Source of the DNA: Actinomycetaceae bacterium
Lineage (GTDB): Bacteria > Actinomycetota > Actinomycetes > Actinomycetales > Actinomycetaceae
Assembly: GCA_030524055.1 (NCBI GenBank)
Contig: JAUNHH010000017.1
Span: 1-46,789 of the forward strand
Direction: 5' to 3'
Length of the DNA stretch: 46,789 nucleotides
Shown: positions 1 through 46,789 of the stretch, piece after piece
How positions within the stretch are numbered: position 1 is the first letter of the stretch
Layout of the letters: each line of letters opens with the position of its first letter
Position numbers and translations under genes: made by a program
The notes under the pieces: model-generated
What the model was told of the DNA's origin: nothing
The model's input: only the letters and a program-made list of their open reading frames with translations
Database searches by the model: none

Positions 1-58
1 GAATCACCCCCTACCTATAACCACCCCCGCTTACACAGAAAAATTGACAGGCTCTATG
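1..58. mobile_element. Possible second IS terminus
   Basis: The word TTACACAGAAAAATTGACAG lies at 31-50. It resembles terminal repeats of IS256-type elements and sits where the IS481-like frame loses homology, as if a second element had interrupted or deleted it. The partner end is outside the window, so this is only a suggestion. Confidence 0.3.
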
Positions 59-247
59 CGGGCGCCGAGAAAACGGCTCAAGAACAGCAGCTTGGCCCAA
101 CTGCTCGGCGCGGCGACGCAGCTTGTAGAACGTGTGACGACTAATGCCGTACTCCACACAAAACGCGCTCACCGCCCCACGCGGAGCATCATCAGGCCAC
201 TGCGCAATCGCTAAACGGACACGAGGATCAACAGGTTCAACACTCAC
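11..247 (-). pseudogene. IS481-like transposase, N-terminal fragment
   Basis: The 78-residue reading frame starts at a GTG. Its helix-turn-helix region (around residues 10-50) contains AIAQWPDDAPRGAV and EYGISRHTFYKLRRRA, followed by VLEPFSRRPHRA. This is the usual start of IS481-type transposases. Homology stops right after the RRPH motif, and the frame runs into unrelated residues and a stop, so the DDE integrase core is missing. The probable transposon end lies just upstream at 264-336. The remnant cannot be active. Family assignment is from memory of the sequence pattern. Confidence 0.7.
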
Positions 248-263
248 CCACCCATCCCACCCG

Positions 264-336
264 AACTGTCACCACCACACCCCCCACAACTGTCACCGAT
301 GTCCTGACACAGAACTGTCACCCATGTCCTGAGACA
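264..336. repeat. Iterated IS-end repeats (AACTGTCACC)
   Basis: AACTGTCACC occurs at 264-273, 288-297 and 313-322. The last two are each followed by ATGTCCTGAcAC or ATGTCCTGAgAC, ending near TGAGACA. Read on the minus strand this begins TGTCTCAGGACATGGGTGAC, the typical left end of IS481-type elements, and it stands directly upstream of the transposase fragment. It is taken to be the terminal inverted repeat plus subterminal transposase-binding repeats. Confidence 0.6.
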
Positions 337-451
337 TAACAGCGGGGGTATTTGTCCTTAACTATAGGGTTTTGTCCCTAACGCTATGTTTGGGTGGTAA
401 TGCCAGCAGGGGCTTCCAGTGCCTCAGGCGCCCATCTCCATCAGGCAAGTG
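337..451. other. Intergenic gap between IS end and macrodomain gene
   Basis: No gene is recognised here. A short direct repeat, TTTGTCCnTAAC, occurs twice near 350-381. The stretch is downstream of the macrodomain gene, and no convincing terminator hairpin was seen. Confidence 0.4.
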
Positions 452-904
452 TTATTGAGGTGAATAGAGCATGACCTCAATATCAGGCAGGTCTTCTAAA
501 GCGGAGATGATCAACGGGGATACCTCTTCCCAGTCCAAGCCGCCTAGACCGCATCCCAATGCGGGCAGAGCAATCGAAGTGATTGCTCTATCTGTAATGA
601 CCTGACGTAAGTCCTCAAGGCCCGATTGAATGTCTTCAATGCGTGACCTACTGCGCCAATGACCCTTCGTTGGGAAATTAATGATGAGGCGAGGGTTGGT
701 ATCAGTGGGATTAGTCCAGACCCACATCTTACCAAGGGTGACGCGACCAGCTTGAGCAGCGACATGGTAGTCGTGAAACATCTGTGGATAGGCCTTTTTA
801 AATGCCAATGCCAGGCCTTTGCTCATCGTTCCATGAGTATTGACCGCGTTAACAATAGCTTCTACTTGAGCCTGTAATAGGTCTCCTGTAGTTATCGTTA
901 TCAC
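452..904 (-). CDS. DarG-type macrodomain protein (ADP-ribosyl glycohydrolase), stand-alone
   Basis: This 150-residue protein is one macrodomain. It begins with the ADP-ribose loop GDLLQAQVEAIVNAVN, then GTMSKGLALAFKKAYP, INFPTKGHW and ALGCGLGGLDW. The FPTKxHW motif with Lys80 is the signature of the DarG/TARG1 branch, which removes ADP-ribose from DNA bases modified by DarT toxins (family knowledge). The start is a GTG with GAGGAG six bases upstream. No darT lies next to it: the upstream gap runs to carD and the downstream side is IS debris. The protein also lacks the C-terminal extension of long DarG proteins. It is probably an orphan antitoxin or a defence against an incoming DarT. A general ADP-ribosyl hydrolase role is the alternative. 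Confidence 0.82.
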   Translation of the reverse strand: MITITTGDLLQAQVEAIVNAVNTHGTMSKGLALAFKKAYPQMFHDYHVAAQAGRVTLGKMWVWTNPTDTNPRLIINFPTKGHWRSRSRIEDIQSGLEDLRQVITDRAITSIALPALGCGLGGLDWEEVSPLIISALEDLPDIEVMLYSPQ

Positions 905-1020
905 GTTGTTCTCCTCAATCGTCGATGATGTCCCGCTGCTATGGGTATCTGGAAGAGTGCTATATCAATAAAAGGTACTTTGTGGCTGAAGTTCTGGCAC
1001 CAATTTGCGGAGCTAAATGG

Positions 1021-1026
1021 TAGACT
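1021..1026 (+). promoter_or_regulatory. -10 box (TAGACT) for carD
   Basis: TAGACT lies 36 bp before the carD ATG and matches the TAGNCT boxes in front of several other genes here. No clear -35 hexamer was seen. Confidence 0.45.
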
Positions 1027-1062
1027 TAAAGACGCTGAACCCACAACATGCAGGGAGATCAC

Positions 1063-1659
1063 ATGTCCTTCGAGATCGGCCAAACCGTCGTGTATCCGCA
1101 TCACGGCGCTGCCACCATCGAAGAGATTTCCACGCGCACAATTCGTGGGGAAGATAAGACCTATCTGACCCTGCGCGTGAGCCAAGGAGACCTCACTATT
1201 CAGGTCCCCGCAGAAAATGTTGATCTTGTAGGCGTGCGCGATGTCGTTGACGAGGACGGCCTCGAAGAAGTTCTCGCTGTCCTGCGCGCGCCCTATATTG
1301 AAGAACCAACAAATTGGTCTCGTCGATACAAGGCAAATCAAGAAAAAATCGCCACGGGAGACATTGTCAAGGTCTCCGAAGTTGTCCGCGACCTCACCCG
1401 TCGTGACGACCAGAAGAAACTCTCCACTGGCGAAAAACGAATGCTGACAAAAGCCCGTCAGATTCTCACCTCTGAATTGGCGCTTGCACGTGGCATCGAT
1501 AAAGCCGCTGCCGCTATTCGCCTCGATCAAATCCTCGAAGAAGGCCGGGTGGACTTCCCAGATGAGGAAACTGAGGCCGGTGCTGATGTGGAGGACACTC
1601 CTGATCTAGAGGCTGGCGCTGAAACTGAAGCCGCGCCAGAAGACACCCTCGACAGCTAA
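1063..1659 (+). CDS. carD: CarD-family RNA polymerase-binding transcription regulator
   Basis: The 198-residue protein opens with [20 protein letters not shown], the RNA-polymerase-interaction (CarD/TRCF Tudor-like) domain. The helical DNA-binding domain follows (about 70-160), including [13 protein letters not shown] and the [16 protein letters not shown] stretch. The family binds the polymerase beta subunit and stabilises open promoter complexes, mainly at rRNA and housekeeping promoters. The ATG at 1063 was chosen because GGGAG lies five bases ahead; an in-frame ATG at 1048 lacks this. An acidic Glu/Asp/Ala-rich tail (about 163-198) exceeds the usual length of about 160 residues. ispD begins nine bases after the stop, so the two are probably co-transcribed, as in many actinobacteria. 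Confidence 0.95.
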
Positions 1660-1668
1660 CCACAGGCA

Positions 1669-2442
1669 ATGGCTATCGTCGCTGTCCTGACTGCGGCAGG
1701 GTCGGGGACTCGTCTGGGCTGCAGTGGCCCCAAAGCACTCGTTGAGATTGCTGGCATTCCTATGGTGCTCCGCTCTGCCTGCGCTCTGGCGCAGGCAGGA
1801 GTGGAGCGCATTGTTATTACCGCACCGGAAGATGCCCTCGATAATTTCAGTGCACTTTTTCCTGCGAATTGGTTAGGGCAAGCAGATGTCCCAGGGGAGG
1901 GCCCAGATGCAGATTCTGCCCTTGCGCCCCACTGTCAGGTTCGAGTTGTGGCCGGCTCTCGTGAATCCCGCCAGGCATCCGTCTATCGCGGTCTAACTGC
2001 TCTGGCTCCAACAGGCCAGGACACCGTCCTCGTTCATGATGCGGCCCGGCCACTGACTCCTGTTGCCGCGATGCGCCGCGTAATTGACGCCATTGCTGGG
2101 GGCGCTCATGCAGTGATCCCTGCACTGCCTGTCACCGACACGTTGAAACGTGTTGATATTCGCCTTGCCCCCACCACTCCGCTGCCACATGTGGTTGATA
2201 CCCCTGATCGTGCGTCGCTGGTGGCTGTCCAAACACCTCAAGGGTTCCGCGGTGACGTCTTAATGGAAGCCCATGAGCAGGCACAGCATCGAGCTGCCAA
2301 TGAATCCACTGCTGCCACCGACGATGCTGGCCTCGTTGAAGAAATGGGCCAGAGCGTTCATGTTGTTCTTGGCGCCCCGGAATCTCTGAAAATCACCACC
2401 AGCCTTGACCTGGCTCTTGCTCAGCTTCTCGCTGAGTCATGA
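1669..2442 (+). CDS. ispD: 2-C-methyl-D-erythritol 4-phosphate cytidylyltransferase
   Basis: This cytosolic enzyme of the non-mevalonate (MEP) isoprenoid pathway couples CTP to 2-C-methyl-D-erythritol 4-phosphate. The 257-residue sequence shows the N-terminal nucleotide loop AAGSGTRLG...GPKALVEIAG, the VHDAARP motif, PVTDTLKR and QTPQGF, all standard for IspD. It has a short insert around residues 60-80, slightly longer than in E. coli. It follows carD by nine bases with only a weak ribosome site, suggesting translational coupling. ispF, which often adjoins or fuses to ispD, lies 3 kb away on the opposite strand. Confidence 0.95.
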   Translation: MAIVAVLTAAGSGTRLGCSGPKALVEIAGIPMVLRSACALAQAGVERIVITAPEDALDNFSALFPANWLGQADVPGEGPDADSALAPHCQVRVVAGSRESRQASVYRGLTALAPTGQDTVLVHDAARPLTPVAAMRRVIDAIAGGAHAVIPALPVTDTLKRVDIRLAPTTPLPHVVDTPDRASLVAVQTPQGFRGDVLMEAHEQAQHRAANESTAATDDAGLVEEMGQSVHVVLGAPESLKITTSLDLALAQLLAES

Positions 2443-2472
2443 GAATGTGTTAAGGCGCGTATATGCCCGTAG

Positions 2473-2478
2473 TAGGCT
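2473..2478 (+). promoter_or_regulatory. -10 box (TAGGCT) for the MFS gene
   Basis: TAGGCT lies 36 bp ahead of the chosen GTG start. Transcription from here would include the AAGGAG ribosome site at 2503-2508. No convincing -35 was found. Confidence 0.4.
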
Positions 2479-2514
2479 CACCCTGACACAGTGACATCAG
2501 TGAAGGAGTCCCCG

Positions 2515-3900
2515 GTGTCTACTCCCTCAACACCTGCAGCACCCCGCAGCGAAAAACGCCCCCTCCTTACCCGCCAAATCTTTGAGTGGTCCCTGTGGGA
2601 CTGGGGGTCAGCCGCATTTTTCTCAGTGGCAACGACCTTTGTTTTTACCACCTATCTCACCGCAGATGGAAACTTTACTGATGAGGCAACAGCCTCCTCG
2701 CATTTATCTATTGGCCTGACAATCGCTGGCCTGATTATTGCTGTACTCGCCCCTATTACCGGACAGCGCGCTGACCGTCGAGGACATGCTGGCCTACGAC
2801 TAGGCATTTTTACTGGCGCTGTCGTTGCCTGCATGGGGGCAATGTTCTTTGTCTATCCGCAATCCTCCTTTGGGCCAATGACTGCCCTGTGGGTGGGCAT
2901 TATTCTTCTCGGTGTTGGCACAATTTTCGCTGAGTTTGCCTCGGTCAATTACAATGCCATGCTTAACCATATTGCCCATAAAGACGATATGGGAAGAATC
3001 TCCGGTTTAGGCTGGGGAATGGGCTATCTTGGCGGAATTGTCCTGCTCTTAATTGTCTACGTCGGATTTATTTCACCCGATGTTGGCTGGTTTGGTGTGA
3101 CCAGTGAAAATGGCATGAATGTGCGCGTCACTATGCTGGTTTCCGCCCTCTGGTTCGCGCTTTTTGCTGCCCCGGTTATTCTTAACCCGCCAAAGCCAAC
3201 AGCAATTCACGAGGGCGATGTCAAAAGAGAATCCCTGGTCGAATCATATCGACGTCTATGGCGCACTATTGTCGCCCTTTTCCGCGAAGCCCCCCACACA
3301 ATGTTTTTCCTGATTGCCTCAGCGGTTTTCCGTGACGGTATGGCTGGGGTCTTTACCTACGGGGCTATTATCGGTCGAACAGTTTTTGACTTCTCAGCCT
3401 CAGATATTCTGGTCTTTGCCATTGTGGCCAATGTGGTGGCAGGTATAGCAACTGTTGGCTTTGGATTCGTTGACGATATTCTCGGGCCAAAGAAAGTCAT
3501 TATTATTGCCCTGGTTTCCATGATCATCTCTGGAATCGGTATTTTCTTCCTCCATGACCGTGGGCCCATGGTGTTCTGGATTCTTGGCCTCATTCTCTCG
3601 GTCTTTGTGGGCCCAGTTCAATCTGCCTCCCGTTCCCTTCTGGCTCGAATGATTCCCGCTGGCCGTGAAGGCGAAATCTTTGGCCTCTATGCCACCACTG
3701 GCCGCGCTGTCTCATTCCTTGCGCCACTGGCCTATTTGCTGGCCCTCGGCCTTGGCGCCCTCGTCGTTGGCCCTGGTGGATCAGCCACCCACTGGGGAAT
3801 CCTGGGCATTATGGTGGTTCTTGCGATTGGCCTAGCGCTGACCATCCCGGTCAAGGTGGAACAGGCTCATCTGAATCACCTGGAGAAAAAGAACCACTGA
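2515..3900 (+). CDS. MFS transporter, UMF1/Atg22-like family
   Basis: A hydrophobic protein of 461 residues with about 12 predicted membrane segments. It begins EWSLWDWGSAAFFSVATTFVF, the hallmark start of UMF1/Atg22-like permeases. Further family features are ASVNYNAMLNHIA, a central hydrophilic loop (about 220-260) and GPVQSASRSLLARMIP in the second half. Substrate is unknown; relatives are often called vacuolar or amino-acid effluxers. The GTG at 2515 is preferred because AAGGAG lies six bases before it; in-frame GTGs at 2491 and 2500 lack such a site. The gene has its own -10 box and converges on the next gene, with a hairpin at 3906-3923 between them. Confidence 0.85.
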   Translation: MSTPSTPAAPRSEKRPLLTRQIFEWSLWDWGSAAFFSVATTFVFTTYLTADGNFTDEATASSHLSIGLTIAGLIIAVLAPITGQRADRRGHAGLRLGIFTGAVVACMGAMFFVYPQSSFGPMTALWVGIILLGVGTIFAEFASVNYNAMLNHIAHKDDMGRISGLGWGMGYLGGIVLLLIVYVGFISPDVGWFGVTSENGMNVRVTMLVSALWFALFAAPVILNPPKPTAIHEGDVKRESLVESYRRLWRTIVALFREAPHTMFFLIASAVFRDGMAGVFTYGAIIGRTVFDFSASDILVFAIVANVVAGIATVGFGFVDDILGPKKVIIIALVSMIISGIGIFFLHDRGPMVFWILGLILSVFVGPVQSASRSLLARMIPAGREGEIFGLYATTGRAVSFLAPLAYLLALGLGALVVGPGGSATHWGILGIMVVLAIGLALTIPVKVEQAHLNHLEKKNH

Positions 3901-3905
3901 AACCA

Positions 3906-3923
3906 GGTGGAGCTCGCTCCACC
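3906..3923. terminator. Hairpin between convergent genes
   Basis: GGTGGAGC and GCTCCACC form a perfect 8-bp stem around TC, six bases after the MFS stop and eight bases beyond the end of the minus-strand gene. It could stop transcription from both sides. There is no U-run. Confidence 0.55.
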
Positions 3924-3930
3924 CGCGTAG

Positions 3931-5082
3931 TTATCGCAACGCCCCGTGAGCGTTGTCGCTCCTTGAAGGAGTTGTCGGACCATTAATGGTGACGCCAGCT
4001 CCCTCAAGGAGCACTTCACCATCAATATCAATGGGGTGTGTTTTCGCGTGGTGGGGAATCGTTAACGTTGCTTTTCCTGAGGTGGCAATGAAATGGCCTT
4101 TACCCATCACTGCCGTCGAATTTGCACTGACATCAATTTCTGCTGAATCAAGCCCGATAGTGCCACCGGCTGTTAACCCCGAATGATCGCCATCAATATT
4201 ATGTGTCCCACCAGAGAAAATAATATTTGTGCTGGCGAAAATGCCTGACGGTCCGCCATTAATTGCGACCGCGCTATCTGCCGATAACTCCACCCATCCG
4301 CGGCCAGGGTTTTCCGTATTCACCGCGGCAATCCCATCTCCATGGGAAGCAATCGTCAGATCGGCATTGTCAATCTGAATAGAGGAGGTTGATCGTAAAC
4401 CTGCCCCGCCAGCGCTCATCGTCATGGGAATGCCAGCAATAAATAAATCGCCACGAGTAGAAATACCATCGACTTTCGAGCCAGTAGTCAGATCTAAATA
4501 GCCTTTCCCTGTCATTGTCAGATCAGCAGAGGTGACAATTCCGGCGGCCCCATCATCTCCGCCAGTTGTGCGAATAGTGTTATTGCCGGACAGGGCAATG
4601 ACCGCAGAATCGGCATCAATAGTGATGGCAGTAGGGGTGGGTGACGTTAATGCCAAATTATCGAGGAGGAGGACCACATTTTCTCCGCGGGGAGCCGTAA
4701 CGTGGATTTGTCCTTTATGGACCCCGGAAAGACGGTGGACCCCGCCCTCGTGAATGGAAATAGTGCCCTTCCCGATTCCCGCCACGTTGCGTGCTGATTC
4801 AGATGACCACTCTGAGTCGGCAACAACGCGGGCGGGAATATGGGACGAACGAATATCAGCAATCGTGGAAGGAACCCCCTTAAAGGAAGCGCTCGCCGGA
4901 TGTGAGGCGGCCTCATCAACGGGGACGGTGAGGGACTGGGGAGTATTTGACCAGGACACTCCCATTGCGCCTGAAACTGGCCCTACGCTTTGCGATGTAT
5001 CCCCCGCGAAAGCGCAGGAGGAGAGGGCGTAGACGCTAATTGCAGCTGCTGCAATGATCGTCGAATGCAAGCCCCTTCTCAT
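3931..5082 (-). CDS. Secreted carbohydrate-binding beta-helix protein, Cthe_2159-like
   Basis: The 383-residue protein has an N-terminal signal sequence (basic start, then IIAAAAISVYALSSCAFAGD). Cleavage could be after AFA, or LSSC could act as a lipobox and make it a lipoprotein. From about residue 105 it has short beta-strand repeats: GTISIHEGGVHRLSG, GQIHVTAPRGENVVLLLDN, then many rungs ending in Thr/Asp/Asn turns (for example DGISTRGDLFIAG). This matches the Cthe_2159 domain, a calcium-binding parallel beta-helix known to bind acidic polysaccharide. A cell-surface or exported glycan-binding role is inferred. AGGAAGG stands six bases before the ATG. An 11-bp inverted repeat lies in the leader at 5118-5159. 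Confidence 0.72.
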   Translation of the reverse strand: MRRGLHSTIIAAAAISVYALSSCAFAGDTSQSVGPVSGAMGVSWSNTPQSLTVPVDEAASHPASASFKGVPSTIADIRSSHIPARVVADSEWSSESARNVAGIGKGTISIHEGGVHRLSGVHKGQIHVTAPRGENVVLLLDNLALTSPTPTAITIDADSAVIALSGNNTIRTTGGDDGAAGIVTSADLTMTGKGYLDLTTGSKVDGISTRGDLFIAGIPMTMSAGGAGLRSTSSIQIDNADLTIASHGDGIAAVNTENPGRGWVELSADSAVAINGGPSGIFASTNIIFSGGTHNIDGDHSGLTAGGTIGLDSAEIDVSANSTAVMGKGHFIATSGKATLTIPHHAKTHPIDIDGEVLLEGAGVTINGPTTPSRSDNAHGALR

Positions 5083-5402
5083 GGCCAGTCCTTCCTGCGT
5101 GTCATTTACTGCGGCTAACGACCGGATCCTGAGGAGAGAGAGGAGTCAGATCCGGTCGTCAACCACGTAACTATCGTGACTTATTGGCGCTATTGCGCGC
5201 TATGGGGCATACCCCCCATTTTTCCCAGCAGGGGACTCAGGGAAACCCCCTAGGTGCTATGGCCACCTGGCTTAGGTCGAATGGATGATGGGGTGGGGCC
5301 AAAAGTCGGCATGGCACTGCTGGCGTCCTGGAGATTGTGCGCATTGCGGCTGCGGATCAGCTGCGGCGCGCGGCACTCATTAACGCCGTGGTTTCGGAGA
5401 TT
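5083..5402. other. Intergenic region between ispF and the secreted protein gene
   Basis: About 320 bp are free of recognised genes. It holds the inverted repeat 5118-5159 near the start of the secreted-protein gene, and a weak ATGGGG/CCCCAT hairpin near 5199-5220. The part at 5290-5400 has coding-like composition on the plus strand but no recognisable product. Confidence 0.5.
5118..5159. promoter_or_regulatory. 11-bp inverted repeat in the leader of the secreted-protein gene
   Basis: ACGACCGGATC (5118-5128) is perfectly complementary to GATCCGGTCGT (5149-5159), separated by a purine-rich 20-base loop. It lies 36-77 bp upstream of the minus-strand ATG at 5082. It could be an operator or an mRNA leader hairpin; the sequence alone does not decide. 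Confidence 0.5.
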
Positions 5403-5909
5403 TTAGGAGGAAGCCTGAGCAATAAGGGCACTGGCAATAGCAGCCAGACCATCGCCGCGGCCAGTAAATCCAAGGCCGTCAGTTGTTGTTGCGCTGACCT
5501 GCACGGGTGCACCGACAATCTCGCTCATCTGCTGGCAGGCCTCAGGTAGGCGTGCAGCCATTCGGGGCCGCTTCCCAATAACTTGGACCGTAATATTCCC
5601 AATCACCCACCCCTGGGCGGTCACCATCCGCACCACTTCACGTAAAAAGGCTTCCCCGGAGGCACCGCTCCATTCGGGACGGTCAGTGCCAAAAACTGTG
5701 CCCATATCGCCGAGGCCAGCTGCGGCCAGCAACGCATCGCAAGCAGCGTGAGCAGCAACGTCACCATCAGAATGGCCTTCTAAAGCAGGCTCACCTGGCC
5801 AGGGCAGGCAGGCAATCATCAGGGTTTTATCGCACGCCGGGGCGTCGCTAAATGCGTGGACATCCAGGGCTTGGCCAATACGGAAGGGGATGGAAGAAGA
5901 AGCGCTCAT
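5403..5909 (-). CDS. ispF: 2-C-methyl-D-erythritol 2,4-cyclodiphosphate synthase
   Basis: This MEP-pathway cyclase releases CMP and forms the cyclodiphosphate. The 168-residue protein has DVHAF (the zinc ligands Asp and His), [20 protein letters not shown] with the third zinc His, and the C-terminal [20 protein letters not shown], all characteristic of IspF. It is a trimer in other bacteria. The ATG lies six bases after a TAGTCT -10 box with no ribosome site, so the mRNA is probably leaderless. It is transcribed divergently from thrC and separated from ispD, a less common arrangement. Confidence 0.95.
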
Positions 5910-5915
5910 AGTCCA

Positions 5916-5921
5916 AGACTA
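5916..5921 (-). promoter_or_regulatory. -10 box (TAGTCT), leaderless ispF
   Basis: On the minus strand TAGTCT is followed by six bases and then the ispF ATG, which would place the transcription start at or next to the start codon. Confidence 0.5.
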
Positions 5922-6023
5922 CGAGGCGTTGGGGCTGGCGCCTATCTGGCGGGGAAGGGGAGAGCAATATGGGGAGGAATATCTACGAGGGCGGACGGCG
6001 CTGTTTTTCGGGGCTTAAGCCGA

Positions 6024-6029
6024 TACGAT
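6024..6029 (+). promoter_or_regulatory. -10 box (TACGAT), leaderless thrC
   Basis: TACGAT is followed by exactly six bases (GCCACT) and the thrC ATG, with no ribosome site between. The same geometry is seen for ispF and cysS. Confidence 0.5.
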
Positions 6030-6035
6030 GCCACT

Positions 6036-7499
6036 ATGCGTTACCACTCCACTCGACGTACTGGCTCTGAGGCTCCTGCGAGTTTCTGCGATATTCTCCT
6101 TGGCGGTTTAGCTCCGGATGGCGGCCTGTATTTACCGCAGGAATATCCTCAGGTGGGGGCCGAGACTTTAGGGCAGTGGCGGCGCATACTGAAAGAATCG
6201 GGATATGCGGCTTTAGCGACGGAGGTTCTGTCGCTCTTTATTGACGATATTCCTCGCGAGGATTTAGCGGGAATTTGTGCGCGGGCCTACCGCACTCCCG
6301 CATTTAGTGATCCTGATATTGTCCCGGTGAGCCGCCTTGAAGACGGCCTATGGTTAGCGCATTTATCCTATGGGCCAACAGCCGCATTTAAAGATATGGC
6401 GATGCAGCTTCTTGGTGAGCTTTTCGAGTATGAACTATCTCGGCGCGGCCAATGGCTGACCATTGTGGGTGCCACCAGTGGCGATACGGGTTCATCTGCG
6501 GAATACGCTTTACGAGGGCGGGGCGGCTTATCGGTTGTCATGCTCACCCCTGCTGGGCGAATGACCGCCTTCCAGCGCGCACAAATGTATTCCCTGATGG
6601 ATGACAATATTATTAATGTCGCTGTCGAGGGCGTTTTTGATGACTGCCAGGACCTAGTCAAAGCCCTCAATATGGATGCTGATTTTAAAGCCCAGTGGCA
6701 TATTGGCGCAGTGAATTCTATTAACTGGGCGCGAGTGGCAGCGCAAATTATTTATTATGTGGCGACGTGGCTACGAATGAGCGAAGAAATTGCCCCAGAA
6801 AACCCCGATAGTGCGCGTATTTCTGTCTGCGTTCCTAGCGGCAACTTTGGCAATATTTGCGCTGCACATATTGCCCGGTCAATGGGGATTCCCCTGGACG
6901 CCCTGATTGTGGCCACAAATGAAAATGACGTTCTCGACGAGTTTTTCCGTAAGGGCATGTATCGGGTGCGTAGTGCCAGCAATACCTATGCGACCTCTTC
7001 GCCGTCAATGGATATTTCTAAGGCCTCCAATTTTGAGCGCTTTATCCACGACCTTCTGGGCGGAGATTCGGCGCGCATTGCTGAGCTCTTTGGTCACACA
7101 CTTAATGCAGAGGGGGCCTTTGACCTCTCTGGCGAGCCAGCTTTTGAGCGTATTGCCCAGGACTATGGTTTCCGATCGGGAACGTCAACTCACCGCAATC
7201 GCTGCGAAGAAATTGCCCGCACCTACCAGACCAGCGGCTATATTCTTGACCCGCATACAGCCGATGGCGTTCATGTAGCGCGGGACTTTATTGACACTAT
7301 CGATACGCCCATTGTGGTGATGGAAACAGCTTTGCCCGTAAAATTTGCGGACACCATTATTGAGGCAATTGGACGTGGCCCTGATATTCCCGAACGTTTC
7401 GCCGGAATTGAAGATCTGCCCCAAAAAGTCGTCGATATGCCCAATAGCGTTGAGGCCCTCAAAGACCTGATTTCTTCTCGGGTACGCCAGGGCGCGTAA
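6036..7499 (+). CDS. thrC: Threonine synthase (long, fungal-type)
   Basis: A PLP enzyme of 487 residues that converts O-phospho-L-homoserine to threonine. MRYHSTR, GLAPDGGLYLP and YGPTAAFKDMAMQLLG are characteristic; Lys119 in the last motif should bind PLP. GATSGDTGSSAEYAL and the VPSGNFGNICA phosphate loop follow. The length fits the longer class found in E. coli and fungi. The ATG at 6036 was chosen because the family starts MRYxSTR and a -10 box ends six bases before it. A longer in-frame frame from 5856 reaches back through the ispF promoter and has no homology. An exact copy of the 13-mer repeat lies inside the gene at 6512. Confidence 0.95.
   Translation: MRYHSTRRTGSEAPASFCDILLGGLAPDGGLYLPQEYPQVGAETLGQWRRILKESGYAALATEVLSLFIDDIPREDLAGICARAYRTPAFSDPDIVPVSRLEDGLWLAHLSYGPTAAFKDMAMQLLGELFEYELSRRGQWLTIVGATSGDTGSSAEYALRGRGGLSVVMLTPAGRMTAFQRAQMYSLMDDNIINVAVEGVFDDCQDLVKALNMDADFKAQWHIGAVNSINWARVAAQIIYYVATWLRMSEEIAPENPDSARISVCVPSGNFGNICAAHIARSMGIPLDALIVATNENDVLDEFFRKGMYRVRSASNTYATSSPSMDISKASNFERFIHDLLGGDSARIAELFGHTLNAEGAFDLSGEPAFERIAQDYGFRSGTSTHRNRCEEIARTYQTSGYILDPHTADGVHVARDFIDTIDTPIVVMETALPVKFADTIIEAIGRGPDIPERFAGIEDLPQKVVDMPNSVEALKDLISSRVRQGA
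6512..6524 (+). repeat. 13-mer ACGAGGGCGGGGC, exact copy
   Basis: Inside thrC, where it encodes part of LRGRGG. See the finding on this repeat. Confidence 0.7.
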
Positions 7500-7621
7500 A
7501 AGGCGCCTAAAGAGCGCAGGATTATTTATTGGGCGCTGCCCCGGCCTCGTCAAGACCTATTCCTGCCCTGTTACACAGGTCCGAAAACGGCCTGGAAATA
7601 GGGCAGGGCGAGGATAGCGAC

Positions 7622-7627
7622 TAGGCT
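7622..7627 (+). promoter_or_regulatory. -10 box (TAGGCT), leaderless cysS
   Basis: TAGGCT, then GGGACT, then the cysS ATG. No ribosome site is present, so the mRNA is probably leaderless. Confidence 0.5.
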
Positions 7628-7633
7628 GGGACT

Positions 7634-9082
7634 ATGACGCTGAGCCTCTATGACTCGAAAACCGCCCAACTCCAGCCACTGAATCCGGTCCGCCCGGGCC
7701 AGGTGGGGATTTATCTGTGCGGTGCCACAGTGCAGGGGTCACCTCATGTGGGACATCTGCGTTCAGCGGTCAACTTTGACACCCTGAATCGTTGGCTGAC
7801 TCGGCAGGGCCTGGATGTCACCTATATCCGCAATATCACCGATATTGACGACAAGATCCTCGCCAAATCAGCCGACGCGCAGGTTCCCTGGTGGGCATGG
7901 GCAGCGCGATATGAGCGCGAATTTACCCATGCGTATGAGCAACTCGGGGTTTTGCCTCCAACTTTTGAACCCCGTGCTACCGCGCATATTCCCGAGCAAA
8001 TCGCTTTAGTTCATGCCCTCATTGACCGAGGCCATGCCTATGATGATGGCCGAGGAAATGTCTATTTCGATGTCCATTCTTTGCCAACCTATGGGTCACT
8101 GACCCATCAGGCATTGGCTGATATGCGCACCACTGAAGATGAATCGCAGATCGATTCTGCTATTGAAGCGGGCAAACGCGATCCGCGTGACTTCGCTTTA
8201 TGGAAATCAGCTAAAGAAAGCGAGCCTGAAAGTGCCTCTTGGGAATCTCCCTGGGGGAAGGGGCGCCCCGGGTGGCATTTAGAATGCTCGGCAATGTCAC
8301 GTCGCTATTTGGGCGATGAATTTGATATTCATGGTGGCGGAATAGATTTACGTTTCCCTCACCATGAAAATGAGGAAGCCCAATCTCATGGCGCGGGATG
8401 GCCATTTGCTCGCCTATGGGTCCACAATGCGTGGGTCACCACTAAAGGCGAAAAAATGTCGAAATCGCTGGGAAATGTCCTCTCTTTAGAGGCATTAACC
8501 CAGGAATATCCTGCCGTTGCTGTGCGCTGGGCATTATCCAGTGTCCATCACCGTAGCGCTATTGAATGGGGAGAGGATACCCTTCCAACTGCATTAGCGG
8601 CATGGACACGCTTTTCTTCTTTTATTACCCGCTCTATTGACCTTGTGGGTGAGGTTGATAGGGAAGAAATAGCTTTATCTCCCACCGATCTGCCGCAGGC
8701 CTTTAGCGCAGCACTCAATGATGATCTCAATATTGCTGGGGCTCTGTCACTCGCCTATGAGCACCTGAAATTGGGCAATATTGCTTTAGAAGAATCTGCT
8801 CGCGACGAGGTGCGCCTCCAGCAATTATTAGTGCGTTCTATGCTCGATATTTTTGGGCTGGATCCGGCTTCTGAGCAGTGGCGTGGGGAGCTCGGTATTG
8901 GCGCTAGTGGTGGCGGTGAAAAAGCTGCGCTGTCCGCCCTCGTCGAAGAAATTATTCGCGAAAGGGCCGACGCCCGTGCGCAAAAAGATTGGGCGCGCGC
9001 TGATCTTTTACGGGATCGTTTAGCCGGGGCTGGCATTGTTTTAGAAGATGGGCGTGACGGCGCTTCCTGGCACCTCGAATAA
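7634..9082 (+). CDS. cysS: Cysteinyl-tRNA synthetase
   Basis: A class I aminoacyl-tRNA synthetase of 482 residues that charges tRNA-Cys. The HIGH-type motif is HVGH in GATVQGSPHVGHLRS. Zinc ligands are seen in YLCGATV, GWHLECSAMS and FPHHENEEAQS, and the KMSKS motif is intact in GEKMSKSLGN. A C-terminal helical domain carries DALREREDARAQKDWARAD-like features of full-length CysS. The related mycothiol ligase MshC was considered, but it is shorter and lacks this complete C-terminal region. The gene stands alone, probably leaderless, and is followed by rlmB 67 bp later. Confidence 0.95.
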   Translation: MTLSLYDSKTAQLQPLNPVRPGQVGIYLCGATVQGSPHVGHLRSAVNFDTLNRWLTRQGLDVTYIRNITDIDDKILAKSADAQVPWWAWAARYEREFTHAYEQLGVLPPTFEPRATAHIPEQIALVHALIDRGHAYDDGRGNVYFDVHSLPTYGSLTHQALADMRTTEDESQIDSAIEAGKRDPRDFALWKSAKESEPESASWESPWGKGRPGWHLECSAMSRRYLGDEFDIHGGGIDLRFPHHENEEAQSHGAGWPFARLWVHNAWVTTKGEKMSKSLGNVLSLEALTQEYPAVAVRWALSSVHHRSAIEWGEDTLPTALAAWTRFSSFITRSIDLVGEVDREEIALSPTDLPQAFSAALNDDLNIAGALSLAYEHLKLGNIALEESARDEVRLQQLLVRSMLDIFGLDPASEQWRGELGIGASGGGEKAALSALVEEIIRERADARAQKDWARADLLRDRLAGAGIVLEDGRDGASWHLE

Positions 9083-9096
9083 AAGACAGGCAATTT

Positions 9097-9109
9097 ACGA
9101 GGGCGGGGC
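9097..9109 (+). repeat. 13-mer ACGAGGGCGGGGC, exact copy
   Basis: Intergenic, 15 bp after the cysS stop codon. It lies between possible -35 (TTACGA, 9095) and -10 (CATAAT, 9118) hexamers for rlmB spaced by 17 bp. Confidence 0.7.
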
Positions 9110-9149
9110 TTAGCCGCCATAATGACACGTAACTATTGAGGAGGGCTTA

Positions 9150-10133
9150 ATGGCTGGTAATGATGGACGCCGCGGAGCGGTGCGTAAACCCGGATCGAAA
9201 AAAGGCGCGAAAGTTGGTACCGGTGGACATTCGCGGCGCCGCCTAGAAGGAAAAGGCCCCACCCCCAAAGCGGAAGACCGTACCTACCACGCGGCCCATA
9301 AGCGGAAAGTCGCCCGAGAAAAGCGGGAAGAGCAAGAGGCCGCTATTGCGCGGGCACGTGCGAAAACCTCTATTAAGGTCCCCGCAGGGCATGAGATTGT
9401 TGCTGGCCGTAATCCTGTTGCTGAAGCTGTGCGCGCGGGAGTGCCGGTGACCCGTGTTTTCCTGTTGGGTAATGTGAAAGACGATCGGGTTGAAGAAGTC
9501 GTCCAGAAAGCGGCTGCACTGGGGGCGCCCGTTTATGAAGTGACTCGGCGTGACCTGGATGTGGCCACGGATGGGGCGAATCACCAGGGTGTGGCCATTG
9601 AAGTTCCCGCCTATGAATACGCTGAGGTTGCCGATCTTATTACCGACTCGCAACAGCAAATAAAATTGCCCCTTTTAGTCGCCTTAGACCATGTCACAGA
9701 CCCGCATAATCTGGGTGCCGTGTTGCGTAGCGGAGGAGCTTTTGGTGCTGATGGCGTCATTATTCCTGAGCGTCGCAGTGCGGGCGTAACCACCACGGCG
9801 TGGAAGGTCTCCGCTGGTGCGGCTGCTCGCGTTCCCGTAGCGCGGGCCACCAACTTGGTGCGCGCCCTCGAAGAATGCAAAAAAGCGGGCTTCTTTATTG
9901 TTGGCCTGGATGGTGATGGGGATATTTCGCTGCGTGAATGCGACCTGGCAACCTCACCTCTGGTTGTGGTGACCGGTGCGGAAGGCGCAGGCCTGTCCCG
10001 TTTAGTTCGCGAAACCTGCGACCAAGTTGTTTCTATCCCCATGTCTTCCACCGTGGAATCCCTCAATGCTGCGGTTGCCACGGGAATTGCGCTGTATGAA
10101 GTCGCCTGTTTGCGCGGTGCTCAGCAAGAGTAG
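9150..10133 (+). CDS. rlmB: 23S rRNA (guanosine-2'-O-)-methyltransferase RlmB (TrmH/SpoU family)
   Basis: This 327-residue protein methylates the 2'-O of a conserved guanosine (G2251 in E. coli numbering) in the peptidyl-transferase loop of 23S rRNA, if orthology holds. It starts with about 80 very basic residues, as in actinobacterial homologues. A substrate-binding domain (GHEIVAGRNPVAEAVRAG) and the trefoil-knot SPOUT domain follow, with ALDHVTDPHNLGAVLRSG, VTGAEGAGLSRL and IPMSSTVESLNAAVATGIALYE, the three SpoU motifs. GAGGAGGGC lies just before the ATG. The gene often neighbours cysS in actinobacteria, which supports the assignment. Confidence 0.93.
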   Translation: MAGNDGRRGAVRKPGSKKGAKVGTGGHSRRRLEGKGPTPKAEDRTYHAAHKRKVAREKREEQEAAIARARAKTSIKVPAGHEIVAGRNPVAEAVRAGVPVTRVFLLGNVKDDRVEEVVQKAAALGAPVYEVTRRDLDVATDGANHQGVAIEVPAYEYAEVADLITDSQQQIKLPLLVALDHVTDPHNLGAVLRSGGAFGADGVIIPERRSAGVTTTAWKVSAGAAARVPVARATNLVRALEECKKAGFFIVGLDGDGDISLRECDLATSPLVVVTGAEGAGLSRLVRETCDQVVSIPMSSTVESLNAAVATGIALYEVACLRGAQQE

Positions 10134-10314
10134 GTGGGAACGCTCTTGCCGCCATCAGAGCACTATTCGTGACCATCACCCCATATTTATGCAGGATGGA
10201 GCTATTACAGCAGGTCGTCACTTATTCAACTAATCCGATGTCGCAGGTTCGCGACGCCAGCAGTGACCCGCGCTACCAGAAGTTGTGCCAGGATTGACAG
10301 GTCTACACCGGCGA

Positions 10315-10334
10315 GTCGAGGAGGGCTCCTCGAC
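10315..10334. promoter_or_regulatory. Palindrome downstream of a TTGACA box
   Basis: GTCGAGGAG and CTCCTCGAC form a perfect 9-bp inverted repeat around GG, 27 bp before the SPFH gene start. TTGACA at 10294-10299 places the expected -10 position (about 10317) inside the palindrome, though the hexamer there is poor. It may be an operator controlling the SPFH cassette, or an mRNA leader hairpin. Confidence 0.45.
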
Positions 10335-10361
10335 CTAGCGACACAATGAACAGGAGACCCA

Positions 10362-11489
10362 ATGGCGCTGCCCTGGATTGAGATAGTCGAGTGCCTCGAC
10401 CCTGATCCTCAACTCGTGCTGTGGCGCTACCCGGATCCAGATGGACGTATTAAATCGGGCGCTCAGCTGCTGGTCCGCGAAAATCAAAGTGCTCTCCTAC
10501 TGGCGCGTGGTCAGGCTTCCGCCGTCTATCTGCCGGGTACTCACACTCTTCCCACAGAAAATATCCCAGTCCTCTCGGATCTCATGGGCTGGAAATACGG
10601 TTTTGCTTCGCCACATATTTACGACATCTTCTATGTCGCAATGCGCCAATTTGTGGACCTCAAATGGGGGACCCCGGCGCCAGTGATGATGCAAGATTCG
10701 CGTTTTGGCCAGATCCGCGTGCGAGCATTTGGCTCATATTCGGTGCGAATTGTTGATGTCGCCAAATTCTTCCGCGAATATGCCGGTGCCTATCCGGTAC
10801 TGACTATTCGTGATCTGGAAGTCCAACTCCGCGATTATATTGCCGCGAAATTCGGTGAAATCCTCGCCACCCACAATATTCCCGTTATTGATTTCGCGGC
10901 GAATTTATCCTCTGTTAATGCTCGCCTTCAACCCGCAATTGCCCCCTATTTTGAAGACCTCGGCGTTGAAATCACCCAATTCACGATTGCTTCGGTGACC
11001 CTGCCTGATGAAGTCAATGAGTATTACGACAAAGTCACCGGTATGAATATGGTTGGCGATATGGCCCGTTTCCAGGCCTTCAATACGGCCCTTGCCACCT
11101 CCAATCCGGAAACTGGGGTTGGCCAGGGAGTCCAAGGTGGAATGGCAATGGGCATGATGATGGGCCACGCCACCCAGCAAATGGGCCAGGTTTCGGCGCC
11201 CTATCCGCCCCAGGGTAGCTATCCAGCTGGTGGTCACTATCCCGCTCAGGGCGGACAGTACCCGCCTCAAGGCGCTCAATATCCGCCCGCCGCCCCTGCG
11301 GCTGGCGCCCCGCTCTCGTCACCAGAAATGGCGGGATACGCCGCGCCCACCCAGACCACTGGCTCCATGCCCAGCTCTGGCGAAGACCTGGTGGAGCGCC
11401 TTGGGCGACTCAAGAAAATGCTCGATGCCGGGCTAATTACTGAAGAAGATTTCGCGGCCAAAAAGGCCCAGATTTTAGAGGCACTGTAA
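10362..11489 (+). CDS. SPFH-domain protein with C-terminal SHOCT domain (YdjI-like)
   Basis: A 375-residue soluble protein. The SPFH/band-7-like domain occupies about 5-250; LLVRENQSALLLARGQ, PGTHTLPTENIPVLSDL and FFREYAGAYPVLTIRDLEVQLRD are typical of the B. subtilis YdjI group. A Gly/Met-rich stretch is followed by a low-complexity YPPQGxYPAQGG repeat (about 280-325) and a SHOCT-like end, EDLVERLGRLKKMLDAGLITEEDFAAKKAQILEAL. In B. subtilis the related protein recruits PspA to the membrane (family knowledge). AGGAG lies six bases before the ATG. The stop overlaps the next start (TAATG), so the two are translated together. Confidence 0.82.
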   Translation: MALPWIEIVECLDPDPQLVLWRYPDPDGRIKSGAQLLVRENQSALLLARGQASAVYLPGTHTLPTENIPVLSDLMGWKYGFASPHIYDIFYVAMRQFVDLKWGTPAPVMMQDSRFGQIRVRAFGSYSVRIVDVAKFFREYAGAYPVLTIRDLEVQLRDYIAAKFGEILATHNIPVIDFAANLSSVNARLQPAIAPYFEDLGVEITQFTIASVTLPDEVNEYYDKVTGMNMVGDMARFQAFNTALATSNPETGVGQGVQGGMAMGMMMGHATQQMGQVSAPYPPQGSYPAGGHYPAQGGQYPPQGAQYPPAAPAAGAPLSSPEMAGYAAPTQTTGSMPSSGEDLVERLGRLKKMLDAGLITEEDFAAKKAQILEAL

Positions 11490-11719
11490 TGGCAAACTCA
11501 TTTCTTGACGCAGTACTGAAACAAATGGACCAGACTCCTACCTACGTTATGGACAACGCACAATGGGAAGAGGTCGGAACGGAAACGCGGATCTGCCCTG
11601 ATTGTGGCGCACCGCGTTCCGAAGCTCATGACGCCGCAGAATGCCGCTATTGCGGACATGTTTTTATGTCGGCATTAGCTTCGGAATATGCCCGACGTGA
11701 CCCCCATGCGGAGGGCTAG
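11489..11719 (+). CDS. Small zinc-ribbon protein
   Basis: A 76-residue protein with one zinc ribbon, CPDCGAP...CRYCGHVF (residues 35-57), after a helical N-terminus (FLDAVLKQMDQ). It has no membrane segment. It overlaps the SPFH gene by one base (TAATG). The ribbon may be a protein-protein or RNA-binding module. Its function is unknown; similar ribbons occur beside SPFH proteins in other bacteria. Confidence 0.7.
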   Translation: MANSFLDAVLKQMDQTPTYVMDNAQWEEVGTETRICPDCGAPRSEAHDAAECRYCGHVFMSALASEYARRDPHAEG

Positions 11720-11773
11720 ATTCCTTTGAGATGACCATTCCCGGCCGTCTATGACCATTCAGGAGAGAGAGTA

Positions 11774-12820
11774 ATGAGCAGAGCATATGACCAACTTCAG
11801 GCGCTGATTCCGCGATTAGATACCTTCCTATCGCGACTGACGCAACGCGGTGAGGAAGTATGCAATGAGGCTGCCCAAGCGATAGTCTCACTTCGCTCGA
11901 CTGGCACTCCCGAAGCAAAAGCACGAGCAGATCAACTGCAAGGTGCTGCAGAATTGGGCTTGCGGGAGATCGTTGATAAAGGACACGCCGCATTCCGCAC
12001 CCATTTTGGGCCTTTCGAGCAGATTGATGATGAGGCTGTCGAAGACCTTTATGAGCGCCTCGAAGAGCATATGGAAGGTTGGGAACGCAGCATTTTCCAG
12101 ATCGGTAAAAACGTCTTCCGAGGCCATGAAGATATCAATGTCCGAGAGATGTGGGAAAAAGCTGTCGCGGATTGGCAAAATGCCGCCCAAACCCTCACCT
12201 GTCCTCAATGTGCCGCACCCATCCCCATTCCTGAACTTTATACGGAAGCTGTGTATCTGCCCTGCTCTGGTTGCGGTACGCGCACAACATTTAACCCCTC
12301 AGGTAATATGAGAATGGCTAAAGTCGCTGCGCTCGAATTAGCTAAAATTGAATCCCGGCCCGCATTGGATGCGTTTAAAGCCGCCTGGGCTGATGAAAAT
12401 ATTGCACCCGGTCTAGCATATTCACATTACGCGAATTATATTGTTACTCGCCAACGTAAACTTGCCGAATTACTGCCTTCAGCGGCGCGGGAGGAGCGCC
12501 CTGATTTAGCCGAAGAATTTGCTCAGTGGGTTTCGGCGCAGGACTTGGAATTGGAGCCCCAGGGCTATTGGCAAACCGATTTAACCTATGTCAATATGCT
12601 CAGTGGCCTCACTGAGTTAATTGATGAATCGCGGCGGGTCAATGCTGACGAAGATGCCGCTATTGCTATTGAAATGGCCGAGGCTGTTGCCCGGCCTGGA
12701 TGTCCTATTGTGCAAGCCATTATGACTGGCACTATTCACCGGGACCTCCTGGCGAAACATGCGCAAATGGCAATGTCGCGTCCGCCTTTGCCTGCAGGAA
12801 GAGAACGCGAGTTGCGGTAA
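11774..12820 (+). CDS. Unknown protein with central zinc ribbon and helical flanks
   Basis: The product has 348 residues and I cannot name it. The first 130 residues look helical and coiled (LIPRLDTFLSRLTQRGEEVCNEAAQAIV). A zinc ribbon follows at about 140-175: TCPQCAAPIPIP, then PCSGCGTRTTF. A second helical half ends in a basic tail. There is no signal peptide or membrane segment. AGGAGAGAGAG stands before the ATG, and the repeat ATGACCATTC occurs twice in the short upstream gap. It sits in one run with the SPFH and zinc-ribbon genes, so a shared membrane-stress or scaffold role is inferred. It may correspond in position to YdjG/YdjH of B. subtilis, but I see no clear sequence match. Confidence 0.65.
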   Translation: MSRAYDQLQALIPRLDTFLSRLTQRGEEVCNEAAQAIVSLRSTGTPEAKARADQLQGAAELGLREIVDKGHAAFRTHFGPFEQIDDEAVEDLYERLEEHMEGWERSIFQIGKNVFRGHEDINVREMWEKAVADWQNAAQTLTCPQCAAPIPIPELYTEAVYLPCSGCGTRTTFNPSGNMRMAKVAALELAKIESRPALDAFKAAWADENIAPGLAYSHYANYIVTRQRKLAELLPSAAREERPDLAEEFAQWVSAQDLELEPQGYWQTDLTYVNMLSGLTELIDESRRVNADEDAAIAIEMAEAVARPGCPIVQAIMTGTIHRDLLAKHAQMAMSRPPLPAGRERELR

Positions 12821-12873
12821 CTCGTTTGCTGCAATAACGATACTCAGGGCTATTAAAACTGAAGGGACATGGA

Positions 12874-14034
12874 ATGTTTGGCAACCTCTTTAGGAAGGCA
12901 AAAGAGACCGTAAGCGACGCTGTACGTGGGGTCGAACATGTTGATTGGATTAACCACGCATTCCCCTATGACCTCCGATTCTCAATGGATATGGATGATG
13001 CGCAGGATTTATCGCGCCCCTATCCTCCACAGGGCTTTCCGCCAGAGGCAGTTCAGTATTCTGAAACCTGGTATGCCAATTGGGTGCAGGTTCGTGATGG
13101 GCATATGGCGCCCGTTATTGCGATTGAAAATGGTGACCATGTTGGAGCGATGACTGCTCTGGAAATGTGGGAACGTCAAATTGAAACGGCCTATGCCGCT
13201 CAATTTGAATTAGGCGATTTTTATGGTGGCCGTCATTTGGTGCTCGCGAATAACAATGTGCATTCCTCGTTGACAGCAATGGTTGAGGAAATTCGTACCT
13301 ATATTGGCGTGCGTATTCAAGGTGGCGATGCTTCTGAGCAGGCAGCCGAATGTATTGGGCAGGTTGTAGATATTCATGCCACTATGCATAATGCAATGCG
13401 CGGCTTTTATCATGACCCACAAGGTGTTGCCGTTAGCCAGCTTGAAGCGGCGGCATATGCACCTATTATGGCTTTGCGTCAGGTCAATACAAATTCCCCA
13501 GAATTTGCACCCATTCATGGGGTCACCCTTCATGATTGGGTGGCAGCAAGCGCAAAATTCCATCAGGGTACCCACAGCATTGAGGATATTTGCGCGGTCC
13601 TTGGTATTGAACGTCCTCAGTGGGAAGAGGCATTGGATGGCTGGTTCCAGCGAATTAAAGAACATCCCATGACGGTGGGCATGGAGTCCAGCAATCTCCT
13701 CCAAGTCCCCAATCCAAAGTTCGAAGGCAGTGCTGGATCGCATCAGCAGAAAAATAGTGCGGCGGCCCAACGCCTGCGGACGGATCGGAATTTCTATGTC
13801 GAATGTGCTGCGATTTCTGCTGCTGCCGCAGAGTTGGGGATCGATGGGCAGGCATATCTGCAGGAAAACTATGGCGTGACTGTTGGTGACGTTGCTTTTG
13901 CAGGTGGCGCGTGGATGTTGGATATGCGCCACGCCCAGGAGATACACACTCTCATTTCTGCTAAACAGCAGCAATTTGAGGAGAAATTCCGTCGGGAGCG
14001 TGGCGTCGGCATTGCCGATGACATTGAGTTCTAA
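12874..14034 (+). CDS. Unknown protein, fourth gene of the SPFH cassette
   Basis: A 386-residue protein I do not recognise. It begins with a short amphipathic helix (MFGNLFRKAKETVSDAVRG) that could touch membranes. An alpha-rich body with many conserved-looking aromatic and His residues follows (for example SETWYANWVQVRDGHMAP and HATMHNAMRGFYHDP), and the C-terminus is charged (QQQFEEKFRRERGVG). No catalytic motif, zinc ribbon, signal peptide or membrane segment was seen. AAGGGA lies ahead of the ATG, 53 bp after the previous stop, so it is likely the last gene of the operon. A weak hairpin (14061-14089) follows. Confidence 0.6.
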   Translation: MFGNLFRKAKETVSDAVRGVEHVDWINHAFPYDLRFSMDMDDAQDLSRPYPPQGFPPEAVQYSETWYANWVQVRDGHMAPVIAIENGDHVGAMTALEMWERQIETAYAAQFELGDFYGGRHLVLANNNVHSSLTAMVEEIRTYIGVRIQGGDASEQAAECIGQVVDIHATMHNAMRGFYHDPQGVAVSQLEAAAYAPIMALRQVNTNSPEFAPIHGVTLHDWVAASAKFHQGTHSIEDICAVLGIERPQWEEALDGWFQRIKEHPMTVGMESSNLLQVPNPKFEGSAGSHQQKNSAAAQRLRTDRNFYVECAAISAAAAELGIDGQAYLQENYGVTVGDVAFAGGAWMLDMRHAQEIHTLISAKQQQFEEKFRRERGVGIADDIEF

Positions 14035-14111
14035 ACTTGCCGCCTAAGACGCGAGGGGCTGGGCCAGTGGATCTGTGATCTGCTGGCCCATCTTTGTGCC
14101 TTTTTCTATTG

Positions 14112-14124
14112 ACGAGGGCGGGGC
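14112..14124 (+). repeat. 13-mer ACGAGGGCGGGGC, exact copy
   Basis: Intergenic. With the inverted copy at 14278-14290 it brackets repeat copy 1 like 13-bp terminal inverted repeats. Confidence 0.7.
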
Positions 14125-14172
14125 GCGGTCTTGCTGCAGTGCGGACGAGGTGCCTATCCCGGTGATATGCGT

Positions 14173-14290
14173 GGACAAACCGCCGCGAGGATGTGTTTTT
14201 TGCGGTGAATCTGCGTTGTGGTGGCGCTTTGTCAGTTGGGGCTGTGGGCCCGAAATTGCTGACCAGCAGAAATAGTGGCCCCGCCCTCGT
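14173..14290 (+). repeat. Dispersed structured repeat, copy 1 of 3
   Basis: It begins GGACAAACCGCCG, contains GAATCTGCGTTGTGGTGGCG and CTTTGTCAGTTGGGG, and ends GTGGCCCCGCCCTCGT. It aligns over its whole length with the copies at 23621 and 23767. GACAAACCGCCGC can pair with GGTGGCGCTTTGTC. Confidence 0.85.
14278..14290 (-). repeat. 13-mer ACGAGGGCGGGGC, exact copy (inverted)
   Basis: Forms the right end of dispersed repeat copy 1. Confidence 0.7.
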
Positions 14291-14375
14291 TTATTAATGT
14301 GAGAGCACTCACTTGCGTCCGCCCAAAAAATAGATATCATATTGCTATCGGCTTGATATAGAGAAAGGGAAGGCC

Positions 14376-15350
14376 ATGACTGTCCACACCTCCGCCATTG
14401 CTCACGGTGACCCCGTCGGGGGTGATCAGCCTGGCACGATTCCTGCACGTATGGATATCTCCGAGAAGCCCGCTGCTTCACTGGGTAGCGCTGCCGGATT
14501 CCTCGTTCTATTTGCTACCCTTGCACTCCTGATTCTGGGTGTCTTTGGCATTATTAATGGCGCAATTGCCGAAGAAAGTGGGGTCGGTGGGGGCGTTCCC
14601 CTGATTATTGGTGGTATTGTTCTGATCCTCGTATCCGTCATTGGTATGGTGTCGCTGAAGATTGTTCCCCCGGGTCAGACCTCTGTTATCCAATTCTTTG
14701 GTCGTTATATTGGCACTCTGCGCCGCACTGGCTTAGCTGTTGTCGTGCCTTTCTCCTACGGGAAAAAGGTCTCAGTTAAGGTCCACAACTTCGAGACCAA
14801 TGAACTCAAAGTCAATGACCTTGACGGTAACCCCGTGAATATTGCCGCCATTGTGGTCTGGCAGGTCGCCGATACAGCACGCGCCGTTTTTGCTGTCGAA
14901 GACTATGAGGAATTTGTCCGCGCCCAAGCGGAATCTGCCCTGCGCCACGTCGCCAGCACCCACCCCTATGACGAACCGGGGCCGGGGGAGACCTCGCTGC
15001 GTGGCGGCACCGAAAAAGTCAGCGCAGAATTAGCCGCTGAGGTGGCAGAACGAGTCGCTATTGCCGGCCTGGAAATTGTGGAAGTCCGTATCTCCTCCTT
15101 GGCTTATGCCCCGGAAATCGCCCAGGCAATGCTCCAGCGCCAACAGGCTGATGCCGTGATTGCGGCTCGCGAGAAGATCGTTGAAGGTGCAGTCACCATG
15201 GTGGAACAGGCGCTGACTCGACTTGAATCAGAAGATATTGTGTCCTTCGATGATGAGCGTAAGGCGCAAATGGTGTCGAATCTTCTTGTCGTCCTGTGCT
15301 CCGAACAGAAAACCACTCCTGTGATTAATACGGGGTCACTCTACGCATAA
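14376..15350 (+). CDS. SPFH/band-7 (stomatin-like) membrane protein
   Basis: A 324-residue protein with two membrane segments in the N-terminal half (about 38-62 and 71-93). These are followed by [23 protein letters not shown] and a band-7 domain ([25 protein letters not shown], about 125-270). Stomatin-like proteins form oligomeric membrane scaffolds. The C-terminus ([33 protein letters not shown]) is typical of a group found next to a small ribbon-helix-helix gene, which is present here two bases after the stop. AAGGGAAGG precedes the ATG. It differs from the SPFH protein at 10362 in having membrane anchors and no SHOCT. Confidence 0.85.
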
Positions 15351-15352
15351 CC

Positions 15353-15595
15353 ATGGATAGCTCACTCAACGGCGGCGCCGATCAGCAGAAGAAGTCGGCG
15401 CCGCGCCAGCGCAAACAGATCCTTTTGCGCCTAGACCCAGCAGTTCATGAGGCCCTCGCCAAATGGGCAGCTGATGATCTGCGCTCGGTCAATGCGCAAA
15501 TTGAGATTCTCTTGCGCTCAGCACTTGATAATGCGGGACGTCTTCCCCGTGCTGCCCCTTTACGAGGACGGGGCCGCCCTCGTAAAGGGGAATAA
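15353..15595 (+). CDS. Arc-type ribbon-helix-helix DNA-binding protein with AT-hook-like tail
   Basis: An 80-residue protein. RKQILLRLDPAVHEALAKWAADDLRSVNAQIEILLRSAL (20-58) is an Arc/MetJ ribbon-helix-helix fold: one strand and two helices, DNA-binding as a dimer. The tail LRGRGRPRKGE carries RGRP, the core of an AT-hook. It starts two bases after the SPFH stop, so the two are certainly co-transcribed and the protein may regulate its own operon (inference). The last 36 bp of coding sequence form a near-perfect palindrome (15555-15590). Confidence 0.8.
   Translation: MDSSLNGGADQQKKSAPRQRKQILLRLDPAVHEALAKWAADDLRSVNAQIEILLRSALDNAGRLPRAAPLRGRGRPRKGE
15555..15590. terminator. 36-bp palindrome inside the end of the RHH gene
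   Basis: Two 17-base arms (15555-15571 and 15574-15590) pair with one mismatch around GG. The outer part is CCCCTTTACGAGG and its complement; the inner part consists of two inverted 13-mer-like words (ACGAGGACGGGGC and CCGCCCTCGT). It ends five bases before the end of the stop codon and has no U-run. It is a probable terminator or mRNA-stabilising hairpin. Confidence 0.5.
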
Positions 15596-15686
15596 CAAGC
15601 GAAATGTACCCTGGGCATATGACCGCACCAGAGCCGAATTCATGTCCACAACGTGCACAATGCGCGCATGAGCTCGCAAAGGCCAC

Positions 15687-15692
15687 TAGGAT
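15687..15692 (+). promoter_or_regulatory. -10 box (TAGGAT) for purA
   Basis: GGCCACTAGGAT is nearly the same as GGCCACTAGGCT in front of clpC. The purA leader would be about 55 bases and includes CCGGGA-GA-TCCCGG (15719-15732) and an AGGGAG ribosome site. Confidence 0.45.
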
Positions 15693-15703
15693 CTCCTTGG
15701 TAG

Positions 15704-17041
<1,338 letters not shown>

Positions 17042-17044
17042 CGA

Positions 17045-17076
17045 GGCCGGGGCGCGGGCGTTCAATGCCCGCGGCC
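17045..17076 (+). terminator. GC-rich hairpin after purA
   Basis: GCGGGC (17054-17059) pairs with GCCCGC (17067-17072), and flanking GGCC (17045-17048 and 17073-17076) can extend the stem across a bulge. It begins four bases after the purA stop. No U-run follows, so its strength is uncertain. Confidence 0.4.
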
Positions 17077-17097
17077 TGTCCTCCGATTTCAGGCATG

Positions 17098-17185
17098 AAA
17101 AAGCATCGGACCGGAAGCGCCTGTCGGCGCGAAGGCCGCTCGTAGCGGCAGAGTGTGGAGCCCGGGGCTTACCGATCCGATGCGG
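17098..17185 (-). ncRNA. Candidate structured small RNA with three hairpins in a closing stem
   Basis: On the minus strand a closing stem, GCATCGGA (17183-17176) with TCCGATGC (17110-17103), can extend to 12 bp with one mismatch. It encloses three hairpins: AGCC-CCG-GGCT (17169-17159), GCCGCT-ACG-AGCGGC (17149-17135) and GCGCC-GACA-GGCGC (17130-17117). Five U residues (17102-17098) follow the closing stem at once, as in an intrinsic terminator. A TATGCT -10 box at 17196-17191 would start transcription at about 17184, exactly where the stem begins. No T-loop, anticodon or CCA makes it a tRNA, and I do not recognise the family. Confidence 0.55.
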
Positions 17186-17190
17186 GCATA

Positions 17191-17196
17191 AGCATA
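17191..17196 (-). promoter_or_regulatory. -10 box (TATGCT) of the small RNA candidate
   Basis: TATGCT on the minus strand ends seven to eight bases before the first paired base of the candidate RNA. No strong -35 was seen. A perfect palindrome, TGTGATCACA (17225-17234), is centred about 46 bp upstream of the inferred start, where an activator could bind. Confidence 0.4.
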
Positions 17197-17329
17197 CGCG
17201 CTCCGCCCTCGTGAACGCCATTGATGTGATCACACCCGCCTTTTGCAACCACGCTAGACCTGCGCAGCATTAAGAGTTGTGCGCGCAAGGTGGATTGGGC
17301 ACCCCCGCACCTGTGTAAGGATTGGCAAC

Positions 17330-18346
17330 ATGAATAGTGAGCGGCGATCAGGCGGGCAGAGTCCAACACGGCACACCCGTCAACACGCCGCACCTACCCC
17401 TCCTCCCGATTTTCTCGGCCCAGAAGACAATGGCCGCACCAGTACAGGCTTCTTCCTGCCCTTATCTGCGCTGGCAGTTCTGACTTTGGCTGCCCTGATC
17501 GCAGTGGTGTCTTTTTTACCAGGCGCCAGGTGGTCTTCTGCTGTCATCGTGTCGGTGGCAATTTGTGGGCTCTCTGCAGGTTGGCCGCGCCTGACCAATG
17601 CCACGATTTCTTTCGTGGCCCGCCTCTGTATTGCCTTAACTGGGATTGCGACAGCCTTTGCCGTGGCCTTTAGTCGCGATTTCCGTAGCGGCGTCATGGC
17701 TTTCGGGCTTGGAGTCATCCTCATTCTTGGGGTGCAGATCTTTATGTCACCCCACCTGAAAAACTACTCGACGATGGACCGAGTCCCAATTGGTCCCCCC
17801 GATGACCCAGCCAGCGCCGACGAGGCCAATTCCTATGTGCCCGCATGGGGGCAAAACTCCACCTCCGCCTCAGCCGCTGCCAGCATTGCTGCTATTGCGA
17901 TCGCCTGCGGAGGAACTTCGTGGGTGGCATTGGCCGCCAATGAAGAAACCCGTGTTCTGGTTCCCATTAGTGCAGTCGCTGTGGCCGGTATTGTTGCTGG
18001 GCGTCATGTGGGCTCAACGTTTTGGATACGTTCCACAGTGGCCATGCTGGCAGCTGGCCTTGCTGGTCTGCTGACGGCGTGGGGCCTATGGTCTATTGGC
18101 TTATCCGCCGCATTTCCGCCGCTCTTGCAATCTCTCGCCAACTCCTCGCGCTCCACCCTGACCCCATCCCTGGTTTTAGGGCTGGGATCGGCCCTATCCA
18201 TGGGCATTGTGGTTATTGCCATTAGTGCTCTTTTCGGGGAAGTCACCCGAAGTAGCTCTTTATGGGAACGCTTATCCCGCGCCGCTTTGAAATTTCTGGT
18301 CGCCGTAATCCCCGTCTATCTCATTGTGCGTTTAGGCGGATTCTAA
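17330..18346 (+). CDS. Integral membrane protein of unknown function
   Basis: A 338-residue protein with a hydrophilic Pro/Thr-rich N-terminus (1-42) and about eight to nine hydrophobic segments: four between about 43 and 145, then a polar loop (GPPDDPASADEANSYVPAWGQN), then four or five more. I do not recognise the family. The ATG at 17330 was chosen because AAGGA lies eight bases before it; the longer in-frame extension to 17279 begins in a non-coding-looking region. It stands between purA and the nitrobindin/ygfZ/dtd block, where an anonymous actinobacterial membrane protein is not unusual. Confidence 0.65.
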   Translation: MNSERRSGGQSPTRHTRQHAAPTPPPDFLGPEDNGRTSTGFFLPLSALAVLTLAALIAVVSFLPGARWSSAVIVSVAICGLSAGWPRLTNATISFVARLCIALTGIATAFAVAFSRDFRSGVMAFGLGVILILGVQIFMSPHLKNYSTMDRVPIGPPDDPASADEANSYVPAWGQNSTSASAAASIAAIAIACGGTSWVALAANEETRVLVPISAVAVAGIVAGRHVGSTFWIRSTVAMLAAGLAGLLTAWGLWSIGLSAAFPPLLQSLANSSRSTLTPSLVLGLGSALSMGIVVIAISALFGEVTRSSSLWERLSRAALKFLVAVIPVYLIVRLGGF

Positions 18347-18378
18347 ATCTGAGCTGCCAATGACGGCAGCACGCCCAT

Positions 18379-18384
18379 TAGGCT
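18379..18384 (+). promoter_or_regulatory. -10 box (TAGGCT), probably leaderless nitrobindin-like gene
   Basis: TAGGCT is followed by seven bases and ATGATG. No ribosome site is visible between. Confidence 0.45.
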
Positions 18385-18391
18385 TAAGCCC

Positions 18392-19045
18392 ATGATGATT
18401 ATTCCTGCTGATTTGCCCGCACGCATTGCCCCCCTGGCATGGCTTTTAGGGCGATGGCAGGGGTGGGGAATGGCCGCCCCGCGTTTAAGTAGCGCAATGG
18501 AAGGTGCCTCTCATGCCACCAACCCCGCCACCCCCGCAGAAGACTTCCCCGTCATTGAAGAAGTCACCGCCGATATTGTCGGATTACGCCTGCGTGTGAT
18601 CACCTCTATTTATCACGCCCTCCCCACATCCGGTGCTGCCGCCGATATTGACCCCACATGGGATGCCGACCAGGCTCTCGCTGCCCTCGAAAAAGCAGAT
18701 CTCATCTGGGAAGAAACCCTCTATATGGATCTACTTCCCGGATCGGGAGTCCTACCCGCTCCCGGCGAATATGAGCCCCGCGAAATCTCGGCTACCAGCG
18801 CCACCACTGACGGGCACGCCCTTATCTGGGCGGGAGTCAGTATGGGCCCACGCATCCAGATGGTGGCCGACGCGATAGCGCGCACAGACGAGGCCGCAGC
18901 CACAACACACTGCGCCCGAATGTATGGACTGGTCGCCGGCGAATTGATGTGGACAACAGAAAGTACTCGCGAAGGCGATGAGGAAGCAGCAGTGGACTTT
19001 TCTGGGCGGCTCGCCCGCATTGATGGAGAGGACCTCAATGTCTAA
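18392..19045 (+). CDS. Nitrobindin-like heme-binding beta-barrel (FABP-family) protein
   Basis: A 217-residue protein. LAWLLGRWQGWGM near the start is the signature of the fatty-acid-binding-like/nitrobindin barrel. Alternating beta-strands follow, with REISATSATTDGHALIWAGVSMGPRIQM and an EGDEEA tail region. Characterised nitrobindins bind ferric heme and detoxify peroxynitrite. The usual GKGEGxYPTI segment is altered here (GMAAPRLSSA), so heme binding is uncertain. It overlaps ygfZ by eight bases, and the order nitrobindin-ygfZ-dtd is conserved in many actinobacteria. Two adjacent ATGs make the exact start ambiguous by one codon. Confidence 0.75.
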   Translation: MMIIPADLPARIAPLAWLLGRWQGWGMAAPRLSSAMEGASHATNPATPAEDFPVIEEVTADIVGLRLRVITSIYHALPTSGAAADIDPTWDADQALAALEKADLIWEETLYMDLLPGSGVLPAPGEYEPREISATSATTDGHALIWAGVSMGPRIQMVADAIARTDEAAATTHCARMYGLVAGELMWTTESTREGDEEAAVDFSGRLARIDGEDLNV

Positions 19046-20300
19046 AACGCCGCTGACACCAGCCGAAGGGGCCGTCTTTGAGGCCGACGATATTGCTCCG
19101 AGCGCCGGCCCCGCCCTCGTTCCTGCACATTATGGTGACCCTTCAGGGGAACAATGGGCACTAGAAGCAGGCCGAGCCCTCGTTGACCGCGCTGACCTGG
19201 CCGTAATCACCGTAACTGGGCCAGACCGGGCCACGTGGCTGACCTCCATTACCTCACAGGTGCTCACTGGGATGACCCCAGAAGACAGCCGAGAACTCCT
19301 CGTTCTTGACCCTCAAGGACATGTCGAATATGCGGCCACTGCCAGCGACGACGGCGAAACTCTGTGGCTCATCACCGAAGGGGAGAATGCTGAGGCTCTC
19401 GCCCAGTGGCTGGACTCAATGCGTTTTATGCTCCGCGTTGAGGTAGCGGTGCGCGGCGACGTGACCGTCCTTGGATCCGTGGGTGACGCCTCCCTTAACG
19501 GGATGACCGGCTCCCCAGGATGGGTTTTGACCTGGGCAGACCCATGGCCAGGGGTAGCCGAAGGTGGAACCCAATACCACCAGGGCCGCCACCCAGGTGA
19601 GGCCGCCACCTTTTACCTCCATATTGTCCGCGCCGATCAGGTCAATGAGTGCGTTGCGCACTGGATCGCCAGCGCAGAGGCCCCCAGCAGCGAAACCTCC
19701 GATAGCGCCGCTACAACCGCCGCGTCCAATGCTCAGCGCCCACCCCGACCAATAATCGCGCCCCGCCCTCGTCACATGGCTGGACTCCTTGCCTGGGAAG
19801 CCGCCCGGATTGCTGCCTGGCGCCCCCGCGCCACCACCGAAGTCGATGGTCGCACCATTCCTGCGGAAGTGGATTGGCTGCGCACTGCCGTTCACATCGA
19901 CAAAGGCTGCTACCGCGGACAAGAATCCATTGCCCGTGTCCTCAACCTGGGCCGCCCGCCACGGCGCCTCACTTTCTTGCATCTGGATGGATCGCGCGGG
20001 GATCTGCCCGAAGTTGGCGCCGCCATTGAACGCAAAGGCCGCCGAGTGGGCACCATTACCTCAGTGGCCCGACACGCTGACCTCGGCCCCATTGCGCTAG
20101 CCCTGATTTCCCGCAATATTCCCTCCGATGAGGTTTTTGACCTGGATGGGATTGCTGCCGCCCAGGAACTCATTATTCCCCTCGACGGTCGCGCCACCGC
20201 TTCACCAAAGGAACGCCCCGGATTAGGCCACACGAACCCAGAATTGCGTCGGCCTGATGTGCCCGCAACTGGCGGCGGTGGCTCCATTGGAGGCCGATAA
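19038..20300 (+). CDS. ygfZ: YgfZ/GcvT-like folate-binding Fe-S assembly protein
   Basis: A 420-residue protein with the YgfZ signature [13 protein letters not shown] (around residue 290). The N-terminal folate-binding domain is related to aminomethyltransferase ([33 protein letters not shown]). The family supports repair or assembly of certain iron-sulfur proteins using tetrahydrofolate (known for E. coli YgfZ). The ATG at 19038 has GGAGAGGA just before it and overlaps the preceding gene. Two exact 13-mer copies fall in its poorly conserved linkers (19108 in the N-terminal extension, 19760 in a Ser/Thr/Ala-rich insert). It ends in a Gly/Pro-rich tail, and the stop overlaps dtd (TAATG). Confidence 0.88.
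19108..19120 (-). repeat. 13-mer ACGAGGGCGGGGC, exact copy
   Basis: In the variable N-terminal extension of ygfZ, encoding GPALV on the plus strand. Confidence 0.7.
19760..19772 (-). repeat. 13-mer ACGAGGGCGGGGC, exact copy
   Basis: In a variable linker of ygfZ, encoding APRPR in a different frame from the 19108 copy. Confidence 0.7.
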
Positions 20301-20734
20301 TGCGCGCCATACTTCAACGTGTCAGCTCTGCCAGCGTTACCGTTGAGGGCCGCGTCGTTGGCCAGATTACGGGTCCCGGGATTCTCGCGCTGGTTGGCGT
20401 GGCCAAAGGGGATGGGCAAACTCAGGTAGACACCATCGTCCGTAAAATCGCCGAACTCCGCCTTTTTGACGGGGATGACGGCGAACTCAGTGCCATGGAT
20501 CTCGGCGCCCCCATCCTGGTGGTGAGCCAATTCACTCTCTATGGTGATACGCGGAAAGGGCGGCGTCCCTCCTGGTCCCATGCTGCCCCTGGCCCCGAAG
20601 CTGAGCCTCTGGTCGATGCGGTGGTGCGCGGCTTGCGCGCTCGCGGATTGCCTGTGGAGGAAGGCGTCTTCGGGGCAATGATGGAGGTGGCCTTGGTCAA
20701 TGACGGCCCCTTTACGTTGCTGGTTGAAGCCTAG
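20300..20734 (+). CDS. dtd: D-aminoacyl-tRNA deacylase
   Basis: A 144-residue enzyme that hydrolyses D-aminoacyl-tRNAs (and Gly-tRNA-Ala), recycling mischarged tRNA. It starts [17 protein letters not shown] and carries both family motifs: [17 protein letters not shown] and the C-terminal NDGPFT (the Gly-cisPro type, NxGPxT) in [14 protein letters not shown]. Length is normal. Its ATG overlaps the ygfZ stop by one base, so the two are translationally coupled. Confidence 0.96.
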
Positions 20735-20742
20735 GGAGTGGG

Positions 20743-20755
20743 ACGAGGGCGGGGC
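20743..20755 (+). repeat. 13-mer ACGAGGGCGGGGC, exact copy
   Basis: Intergenic, eight bases after the dtd stop codon. Confidence 0.7.
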
Positions 20756-20808
20756 GTGCTGGGTGGTGTTTAGGGCAGGCTGGGTGGCGCCGTGCGTCAT
20801 GCCGCGCA

Positions 20809-20847
20809 TCACGCCCAGAGTGAACGATCCTCACGCCCTTGGTGAAC
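20809..20847 (+). promoter_or_regulatory. Tandem TCACGCCC-N3-GTGAAC sites upstream of clpC
   Basis: The 17-bp word TCACGCCCnnnGTGAAC occurs at 20809-20825 and 20831-20847. They are offset by 22 bp (two DNA turns) and end about 59 bp before the clpC -10 box. It does not match the HAIR (HspR) or ClgR consensus as I know them. Confidence 0.5.
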
Positions 20848-20905
20848 ATTGCCGCGCGCGGCCAATCGGGGACCTAGTGTTAATCCCAGTGTCAGGGTTG
20901 GCCAC

Positions 20906-20911
20906 TAGGCT
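20906..20911 (+). promoter_or_regulatory. -10 box (TAGGCT) for clpC
   Basis: TAGGCT in GGCCACTAGGCT, 28 bp before the GTG start. Confidence 0.45.
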
Positions 20912-20938
20912 GACCGCCGCTCATTGAGGGGAGACCCA

Positions 20939-23407
20939 GTGTTTGAAAGATTCACGGACCGAGCTCGCCGTGTTGTTGTGCTGGCTCAGGATGAGGCGCG
21001 TAGCCTCCACCATAACTACATTGGCACCGAGCATCTCCTCCTTGGCCTCATTACCGAGGGTGAAGGCGTGGCTGCCAAAGCGCTGGACATGATGGAGATT
21101 AAAAAAGACGATGTCCGTGCTGCCGTTGTTGATGTCATCGGTGAGGGACAAAAGCCTGTTGAAGGCCATATTCCTTTTACGCCCCGCGCCAAGCGCGTCT
21201 TCGAACTCTCGCTGCGCGAAGCCCTGCAATTAGGGCATAACTACATTGGTACCGAACACCTCCTCCTTGGCCTGCTCAAAGAAGGCGAAGGGGTGGCCGC
21301 CCAGGTGCTCACTAAGCTCGGTGCTGACCTGGGGCAAGTGCGCCAAACGGTGATCCAGCTGCTGTCTGGCTATCAGCGCAGTGACTCTGATGGCCGCGAA
21401 TCTGTGGGTGTGGGCTCGGGAGGCTCCAGCGCGCCGGAGCGGGCCAACTCCGCGATTTTGGAACAATTTGGACGCAATCTGACCCAGGCTGCCCGGGAAA
21501 ATAAATTGGACCCGGTGATTGGGCGCCGCACCGAAATGGAGCGCGTCATGCAGGTCCTGTCGCGCCGCACCAAAAATAACCCGGTTCTGATTGGTGAACC
21601 GGGTGTGGGTAAAACTGCGGTGGTGGAAGGCCTTGCCCAATCCATCGTCCATGGTGACGTCCCCGAAACCATTAAAGACAAGCAGATTTACAGCTTGGAT
21701 ATGGGTTCTTTGGTGGCGGGTTCACGCTATCGCGGCGACTTTGAAGAGCGCCTCAAGAAGGTCCTCAAGGAAATCCGTACCCGCGGCGACATTATTCTCT
21801 TTATTGACGAGATCCATACGCTGGTGGGTGCGGGTGCCGCCGAAGGGTCTATTGACGCCGCTCAAATGCTCAAACCCATGTTGGCGCGCGGCGAATTGCA
21901 GACCATTGGTGCCACCACTTTGGATGAGTACCGCAAGTACATTGAAAAGGATGCGGCCCTTGAGCGCCGTTTCCAGCCCGTCAAGGTGGATGAACCGTCG
22001 GTGGAAGAAACCGTGGGCATCCTTAAAGGGCTGCGCGACCGCTACGAAGCACACCACCGCGTCATTATTACGGATGAGGCCCTGAGTGCTGCCGCAGAGT
22101 TGGCTGATCGCTATGTCTCCGATCGTTTCCTGCCAGATAAGGCCATTGACCTGATGGACGAGGCTGGGGCGCGCCTGCGTATTGCGCGGATGACTGCTCC
22201 ACCAGAGCTGCGTGAACTTGATGAGCAGATCGCCGAGGTGCGCCGCCAAAAAGAAGGCGCCATTGACGATCAAGACTTCGAGAAGGCCGCTTCACTGCGC
22301 GATGAGGAATCGAAACTCATTGCTAAGCGCTCCGATAAAGAGGCAGCCTGGAAGGGTGGCAGCTCTGAGGATCTGGCGGAAGTCACTGAGGAAGAAATCG
22401 CTCAGGTTTTGGCCATGTCCACCGGTATCCCGGTCTTTAAACTCACCCAGACCGAATCCGCGAAATTGCTGCGCATGGAAGATGAACTCCACAAGCGCGT
22501 TATTGGCCAGGATGAGGCTGTCAAAGCCCTGTCCCAGTCGATTCGTCGTACTCGAAGCGGCCTGAAAGACCCGAAGCGCCCCGGTGGTTCCTTTATCTTC
22601 GCTGGTCCAACCGGTGTGGGTAAGACGGAGTTGGCTAAGGCTCTGGCCGAGTTCCTCTTTGGTGACGAGGACGCCCTGATCCAAATGGATATGAGTGAGT
22701 TCTCTGAAAAGCACACGTCATCGCGTCTTTTCGGTGCTCCTCCAGGATATGTGGGATATGACGAGGGCGGGGAGCTCACTGAAAAGGTGAGGCGCCGGCC
22801 ATTCTCCGTTGTCCTTTTTGACGAGGTCGAAAAGGCACACCCGGATATTTTCAACTCGCTGCTGCAGATTCTCGAAGAGGGTCGCCTCACCGATTCTCAG
22901 GGCCGCAAGGTGGACTTTAAGAACACCGTCATTATTATGACCACCAACTTGGGTACCCGAGACATTAATAAGGGTGTTCTGACTGGCTTCCAGGCCGCCG
23001 ATAACCTCACCCACGACTACTCTCGGATGAAGTCGAAGGTCAATGAGGAACTTAAGCAGCACTTCCGCCCCGAGTTCCTTAACCGTGTGGATGATGTTGT
23101 GGTCTTCCCACCGCTGACAAAGGATCAAATCACCAGGATCGTGGATCTGATGATTGCCAAGTTGGCATCCCGTATGGAAAGCCAGGATATGCGCCTGCAA
23201 TTGACCGATGAGGCACGCGAGCTTCTGGCCGATCGTGGCTTTGACCCGGTTTTGGGTGCACGCCCGCTGCGCCGCGCCATCCAGCGCGATATTGAAGACG
23301 CCCTGTCAGAGCGGATTCTCTTCGGGGAAATCACTCCCGGTCAGGTTGTCACTGTGGGTGTTCGCGCTGAAGGTGATGACCGTGAATTCACCTTTAATGG
23401 CGAGTGA
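20939..23407 (+). CDS. clpC: ClpC-type AAA+ protease ATPase
   Basis: An 822-residue Hsp100 unfoldase that feeds substrates to ClpP. The two N-domain repeats both show [13 protein letters not shown]. The first AAA+ module has [13 protein letters not shown] (Walker A) and [18 protein letters not shown]-like coiled middle domain ([30 protein letters not shown]) separates it from the second module, [16 protein letters not shown] and [16 protein letters not shown], with the C-terminal D2 domain complete. A GTG start at 20939 was chosen: GGGGAG lies five bases upstream and ClpC proteins begin [17 protein letters not shown]. Tandem sites at 20809-20847 suggest stress control. A strong hairpin (23543) ends the unit. 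Confidence 0.97.
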
Positions 23408-23542
23408 CGTCTTCGGTACACCCATGTGGAGGACCCGCGCTCTGGGCATATAACGCCTGGAGGTAGTCCTTCCCGCTGGGGATACCTGCTGGCTGGGAGG
23501 TAAATCTTCCGCTGTGAGTAGGCCTCGCGTGTTTCACCCTTG

Positions 23543-23578
23543 GTGCCCCCGGTTGGGCTCACGCCCAACCGGGGGCAC
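23543..23578. terminator. Perfect 16-bp hairpin after clpC
   Basis: GTGCCCCCGGTTGGGC, loop TCAC, and its exact complement GCCCAACCGGGGGCAC. It begins 136 bases after the clpC stop. The following sequence is only mildly U-rich (ACCTGTATTTGCTTT). Confidence 0.8.
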
Positions 23579-23620
23579 ACCTGTATTTGCTTTCGCATTG
23601 AGGCGTTGAAGCATTGAGCC

Positions 23621-23723
23621 GGACAAACCGCCGTCAGGACGTGTTTTTGGTGGCGAATCTGCGTTGTGGTGGCGCTTTGTCAGTTGGGGTTGCGGGCCTG
23701 TAATTGCCGACCTGCATAAATAG
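23621..23723 (+). repeat. Dispersed structured repeat, copy 2 of 3
   Basis: Aligns with copies 1 and 3 from GGACAAACCGCCG to CCTGCATAAATAG, but lacks the terminal GGCCCCGCCCTCGT. It starts 146 bp before copy 3. Confidence 0.85.
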
Positions 23724-23766
23724 GTGCGGGCTTGAGGTCTGGCTGCCTGTTCTCATTGCGTCAGGC

Positions 23767-23884
23767 GGACAAACCGCCGCCAGGACGTGTTTTTGGTGGC
23801 GAATCTGCGTTGTGGTGGCGCTTTGTCAGTGGGGGTTGCGGGCCTGTAATTGCTGACCTGCATAAATAGTGGCCCCGCCCTCGT
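23767..23884 (+). repeat. Dispersed structured repeat, copy 3 of 3
   Basis: Full-length copy, GGACAAACCGCCG to GTGGCCCCGCCCTCGT, the closest relative of copy 2. Confidence 0.85.
23872..23884 (-). repeat. 13-mer ACGAGGGCGGGGC, exact copy
   Basis: Forms the right end of dispersed repeat copy 3, as in copy 1. Confidence 0.7.
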
Positions 23885-24179
23885 AGATCAATACAACCCG
23901 CCGCGAGCCTGTGACCAGGCAAAACACTGACGTATCCGCGATATTCCGCCAGAAAGCGCACCTGCCAGGTTATTCGATAGCTACCCAGATGAGCGCGAGT
24001 TCACCTTTGACCCCGCACCCAGTATGAATTCCTATGTGATAACCCGCCACCAGGGCAATCGTCACTGGTCACCGCCCTGCGGGGGCGGGCACTCATGCAC
24101 CCACCAGTTCACGTATGAGGGCCTTGACGTGCCACACTGGTGATGAGTCATATCTCTACGGTACGGATGGAGGGCCATC

Positions 24180-27100
24180 GTGGTTGGCAAAACGGTGCGC
24201 AACCGTAAACGCGCTCGCCGACGCAGCCTACCCGCGATATTTATCCTGATCCTGGCCCTCGTAGCTTCCGTCCTTGCTGTTCTCCACCAAGGAGTTCCCA
24301 CCACCGAAGTAGATGTCAATGACGGCGGCCTGTGGGTGATTAATAAGGACCAGCAACTTGTTGGCCACCTCGACCATGACTCCCGCACCCTGGTGGGGGC
24401 TTTACGCGCTGACACCACCGAATTCGACGTCGGCCAAAACGGTAATACTGTCACCGTTTTAGATTCGGGCACGAATACTGTCGCGCCTGTGGATGTTGCG
24501 CATGTTTCCCTCGGTGCTGCCACAGCCATCCCCGAAGGGTCGCTAACTGCCCATGGGGGAGAGCGCGTTGGTGTTCTCGACCCGGAGGCCGGCTATTTAT
24601 GGGTTGCGCAAGCGGCCTCGCCCTCGTCCACATCCTTTGTCCAAGCTAATGCTGTCGCCACGGATTTGTCCGGTGGAGTCCTTGCTGCCTCTACTCAAGG
24701 CAAGATTGCTGCAGCCTCAGCCAGGGGCGGCACCCTCGTCACTATTCATAACGAGGGCGGGGTTGATCACGTTCATACAGCGAAGTTGGAAGGAATTGAT
24801 CCGGCGGCAGAACTACGGATCACCATGGTCGGCGAATCTCCCGTCCTTTTTGATACCCGATCCAATAGTGTGCGCCTTCCCAATGGGAAAATCATTAGTC
24901 TCAGCGACGCTGGTATTCCGGCGGGTGCGACCCTGCAGGAAAGTGGTCCCTCTGCCTCCACCGTTGTTCTGGCAACGCCCACGGCCCTTGTCCACGTCAA
25001 TCTTGACAATGGGTCCGTGACGTCCCGGCCTGCCAATACTGACAATACGCCAGGAACTCCGGCTCCACCGGTCCGCCACCGCGACTGTGTTTATGGAGCC
25101 TGGGGTGGGTCAGGCGCCTATATACGACAGTGTGTCAATAGTGCCGACGATAAATCCATGGTGGTAGGCACCCTCAAAAACTCAGCTGATGTGCGTTTTA
25201 GGACCAATAGGTCGCGGATTGTCCTCAATGACATTCGCTCTGGGGCCGTGTGGCTGCCCGGCTCCGATATGGTGCTGATGGATGACTGGGAGCAGGTCGC
25301 CGCCGATGCGGATGGCTACCAATCATCTCAAGATTCTCCTGTCGTTTCCGAGCAAGTCGCCAGCCCTCAACGTAATGAAGAAAATACGGCCCCTATCGCT
25401 GAAGATGACGAGGTCGGGGTCCGGCCTGGACGAACAACAACATTACCGATTCTGTCCAATGACTCCGATGATGATGGGGATGTGCTGACAGCCCGCGCTG
25501 TTTCTGCGCCAGGAATCGGGACGGTGACCACCACACGCGGTGGGCGCGCCCTGCAAATCACTGGCGTGGCAGGCGATGCGCAGGGAGATACGACTTTTAC
25601 TTATGAAGCCTCCGATGGGCGCGCTGTTGATACTGCCTCGGTTCGGGTGGCAATACACCCTTGGCATGTCAATGAGGCTCCGCGGCAAGACCGTGAAAGC
25701 GCCGTGCGACTTGGGACTGAAGGCCGCCTAGAACATAATGTTCTCAATGACTGGTCGGATCCTGATGGTGATCCACTTTTTCTGAGTGATGCCACTGCGC
25801 CGAATAATCTGGAAGTCCAATTCCGCGAAGAAGGAAATATTGTTCTGCGCGATTTGGGGGCTAATCCTGGGCGACATACTGTCACCCTGAAGGTTTCCGA
25901 TGGGAATGAGGAAACCACTGGCGTTTTTCATGTCGATATTCAGCCCCCCGGAAATGTGGCGCCAGTAGCTAATGCGGATCATTATGTGACTACTGTTGGG
26001 GAAAATCTCTCCATTGAACCTCTCGCTAATGATGTGGACCCCAATGGGGATACATTGTCATTAGCGGCAGTATCAAATGCGCCTTTAGGGTCGGCACTAA
26101 ACCCCGATGTCGAATTAGGGTCGATTTCTTTTACGGCGGGGGCGCCCGGTTCCTATGAATTCACCTATACGGTTACTGATGGTCCAGCTACCGCATTAGG
26201 AGTTGTCCGTGTTGATGTGGTGGATGTCAATGCGAAAGCCACCCCTGTTGCAGAAGATGATTTGGTTGTTCTTCCCACTGGGGGCACCGCGTTATCCGCG
26301 CCATTAAATAATGATTCTGACCCCACCGGCGGCGTTTTAGTGGTGCAGCGTATTGAGGTGCCCGCAGAATCTGGTGTGGAAGTCACCCTGGTTGACCGCC
26401 ACCTCTTACGGATTAATGCCCCAGGTGGGCTGAGCGAACCCGCGACCTTTACCTACACGGTTTCTAATGGGACAGGTAGTGCCACAGCAACAGTGACAGT
26501 GGTGCCCTCACGTGCGCAGGAAGCCAGCCAACCGCCTCAACTTCAGCCGGATCGCATTAAAGTCCGGGTGGGAGATGTGGCCTCGGTTCCTGTTTTAGAT
26601 AATGACCGCTCGCCATCGGGTCTGGCCATGCAAGTGGATCCGAATCTGTCTTTTACATCCAACCCAAATATTGGGCAGCCATTTGTCACTGGCAATTTGG
26701 TGCGTATTGAGGCAGGAAATACTCCGGGCACTATTCACGCGGCCTATACAGTGCGCGATAGTGCAGGAAATACTTCCAGTGAGACGGTGACATTCCAGGT
26801 CCTTCCTGTTGAAGGAGCAAATGCTGCACCTAAACCGCGGCCTTTAACAGCGTGGGCAGCATCAGGTGAAACCACGCGAATTCCTGTGCCTCTACACGGG
26901 GTGGATCCTGATGGGGATTCCGTGACTTTAGTGGGAATCGAGCAATCTCCCACTAAAGGCACTGTCCAATTAGGAACAGAATGGCTGGAATATGTCCCAA
27001 ATTCGGGATCGATTGGCACCGATGTCTTTACCTATATTGTCGAAGACCGCCGAGGAAAACAGGCAACAGCGCGGGTGCGCGTTGGTATCGCTGAGCCCTC

Positions 27101-30100
27101 CTCTTTTAATCAGGCTCCTGTTGCTGTGGCCGATAATGTGTCAGCCAGGCCTAATAGGCGCCTTTCTGTGTCGGTATTAAGTAATGACGTTGATGCCGAT
27201 GGCGACCCGATTACCTTGGAAAAGGATGTGTCCTCAGCGCAGGGACAGGTCCAACCACAGGCACGCGGCCAAGCCATTACACTCACGACGCCATCCCAGC
27301 CGGGTACCTACCTGGTGACCTACCGGGTTTCTGATGGCCGCGGCGGCACCGGCATGGGAACGTTGACCATTAATGTCTCGCCGAATGCACCTCTGCAGCC
27401 ACCTCAAGCTCGCGATGATGTGGTGTCAGTGTCTGAGTTGCCAGGAAATGGTGGAGCTATTGCGGTCCCCGTCCTCGACAATGATGAAGACCCTGATGGT
27501 GACGTTTCTGATTTGCGTATCTCGACCCGCGCTGAGGGAGCGCGCGTTGAGGGCGGCAAACTCATTATTTCTCCCACCCCGCAGCGACGTCTCGTTGTCT
27601 ACACCGTGACCGACCCTGACGGACTGTCCGCTTCCGCAGTGGTGTCAGTTGCCGGGGAAGATCGCACAACACCGACCCTTAACCCTGCCCGAATTCCCGT
27701 GCGGGTCCGGGGCGGCCAGGATGTCACCCTCAATGTGAAGGACTTGGTCCTTGTGCGCCCTGGACGTAGTCCGCAAATCGTTGATTCGGCGTCATTACGG
27801 ACCTCAACAGGGATCGAGGGCGGGGCGACACTGCGCGACAATACGACGATCTCCTTTAAAGCCTCACAGCGCTGGTCAGGAACAGCGTCGGTGACCTTTA
27901 CTGTGCGCGATGGCGCCGCTGATGATGATTCTGCGCTCTCAGCTACTCTGTCGGTGCCTATTGCTGTGGAAAGTGACGAGAATCTGCCACCAGTGGCCAC
28001 ACCAACGGAAATCCGCGTAGCCCCGAATGAAGACCCCGTGTCTACCGATTTAGCGTTGATGGTGCGTGACCCAGATGGCGCTGACCCCACGACCTTTACA
28101 TACCGGCTGGTCAAAGTGCCTGATGGTATTACCGCCACTCTTGATGGTCGTACGCTGAAAGTCCAGGCCGGTCCAGAAACACCCAAGGGCCCAGCTGGGT
28201 CATTGACTGTCACTGTTGATGATGGGTCAGGTGCGGTAGAGGCTCATATTCCGGTCCGGGTAGTGACCTCCACGCGGCCGTTGATTCAGGCGCCAGATAT
28301 TGTCATTGATGATGCGCGCGCTGGGGAAACCAGGGCAGTGAATCTCAGCGACTATGTGGCCAATCCTTTCCCAGATACACCCGTGCGGATTATGGATGTG
28401 GCTGTGGCCAGCGGTGAAGGCAGTGCCGAGCCGCAAGATACTTCCGTCATGATTACGCCTGCGGCAACGTGGCGCGGACCAATGTTGGTGTCCTATCGGG
28501 TCATTGACGCCACCGGTGACCCATCAAGGATTGTGCAGGGCAATATCACCCTGATTGTCCGCGACCGGCCAAACCCGCCGCATAATGTGCGGGCGACCTC
28601 AACGGAATCAGGTTCTGCCACGGTGTCCTTTGAACCCGGGGCTGATAATGGTGCACCCATTACGCACTACACCATTACTGATGGCACAGGAAAATCTACG
28701 GATTGTGTCTCCACACTGTGCACCATTACCGGTTTAGCCAATGGCGTTGAACATTCCTTCTCGGTAGTGGCCCATAATTCGGTGGGCGCGTCAGAGCCGT
28801 CGGAAATGTCGGCCCCCGTCCTCGTCGATATTGCCCCAGGACCCCCGCAAAATCTCACTGCTGAAGCCGGAAATGGCTCTATTACCTGGAGTTGGGATAG
28901 TGCCATCAGTGAGGGCACTCCGGTAACAACCTATCGAGTGACGATTATTGGAGGGGAGCAACCGCCTCGCACTGTTGATGTCACGGGGAACTCGCTGACA
29001 CAAACGGGATTAGTGAATGGCACGCAATATTCCGCCAGCGTTGTCGCCATTAATGAATCTGAGAAGACGTCAACCCCGTCTGAAACGGTCAGTGCCACCC
29101 CGTGGGGACAACCTGCCGCACCTACCTGGAATGGCGCTGAAACCACCGGTGGGAGTGGCAATAGTGCAGAAGTCACCCTGAATTGGGCGCTGGGCGCAGC
29201 CAATGGTCCCGCCCTAGACGAGGTCGAAATCGCTATCGATGGGGGAGCGCCACTGGTTCTGCCAGCGTCAACAACCTCCCACACAGTGACCGTGCCCGCA
29301 GGCAGCCATACGGCCACGATCCGTGCCCGCTCAACGACAACGGGCACCTGGTCAGAGGCAGCCTCCCTGCCCTTTGAGGCCCGAGGTACGCCAATGCAAT
29401 TGGATACCGGGAAGATGTCCCTCAATGCCACAGGCAACCATGGGGAAGTCTCGGTGGCAGGTGCCGCAGTCGTGTCAGGCAATGGTTTCTCTGCGGAGGA
29501 TCTCGTCCTGGAATACAGCATGGATGGCACGAATTGGGCGCCGCTGGGCGACACGATTTCGGTGGGACGTGACGGGCCTGTCACTGTTCATGTGCGTCAG
29601 AGTTCCCGCCCTGTTGAAGGGAAAACCTGGGCGTCGGACCCGGTTGTTCTCAACGGAAGTGCCTATGGGCCGCCAGGGCCGGTAAATGCCACCCTGACGC
29701 CTAAAGATAGTGGTGCCTCACTGTCGTGGAATGTGGACAATAGCGAGGGAAATTCGCCAATTACCCAGGTGGAAATGATCCACACTATTGGCAACGGACC
29801 AGAAACCACCCAGGATCTGGGATCTGCCACCAGTGGCACTCGCGATATTGCTGCCGCCCCAGGTCAGGAAATCCGGGTGAGAATCCGTGCGCGTAATGCG
29901 GCTGGGCAGACCACAGAGTCAGCCCCGGCCTCGTACACAGTGCCCGCGCCTGCCCCTGAACCCCCGCCTGCACCTCCTCAGCCGCCAGTGACCCCCGAGA
30001 TGGTGCGCGCGAACTTGAGCGGCTCAACCCGCACCTGCACTCCGGGTGGCCCTAGTACCTGCCACGTGCTGAAAATGCAGGCACGGCAGGTGGCGCCAGG

Positions 30101-30263
30101 TGTCACTACCCTGAGCTGTTCAGTGGATCATGGGGGCGAGAATTATTCTTTTGAACTCCCAGTAGGGGATACTTTTTCGGATACACCTATTCGTTTGAAT
30201 AGCAATGACCAATCCACAGTGAATGACATTGTCGCTAAAACGAATTGCACACCAAAAAAATGA
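24180..30263 (+). CDS. Giant Ig-like/FN3 repeat surface protein (PFNA-cluster 'fn3' type)
   Basis: A 2027-residue protein. A basic N-terminus and one hydrophobic segment (about 17-37) anchor or export it. Residues 40-390 look like a beta-propeller-like sensor region (LWVINKDQQLVGHLDHDSRTL). From about 400 to 1455 there are roughly eleven cadherin-like Ig repeats marked by NxAPVAxxD and NDxDPDGD. FN3 modules follow (about 1461-1900, for example PPHNVRATSTESGSATVSF), then a Pro-rich stretch (about 1915-1940) and a Cys-containing end (four Cys). There is no LPXTG sorting signal. The GTG start has GGAGGG five bases ahead. It leads a seven-gene operon. Relatives in bifidobacteria carry FN3 repeats and are linked to kinase signalling and host contact. 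Confidence 0.85.
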   Translation: MVGKTVRNRKRARRRSLPAIFILILALVASVLAVLHQGVPTTEVDVNDGGLWVINKDQQLVGHLDHDSRTLVGALRADTTEFDVGQNGNTVTVLDSGTNTVAPVDVAHVSLGAATAIPEGSLTAHGGERVGVLDPEAGYLWVAQAASPSSTSFVQANAVATDLSGGVLAASTQGKIAAASARGGTLVTIHNEGGVDHVHTAKLEGIDPAAELRITMVGESPVLFDTRSNSVRLPNGKIISLSDAGIPAGATLQESGPSASTVVLATPTALVHVNLDNGSVTSRPANTDNTPGTPAPPVRHRDCVYGAWGGSGAYIRQCVNSADDKSMVVGTLKNSADVRFRTNRSRIVLNDIRSGAVWLPGSDMVLMDDWEQVAADADGYQSSQDSPVVSEQVASPQRNEENTAPIAEDDEVGVRPGRTTTLPILSNDSDDDGDVLTARAVSAPGIGTVTTTRGGRALQITGVAGDAQGDTTFTYEASDGRAVDTASVRVAIHPWHVNEAPRQDRESAVRLGTEGRLEHNVLNDWSDPDGDPLFLSDATAPNNLEVQFREEGNIVLRDLGANPGRHTVTLKVSDGNEETTGVFHVDIQPPGNVAPVANADHYVTTVGENLSIEPLANDVDPNGDTLSLAAVSNAPLGSALNPDVELGSISFTAGAPGSYEFTYTVTDGPATALGVVRVDVVDVNAKATPVAEDDLVVLPTGGTALSAPLNNDSDPTGGVLVVQRIEVPAESGVEVTLVDRHLLRINAPGGLSEPATFTYTVSNGTGSATATVTVVPSRAQEASQPPQLQPDRIKVRVGDVASVPVLDNDRSPSGLAMQVDPNLSFTSNPNIGQPFVTGNLVRIEAGNTPGTIHAAYTVRDSAGNTSSETVTFQVLPVEGANAAPKPRPLTAWAASGETTRIPVPLHGVDPDGDSVTLVGIEQSPTKGTVQLGTEWLEYVPNSGSIGTDVFTYIVEDRRGKQATARVRVGIAEPSSFNQAPVAVADNVSARPNRRLSVSVLSNDVDADGDPITLEKDVSSAQGQVQPQARGQAITLTTPSQPGTYLVTYRVSDGRGGTGMGTLTINVSPNAPLQPPQARDDVVSVSELPGNGGAIAVPVLDNDEDPDGDVSDLRISTRAEGARVEGGKLIISPTPQRRLVVYTVTDPDGLSASAVVSVAGEDRTTPTLNPARIPVRVRGGQDVTLNVKDLVLVRPGRSPQIVDSASLRTSTGIEGGATLRDNTTISFKASQRWSGTASVTFTVRDGAADDDSALSATLSVPIAVESDENLPPVATPTEIRVAPNEDPVSTDLALMVRDPDGADPTTFTYRLVKVPDGITATLDGRTLKVQAGPETPKGPAGSLTVTVDDGSGAVEAHIPVRVVTSTRPLIQAPDIVIDDARAGETRAVNLSDYVANPFPDTPVRIMDVAVASGEGSAEPQDTSVMITPAATWRGPMLVSYRVIDATGDPSRIVQGNITLIVRDRPNPPHNVRATSTESGSATVSFEPGADNGAPITHYTITDGTGKSTDCVSTLCTITGLANGVEHSFSVVAHNSVGASEPSEMSAPVLVDIAPGPPQNLTAEAGNGSITWSWDSAISEGTPVTTYRVTIIGGEQPPRTVDVTGNSLTQTGLVNGTQYSASVVAINESEKTSTPSETVSATPWGQPAAPTWNGAETTGGSGNSAEVTLNWALGAANGPALDEVEIAIDGGAPLVLPASTTSHTVTVPAGSHTATIRARSTTTGTWSEAASLPFEARGTPMQLDTGKMSLNATGNHGEVSVAGAAVVSGNGFSAEDLVLEYSMDGTNWAPLGDTISVGRDGPVTVHVRQSSRPVEGKTWASDPVVLNGSAYGPPGPVNATLTPKDSGASLSWNVDNSEGNSPITQVEMIHTIGNGPETTQDLGSATSGTRDIAAAPGQEIRVRIRARNAAGQTTESAPASYTVPAPAPEPPPAPPQPPVTPEMVRANLSGSTRTCTPGGPSTCHVLKMQARQVAPGVTTLSCSVDHGGENYSFELPVGDTFSDTPIRLNSNDQSTVNDIVAKTNCTPKK

Positions 30264-30273
30264 TAAGGAGCTC

Positions 30274-31242
30274 ATGGTGACCACGAGTACCGATGACGCG
30301 CGGAGTTTCTCCCAGGTCTTCAACCAGCTGGTTGAGGGGGTTTCGCGCGCGGTTCTCGATAAAGAACATGTGGTGCGACTAGCGCTGACCACCATGTTTG
30401 CTGGGGGCCATCTCCTCCTTGAAGACGCCCCAGGAACAGGAAAAACAGCATTAGCACGGTCGCTTGCGGCAGCAGTAGATGGCACCAGCTCGCGTATTCA
30501 ATTCACTCCGGATTTATTGCCTTCCGATATTACGGGCGTCAATATTTACGACCAATCCAGCGGGCAATGGCGTTTCCATCAGGGCCCTATTTTTGCTTCC
30601 GTCGTTTTAGCTGACGAAATTAACCGTGCTTCGCCGAAAACCCAATCGGCCCTCCTGGAAGTTATGGAAGAAGGCCAAGTCACTATTGATGGCACCTCCC
30701 ATCAGGCGCCTCGCCCCTTTATGGTGATTGCTACCCAAAACCCTGTGGAGCAGGCCGGAACCTATCCCCTTCCTGAAGCCCAATTGGATCGTTTCCTTAT
30801 CCGCACTTCACTGGGCTATCCCTCGCGGGGAGCAATGGTCGATATTCTTTCTGGCGCGGCCGACCCGGATCGTTCCCGAATGATCACCCCATTGGTCCAC
30901 AGCGCTGATGTCCTCACTTTGGGGGCCAGCGCCGCCTCTACCTATGTGGCCCCCGGTATTTTGGATTATGTGGCTGCCCTGACTGAAGCCACGCGTGACG
31001 ATGAATCCTCAACCTTGGGGGTGTCAACACGTGGAGCAATCGGGATGGTGCGCTGTGCAAAAGTGTGGGCCGCCGCCCAGGGGCGTGCCTATGTCACCCC
31101 TGATGACATTAAATCCTTAGCAGCGCCTGTATGGACGCACCGGATTGTCGTCGATCCCGATGCGGCATTTTCGGGTGCCACCCGTTCCGGCGTGGTCGCG
31201 CGCGCCCTCTCCACTGTGCCAGCCCCAGGATCTGAGGCCTGA
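30274..31242 (+). CDS. MoxR-type AAA+ ATPase
   Basis: A 322-residue AAA_3 ATPase. Walker A is DAPGTGKTALARSLA, Walker B is VVLADEINRASPKTQSALLEVMEE, and FMVIATQNPVEQAGTYPLPEAQLDRF is the typical MoxR sensor region. The winged lid domain ends at SLAAPVWTHRI. MoxR proteins act as chaperones or activators for DUF58/VWA partners, and here the DUF58 gene starts three bases after the stop. The ATG at 30274 is just downstream of AAGGAG (three-base gap); a GTG one codon later would have better spacing. A longer frame from 30223 overlaps the previous gene and is not needed. Confidence 0.92.
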   Translation: MVTTSTDDARSFSQVFNQLVEGVSRAVLDKEHVVRLALTTMFAGGHLLLEDAPGTGKTALARSLAAAVDGTSSRIQFTPDLLPSDITGVNIYDQSSGQWRFHQGPIFASVVLADEINRASPKTQSALLEVMEEGQVTIDGTSHQAPRPFMVIATQNPVEQAGTYPLPEAQLDRFLIRTSLGYPSRGAMVDILSGAADPDRSRMITPLVHSADVLTLGASAASTYVAPGILDYVAALTEATRDDESSTLGVSTRGAIGMVRCAKVWAAAQGRAYVTPDDIKSLAAPVWTHRIVVDPDAAFSGATRSGVVARALSTVPAPGSEA

Positions 31243-31245
31243 CGC

Positions 31246-32463
31246 GTGAGTCCCACCCCATCGTCTGAACGTCCTTCCCGTTTCCATCTGGTTCGGGGCA
31301 GGATGGCGCGCGCTTTAGGGTGGGTTACCGGGTCCGGCTGGGCCTTGATCGCTCTGCTGGTCCTGTCCCTGGTTTTGGCGCGTTTTGCCGCTTGGGTGGA
31401 AGCCTTTTTTATTGCGATTGTGGCCGCCCTGGTCCTTGTGATTGCCTTGATTTGGGTGCTGATCCCCAGCCCGCACGCTGTTGGAGTGCGCCTGCCGCGT
31501 GCCCGCGTTGTGGCTGGCCGTACGGCCATTGGTGAAGTTGAGGTGACCAATACGCGATCAACTGGTGCCAGCGCGGGGGTTGTGGAGTTACCCGTCGGGC
31601 AAAATGCGTTGAATCTTCTTGTTCCTGCACTCGGGGCACGAGGGCGGTGGAGCGAACTTTTTACTGTGGTGACCAGGCGCCGCGGCGTCCTACAGATCGG
31701 CCCCGCCCGGTCGGTGCGTTCAGACCCCTTGGGGCTTTTGCGGCGGGTCCGTGAGTTTTCGCAGCCGGATGTCCTGTATGTCCACCCAAAAACGTTGCGT
31801 ATTCCTTTTGACGTCACAGGAATGTTGGCTGATATCGAGGGCGTGGCGACCTCGCGCTTATCCTCTTCAGATGTTGCTTTCCATGCATTAAGGGATTACG
31901 TTCCCGGGGACCCAAGGCGTAATGTCCATTGGGCATCATCGGCGAGGACGGGGCGCATGATTGTCCGAGTCTTTGAAGAGACGAGGCGCTCTCATCACCT
32001 CATTATTATTGACACCTCAGAAAGTGTCTGGAGCGGGGACGATTTAGAAATAGCGGTGTCTATTGTCGGTTCACTGGCGATTTCGGGCATTGAAAACAAT
32101 CGGCGCCTCAGTGTGGCGACCTCCCATGAATACCTTTCGACATCGAGTAGCAGCCATCTCCTTGATGGCTTAGCAGCATTAGCCACCGGCCCTGATAGTG
32201 ATCTTTTGCGTCGGGTGGAAGTCATGTGTGCTGCCCACCCGGATATTACTGCCCTGACGGTGGTGGTGCCCTCGGCGACCCCTATTTCCTCAGTTGGACG
32301 GATCGCGACTTTAGCTGGCCCGGATTGCGCGACCAGCGTGATTCGGATTGCGCCGGGTGCTGATGCGCGGCGTCGTCACCTGGGTCAGGCTCTGCTGTTG
32401 GAATGCCCTGATCTGGAATCCCTGGGCATTCTTGTGCTGGCGGGCAGTGGGGGGCCGCAATGA
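31246..32463 (+). CDS. DUF58 membrane-anchored protein
   Basis: A 405-residue protein with two adjacent membrane segments (about 27-70) and a beta-rich middle. The DUF58 signature is FHALRDYVPGDPRRNVHWASSARTGRMIVRVFEE (around 205-240). A VWA-like fold with LIIIDTSESVW follows. MoxR-DUF58 pairs are thought to assist folding or assembly of envelope complexes. It starts with a GTG and overlaps the next gene by four bases (ATGA). Confidence 0.9.
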   Translation: MSPTPSSERPSRFHLVRGRMARALGWVTGSGWALIALLVLSLVLARFAAWVEAFFIAIVAALVLVIALIWVLIPSPHAVGVRLPRARVVAGRTAIGEVEVTNTRSTGASAGVVELPVGQNALNLLVPALGARGRWSELFTVVTRRRGVLQIGPARSVRSDPLGLLRRVREFSQPDVLYVHPKTLRIPFDVTGMLADIEGVATSRLSSSDVAFHALRDYVPGDPRRNVHWASSARTGRMIVRVFEETRRSHHLIIIDTSESVWSGDDLEIAVSIVGSLAISGIENNRRLSVATSHEYLSTSSSSHLLDGLAALATGPDSDLLRRVEVMCAAHPDITALTVVVPSATPISSVGRIATLAGPDCATSVIRIAPGADARRRHLGQALLLECPDLESLGILVLAGSGGPQ

Positions 32464-35054
32464 GTCTGGAGCATACTGCCCACAAGGAAAAACATACTGC
32501 TGCCTATTCGACCGGGCATAGTGGGGGCAGTGAGCCGCCCTTGACTTCCTCAGGGCGCTATACCCCGGCTGTGGGTGAGGCCCTGCCCACCCGCGCCCAG
32601 GAAAATACTCCGCTGCCTTATGACTTGGCGGGGCATATTGGCACCACCATTATTCTTCTTGCCCTCCTCACCCCCATCGTTTTTCTTTTTGAGGATGTTT
32701 ATGGTGGTGGTGCCGGACTGCGTGCCGCGGGCACAGGGGTGGGTATTGGTCTACTGATTGCTTTTGTGGCGCTGCGGTGGCGTTGGGATCTGCTCTCGAT
32801 TTTTGCCTCCGTTGTGTCAGCCTATCTGCTGCTGGGCGGTTGGGCAGCCCTTCCTACCACCACGGCGGGCGGATTTTTCCCCAGGTCACGCACCCTCCAA
32901 TTACTGGTTTTGCAGGTGGTGGATAGTTGGAAAGACGCTCTTACTCTTGCTCCGCCACTGTCAGCCTACGAAGGGCCCGCTGTTTTGCCGTGGCTGGTGT
33001 GCTTGGTGGGTTCGACTCTGGCGGGACTATTAGCCCATAAAGTTGGTGCTCTAGCAGCTTCAGTGCCACTGGGAATCATGGCATTGATTGGTGCAGGGTG
33101 GGGCAGAAGTGGCGCCGAACCGCCCTTGTGGCCAGTAGCCCTCTGGCTCTTTCTCTTGCTTTTATGGTGGGCCTGGTCCGGGCAAAAACGCCGTTTCGCT
33201 TTGGGTCACGATGTGCGCGTTGGGAAAGATGACGCTCGCGGTGGCGCCTCTGTGTCGGCGGGGCAACCGATTTCGGTGGTCCACTTAGGCAGGCGGATTC
33301 TTGCGGCCGCCCTCGTTCTTGCCTGTGCGATTGGACTTGCTTTACCTGCTGCCTACCTGTGGGGACCATCGACCAACCGTATTGTTATGCGCGACTTGGT
33401 AGAACCACCACTGAATGTCCGCGAATTGCCTTCTCCCTTATCTGCTTTCCGGCATTACACCACTGATTTAGAAGAAGAAACGTTGCTGACGGTTTCTGGT
33501 CTCCCTCAGGGGGCGCGCCTGCGTTTTGCCGTATTGGATGCCTATGACGGAACAACGATGCGGATGAGTCCGGTGCACACTCATCCGGGTGGCGGCTATG
33601 TGCGTGCGGGCACCACGATTCCAGGAATGAAAGTTGAAGAAGGCTCTTTGCGAGCTGAAGTCGACATCCACACTCATTCGCTGAGTGGCCCATGGGTTCC
33701 GATGGTGGGGACCCCCGCGGTGGTGGATTTTTATGGAGAGAATGCTGGCGCTCAACGTGGCGGGCTGCATGTTGATCCGTGGGCGCGGACGGCGTTGACC
33801 ACTGGCCCTGGACATCCCGCCACATATCAAATTCTTACTGATATTGCGCCGGAATGGTCTGATGGGCAATTAGCTGGGGTCCCAGCAGTGCCTTTACGAT
33901 CAAAAAATAAAGGCGTTCCAAATCAGGTTGCTGTTTTAGCGGCAAAAATTATTGGCGATGAAGAAGAGCCTCTAGCGCGTGCGCGCGCTATTGAACGCTA
34001 TTTATCTCAAGAGGGCTTTTTCTCAAATGCGATTTCTTCTGCATCGCGACCAGGACACCGAGCTGACCGGCTAATTCGCATGTTGGAAGCTCCCCAATTA
34101 ATTGGCGATGATGAGCAATATTCTGTTCTGATGGCATTAATGCTGCAGTCACTAGGAATAAATGCTCGCGTGGTGATGGGGGCTTATCCTGAAGGCCAGG
34201 GAGAAAATGTCAGCCCTATTGAATTGCGGGGCGGAGATATTCATGCCTGGGTAGAGGTTGAATTTGAAGGGGCAGGATGGGCGACCTTTGACCCCACTCC
34301 TTCTCAGGATCGGATTCCTCAGCAGCAGCAACCAAAAGAAACCTCAACGCCACGTCATCAGGTTCTCCAACCGCCTGAGCCTCCAGAAGAGCCTGCAGAA
34401 TTGCCTCCTGCCACCACTGAACGTGGGGTGGAAGCCGCCGATGATCGTTACCCCAGTCTGCCTTGGGTCATGATTGGCGCGGGTGCTCTTGGCCTCCTTC
34501 TCTTTATTCTCCCCATTGCCTCCATTGTGGGAGCGAAAACTCTGCGCCGTCGCCACCGGCGGAGGGCGCCGGCCCGCGAGTCTGTGCTTGGTTCTTGGGC
34601 TGAAGTTGTTGATATGGCCACTGATGCTGGGGTGGCGATTTCTCCTGACTTAACCCGACGTGAAACAGCGGACCTCCTGTCAGAGGACCTGTGGAATGAC
34701 AGTGCCAAGGCGGGGCAGAGGAAAAAAGCGTCAACACCAGGTCCGTCAGGAACTATTCACGAGGTCGGTGTCACGAAACTCTCTATTCCTGCAGGCTCGC
34801 ATCGGGGTACGCAAAGTGTCATTACTCCGCAACTTATTGCGGAGGCTGCTGATGCGGCAGACTTTAGTCCTGAGGCTGTGACTGAGAGCGATGTAGGAAT
34901 GGCGTGGAATAGTGTGGACCATCTTCGCTTGCAGTTACGGCGCGGGACTTCACTAGTGAAACGAGTGCGACGCGGGCTGTCACTGCGTTCTTTCGGACGG
35001 CGGAAACAGGGCGCAACTGCGCCTCAACGAGGAAAAAGGAGGTGGATACGATGA
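32460..35054 (+). CDS. Transglutaminase-like membrane protein (TgpA/DUF3488 type), catalytic Cys replaced
   Basis: An 864-residue protein with a polar N-terminus, a set of membrane segments (about 55-310), an external region, a transglutaminase-like core (about 540-620), another membrane segment (about 660-690) and a cytoplasmic tail. In the core the His (HAWVEVEF, His595) and Asp (FDPTPS, Asp611) of the triad are present. The usual nucleophile position reads GDDEQYSVLMAL, with Asp551 where Cys is expected. It is therefore probably a pseudo-enzyme or a binding/scaffold protein. It overlaps DUF58 and the kinase by four bases each. Confidence 0.85.
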   Translation: MSLEHTAHKEKHTAAYSTGHSGGSEPPLTSSGRYTPAVGEALPTRAQENTPLPYDLAGHIGTTIILLALLTPIVFLFEDVYGGGAGLRAAGTGVGIGLLIAFVALRWRWDLLSIFASVVSAYLLLGGWAALPTTTAGGFFPRSRTLQLLVLQVVDSWKDALTLAPPLSAYEGPAVLPWLVCLVGSTLAGLLAHKVGALAASVPLGIMALIGAGWGRSGAEPPLWPVALWLFLLLLWWAWSGQKRRFALGHDVRVGKDDARGGASVSAGQPISVVHLGRRILAAALVLACAIGLALPAAYLWGPSTNRIVMRDLVEPPLNVRELPSPLSAFRHYTTDLEEETLLTVSGLPQGARLRFAVLDAYDGTTMRMSPVHTHPGGGYVRAGTTIPGMKVEEGSLRAEVDIHTHSLSGPWVPMVGTPAVVDFYGENAGAQRGGLHVDPWARTALTTGPGHPATYQILTDIAPEWSDGQLAGVPAVPLRSKNKGVPNQVAVLAAKIIGDEEEPLARARAIERYLSQEGFFSNAISSASRPGHRADRLIRMLEAPQLIGDDEQYSVLMALMLQSLGINARVVMGAYPEGQGENVSPIELRGGDIHAWVEVEFEGAGWATFDPTPSQDRIPQQQQPKETSTPRHQVLQPPEPPEEPAELPPATTERGVEAADDRYPSLPWVMIGAGALGLLLFILPIASIVGAKTLRRRHRRRAPARESVLGSWAEVVDMATDAGVAISPDLTRRETADLLSEDLWNDSAKAGQRKKASTPGPSGTIHEVGVTKLSIPAGSHRGTQSVITPQLIAEAADAADFSPEAVTESDVGMAWNSVDHLRLQLRRGTSLVKRVRRGLSLRSFGRRKQGATAPQRGKRRWIR

Positions 35055-36583
35055 CCGCCTCGTCTCGTCGCGCCATTGAAGAGCCTCCACTTTTACCCGG
35101 TTATGAATGGATCCGTGATTTAGGTTCCGGTGGATTTGCTGACGTCCACCTCTACCGTCAACAGGTGCCCGCCCGGCGTGTGGCCGTGAAAGTGGTCCGC
35201 CGCACAACTGACGCTGAAGGCCGCGCCCAACTTCACCGGGAAGCCAACTCGATGGCCGCTGTTGCTGGCCACCCTGCCATTGTGGAACTTCATGGGGTGG
35301 GCACCACCGATGATGGGCGCCCCTATTTGGTGATGGAATATTGCCCTGTTGCCGATGTCGGTGAACAAATCCGCGTTCGACCGATGCCCCTTGATCGCGC
35401 TCTTGACGTGGTGATCCGCCTATGTGGCGGTCTGGAGATGATTCACCGGGCCAAAATCGTTCACCGCGACGTCAAGCCCGGAAATATCATGATGGACGCC
35501 TATGGGGCGCCCGTCCTTTCTGACTTTGGTGTGGCTTCGCGTATTGGCGCCCTAGAAGAAGGCGCTTTAGATGGTTTCTCGGTTTTGTGGGCGCCCCCTG
35601 AACAACATGACCCCACTACCCACGCCCACCCCACTCAAGATGTGTGGGCAATGGCCACAACAGCGTGGACCCTACTGACAGGCCGCTCGCCCTTTGAAGA
35701 GCCGGTGGGGGATAACTCGGCAGCGGGTATTGCTGCCCGCGTTCAAGATGGGCGCTTGCGTCCATTAGGCCGTTCAGATGCGCCCCCAGAACTAGAAGCG
35801 GCCCTGCGCGCTGCCATTACGGTTGACCCGGCGCGTAGGACCCGTAGCGCTGCGGAATTGGGCCGCGCGCTGCAATATGTCCAGGAGCTAATGGGTAAGC
35901 CCGTGACTCAAATGGATTTGCGGGAAGATCCTTTCCGTACGCCATCAGAGTTACCAGACGCTCAGGCGCCCATTGACCTCGATGACGATGAAGAAGCCAC
36001 ACGTCTGCGTGCGACTCCGCCTATTGATGAGTCCACGCGGATGCACTCCCCGGACTTTTCGCTTTTCGCGCAGGCCCCCCAGGAAGATGAGTGGACAGTT
36101 CGCGCTGCTCCTGGCAGTGACACCCCGCCCTCGTCAATTCCAACGGTCACGGGCCGACGCGGAACGCACCCTGCCACCCTGCTGGCCCTTGTGCTTGTGG
36201 GGGCGGTGGTGACGGGCACCATTGTGGTGGCCATGCTGACTCAGGGTGGGCGGATTATTCCCCCGCCGGGCGGCTCCGATTTAATCCAGTCACACACTCC
36301 TGTTGATGACCCTATCCCCACAATTCCCGAATCTGTGAGTAAAATCACTGCTACAGTTGAGGGGAAGGAAATTGTCTGGACCTGGGAGGAAAGCTCCTCG
36401 GCGCAGGACCGCACATATGTGTGGGTACTGCGCGGGCCCGGAAATAAAGAAGAAACAGGTAGTGTCACCGGCAGTAATGCGCGCACCGAAGCCGCGTCAG
36501 GCAGGAATTGCCTTGAACTTGTGGTGGTTGGTGAGGCAGGTCGTCAATCTGATCCTGTGGAGGAGTGTATTGATGTCCCCTGA
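35051..36583 (+). CDS. Membrane Ser/Thr protein kinase (Hanks type, Pkb2-like)
   Basis: A 510-residue protein. The kinase domain (about 17-275) has GSGGFADVHLY (glycine loop), VAVKVV (ATP lysine), IVHRDVKPGNIMM (catalytic loop), SDFGVAS (DFG) and WAPPEQ (APE equivalent). A juxtamembrane acidic/Thr-rich stretch (DDDEEATRLRATPP) looks like an FHA-docking, phosphorylatable region. One membrane segment lies at about 375-397, and the external 90 residues resemble a single FN3 domain (KITATVEGKEIVWTWEE) rather than PASTA repeats. AAAGGAGG precedes the ATG at 35051 by eight bases; the GTG at 35042 is inside that site. PP2C and FHA genes follow directly. Confidence 0.92.
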   Translation: MTASSRRAIEEPPLLPGYEWIRDLGSGGFADVHLYRQQVPARRVAVKVVRRTTDAEGRAQLHREANSMAAVAGHPAIVELHGVGTTDDGRPYLVMEYCPVADVGEQIRVRPMPLDRALDVVIRLCGGLEMIHRAKIVHRDVKPGNIMMDAYGAPVLSDFGVASRIGALEEGALDGFSVLWAPPEQHDPTTHAHPTQDVWAMATTAWTLLTGRSPFEEPVGDNSAAGIAARVQDGRLRPLGRSDAPPELEAALRAAITVDPARRTRSAAELGRALQYVQELMGKPVTQMDLREDPFRTPSELPDAQAPIDLDDDEEATRLRATPPIDESTRMHSPDFSLFAQAPQEDEWTVRAAPGSDTPPSSIPTVTGRRGTHPATLLALVLVGAVVTGTIVVAMLTQGGRIIPPPGGSDLIQSHTPVDDPIPTIPESVSKITATVEGKEIVWTWEESSSAQDRTYVWVLRGPGNKEETGSVTGSNARTEAASGRNCLELVVVGEAGRQSDPVEECIDVP

Positions 36584-37502
36584 CACGTTGGAGAGAGGAC
36601 TGGTCCTGACTGGTCCCCTCATTCCTTCCGTTCCTCATAGCCCGCATATACGCATTGCGTGGGGTGCCGCCAGTAACCGCGGGACAGTACGTCCCGCCAA
36701 TGAAGATGCCTGGCTCGCGGCAGAAAATCTGTGGGCAGTTGCCGACGGAATGGGTGGACACTCCCGTGGTGCCAACGCTTCGGCCACAGCCGTTCGCGTC
36801 CTCGCTGAGGCCCTGGATTCTGGCCGCCTTGGTGGGCGCATTCCCGACGTGGCAGACCTTGACCGCGCGGTCAGCGAAGCTGCCGTTGCCGTTGCCCAGC
36901 TCGCCATCGCCGCCGACCCGACACGATCTCCCGGCACCACGCTGACTGCCGGGACGGTAATTCCTATGGGCGAGGGCGGGGCCAGCCCCCATTGGGTGGT
37001 TCTCAATATTGGAGACTCCCGCGCCTGGGCGGTCAGCGAAACCGGAATCCACCAAGTCACGACAGATCATTCGATTTTGCAGGAAGCTAAAGATTTAGCT
37101 GCGGCCACCGGCATTGAAGTGGTGATGCCGCCCGCAAATGTTGTGACACGTGCCTTAGGGGCGGCAAGTGTGGGCGTTCCCACCGCAGATTTTTTCGCAC
37201 TTCCGCTACGTGATAGAGATCGCCTTGTGCTGACCACAGATGGTGTTCACGGCGTTTTAGCACCCGAGGAAATCCTTTCTACCGTGTGGGAAAACGACCC
37301 TCAGACCGGTGCTGACCTGCTTGTTGAACGAGCGCTAGAGGTGGGTAGCCGCGATAACGCTACAGCGGTTATCGTTCACGTCGAGGTGGTCGTTGCGACT
37401 CAAAAGTTGGACAATGGAGCGGCAGGCCCACGGCGTGCTGTCCCAGTGACCCCCGCGGAGACCACCACGTCCCCACGGCGATACAGTGAAGGCGGTTCAT
37501 GA
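36573..37502 (+). CDS. PP2C-family Ser/Thr protein phosphatase
   Basis: A 309-residue soluble PPM phosphatase, the presumed opponent of the upstream kinase. Metal-binding motifs are intact: RPANEDAWL, VADGMGGHSRG, NIGDSRAW, TTDGVHGVL and GSRDNATAVIVHV. The start at 36573 was chosen for its position inside the kinase stop (11-base overlap) and GGAGG a few bases ahead. A longer open frame from 36357 lies wholly within the kinase gene and has no homology. There is no membrane segment, so it acts in the cytoplasm. Confidence 0.92.
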   Translation: MSPDTLERGLVLTGPLIPSVPHSPHIRIAWGAASNRGTVRPANEDAWLAAENLWAVADGMGGHSRGANASATAVRVLAEALDSGRLGGRIPDVADLDRAVSEAAVAVAQLAIAADPTRSPGTTLTAGTVIPMGEGGASPHWVVLNIGDSRAWAVSETGIHQVTTDHSILQEAKDLAAATGIEVVMPPANVVTRALGAASVGVPTADFFALPLRDRDRLVLTTDGVHGVLAPEEILSTVWENDPQTGADLLVERALEVGSRDNATAVIVHVEVVVATQKLDNGAAGPRRAVPVTPAETTTSPRRYSEGGS

Positions 37503-38569
37503 TGCTGCAGGTAGGGATGCACTCTGTACGAGGTACAGGGGCAGTCATGGTGGCGGGACCGCGCGGAGTCGCTCTGGTTCCTGAACATCTTGCAGAAGGT
37601 GCTTATGGGGCACTGACCGGCCGGGGCGAAATCCGCGGCTGGCTCTCTGAAGTTCGTGCCACCCAGGCTGATGCCGCCCTCCTTGATCTTTCCGGCCCCT
37701 ACTGCTGCCTGACCCTCCTGGGTGCAGCCACCGCCACCGCCTACCCGGACGCCACCAGTGAACCTGTCCTATGGAATCAACTCTGGGGCGCAGTTGTGGA
37801 CCCCACCACATTAGAGCGCGTTGAAATTCGCCTCTCCATGGCTGACCGCGGACCGTGGGTGCGTACTGTTGAAGATGTCCTACCCGCCTCCGAATTGTGT
37901 ATTGGATTCCCGCCCTCGGTCACTGGAATGACAGGAATGCACGCCGCTATTCCTCATCCCAATGGCGCCAATGCCACAGAAGGAGTGACAGCCCCAGCCA
38001 CCGGTGGACCTCTGTCTGTCTCCTCGGCGGAAGGCTCCCTGCCAGTTGTCACCCCCGAAGAAAATTCGTGGCCCACATTGCCAGGAACCCCGGCCTCGTC
38101 CGCAATGACTGCCACCCCAGCTGATGGCACCCCAGAACCTGTCTCCCCGTGGGCGCCTGACAATAGCGAAGAATCCCCCGTTGAGGTCACCGTTTTGCGC
38201 CGCCACACCGCTGATGGCGTCAAAGTACCTATTGCTTTCCTCGTGCACTCCGCCTCCGCCCCTGTGGAACTGACCCGCGACGTCGTTATTGGGCGCGACC
38301 CGAATCCCCACGTCCTAGAAGGCCGCGGAGTTGCCCTGGACCTACGCGTACCCAGCCCCGCCACCGAAATTTCCCGGAATCATTGCGCCGTCCTTTCCGA
38401 AGGCAATGGCACCTGGTCAGTAATGGATTTAGGGTCAGCAAATGGCACCCTGCTGCGCCGCGCTGACGGCACCATGGCTGACCTGCCGCCGCGTGAACGT
38501 GTCTCCCTGACTGATGGTGACCTCATTGACGTGGGCGAAAACACGACGATTGAGTTCCGCGTCAGCTGA
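37499..38569 (+). CDS. FHA-domain protein
   Basis: A 356-residue protein. An N-terminal globular region (1-130) is followed by a Pro/Thr/Ala-rich linker (about 140-225). A forkhead-associated domain (about 255-356) has VVIGRDPNPH, SRNHCAVL and DLGSANGTLL, the phosphothreonine-binding features. It probably reads phosphorylation by the kinase two genes upstream. It overlaps the PP2C gene by four bases (ATGA) and closes the operon. A 13-mer variant, ACGAGGCCGGGGT, falls in the linker at 38087 (minus orientation). Confidence 0.9.
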   Translation: MMLQVGMHSVRGTGAVMVAGPRGVALVPEHLAEGAYGALTGRGEIRGWLSEVRATQADAALLDLSGPYCCLTLLGAATATAYPDATSEPVLWNQLWGAVVDPTTLERVEIRLSMADRGPWVRTVEDVLPASELCIGFPPSVTGMTGMHAAIPHPNGANATEGVTAPATGGPLSVSSAEGSLPVVTPEENSWPTLPGTPASSAMTATPADGTPEPVSPWAPDNSEESPVEVTVLRRHTADGVKVPIAFLVHSASAPVELTRDVVIGRDPNPHVLEGRGVALDLRVPSPATEISRNHCAVLSEGNGTWSVMDLGSANGTLLRRADGTMADLPPRERVSLTDGDLIDVGENTTIEFRVS

Positions 38570-38599
38570 TCCGCGATGGTGACTAAGGTCCCGTCTTGC

Positions 38600-38605
38600 T
38601 AGACT
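38600..38605 (+). promoter_or_regulatory. -10 box (TAGACT) for ppdK
   Basis: TAGACT, 59 bp before the start. The leader holds a GGGCCA-AGGA-TGGCCC inverted repeat (38615-38630). Confidence 0.45.
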
Positions 38606-38663
38606 CGCGGTGGCGGGCCAAGGATGGCCCACTGCTCACGATCGACGGAAGATGAGGGCCTCA

Positions 38664-41375
38664 ATGGTCAAGTACGTGTATGACTTCTCCGAGGGCGACA
38701 AGTCCCAAAAGGACCTGCTCGGAGGTAAGGGAGCCAACCTTGCTGAAATGACCCGGCTGGGCCTACCCGTTCCCCCCGGATTCACCATTTCCACCGAAGC
38801 CTGCCGCGCCTACCTGCGTGAAGGCCAGGTCCCAGAATCGCTTCACACTGAGGTCACCCAGGCCCTGCGCCGCGTGGAAGACCAAATGGGCCGCCAACTC
38901 GGAGACGCCAAAGACCCGCTGCTTGTCTCTGTGCGGTCCGGCGCAAAATTCTCTATGCCAGGCATGATGGAAACAGTGCTCAATATTGGCCTCAATGATG
39001 AGTCTGTTGTTGGCCTCGCCCAGGCCTCCGGTAACGAGCGTTTCGCATGGGACTCCTACCGCCGCCTCATCCAGATGTTCGGCAAGACCGTGCTCGACAT
39101 TGATGGCGACCTTTTCCTCAACGCCATTGACGACCTCAAAGCCAAGCGTGGTGTCACCGCTGACACCGACCTCACCGCCGACGATATGCGCGAACTCGTC
39201 GATATCTTCAAGGGCATTGTTCGCGACGCCACCGGCAAAGACTTCCCCCAAGACCCCCGCGACCAGATGGACCAGGCCACCGAAGCCGTCTTCCGCTCGT
39301 GGAATACCGAACGCGCCCGCATCTACCGCCGCCGCGAACGCATCCCCCACGACCTGGGCACCGCCGTCAATGTCTGCACCATGGTCTTTGGCAATATGGG
39401 CGAAGATTCCGGCACCGGCGTGTGCTTTACCCGCGACCCTTCCACCGGCCACTCAGGTGTGTACGGTGACTACCTGAATAACGCTCAGGGTGAAGACGTG
39501 GTGGCCGGTATCCGCAATACCCTGCCCCTGTCGGCTCTGGGCGAGCAGAACCCGGCCGTCTATGACGAGCTGCGTGGCATTATGCGCAAACTGGAAACCC
39601 ACTACCGGGACCTGTGCGATATCGAGTTCACGGTAGAGCGCGGCAAGCTGTGGATGCTGCAGACCCGCGTGGGTAAGCGCACCGCCGCTGCGGCCTTCCG
39701 TGTGGCCGTGCAGTTGGTTGATGAGAAGCTCATTACCCGCGACGAGGCCCTGACCCGCGTCACCGGTGAGCAGCTGACCCAGCTGATGTTCCCCCAATTT
39801 GATGCGGGTGCGTCTAAGGAACTGGTGGCTAAGGGTATGGCTGCCTCCCCGGGTGCGGCTGTCGGCCGGATTGTTTTTGATAATGCCCAGGCTGAGGCCG
39901 CTGCCGCTGCAGGCGAGAAGTCCATTTTGGTGCGCCGCGAAACCAACCCGGATGACCTGCCGGGTATGGTCGCCGCTGAGGGCGTGCTGACCGCGCGCGG
40001 CGGCAAGACCTCGCACGCCGCCGTTGTCGCGCGCGGTATGGGTAAGACCTGTGTCTGTGGCGCGGAAGCCCTCAATATTGATGCTGAGGCGGGCACCGTC
40101 ACCATTGGTGACCGCGTCCTGACCGGCAAAGACACCATTGCTATTGATGGCCAGACCGGCGAGATTTTCCTCGGCGAGGTGGCGGTGACCGATTCCCCGG
40201 TGACCACCTATTTGAGCCAGGGCCTGGAAGCTGGCCTGGCCGCTGCCGGCGAAGATGAGGGCACCCGCGAGCTCATTACCGCGGTGGATCAGCTGCTGAC
40301 CCACGCGGACAGTGTCCGTCGCCTGCGCGTGCGCGCCAATGCGGACACCCCTGAGGATTCGCGTCGTGCCATTGATTTTGGCGCTGAAGGTATTGGCCTG
40401 TGCCGCACCGAGCACATGTTCCTTGGGGACCGTCGCCCCATTGTTGAGCGGCTGATCCTGTCGGAGGCAGATTCCCCCGAGCGTGAAGCAGCCTTCGGCG
40501 AGCTCGCGAATCTGCAGAAGACGGACTTCCTCCAGATGCTGGAAGTCATGGATGGTAAGGCCATGACGGTGCGTCTGATTGACCCGCCGTTGCACGAGTT
40601 CCTGCCCTCCCTGTCAGAACTGGAAGTCAAGATCGCCGTGGCGAAGGCAACCGGCGCTGCGGTGGACCCGGCCGATGAGGAAATGATCGTGGCGGTGCGC
40701 CGTTTCCACGAGCAGAACCCCATGCTGGGTCTGCGTGGTGTGCGTCTGGGCATTTACCTGCCTGGCCTTTTCGCCCTGCAGATGCGTGCCCTCTGTGAGG
40801 CCGCTGCTGAGCTGGTTGCCGCTGGGAAGGATCCTCGTCCGGAAATTATGGTGCCGCTGGTCGGTTCCATCCGCGAACTGCAGCTGATCCGTGAGGAAGG
40901 CGAAGCCATTATTGCCGCGGTTGCGACCGATAAGGGCGTGGACCTGTCTGGCGTGACTATTGGTGCGATGATTGAGTTGCCGCGTGCGGCAATGACCGCT
41001 GAGGATCTCGCTCAGGAAGCGGACTTCTTTAGCTTCGGTACCAATGACCTGACGCAGACGGTGTGGGGCTTCTCCCGTGACGATGTGGAGGGCGTGTTCT
41101 TCGCTCAATACATTGAGGCCGGTATTTTCGGTGTGTCGCCCTTTGAGTCCATTGATATTCATGGCGTCGGTACAGTAGTGGCTGAAGGCGTGAAGCGTGC
41201 GCGTTCGACCAAGCCTGACATTAAGTTGGGCGTGTGTGGTGAGCACGGTGGCGATCCGCTGTCGATCCACTTCTTCCACGAGGTGGGCTTGGATTATGTG
41301 TCCTGTTCTCCTTTCCGCGTGCCTGTGGCGCGCCTTGAGGCGGGCCGCGCTGCTGTGGAGGTTGCTGAACAGTGA
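38664..41375 (+). CDS. ppdK: Pyruvate, phosphate dikinase
   Basis: A 903-residue enzyme interconverting pyruvate + ATP + Pi with PEP + AMP + PPi. The ATP-grasp domain starts KYVYDFSEGDKSQKDLLGGKGANLAEM. The swivelling domain contains LTARGGKTSHAAVVARGMGKTCVCG with the phosphohistidine (His451) and the regulatory-type Thr two residues before it. The PEP/pyruvate barrel has GIGLCRTEHMF, SFGTNDLTQTVWGFSRDD and GVCGEHGGDP. The ATG at 38664 was chosen because GAGGG precedes it and the family starts near KYVYxF; the frame is open to 38610. Codon use is noticeably more biased to GC-ending codons than its neighbours, consistent with high expression. Confidence 0.96.
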   Translation: MVKYVYDFSEGDKSQKDLLGGKGANLAEMTRLGLPVPPGFTISTEACRAYLREGQVPESLHTEVTQALRRVEDQMGRQLGDAKDPLLVSVRSGAKFSMPGMMETVLNIGLNDESVVGLAQASGNERFAWDSYRRLIQMFGKTVLDIDGDLFLNAIDDLKAKRGVTADTDLTADDMRELVDIFKGIVRDATGKDFPQDPRDQMDQATEAVFRSWNTERARIYRRRERIPHDLGTAVNVCTMVFGNMGEDSGTGVCFTRDPSTGHSGVYGDYLNNAQGEDVVAGIRNTLPLSALGEQNPAVYDELRGIMRKLETHYRDLCDIEFTVERGKLWMLQTRVGKRTAAAAFRVAVQLVDEKLITRDEALTRVTGEQLTQLMFPQFDAGASKELVAKGMAASPGAAVGRIVFDNAQAEAAAAAGEKSILVRRETNPDDLPGMVAAEGVLTARGGKTSHAAVVARGMGKTCVCGAEALNIDAEAGTVTIGDRVLTGKDTIAIDGQTGEIFLGEVAVTDSPVTTYLSQGLEAGLAAAGEDEGTRELITAVDQLLTHADSVRRLRVRANADTPEDSRRAIDFGAEGIGLCRTEHMFLGDRRPIVERLILSEADSPEREAAFGELANLQKTDFLQMLEVMDGKAMTVRLIDPPLHEFLPSLSELEVKIAVAKATGAAVDPADEEMIVAVRRFHEQNPMLGLRGVRLGIYLPGLFALQMRALCEAAAELVAAGKDPRPEIMVPLVGSIRELQLIREEGEAIIAAVATDKGVDLSGVTIGAMIELPRAAMTAEDLAQEADFFSFGTNDLTQTVWGFSRDDVEGVFFAQYIEAGIFGVSPFESIDIHGVGTVVAEGVKRARSTKPDIKLGVCGEHGGDPLSIHFFHEVGLDYVSCSPFRVPVARLEAGRAAVEVAEQ

Positions 41376-41425
41376 CGAGGCCGGGGTTCCAGTTGTTGCC
41401 AGCTGGGCCCCGCCCTTTCTTTCCT
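41374..41425 (+). terminator. Imperfect hairpin after ppdK
   Basis: ACGAGGCCGGGGT directly follows the stop codon. GGGGTTCCAG (41381-41390) can pair imperfectly with CTGGGCCCC (41403-41411), and CTTTCTTTCC comes after. It uses a variant of the 13-mer as one arm. Confidence 0.4.
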
Positions 41426-41480
41426 CACCTGCAGCTTTTTGACGCAACTGACCCTTGGAGGGTCCTTGGTCCTCAGTTAC

Positions 41481-41499
41481 TGAGGTTGGGCGAGCCTAA
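41481..41499. promoter_or_regulatory. DtxR/IdeR-type iron box upstream of feoA
   Basis: TGAGGTTGGGCGAGCCTAA agrees with the iron-box consensus TTAGGTTAGGCTAACCTAA at 15 of 19 positions, counted by hand. It overlaps the putative -10 box and ends 10 bases before the feoA ATG. A repressor bound with Fe2+ would block transcription. Confidence 0.7.
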
Positions 41500-41502
41500 T
41501 CT
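41497..41502 (+). promoter_or_regulatory. -10 box (TAATCT), probably leaderless feoA
   Basis: TAATCT, seven bases, then the feoA ATG. No ribosome site is visible, and it overlaps the iron box. Confidence 0.45.
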
Positions 41503-41509
41503 CAGCAAT

Positions 41510-41731
41510 ATGAAGCTCTCCTCATGCCCCCGAGGTGCGCTGGCCCGCCTGACTGATGTTGACGTTGACCCTGCGTACCAACTTCGCTTGCAAGAACTGG
41601 GTGTCCGTATTGGAGCGGAATTCCGCCTGGTCAATCGTGCTGCTTTTGGTGGCGTTGTCATTAATATCGCGGGCACTCGAGTCGCCGTTGACCGTCGGAG
41701 TGCCCGCAATATCGCGGTGGAGGTGATCTGA
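41510..41731 (+). CDS. feoA: FeoA ferrous iron transport accessory protein
   Basis: A 73-residue SH3-like protein (LTDVDVDPAYQLRLQELGVRIGAEFRLVNRAAFGGVVINIAGTRVAVDRRSARNIAVEV), typical of FeoA, which assists FeoB at the membrane. The ATG at 41510 was chosen because the domain begins here and the iron box and -10 lie just ahead. A longer open frame back to 41372 would cover those sites. Its stop overlaps feoB (TGATG). Confidence 0.9.
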   Translation: MKLSSCPRGALARLTDVDVDPAYQLRLQELGVRIGAEFRLVNRAAFGGVVINIAGTRVAVDRRSARNIAVEVI

Positions 41732-43926
41732 TGAGCTGCCCTCATTGCGGACCGGGCACCGCCCTCGTTGATGACGAGCTGGCAACATCTGCCACCACTG
41801 ACCCCACTATTGTCCTGCTGGGCAACCCTAATGTTGGAAAATCCTGCCTTTTTAACCTGGTGACGGGCGCTCGGCAGGCTGTGGTTAATGCTCCTGGCAC
41901 CACGGTGGAAATGATGGCTGGCCGCTGGTCGGCTCTGCGGGCACGGATTCTTGACCTGCCTGGCACTTACTCTCTGATTGCGACCTCGCCAGATGAGCAG
42001 GTTGTGGTCGATACTTTGGCGGGTGCTCCCGGATCTTTTACTGACCCGGAATCTGGCCGCAATGTGGACCTGGCTGTGGTGCTTTTGGATGCGACGGCGC
42101 TGACCCGTTCGTTGTATCTTCTGGGCCAAGTTGGGCGCACGGGCTGCCCGGTGGTCGCAGTGCTAACGATGGCTGATGTGCAGGCCCATGAAGGCGAAAT
42201 AGTCAATGCCGATGGCCTGGCGGCGGCTTTAGGTGTGCCCGTCATGGTTATTGACCCACGCAGCCGCAAAGGCATTGCTGGCTTTGAAGAGATGGTGCGC
42301 ACTGCGCTGGCCACGCGCCCCCGCTTGCGTGGGATTGACCCTGCGCCAATGGCTCCTGGTTTTAACCAGAAGGCCGCTGCGGCAGCACTACAAAAGGATG
42401 GCGAGAAATGCCAATGCGCGCACCATCACGCGCCAGAATCGAGCGAGGATCGCGCAGCTGAGGGCTGCTGCCAAAGGTCAGAGAGCGAAGCTAAGGCCGG
42501 CGCCACCGAGGCGGCCACACTGCCCGACCCCGCCACCCACGACTCCATGGCAGAAGCTGATCTGCTTTTCACCTGGGTGGAAAAGGTAGAAAAGGAGGCG
42601 CAGACTGGAGGCTCGGCTCATGCTGCGCTGTCGCGCTCCGATAAGATCGACCGTTTCTTGCTGCACCCTGTGGTCGGAATCCCTGTGTTTTTTGCCCTGA
42701 TGTGGGTGCTTTTTAAGGTCGCGGGCGAATGGGTTGGCCCTATCCAAGACCTTTTTGACTCCTTCTTTACCAGTGAGGATGAGGGGGCCTGGTCGCTGGC
42801 CAATGCGCTCAATGCTCTGCTGGCCGGAGTGAATCTGCAGGACACGTGGGTTCAGGGACTTCTGGTGGGTGGCCTCGCCACCGGTCTTGGTGTGGTCGCC
42901 TCATTCTTGCCGCTCATGTTCATTATCTTCCTTATGATTTCTATTCTGGAAGATTCTGGATATATGGCGCGTGCGGCCTTCCTGGGGGATCGCCTGATGC
43001 GTGCGATCGGCTTGGATGGCCGGGTGATTATGCCGCTGATTATGGGCTTTGGCTGTAACTTGCCTTCTTTGGCGGCAACGCGCACTCTTCCTAGCGCTGC
43101 CCAGCGCCTGGTAACGACTCTGATTGTGCCCTACGCGTCCTGCGCTGCTCGCCTGACGATTTACCTGATGATTGCGCGCATTTTCTTCCCTGAAAACACT
43201 GGCACTGTCGTTTTTGCGATGTATGTCTTGTCCCTGGCCATGATTGTGATCGGGGCACTCATTCTTCGGCCCTTCTTTACGCGCGGAGAAAACAAGGCGC
43301 CACTGATGCTGGTGCTGCCCGCCTATCAAATGCCGCGCCCGCTTGTGGCCTTGAAGAATACGTGGATGCGCGCGTGGGCTTTCGTTAAAGGCGCTGGGAA
43401 AATCATTGTGGTGATGACCCTGGTGGTGTGGCTGATGGGTGCAATCCCCATGGCCGCTGGCTATTCCTTTGCTGACCCGGAGCTGCCCATGGAGGATTCC
43501 CTCTACGGGCGCACGGCGCAAACCCTTGTGCCTGCCTTTGCGCCCGCGGGTTTTGGGGAATGGCATATGACAGGTGCCCTCATGACGGGTTTTGTCGCGA
43601 AAGAAACCGTGATTTCGTCGATTGTCACCTCCTATAACCTCGACCCTGAAGTTGATGGGGGAGATGCCGAAGACGGTGGAGACGACCTTGGTTCCCTGCC
43701 AGAACTGGTGACAGGCTCTTTCGCCTCTTCTGCGGGCAGCGCCGCTCCTGTGGCGGCCTTTGCCTTCCTGGTCTTTGTCCTGACCTATACCCCATGCTTG
43801 GCCACTGTTGCTGAACAGGCCAGGCAAGTCGGTGGAAAATTGGCAGCTGCAGCAGTTGTCGTCCAATTGGCGGCCGCATGGACATTGGCTGTGCTGATTT
43901 TCCAGATTGGTCGTCTTTTCTTCTAA
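41731..43926 (+). CDS. feoB: FeoB ferrous iron transporter
   Basis: A 731-residue inner-membrane Fe2+ transporter with a cytosolic G-domain: LLGNPNVGKSCLFN (G1, about 28-41), DLPGTYSL (G3) and LTMAD (G4, with Thr where Asn is usual). The membrane part includes LEDSGYMARAAFLGDRLMRAIGLDGR, MGFGCNLPSLAATRTL, PYASCAARLTIY and GFVAKETVISS, the Gate and core features. A CPHC motif at the N-terminus and a Cys/His-rich insert (KCQCAHHHA...EGCCQR, about 226-250) between the G and membrane domains are unusual. It is coupled to feoA and followed 16 bases later by the FeoC-like gene. Confidence 0.95.
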   Translation: MSCPHCGPGTALVDDELATSATTDPTIVLLGNPNVGKSCLFNLVTGARQAVVNAPGTTVEMMAGRWSALRARILDLPGTYSLIATSPDEQVVVDTLAGAPGSFTDPESGRNVDLAVVLLDATALTRSLYLLGQVGRTGCPVVAVLTMADVQAHEGEIVNADGLAAALGVPVMVIDPRSRKGIAGFEEMVRTALATRPRLRGIDPAPMAPGFNQKAAAAALQKDGEKCQCAHHHAPESSEDRAAEGCCQRSESEAKAGATEAATLPDPATHDSMAEADLLFTWVEKVEKEAQTGGSAHAALSRSDKIDRFLLHPVVGIPVFFALMWVLFKVAGEWVGPIQDLFDSFFTSEDEGAWSLANALNALLAGVNLQDTWVQGLLVGGLATGLGVVASFLPLMFIIFLMISILEDSGYMARAAFLGDRLMRAIGLDGRVIMPLIMGFGCNLPSLAATRTLPSAAQRLVTTLIVPYASCAARLTIYLMIARIFFPENTGTVVFAMYVLSLAMIVIGALILRPFFTRGENKAPLMLVLPAYQMPRPLVALKNTWMRAWAFVKGAGKIIVVMTLVVWLMGAIPMAAGYSFADPELPMEDSLYGRTAQTLVPAFAPAGFGEWHMTGALMTGFVAKETVISSIVTSYNLDPEVDGGDAEDGGDDLGSLPELVTGSFASSAGSAAPVAAFAFLVFVLTYTPCLATVAEQARQVGGKLAAAAVVVQLAAAWTLAVLIFQIGRLFF

Positions 43927-43938
43927 CGAGGGCGGGGC
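43926..43938 (+). repeat. 13-mer ACGAGGGCGGGGC, exact copy
   Basis: Overlaps the last base of the feoB stop and fills the gap to the feoC-like ATG at 43943. Its GAGGG may double as the ribosome site. Confidence 0.7.
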
Positions 43939-43942
43939 CGCA

Positions 43943-44248
43943 ATGAATGGACTCACGCAACGCTTGAGTAAAAGCCGCAGCCCGGGCGGCGGCGCGCCAC
44001 AGGGAACACCGCGCATACCTGGTGCACGCCAACGCCTCTACCAGGCGCTACGCGGGGGAGCAACCATCACTGCGGCTGCCCACCAGGCCGGAATATCTCC
44101 CGCACTGGCGGAAGTCATTATGGAAGAAATGCGCCGGGTTGGCCTGCTGGGTGATGCGACCTCTCTGTGTGCCTCCGGCTTGGGCGCCTGCCATGGAGGC
44201 GACTCGCCCGAGGTGAAAATCCACTGTGCGGGTTGCCCGATCCTCTAA
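43943..44248 (+). CDS. FeoC-like winged-helix protein with C-terminal cysteine cluster
   Basis: A 101-residue protein. A winged-helix segment (RQRLYQALRGGATITAAAHQAGISPALAEVIMEEMRRVGLL, about 32-72) is followed by a tail with four Cys (LCASGLGACH...IHCAGCPIL), arranged as expected for an Fe-S-type FeoC. FeoC proteins bind or regulate FeoB. The position immediately after feoB supports this, but sequence similarity to enterobacterial FeoC is limited to the general layout. Confidence 0.75.
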   Translation: MNGLTQRLSKSRSPGGGAPQGTPRIPGARQRLYQALRGGATITAAAHQAGISPALAEVIMEEMRRVGLLGDATSLCASGLGACHGGDSPEVKIHCAGCPIL

Positions 44249-44270
44249 TGCTGTGCACGAAACCGGCAAA

Positions 44271-44310
44271 GGGCGACATTTTTGCCTGAAAATCGGCTTT
44301 TTTGTCGCCC
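44271..44310. terminator. Hairpin between convergent feo and dehydrogenase genes
   Basis: GGGCGACA (44271-44278) pairs with TGTCGCCC (44303-44310). The interior holds TTTTT and TTTTTT runs and a GCC/GGC inner stem, so either strand could yield a U-rich hairpin. It lies 22 bases past the feoC-like stop. Confidence 0.55.
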
Positions 44311-44386
44311 TATGCCCGTTTGGTGTCGCACTCGCTTGGCGGAGGTGGTCCTAAGCAGCGCCCGCCCCAGGGGTGGCCACTGGCAT

Positions 44387-46789
44387 TTACTGACCTGCGC
44401 CCCGGCCTCGTAAAAGGGTGGCCAAATGAACCCCGCCACGACTGGCCAATTGCTCGGCTTGGGTGCGGCACGAGAAACCATCCGCTAAATACACCGCATC
44501 TGGATGCTCCTCTAATGCTGGCAAAAGAGCAGTTTCAGCTACCGCGACACTGGTTTCGTAATGGCCTTTCTCCATGCCGAAATTCCCGGCCAAACCGCAA
44601 CAGCCCTCCAATTTCGTGACCCGCGCTCCCAGGGACTCCAAAAGAGCCTGATCGCTGGCCCACCCCATGACCGAATGGTGGTGACAATGCGGTTGGGCCA
44701 CAATCTCCACACCGCTTAAATCTGGCAAATCACGCTGCTCAGCAGGAATATCAGCGAGAAGTTCCGCCAAGGTGCGCACCGCGCCTGACACCATGTGTGA
44801 GCGCGGATCATCAGGCAGCAAATCCAGCAAGTCATCACGCAAAACAGCTGTACACGACGGCTCCACTCCCACAATCGGAATGCCATTAGCCGCAAAAGGC
44901 GCCAATGCATCCAACAGCTTCGCTAAATGCTTTTTCGCCCCCGCAAGTTGGCCGGTAGTAATCCACGTCAGACCGCAACACGCATCCGGGGCGAGAATCG
45001 GCGTAAAACCATTGGCCTCTAAAACCTCCACCATGGCTTGGGCACCCGTATCATCCAGGGTCTGCGAGAAACTATCCGCCCAGATGACCACAAAATTCCG
45101 GGGAGCAGGGGAGCTGGCTGCGCCCTCGTGCATGGAAGAAGGAAGAGAGGAGGAAAGGCCACGCTTGCGTGCCCACCGCGAAAAAGTCCCCGCCTGGAGC
45201 GGCGGCATTGGGCGACGACCATCTAAACCAATCACAGAAAAAACCGCTCGCCGCAGGGGCGCAAAACTCAGCACCGCATTGCCCAGGGCCGCCACTCCAG
45301 GAATACGGGCTGTTAGGCGAGTCCACCGCGGCAACCAGCCCAAGGTGTAATGCGAGAGCGGGCGCAACCTGCCCCGATACTTCCGGAAATAGACCTCCGA
45401 CCGATACTTCGCCATATCCACCCCAGCAGGACAGTCTGAGGAACAGGCTTTACACGCCAAACACAAATCCAAGGCCTCAAGGACCTCATCAGAGTCGATT
45501 GCGGCGATGAGTTGCCCATTTGCTGCATCCTGCAAGGTGCGCGCTCGGCCCCGCGTCACATCCTTTTCATCCCCGCTCGCCTTAAAAGACGGGCACATAA
45601 ACGCCCCCGACACTCCTGCCCGGCATTTACCCACTCCCGTACAGCGGTGAAGAGCCGTGGTGAAATCGCCATGGTCCTCATGGAAAGCAAACCCGCCATC
45701 AGCTGGCATCGGCCGCGCGGCAGGCCGGCGCAAATAGGCATCCAATGGGTCCACGCCCGGCTGGGGGTCCTGGGGCGCGGTTCCGGTTTTGCTGGCGCCG
45801 TGGGGCCCGTGGGCGCCGTGGGGCCCGCCAATGGACGAGGCCGGGGTGCCAGCTGCGTGGGCGCTCGCCTGGCGCTGCGCACTCGCCTGGCGATCATGGG
45901 CCTGGCGCTCTTGGGCACGCCGCTGAGCGGTGGCCGTATCCATCGGCGAGGTCAATACCCCAGGATTGAGCAGATTCTCCGGATCAAAAACATGCTTCAC
46001 CTGGGCAAAAAGATCCAACATCTCCGGCGAATACATAAAACGCAACAGCTCAGAACGGGCACGCCCATCCCCATGCTCACCCGACACCGAACCCCCGTGA
46101 CGGGCCACCAGCCGCGCAGACTCCTCCAAGAAATGACGCGAGCGCGCCACGCCCTCGTCAGAATCCAACGGCAAATCAAGGCGGACATGCACGCATCCAT
46201 CCCCAAAATGGCCATAAAGAAGCCCATCAATCCCACTAGACTCCATTAACGCCGTAAACTCCCGCAAATACGCGCCAAGTTTCGCCGGCGGAACCGCCGC
46301 ATCTTCCAGGCCCGGCCAGGCCTGCTCACCGCCACCGCCGGTTTCAGGATTTACCGGGGTCCGCCCGCCAAGACCAGCCCCATCAGCGCGAATACGCCAC
46401 AATGCAGAAGCCTCCGACCCCGGCGGGTACACCGCCACCGCATCGGTTGACGCACTGTCCGCTAAAGCATGAGCTCGGCGCAAAGAATCTGCTTCATCGG
46501 CGCCCCCGACCTCGCACATCATCCACCCTTGCCCATCCGGCAGAGGAGGAACCGCGCCCGGCCCCTTATGGCGGCGTACCACCTCAATGAGACGAGAATC
46601 CATCCCCTCAACAGCGAGCGGCTTGTGGCCCAACAAAGAGGGCACATCGTCAGCGGCAGCGATCATATCCGGATAACCCAATACCACCAGCACAGGCGAC
46701 GTCGGCAGCGGCACCAGGCGGACAGTAATCGAGACAATCGTGACCAAAGTGCCTTCAGTGCCCACCAACATTGCCGCAAGATTCCGGCC
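44387..46789 (-). CDS. FAD-linked oxidase/Fe-S protein fusion (D-lactate or D-2-hydroxyacid dehydrogenase type), partial
   Basis: The gene is cut by the window end; 800 residues are visible and the frame stays open (GRNLAAMLVGTEGTLV). Visible parts are the end of the FAD-binding domain and the FAD-oxidase C-terminal domain (GHFGDGCVHVRLD, SGEHGDGRARSELL). A low-complexity linker follows (Gln/Ala/His/Gly-rich, about residues 290-350 of the visible part). The Fe-S part has CTGVGKCRAGVSGAFMCPSF and CLACKACSSDCPAGVDMAKYRSE, plus two CCG-type motifs (DACCGLTW, EGCCGLAGNFG). This matches the YdiJ/Dld fused dehydrogenases that oxidise D-2-hydroxy acids into the quinone pool; the exact substrate cannot be told. 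Confidence 0.85.
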   Translation of the reverse strand, partial: GRNLAAMLVGTEGTLVTIVSITVRLVPLPTSPVLVVLGYPDMIAAADDVPSLLGHKPLAVEGMDSRLIEVVRRHKGPGAVPPLPDGQGWMMCEVGGADEADSLRRAHALADSASTDAVAVYPPGSEASALWRIRADGAGLGGRTPVNPETGGGGEQAWPGLEDAAVPPAKLGAYLREFTALMESSGIDGLLYGHFGDGCVHVRLDLPLDSDEGVARSRHFLEESARLVARHGGSVSGEHGDGRARSELLRFMYSPEMLDLFAQVKHVFDPENLLNPGVLTSPMDTATAQRRAQERQAHDRQASAQRQASAHAAGTPASSIGGPHGAHGPHGASKTGTAPQDPQPGVDPLDAYLRRPAARPMPADGGFAFHEDHGDFTTALHRCTGVGKCRAGVSGAFMCPSFKASGDEKDVTRGRARTLQDAANGQLIAAIDSDEVLEALDLCLACKACSSDCPAGVDMAKYRSEVYFRKYRGRLRPLSHYTLGWLPRWTRLTARIPGVAALGNAVLSFAPLRRAVFSVIGLDGRRPMPPLQAGTFSRWARKRGLSSSLPSSMHEGAASSPAPRNFVVIWADSFSQTLDDTGAQAMVEVLEANGFTPILAPDACCGLTWITTGQLAGAKKHLAKLLDALAPFAANGIPIVGVEPSCTAVLRDDLLDLLPDDPRSHMVSGAVRTLAELLADIPAEQRDLPDLSGVEIVAQPHCHHHSVMGWASDQALLESLGARVTKLEGCCGLAGNFGMEKGHYETSVAVAETALLPALEEHPDAVYLADGFSCRTQAEQLASRGGVHLATLLRGRGAGQ

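Follow-up and report, generated by a model that had tools for sequence, protein, structure and literature searches.

A probable self-DNA uptake sequence with related dialects in a genus of Actinomycetaceae

The window analyzed here, a whole stretch of 46,789 nucleotides from an Actinomycetaceae bacterium, carries 19 exact copies of the 13-bp word ACGAGGSCGGGGY, found on both strands. Within open reading frames (ORFs) we found ACGAGGGCGGGGT at 4739..4751 (-) in ORF 3931-5082 (-); ACGAGGGCGGGGC at 6512..6524 (+) in the threonine synthase ORF 5856-7499 and, on the minus strand, at 19108..19120 and 19760..19772 in ORF 18978-20300; ACGAGGGCGGGGT at 24751..24763 (+) and ACGAGGCCGGGGC at 29922..29934 (-) in the large Ig/cadherin-domain ORF 24180-30263; ACGAGGGCGGGGT at 36122..36134 (-) in the protein-kinase ORF 35042-36583; ACGAGGCCGGGGT at 38087..38099 (-) in the FHA-domain ORF 37499-38569; and, in ORF 44387-46771 (-), ACGAGGCCGGGGC at 44399..44411 (-), close to the stop codon, and ACGAGGCCGGGGT at 45835..45847 (+). 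The intergenic copies are ACGAGGCCGGGGC at 7538..7550 (-), 39 bp past the end of the threonine synthase ORF, and ACGAGGGCGGGGC at 9097..9109 (+), 15 bp past the end of the cysS ORF 7634-9082, at 14112..14124 (+), 14278..14290 (-), 20743..20755 (+), 9 bp past the end of the D-Tyr-tRNA deacylase ORF 20300-20734, and 23872..23884 (-). At three sites the first A of the word doubles as the final nucleotide of a stop codon: ACGAGGCCGGGGC at 17041..17053 (+) with the TAA of the purA ORF 15755-17041; ACGAGGCCGGGGT at 41375..41387 (+) with the TGA of ORF 38610-41375, where it runs into the start of feoA (ORF 41372-41731) too; and ACGAGGGCGGGGC at 43926..43938 (+) with the TAA of the feoB ORF 41731-43926, a copy that falls in the doubtful ORF 43907-44248 as well.

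Sites with one mismatch lie on the plus strand at 15562..15574 (ACGAGGACGGGGC, a variant at the 7th base), 22158..22170 (ACGAGGCTGGGGC), 22761..22773 (ACGAGGGCGGGGA), 25408..25420 (ACGAGGTCGGGGT, again the 7th base), 27814..27826 (TCGAGGGCGGGGC) and 36970..36982 (GCGAGGGCGGGGC), and on the minus strand at 11307..11319 (ACGAGAGCGGGGC), 17200..17212 (ACGAGGGCGGAGC), 24615..24627 (ACGAGGGCGAGGC), 41756..41768 (ACGAGGGCGGTGC) and 46146..46158 (ACGAGGGCGTGGC). Only 0.01 exact matches are expected in the window, and 19 or more were reached in none of 100 shuffles; with up to one mismatch allowed, the 30 sites compare with 0.36 expected. An earlier sequence-only reading had reported this excess and estimated well below one expected site, and the excess proves stronger than it claimed. 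Its positions were right overall, with two slips (29932 for 29922 and 41374 for 41375), and its eight one-mismatch sites all exist, although it had missed those at 11307, 22158 and 25408.

The source genome, G000, was placed within a genus of Actinomycetaceae, whose other members are called congeners below. It contains 1,065 exact copies of ACGAGGSCGGGGY, 528 forward and 537 reverse, against 2 copies (0 forward, 2 reverse) of a control pattern read backward, which contradicts both a count near expectation and a restriction to the window. The 12-mer ACGAGGGCGGGG alone occurs 100 times within 341 kb, where 0.06 are expected. On a 254-kb contig, 59 plus and 41 minus sites are mixed, both strands being present in each 25-kb bin. 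Spacing is also more regular than chance would give: its CV is 0.81, the simulated value is 0.96, and 1.9% of simulations reached such evenness.

The word is also conserved among relatives. The comparison covered nine congeners sharing the C-dialect described below, and not the source genome, whose relatives are distant. At 18 scorable orthologous loci of 19, the motif was conserved above its flanks in 17 (Wilcoxon p = 4e-5), and at 3 of the 18 the site was present in one genome only. Over 665 directed, non-independent comparisons, identity was 0.956 for the motif, 0.788 for flanks and 0.865 for GC-matched control words; a perfect copy stood in the other genome for 77.6% of sites and for 28.8% of control words.

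Its spread over the chromosome, the fairly even spacing and conservation above flanks would also suit a signal of chromosome organization or recombination, such as a nucleoid-protein site or a Chi-like or KOPS-like element, read by a cytoplasmic protein during replication, repair or segregation. KOPS and Chi are likewise short, non-palindromic, chromosome-wide words, but they are strand-polar. Here the near-equal genome-wide strand counts, already suspected from the two orientations in the window, and the mixed strands of each bin show no strong polarity; the relative G163, a single contig of 2.53 Mb, has its forward sites evenly spread, 100 of the 215 falling within the initial 1.11 Mb (with the position of the origin assumed). 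Moreover, a cytoplasmic reader would require many sites to be rewritten together for each species dialect, which biased import of DNA would explain more readily. We therefore regard a chromosome-internal signal as unlikely.

The word extends beyond 13 bp, with AT(T/G)(G/A) preferred immediately upstream and a preference for T 6 to 9 bases upstream; past about four bases upstream and the final C/T, flank signals are weak. In a sample of the source genome, 106 one-mismatch copies accompany 86 exact ones, and the mismatches cluster at few positions. The five letters of CGAGG account for only 4 of the 106 single variants, and positions 8, 9, 10 and 12 change rarely too (13 of 106), which indicates that the core within one genome is wider than the CGAGG shared by the dialects. 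In a sample of 167 sites, 68 fall wholly or partly outside called genes, though 86.4% of the sample is coding, and 99 lie inside genes in both orientations. Copy number is high and inverted pairs fold into hairpins, as might be expected of a mobile or selfish short repeat of the REP or MITE type spread by transposition. However, such families (REP, BIME, MITE) share a longer extragenic element; here the flank signals are weak, more than half of the sites are intragenic, and the mismatches have the look of constrained mutation, unlike those of element families. A mobile origin is thus very improbable.

Intergenic copies gather at gene ends, as was suspected from their positions just after stop codons in the window: of the 65 fully intergenic sites in a 401-kb sample, 36 are no more than 60 bp from the 3' end of a gene, a proximity shared by 14% of intergenic positions drawn at random. 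Gaps between convergent genes total 10.6 kb and contain 26 sites. All 14 pairs of sites within 60 bp of each other are inverted and all fold into hairpins; 11 are intergenic, 8 of these between convergent genes, and they are predicted terminators. The word might accordingly be taken for a mere arm of a transcription-terminator hairpin or some other RNA signal. Close pairs, however, comprise only 28 of the 167 sites, most being single, and the single intragenic sites, in both orientations, far exceed chance. We give little credence to this explanation.

Related words characterize other members of the genus. Claims about these dialects rest on a synonymous-codon shuffle null, an intergenic test and genome counts, because dialects read from raw k-mers were partly codon effects. 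In the source genome, the dialect word CGAGGGCG was observed 273 times against 33 under the codon shuffle. Over the same null, ACGAGGCC is among the top words in six relatives, CGAGGACG is the dialect word of G167, ACGAGGCG that of G175 and CCGAGGCC that of both G158 and G161, whereas several samples show a modest excess only. CGAGG is common to all dialect words. In intergenic DNA, ACGAGG ranks first among 60 words of the same composition in the source genome and in 7 of 21 other samples (with ties in G147 and G155), 2nd to 5th in eight and lower in six; no clear intergenic enrichment was found in G152, G171, G174, G175, G160 or G006. The last is the sole sampled member of another genus, and the word is not enriched there (38 against 47). 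High-GC relatives have many copies of ACGAGG alone, and codon shuffling often predicts at least half of the number observed, but the survival of CGAGGGCG under the codon-preserving shuffle, the first-place intergenic ranks and the lack of enrichment in G006 leave a by-product of codon usage or GC composition with next to no probability.

In the congener G171 no clear motif emerges (0 exact copies; 10 against 18 for the control, and 9 against 7), and only ATTGACGAGG exceeds its control there (16 against 2). A candidate dialect word for this genome, TGAGGCAAAG, was discarded as an artefact: of its 25 genome copies, 8 belong to one 30-bp tandem array, and the remaining 17 exceed the counts in other congeners only modestly.

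A search for competence and pilus genes in the source genome found ComEA, ComEC and DprA together with two Tad pilus loci. ComEC, DprA and Tad-type ATPases also match in many control genomes, and being so widespread their presence is weak evidence. G171 encodes comEA, comEC and a single Tad ATPase locus, yet lacks a clear motif, which counts against an uptake sequence. The second (C44-type) Tad locus was considered as the specificity machine and is unsupported, since the clade of G152, G158, G161 and G164 has its own dialect yet, by grouping of matches, no C44-type ATPase; this locus is therefore not required for the motif. Under the first patterns tried, genomes without a C44-type ATPase had seemed motif-poor.

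The closest resemblance is to the DUS of Neisseriaceae, which is likewise present about a thousand times in both orientations, forms inverted pairs where genes end, occupies permissive places and has dialects with a shared core. Neisseria is reported to carry inverted uptake-sequence pairs at its terminators. One-mismatch copies also stand in a similar proportion to exact ones, 106 to 86 here and ratios of 1.15 and 1.45 for DUS as quoted in PMC3630211. The words are unrelated, however: CTG, the reported DUS core, is absent from both strands of ACGAGGGCGGGGC and ACGAGGCCGGGGC, and the host belongs to the Actinomycetota, not the proteobacteria. Furthermore, the pilus loci found here are Tad-type; the DUS receptor is the minor type IV pilin ComP. 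The USS of Pasteurellaceae has a flanking A/T-rich structure and is used in inverted pairs. Our word resembles it in combining a core with weaker A/T-rich flank positions and in its inverted pairs, but differs in sequence and phylum. GCGG, reported as the inner core of every USS type, occurs in the G-dialect but is absent from the ACGAGGCCGGGG dialect, and the overlap is therefore taken as chance. For gene content, the nearest parallel is the actinobacterium Micrococcus luteus, which according to the available part of PMC6370729 has comEA, comEC and two tad-like clusters and needs Flp pili for transformation; that part gives no uptake sequence for M. luteus.

Taken together, these genome-sequence data make the word a probable uptake sequence for self-DNA, one that a competence machine based on a Tad pilus would read. 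It has the marks of that class: huge over-representation on both strands, conservation within permissive, faster-evolving sequence (in the nine C-dialect congeners), inverted hairpin pairs at gene ends, dialects among related species around the invariant core CGAGG, and a host with natural-competence genes. The uptake-like pattern suggested at the outset thus fits most tests. Absence from recently acquired genes is a further known trait of uptake sequences; as a mark of such genes, the source genome gave only two matches to the Phage_integrase family.

We hypothesize that a competent cell would recognize the tag on free DNA and so take up mostly DNA of its own kind. A putative receptor on the Tad/Flp competence pilus, or at ComEA, would bind the CGAGG-centered tag; ComEA and ComEC would bring one strand into the cell, and DprA with a putative RecA would integrate it into the chromosome by recombination. 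Since import would favor fragments with the tag, tagged alleles would replace untagged ones and the tag would accumulate wherever it does little harm. A change in receptor specificity could then make the genome-wide set of tags drift together, producing dialects, while inverted tag pairs may be reused as transcription terminators.

The available part of a 2025 paper (PMC12616744) names sequence-specific DNA uptake only for Neisseriaceae and Pasteurellaceae, two proteobacterial families. We lean toward the view that the present case is a third, independently evolved system of self-DNA recognition for transformation. It would be the first of its kind in Actinomycetota and among monoderms, would be read by Tad/Flp rather than type IVa pili, and would have at least five CGAGG-core dialects inside one genus (G-, C-, A-, CG- and CCGAGGCC-types) that serve as mating barriers between species. 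If true, another such system, in a distant phylum, would mean that genome watermarks evolve repeatedly, and it would show for the first time how Tad/Flp competence pili recognize self. With its several dialects, the genus would let receptor and tag be matched, and its members would be predicted to be naturally transformable with tagged DNA, and thereby genetically tractable.

The 13-bp tag is in large excess in the window, as the sequence-only reading had claimed, with 19 exact matches of ACGAGGSCGGGGY versus 0.01 expected and 30 matches at no more than one mismatch versus 0.36 expected. This excess extends well beyond the window: we counted 528 forward and 537 reverse copies of ACGAGGSCGGGGY in the 3.03-Mb draft genome to which it belongs (one exact tag per 2.85 kb), versus 0 and 2 for the control, the same pattern read backwards. 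The 12-mer ACGAGGGCGGGG was found 1,749-fold above the second-order Markov expectation in a 341-kb sample.

A 401-kb sample of this genome (stretches L149 to L151, contigs C3 and C4, and the window) contains 86 exact, 106 one-mismatch and 101 two-mismatch copies of ACGAGGGCGGGGC; the counts are 0, 1 and 29 when the word is reversed. Single changes in the 106 one-mismatch copies are distributed unevenly along the word: 59 fall at positions 7 and 13, 30 at positions 1 and 11, 13 at positions 8, 9, 10 and 12, and four at positions 2 to 6 (CGAGG), which is therefore the least tolerant stretch of the tag. Parts of its tail are likewise constrained in this genome. Judged from 108 exact sites, conservation continues upstream into a preferred AT(T/G)(G/A) and stops at the C/T, with weak signals only farther out; T is weakly preferred at the positions 6 to 9 bases ahead of the tag's A. 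The 401-kb sample also holds a minor repeated word, GCGGTTTGTC, with 14 copies over both strands versus 0.7 expected.

Placement was studied on 167 sites with the 7th base left free, using genes from a simple ORF caller. Of these, 99 lie within called genes, versus 86% of the sample being coding, and the densest class is that of convergent gaps (26 sites in 10.6 kb). The suspected preference for spots just past genes holds, as 36 of the 65 fully intergenic sites have a gene 3' end no more than 60 bp away, versus 14% of random intergenic positions. All 14 pairs less than 60 bp apart are inverted and none is direct; they form stable hairpins, and 11 are intergenic, eight of these between convergent genes. 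Tag spacing is a little more regular than random. The tag is without strong strand polarity, in line with the earlier observation of both orientations: the genome-wide counts are nearly equal, contig C3 is split 59 to 41, and the single-contig relative G163 has 215 forward and 203 reverse tags, its forward tags being evenly distributed, among those listed, across the part covered. The window also contains a gene run (24180-43926) whose first member (24180-30263) encodes 2,027 aa carrying bacterial Ig, cadherin-like and fn3 domains. Genes for MoxR, DUF58, transglutaminase, kinase, PP2C and FHA proteins come next, and past these a PEP-utilising enzyme, feoA and feoB.

We compared 19 distinct orthologous sites in 40 kb around comEC among nine congeners sharing one spelling of the tag (the C-dialect). 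The motif is better conserved than its own flanks at 17 of the 18 loci scorable with flanks. Over all directed genome pairs, which are not independent, motif identity (0.956) exceeds that of the flanks (0.788) and of GC-matched control words (0.865). The other genome has a perfect copy at 77.6% of sites, versus 28.8% for control words; 8.7% would be expected if sites evolved like their flanks. These comparisons indicate that the sites have been retained although they lie in fast-evolving places.

Across 213 Actinomycetaceae genomes from 36 genera, the other 34 genomes of the window's genus carry 0 to 374 exact copies, and the 178 genomes from outside it, in 35 genera, have at most 20 each. The purA of one genome in the family is a 100% match to that of Ancrocorticia populi, whose genus lies within the Actinomycetaceae. 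The purA of L086, whose record bears the title Vibrio cholerae strain 35D, is 60% identical to that of the window and ranked among actinobacterial matches; this assembly may be mislabelled or contaminated.

Related species spell the tag in their own dialects. The looser pattern ACGAGGNCGNGG occurs 1,475 times in the window's genome (control 20), 1,235 times in G146 (control 19) and 896 times in G163 (control 22), with no excess in G171 (10 versus 18). Codon effects were addressed by a null in which synonymous codons were shuffled and intergenic DNA resampled, applied to 28 genome samples ranging from 20 to 401 kb; the dialect assignments are based mostly on samples rather than whole genomes. 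Against this null, CGAGGGCG is found 273 times versus 33 in the window's genome and is also the word of G151 and G170, while ACGAGGCC or CGAGGCCG is that of G162, G147, G155, G165, G166 and G169, CGAGGACG that of G167, ACGAGGCG that of G175, and CCGAGGCC that of G158 and G161. G154, G160 and G168 show a modest excess only, each against its own null, and the motif is absent from the samples of G171 and of G006, which belongs to another genus. Genome-wide counts of TGMCGAGGCSG are high in G175 (267 versus 6 in the control), G158 (184 versus 5), G161 (185 versus 1), G164 (209 versus 14) and G152 (216 versus 19), supporting the G175 and G158/G161 dialect groups; they run from 23 to 138 in the remaining congeners apart from G171 (9 versus 7). 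The letters common to the dialects are CGAGG, the same stretch that resists change in the window's genome.

Several samples are topped by other words or repeats (e.g., G144, G148, G152, G157 and G163). Words of G148 (GGGGAAAA/TGAGCGGG) and G152 (ATAGACTT/GTAACTGA) with about 46 to 84 copies in the sample may be CRISPR repeat arrays. G157 (L108, L189, L190) has a CTGAGCGGACTTCGA-like word unrelated to CGAGG, GCGGACTT being present in 34 copies versus 2.5 expected in 60 kb. In the G163 sample, the short words GGATAGGT / ATCCGGAT have 13 to 28 copies where 0.2 to 2 would be expected; G147 has fewer. G171 carries a 30-bp tandem array (C6:12858-13077) in which TGAGGCAAAG recurs eight times with a period of exactly 30 bp. 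In G006 (L205-L206), GCCGATGA/CGATGACC are about 4-fold above the codon null in 40 kb, which may reflect either a different genome word or chance.

The sequence-only reading had pointed to com and tad genes as worth looking for, and the window's genome indeed encodes comEA (SLBB and helix-hairpin-helix) and, after it, comEC (L150:8585-11064), as well as DprA and two Tad loci. At the first (L149:10096-14678), an ATPase is accompanied by two T2SSF proteins and by members of the TadE and Tad families. The second, on the minus strand of L151, encodes an ATPase with one T2SSF protein and, as read from the sequences, a small pilin resembling Flp plus two TadE/TadG-like proteins. ComEC is present in all 32 good genomes of the genus (33 of 35 overall). 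G171 possesses com genes, yet lacks a clear motif. The motif does not require one of the two Tad loci, and the case for Tad involvement in reading the tag is circumstantial.

The evidence in hand thus consists of the tag excess, its placement, its conservation in relatives, its dialects and the gene set. The tag could be read inside the cell, but the drift of a whole site set into species dialects is hard to reconcile with an intracellular reader, and is a natural outcome of biased import. The anatomy of the tag is that of the DNA uptake sequence (DUS) of Neisseriaceae, for which dialects, placement in permissive sequence and inverted pairs at terminators are described (PMC3630211, PMC2397512). 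According to a 2025 paper, systems of this sort are known in two families only, Neisseriaceae and Pasteurellaceae (PMC12616744). The comEA/comEC and Tad set resembles the comEA/comEC and Flp/tad equipment described for Micrococcus luteus (PMC6370729). A literature search over titles and abstract openings, with most subscription papers and bioRxiv preprints outside its scope, found no actinobacterial uptake-sequence case among the papers listed, and no title on bacterial genomes for the tag words themselves. Under biased import, the likely mechanism, a pilus or ComEA component would bind the tag specifically, import of tagged DNA would be favored, the imported DNA would be recombined, and the tag would accumulate through biased allele replacement. 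Judged by its sequence, the tag falls outside DUS and the uptake signal sequence (USS) of Pasteurellaceae proper, and appears to be a new member of the same kind, a putative uptake sequence.
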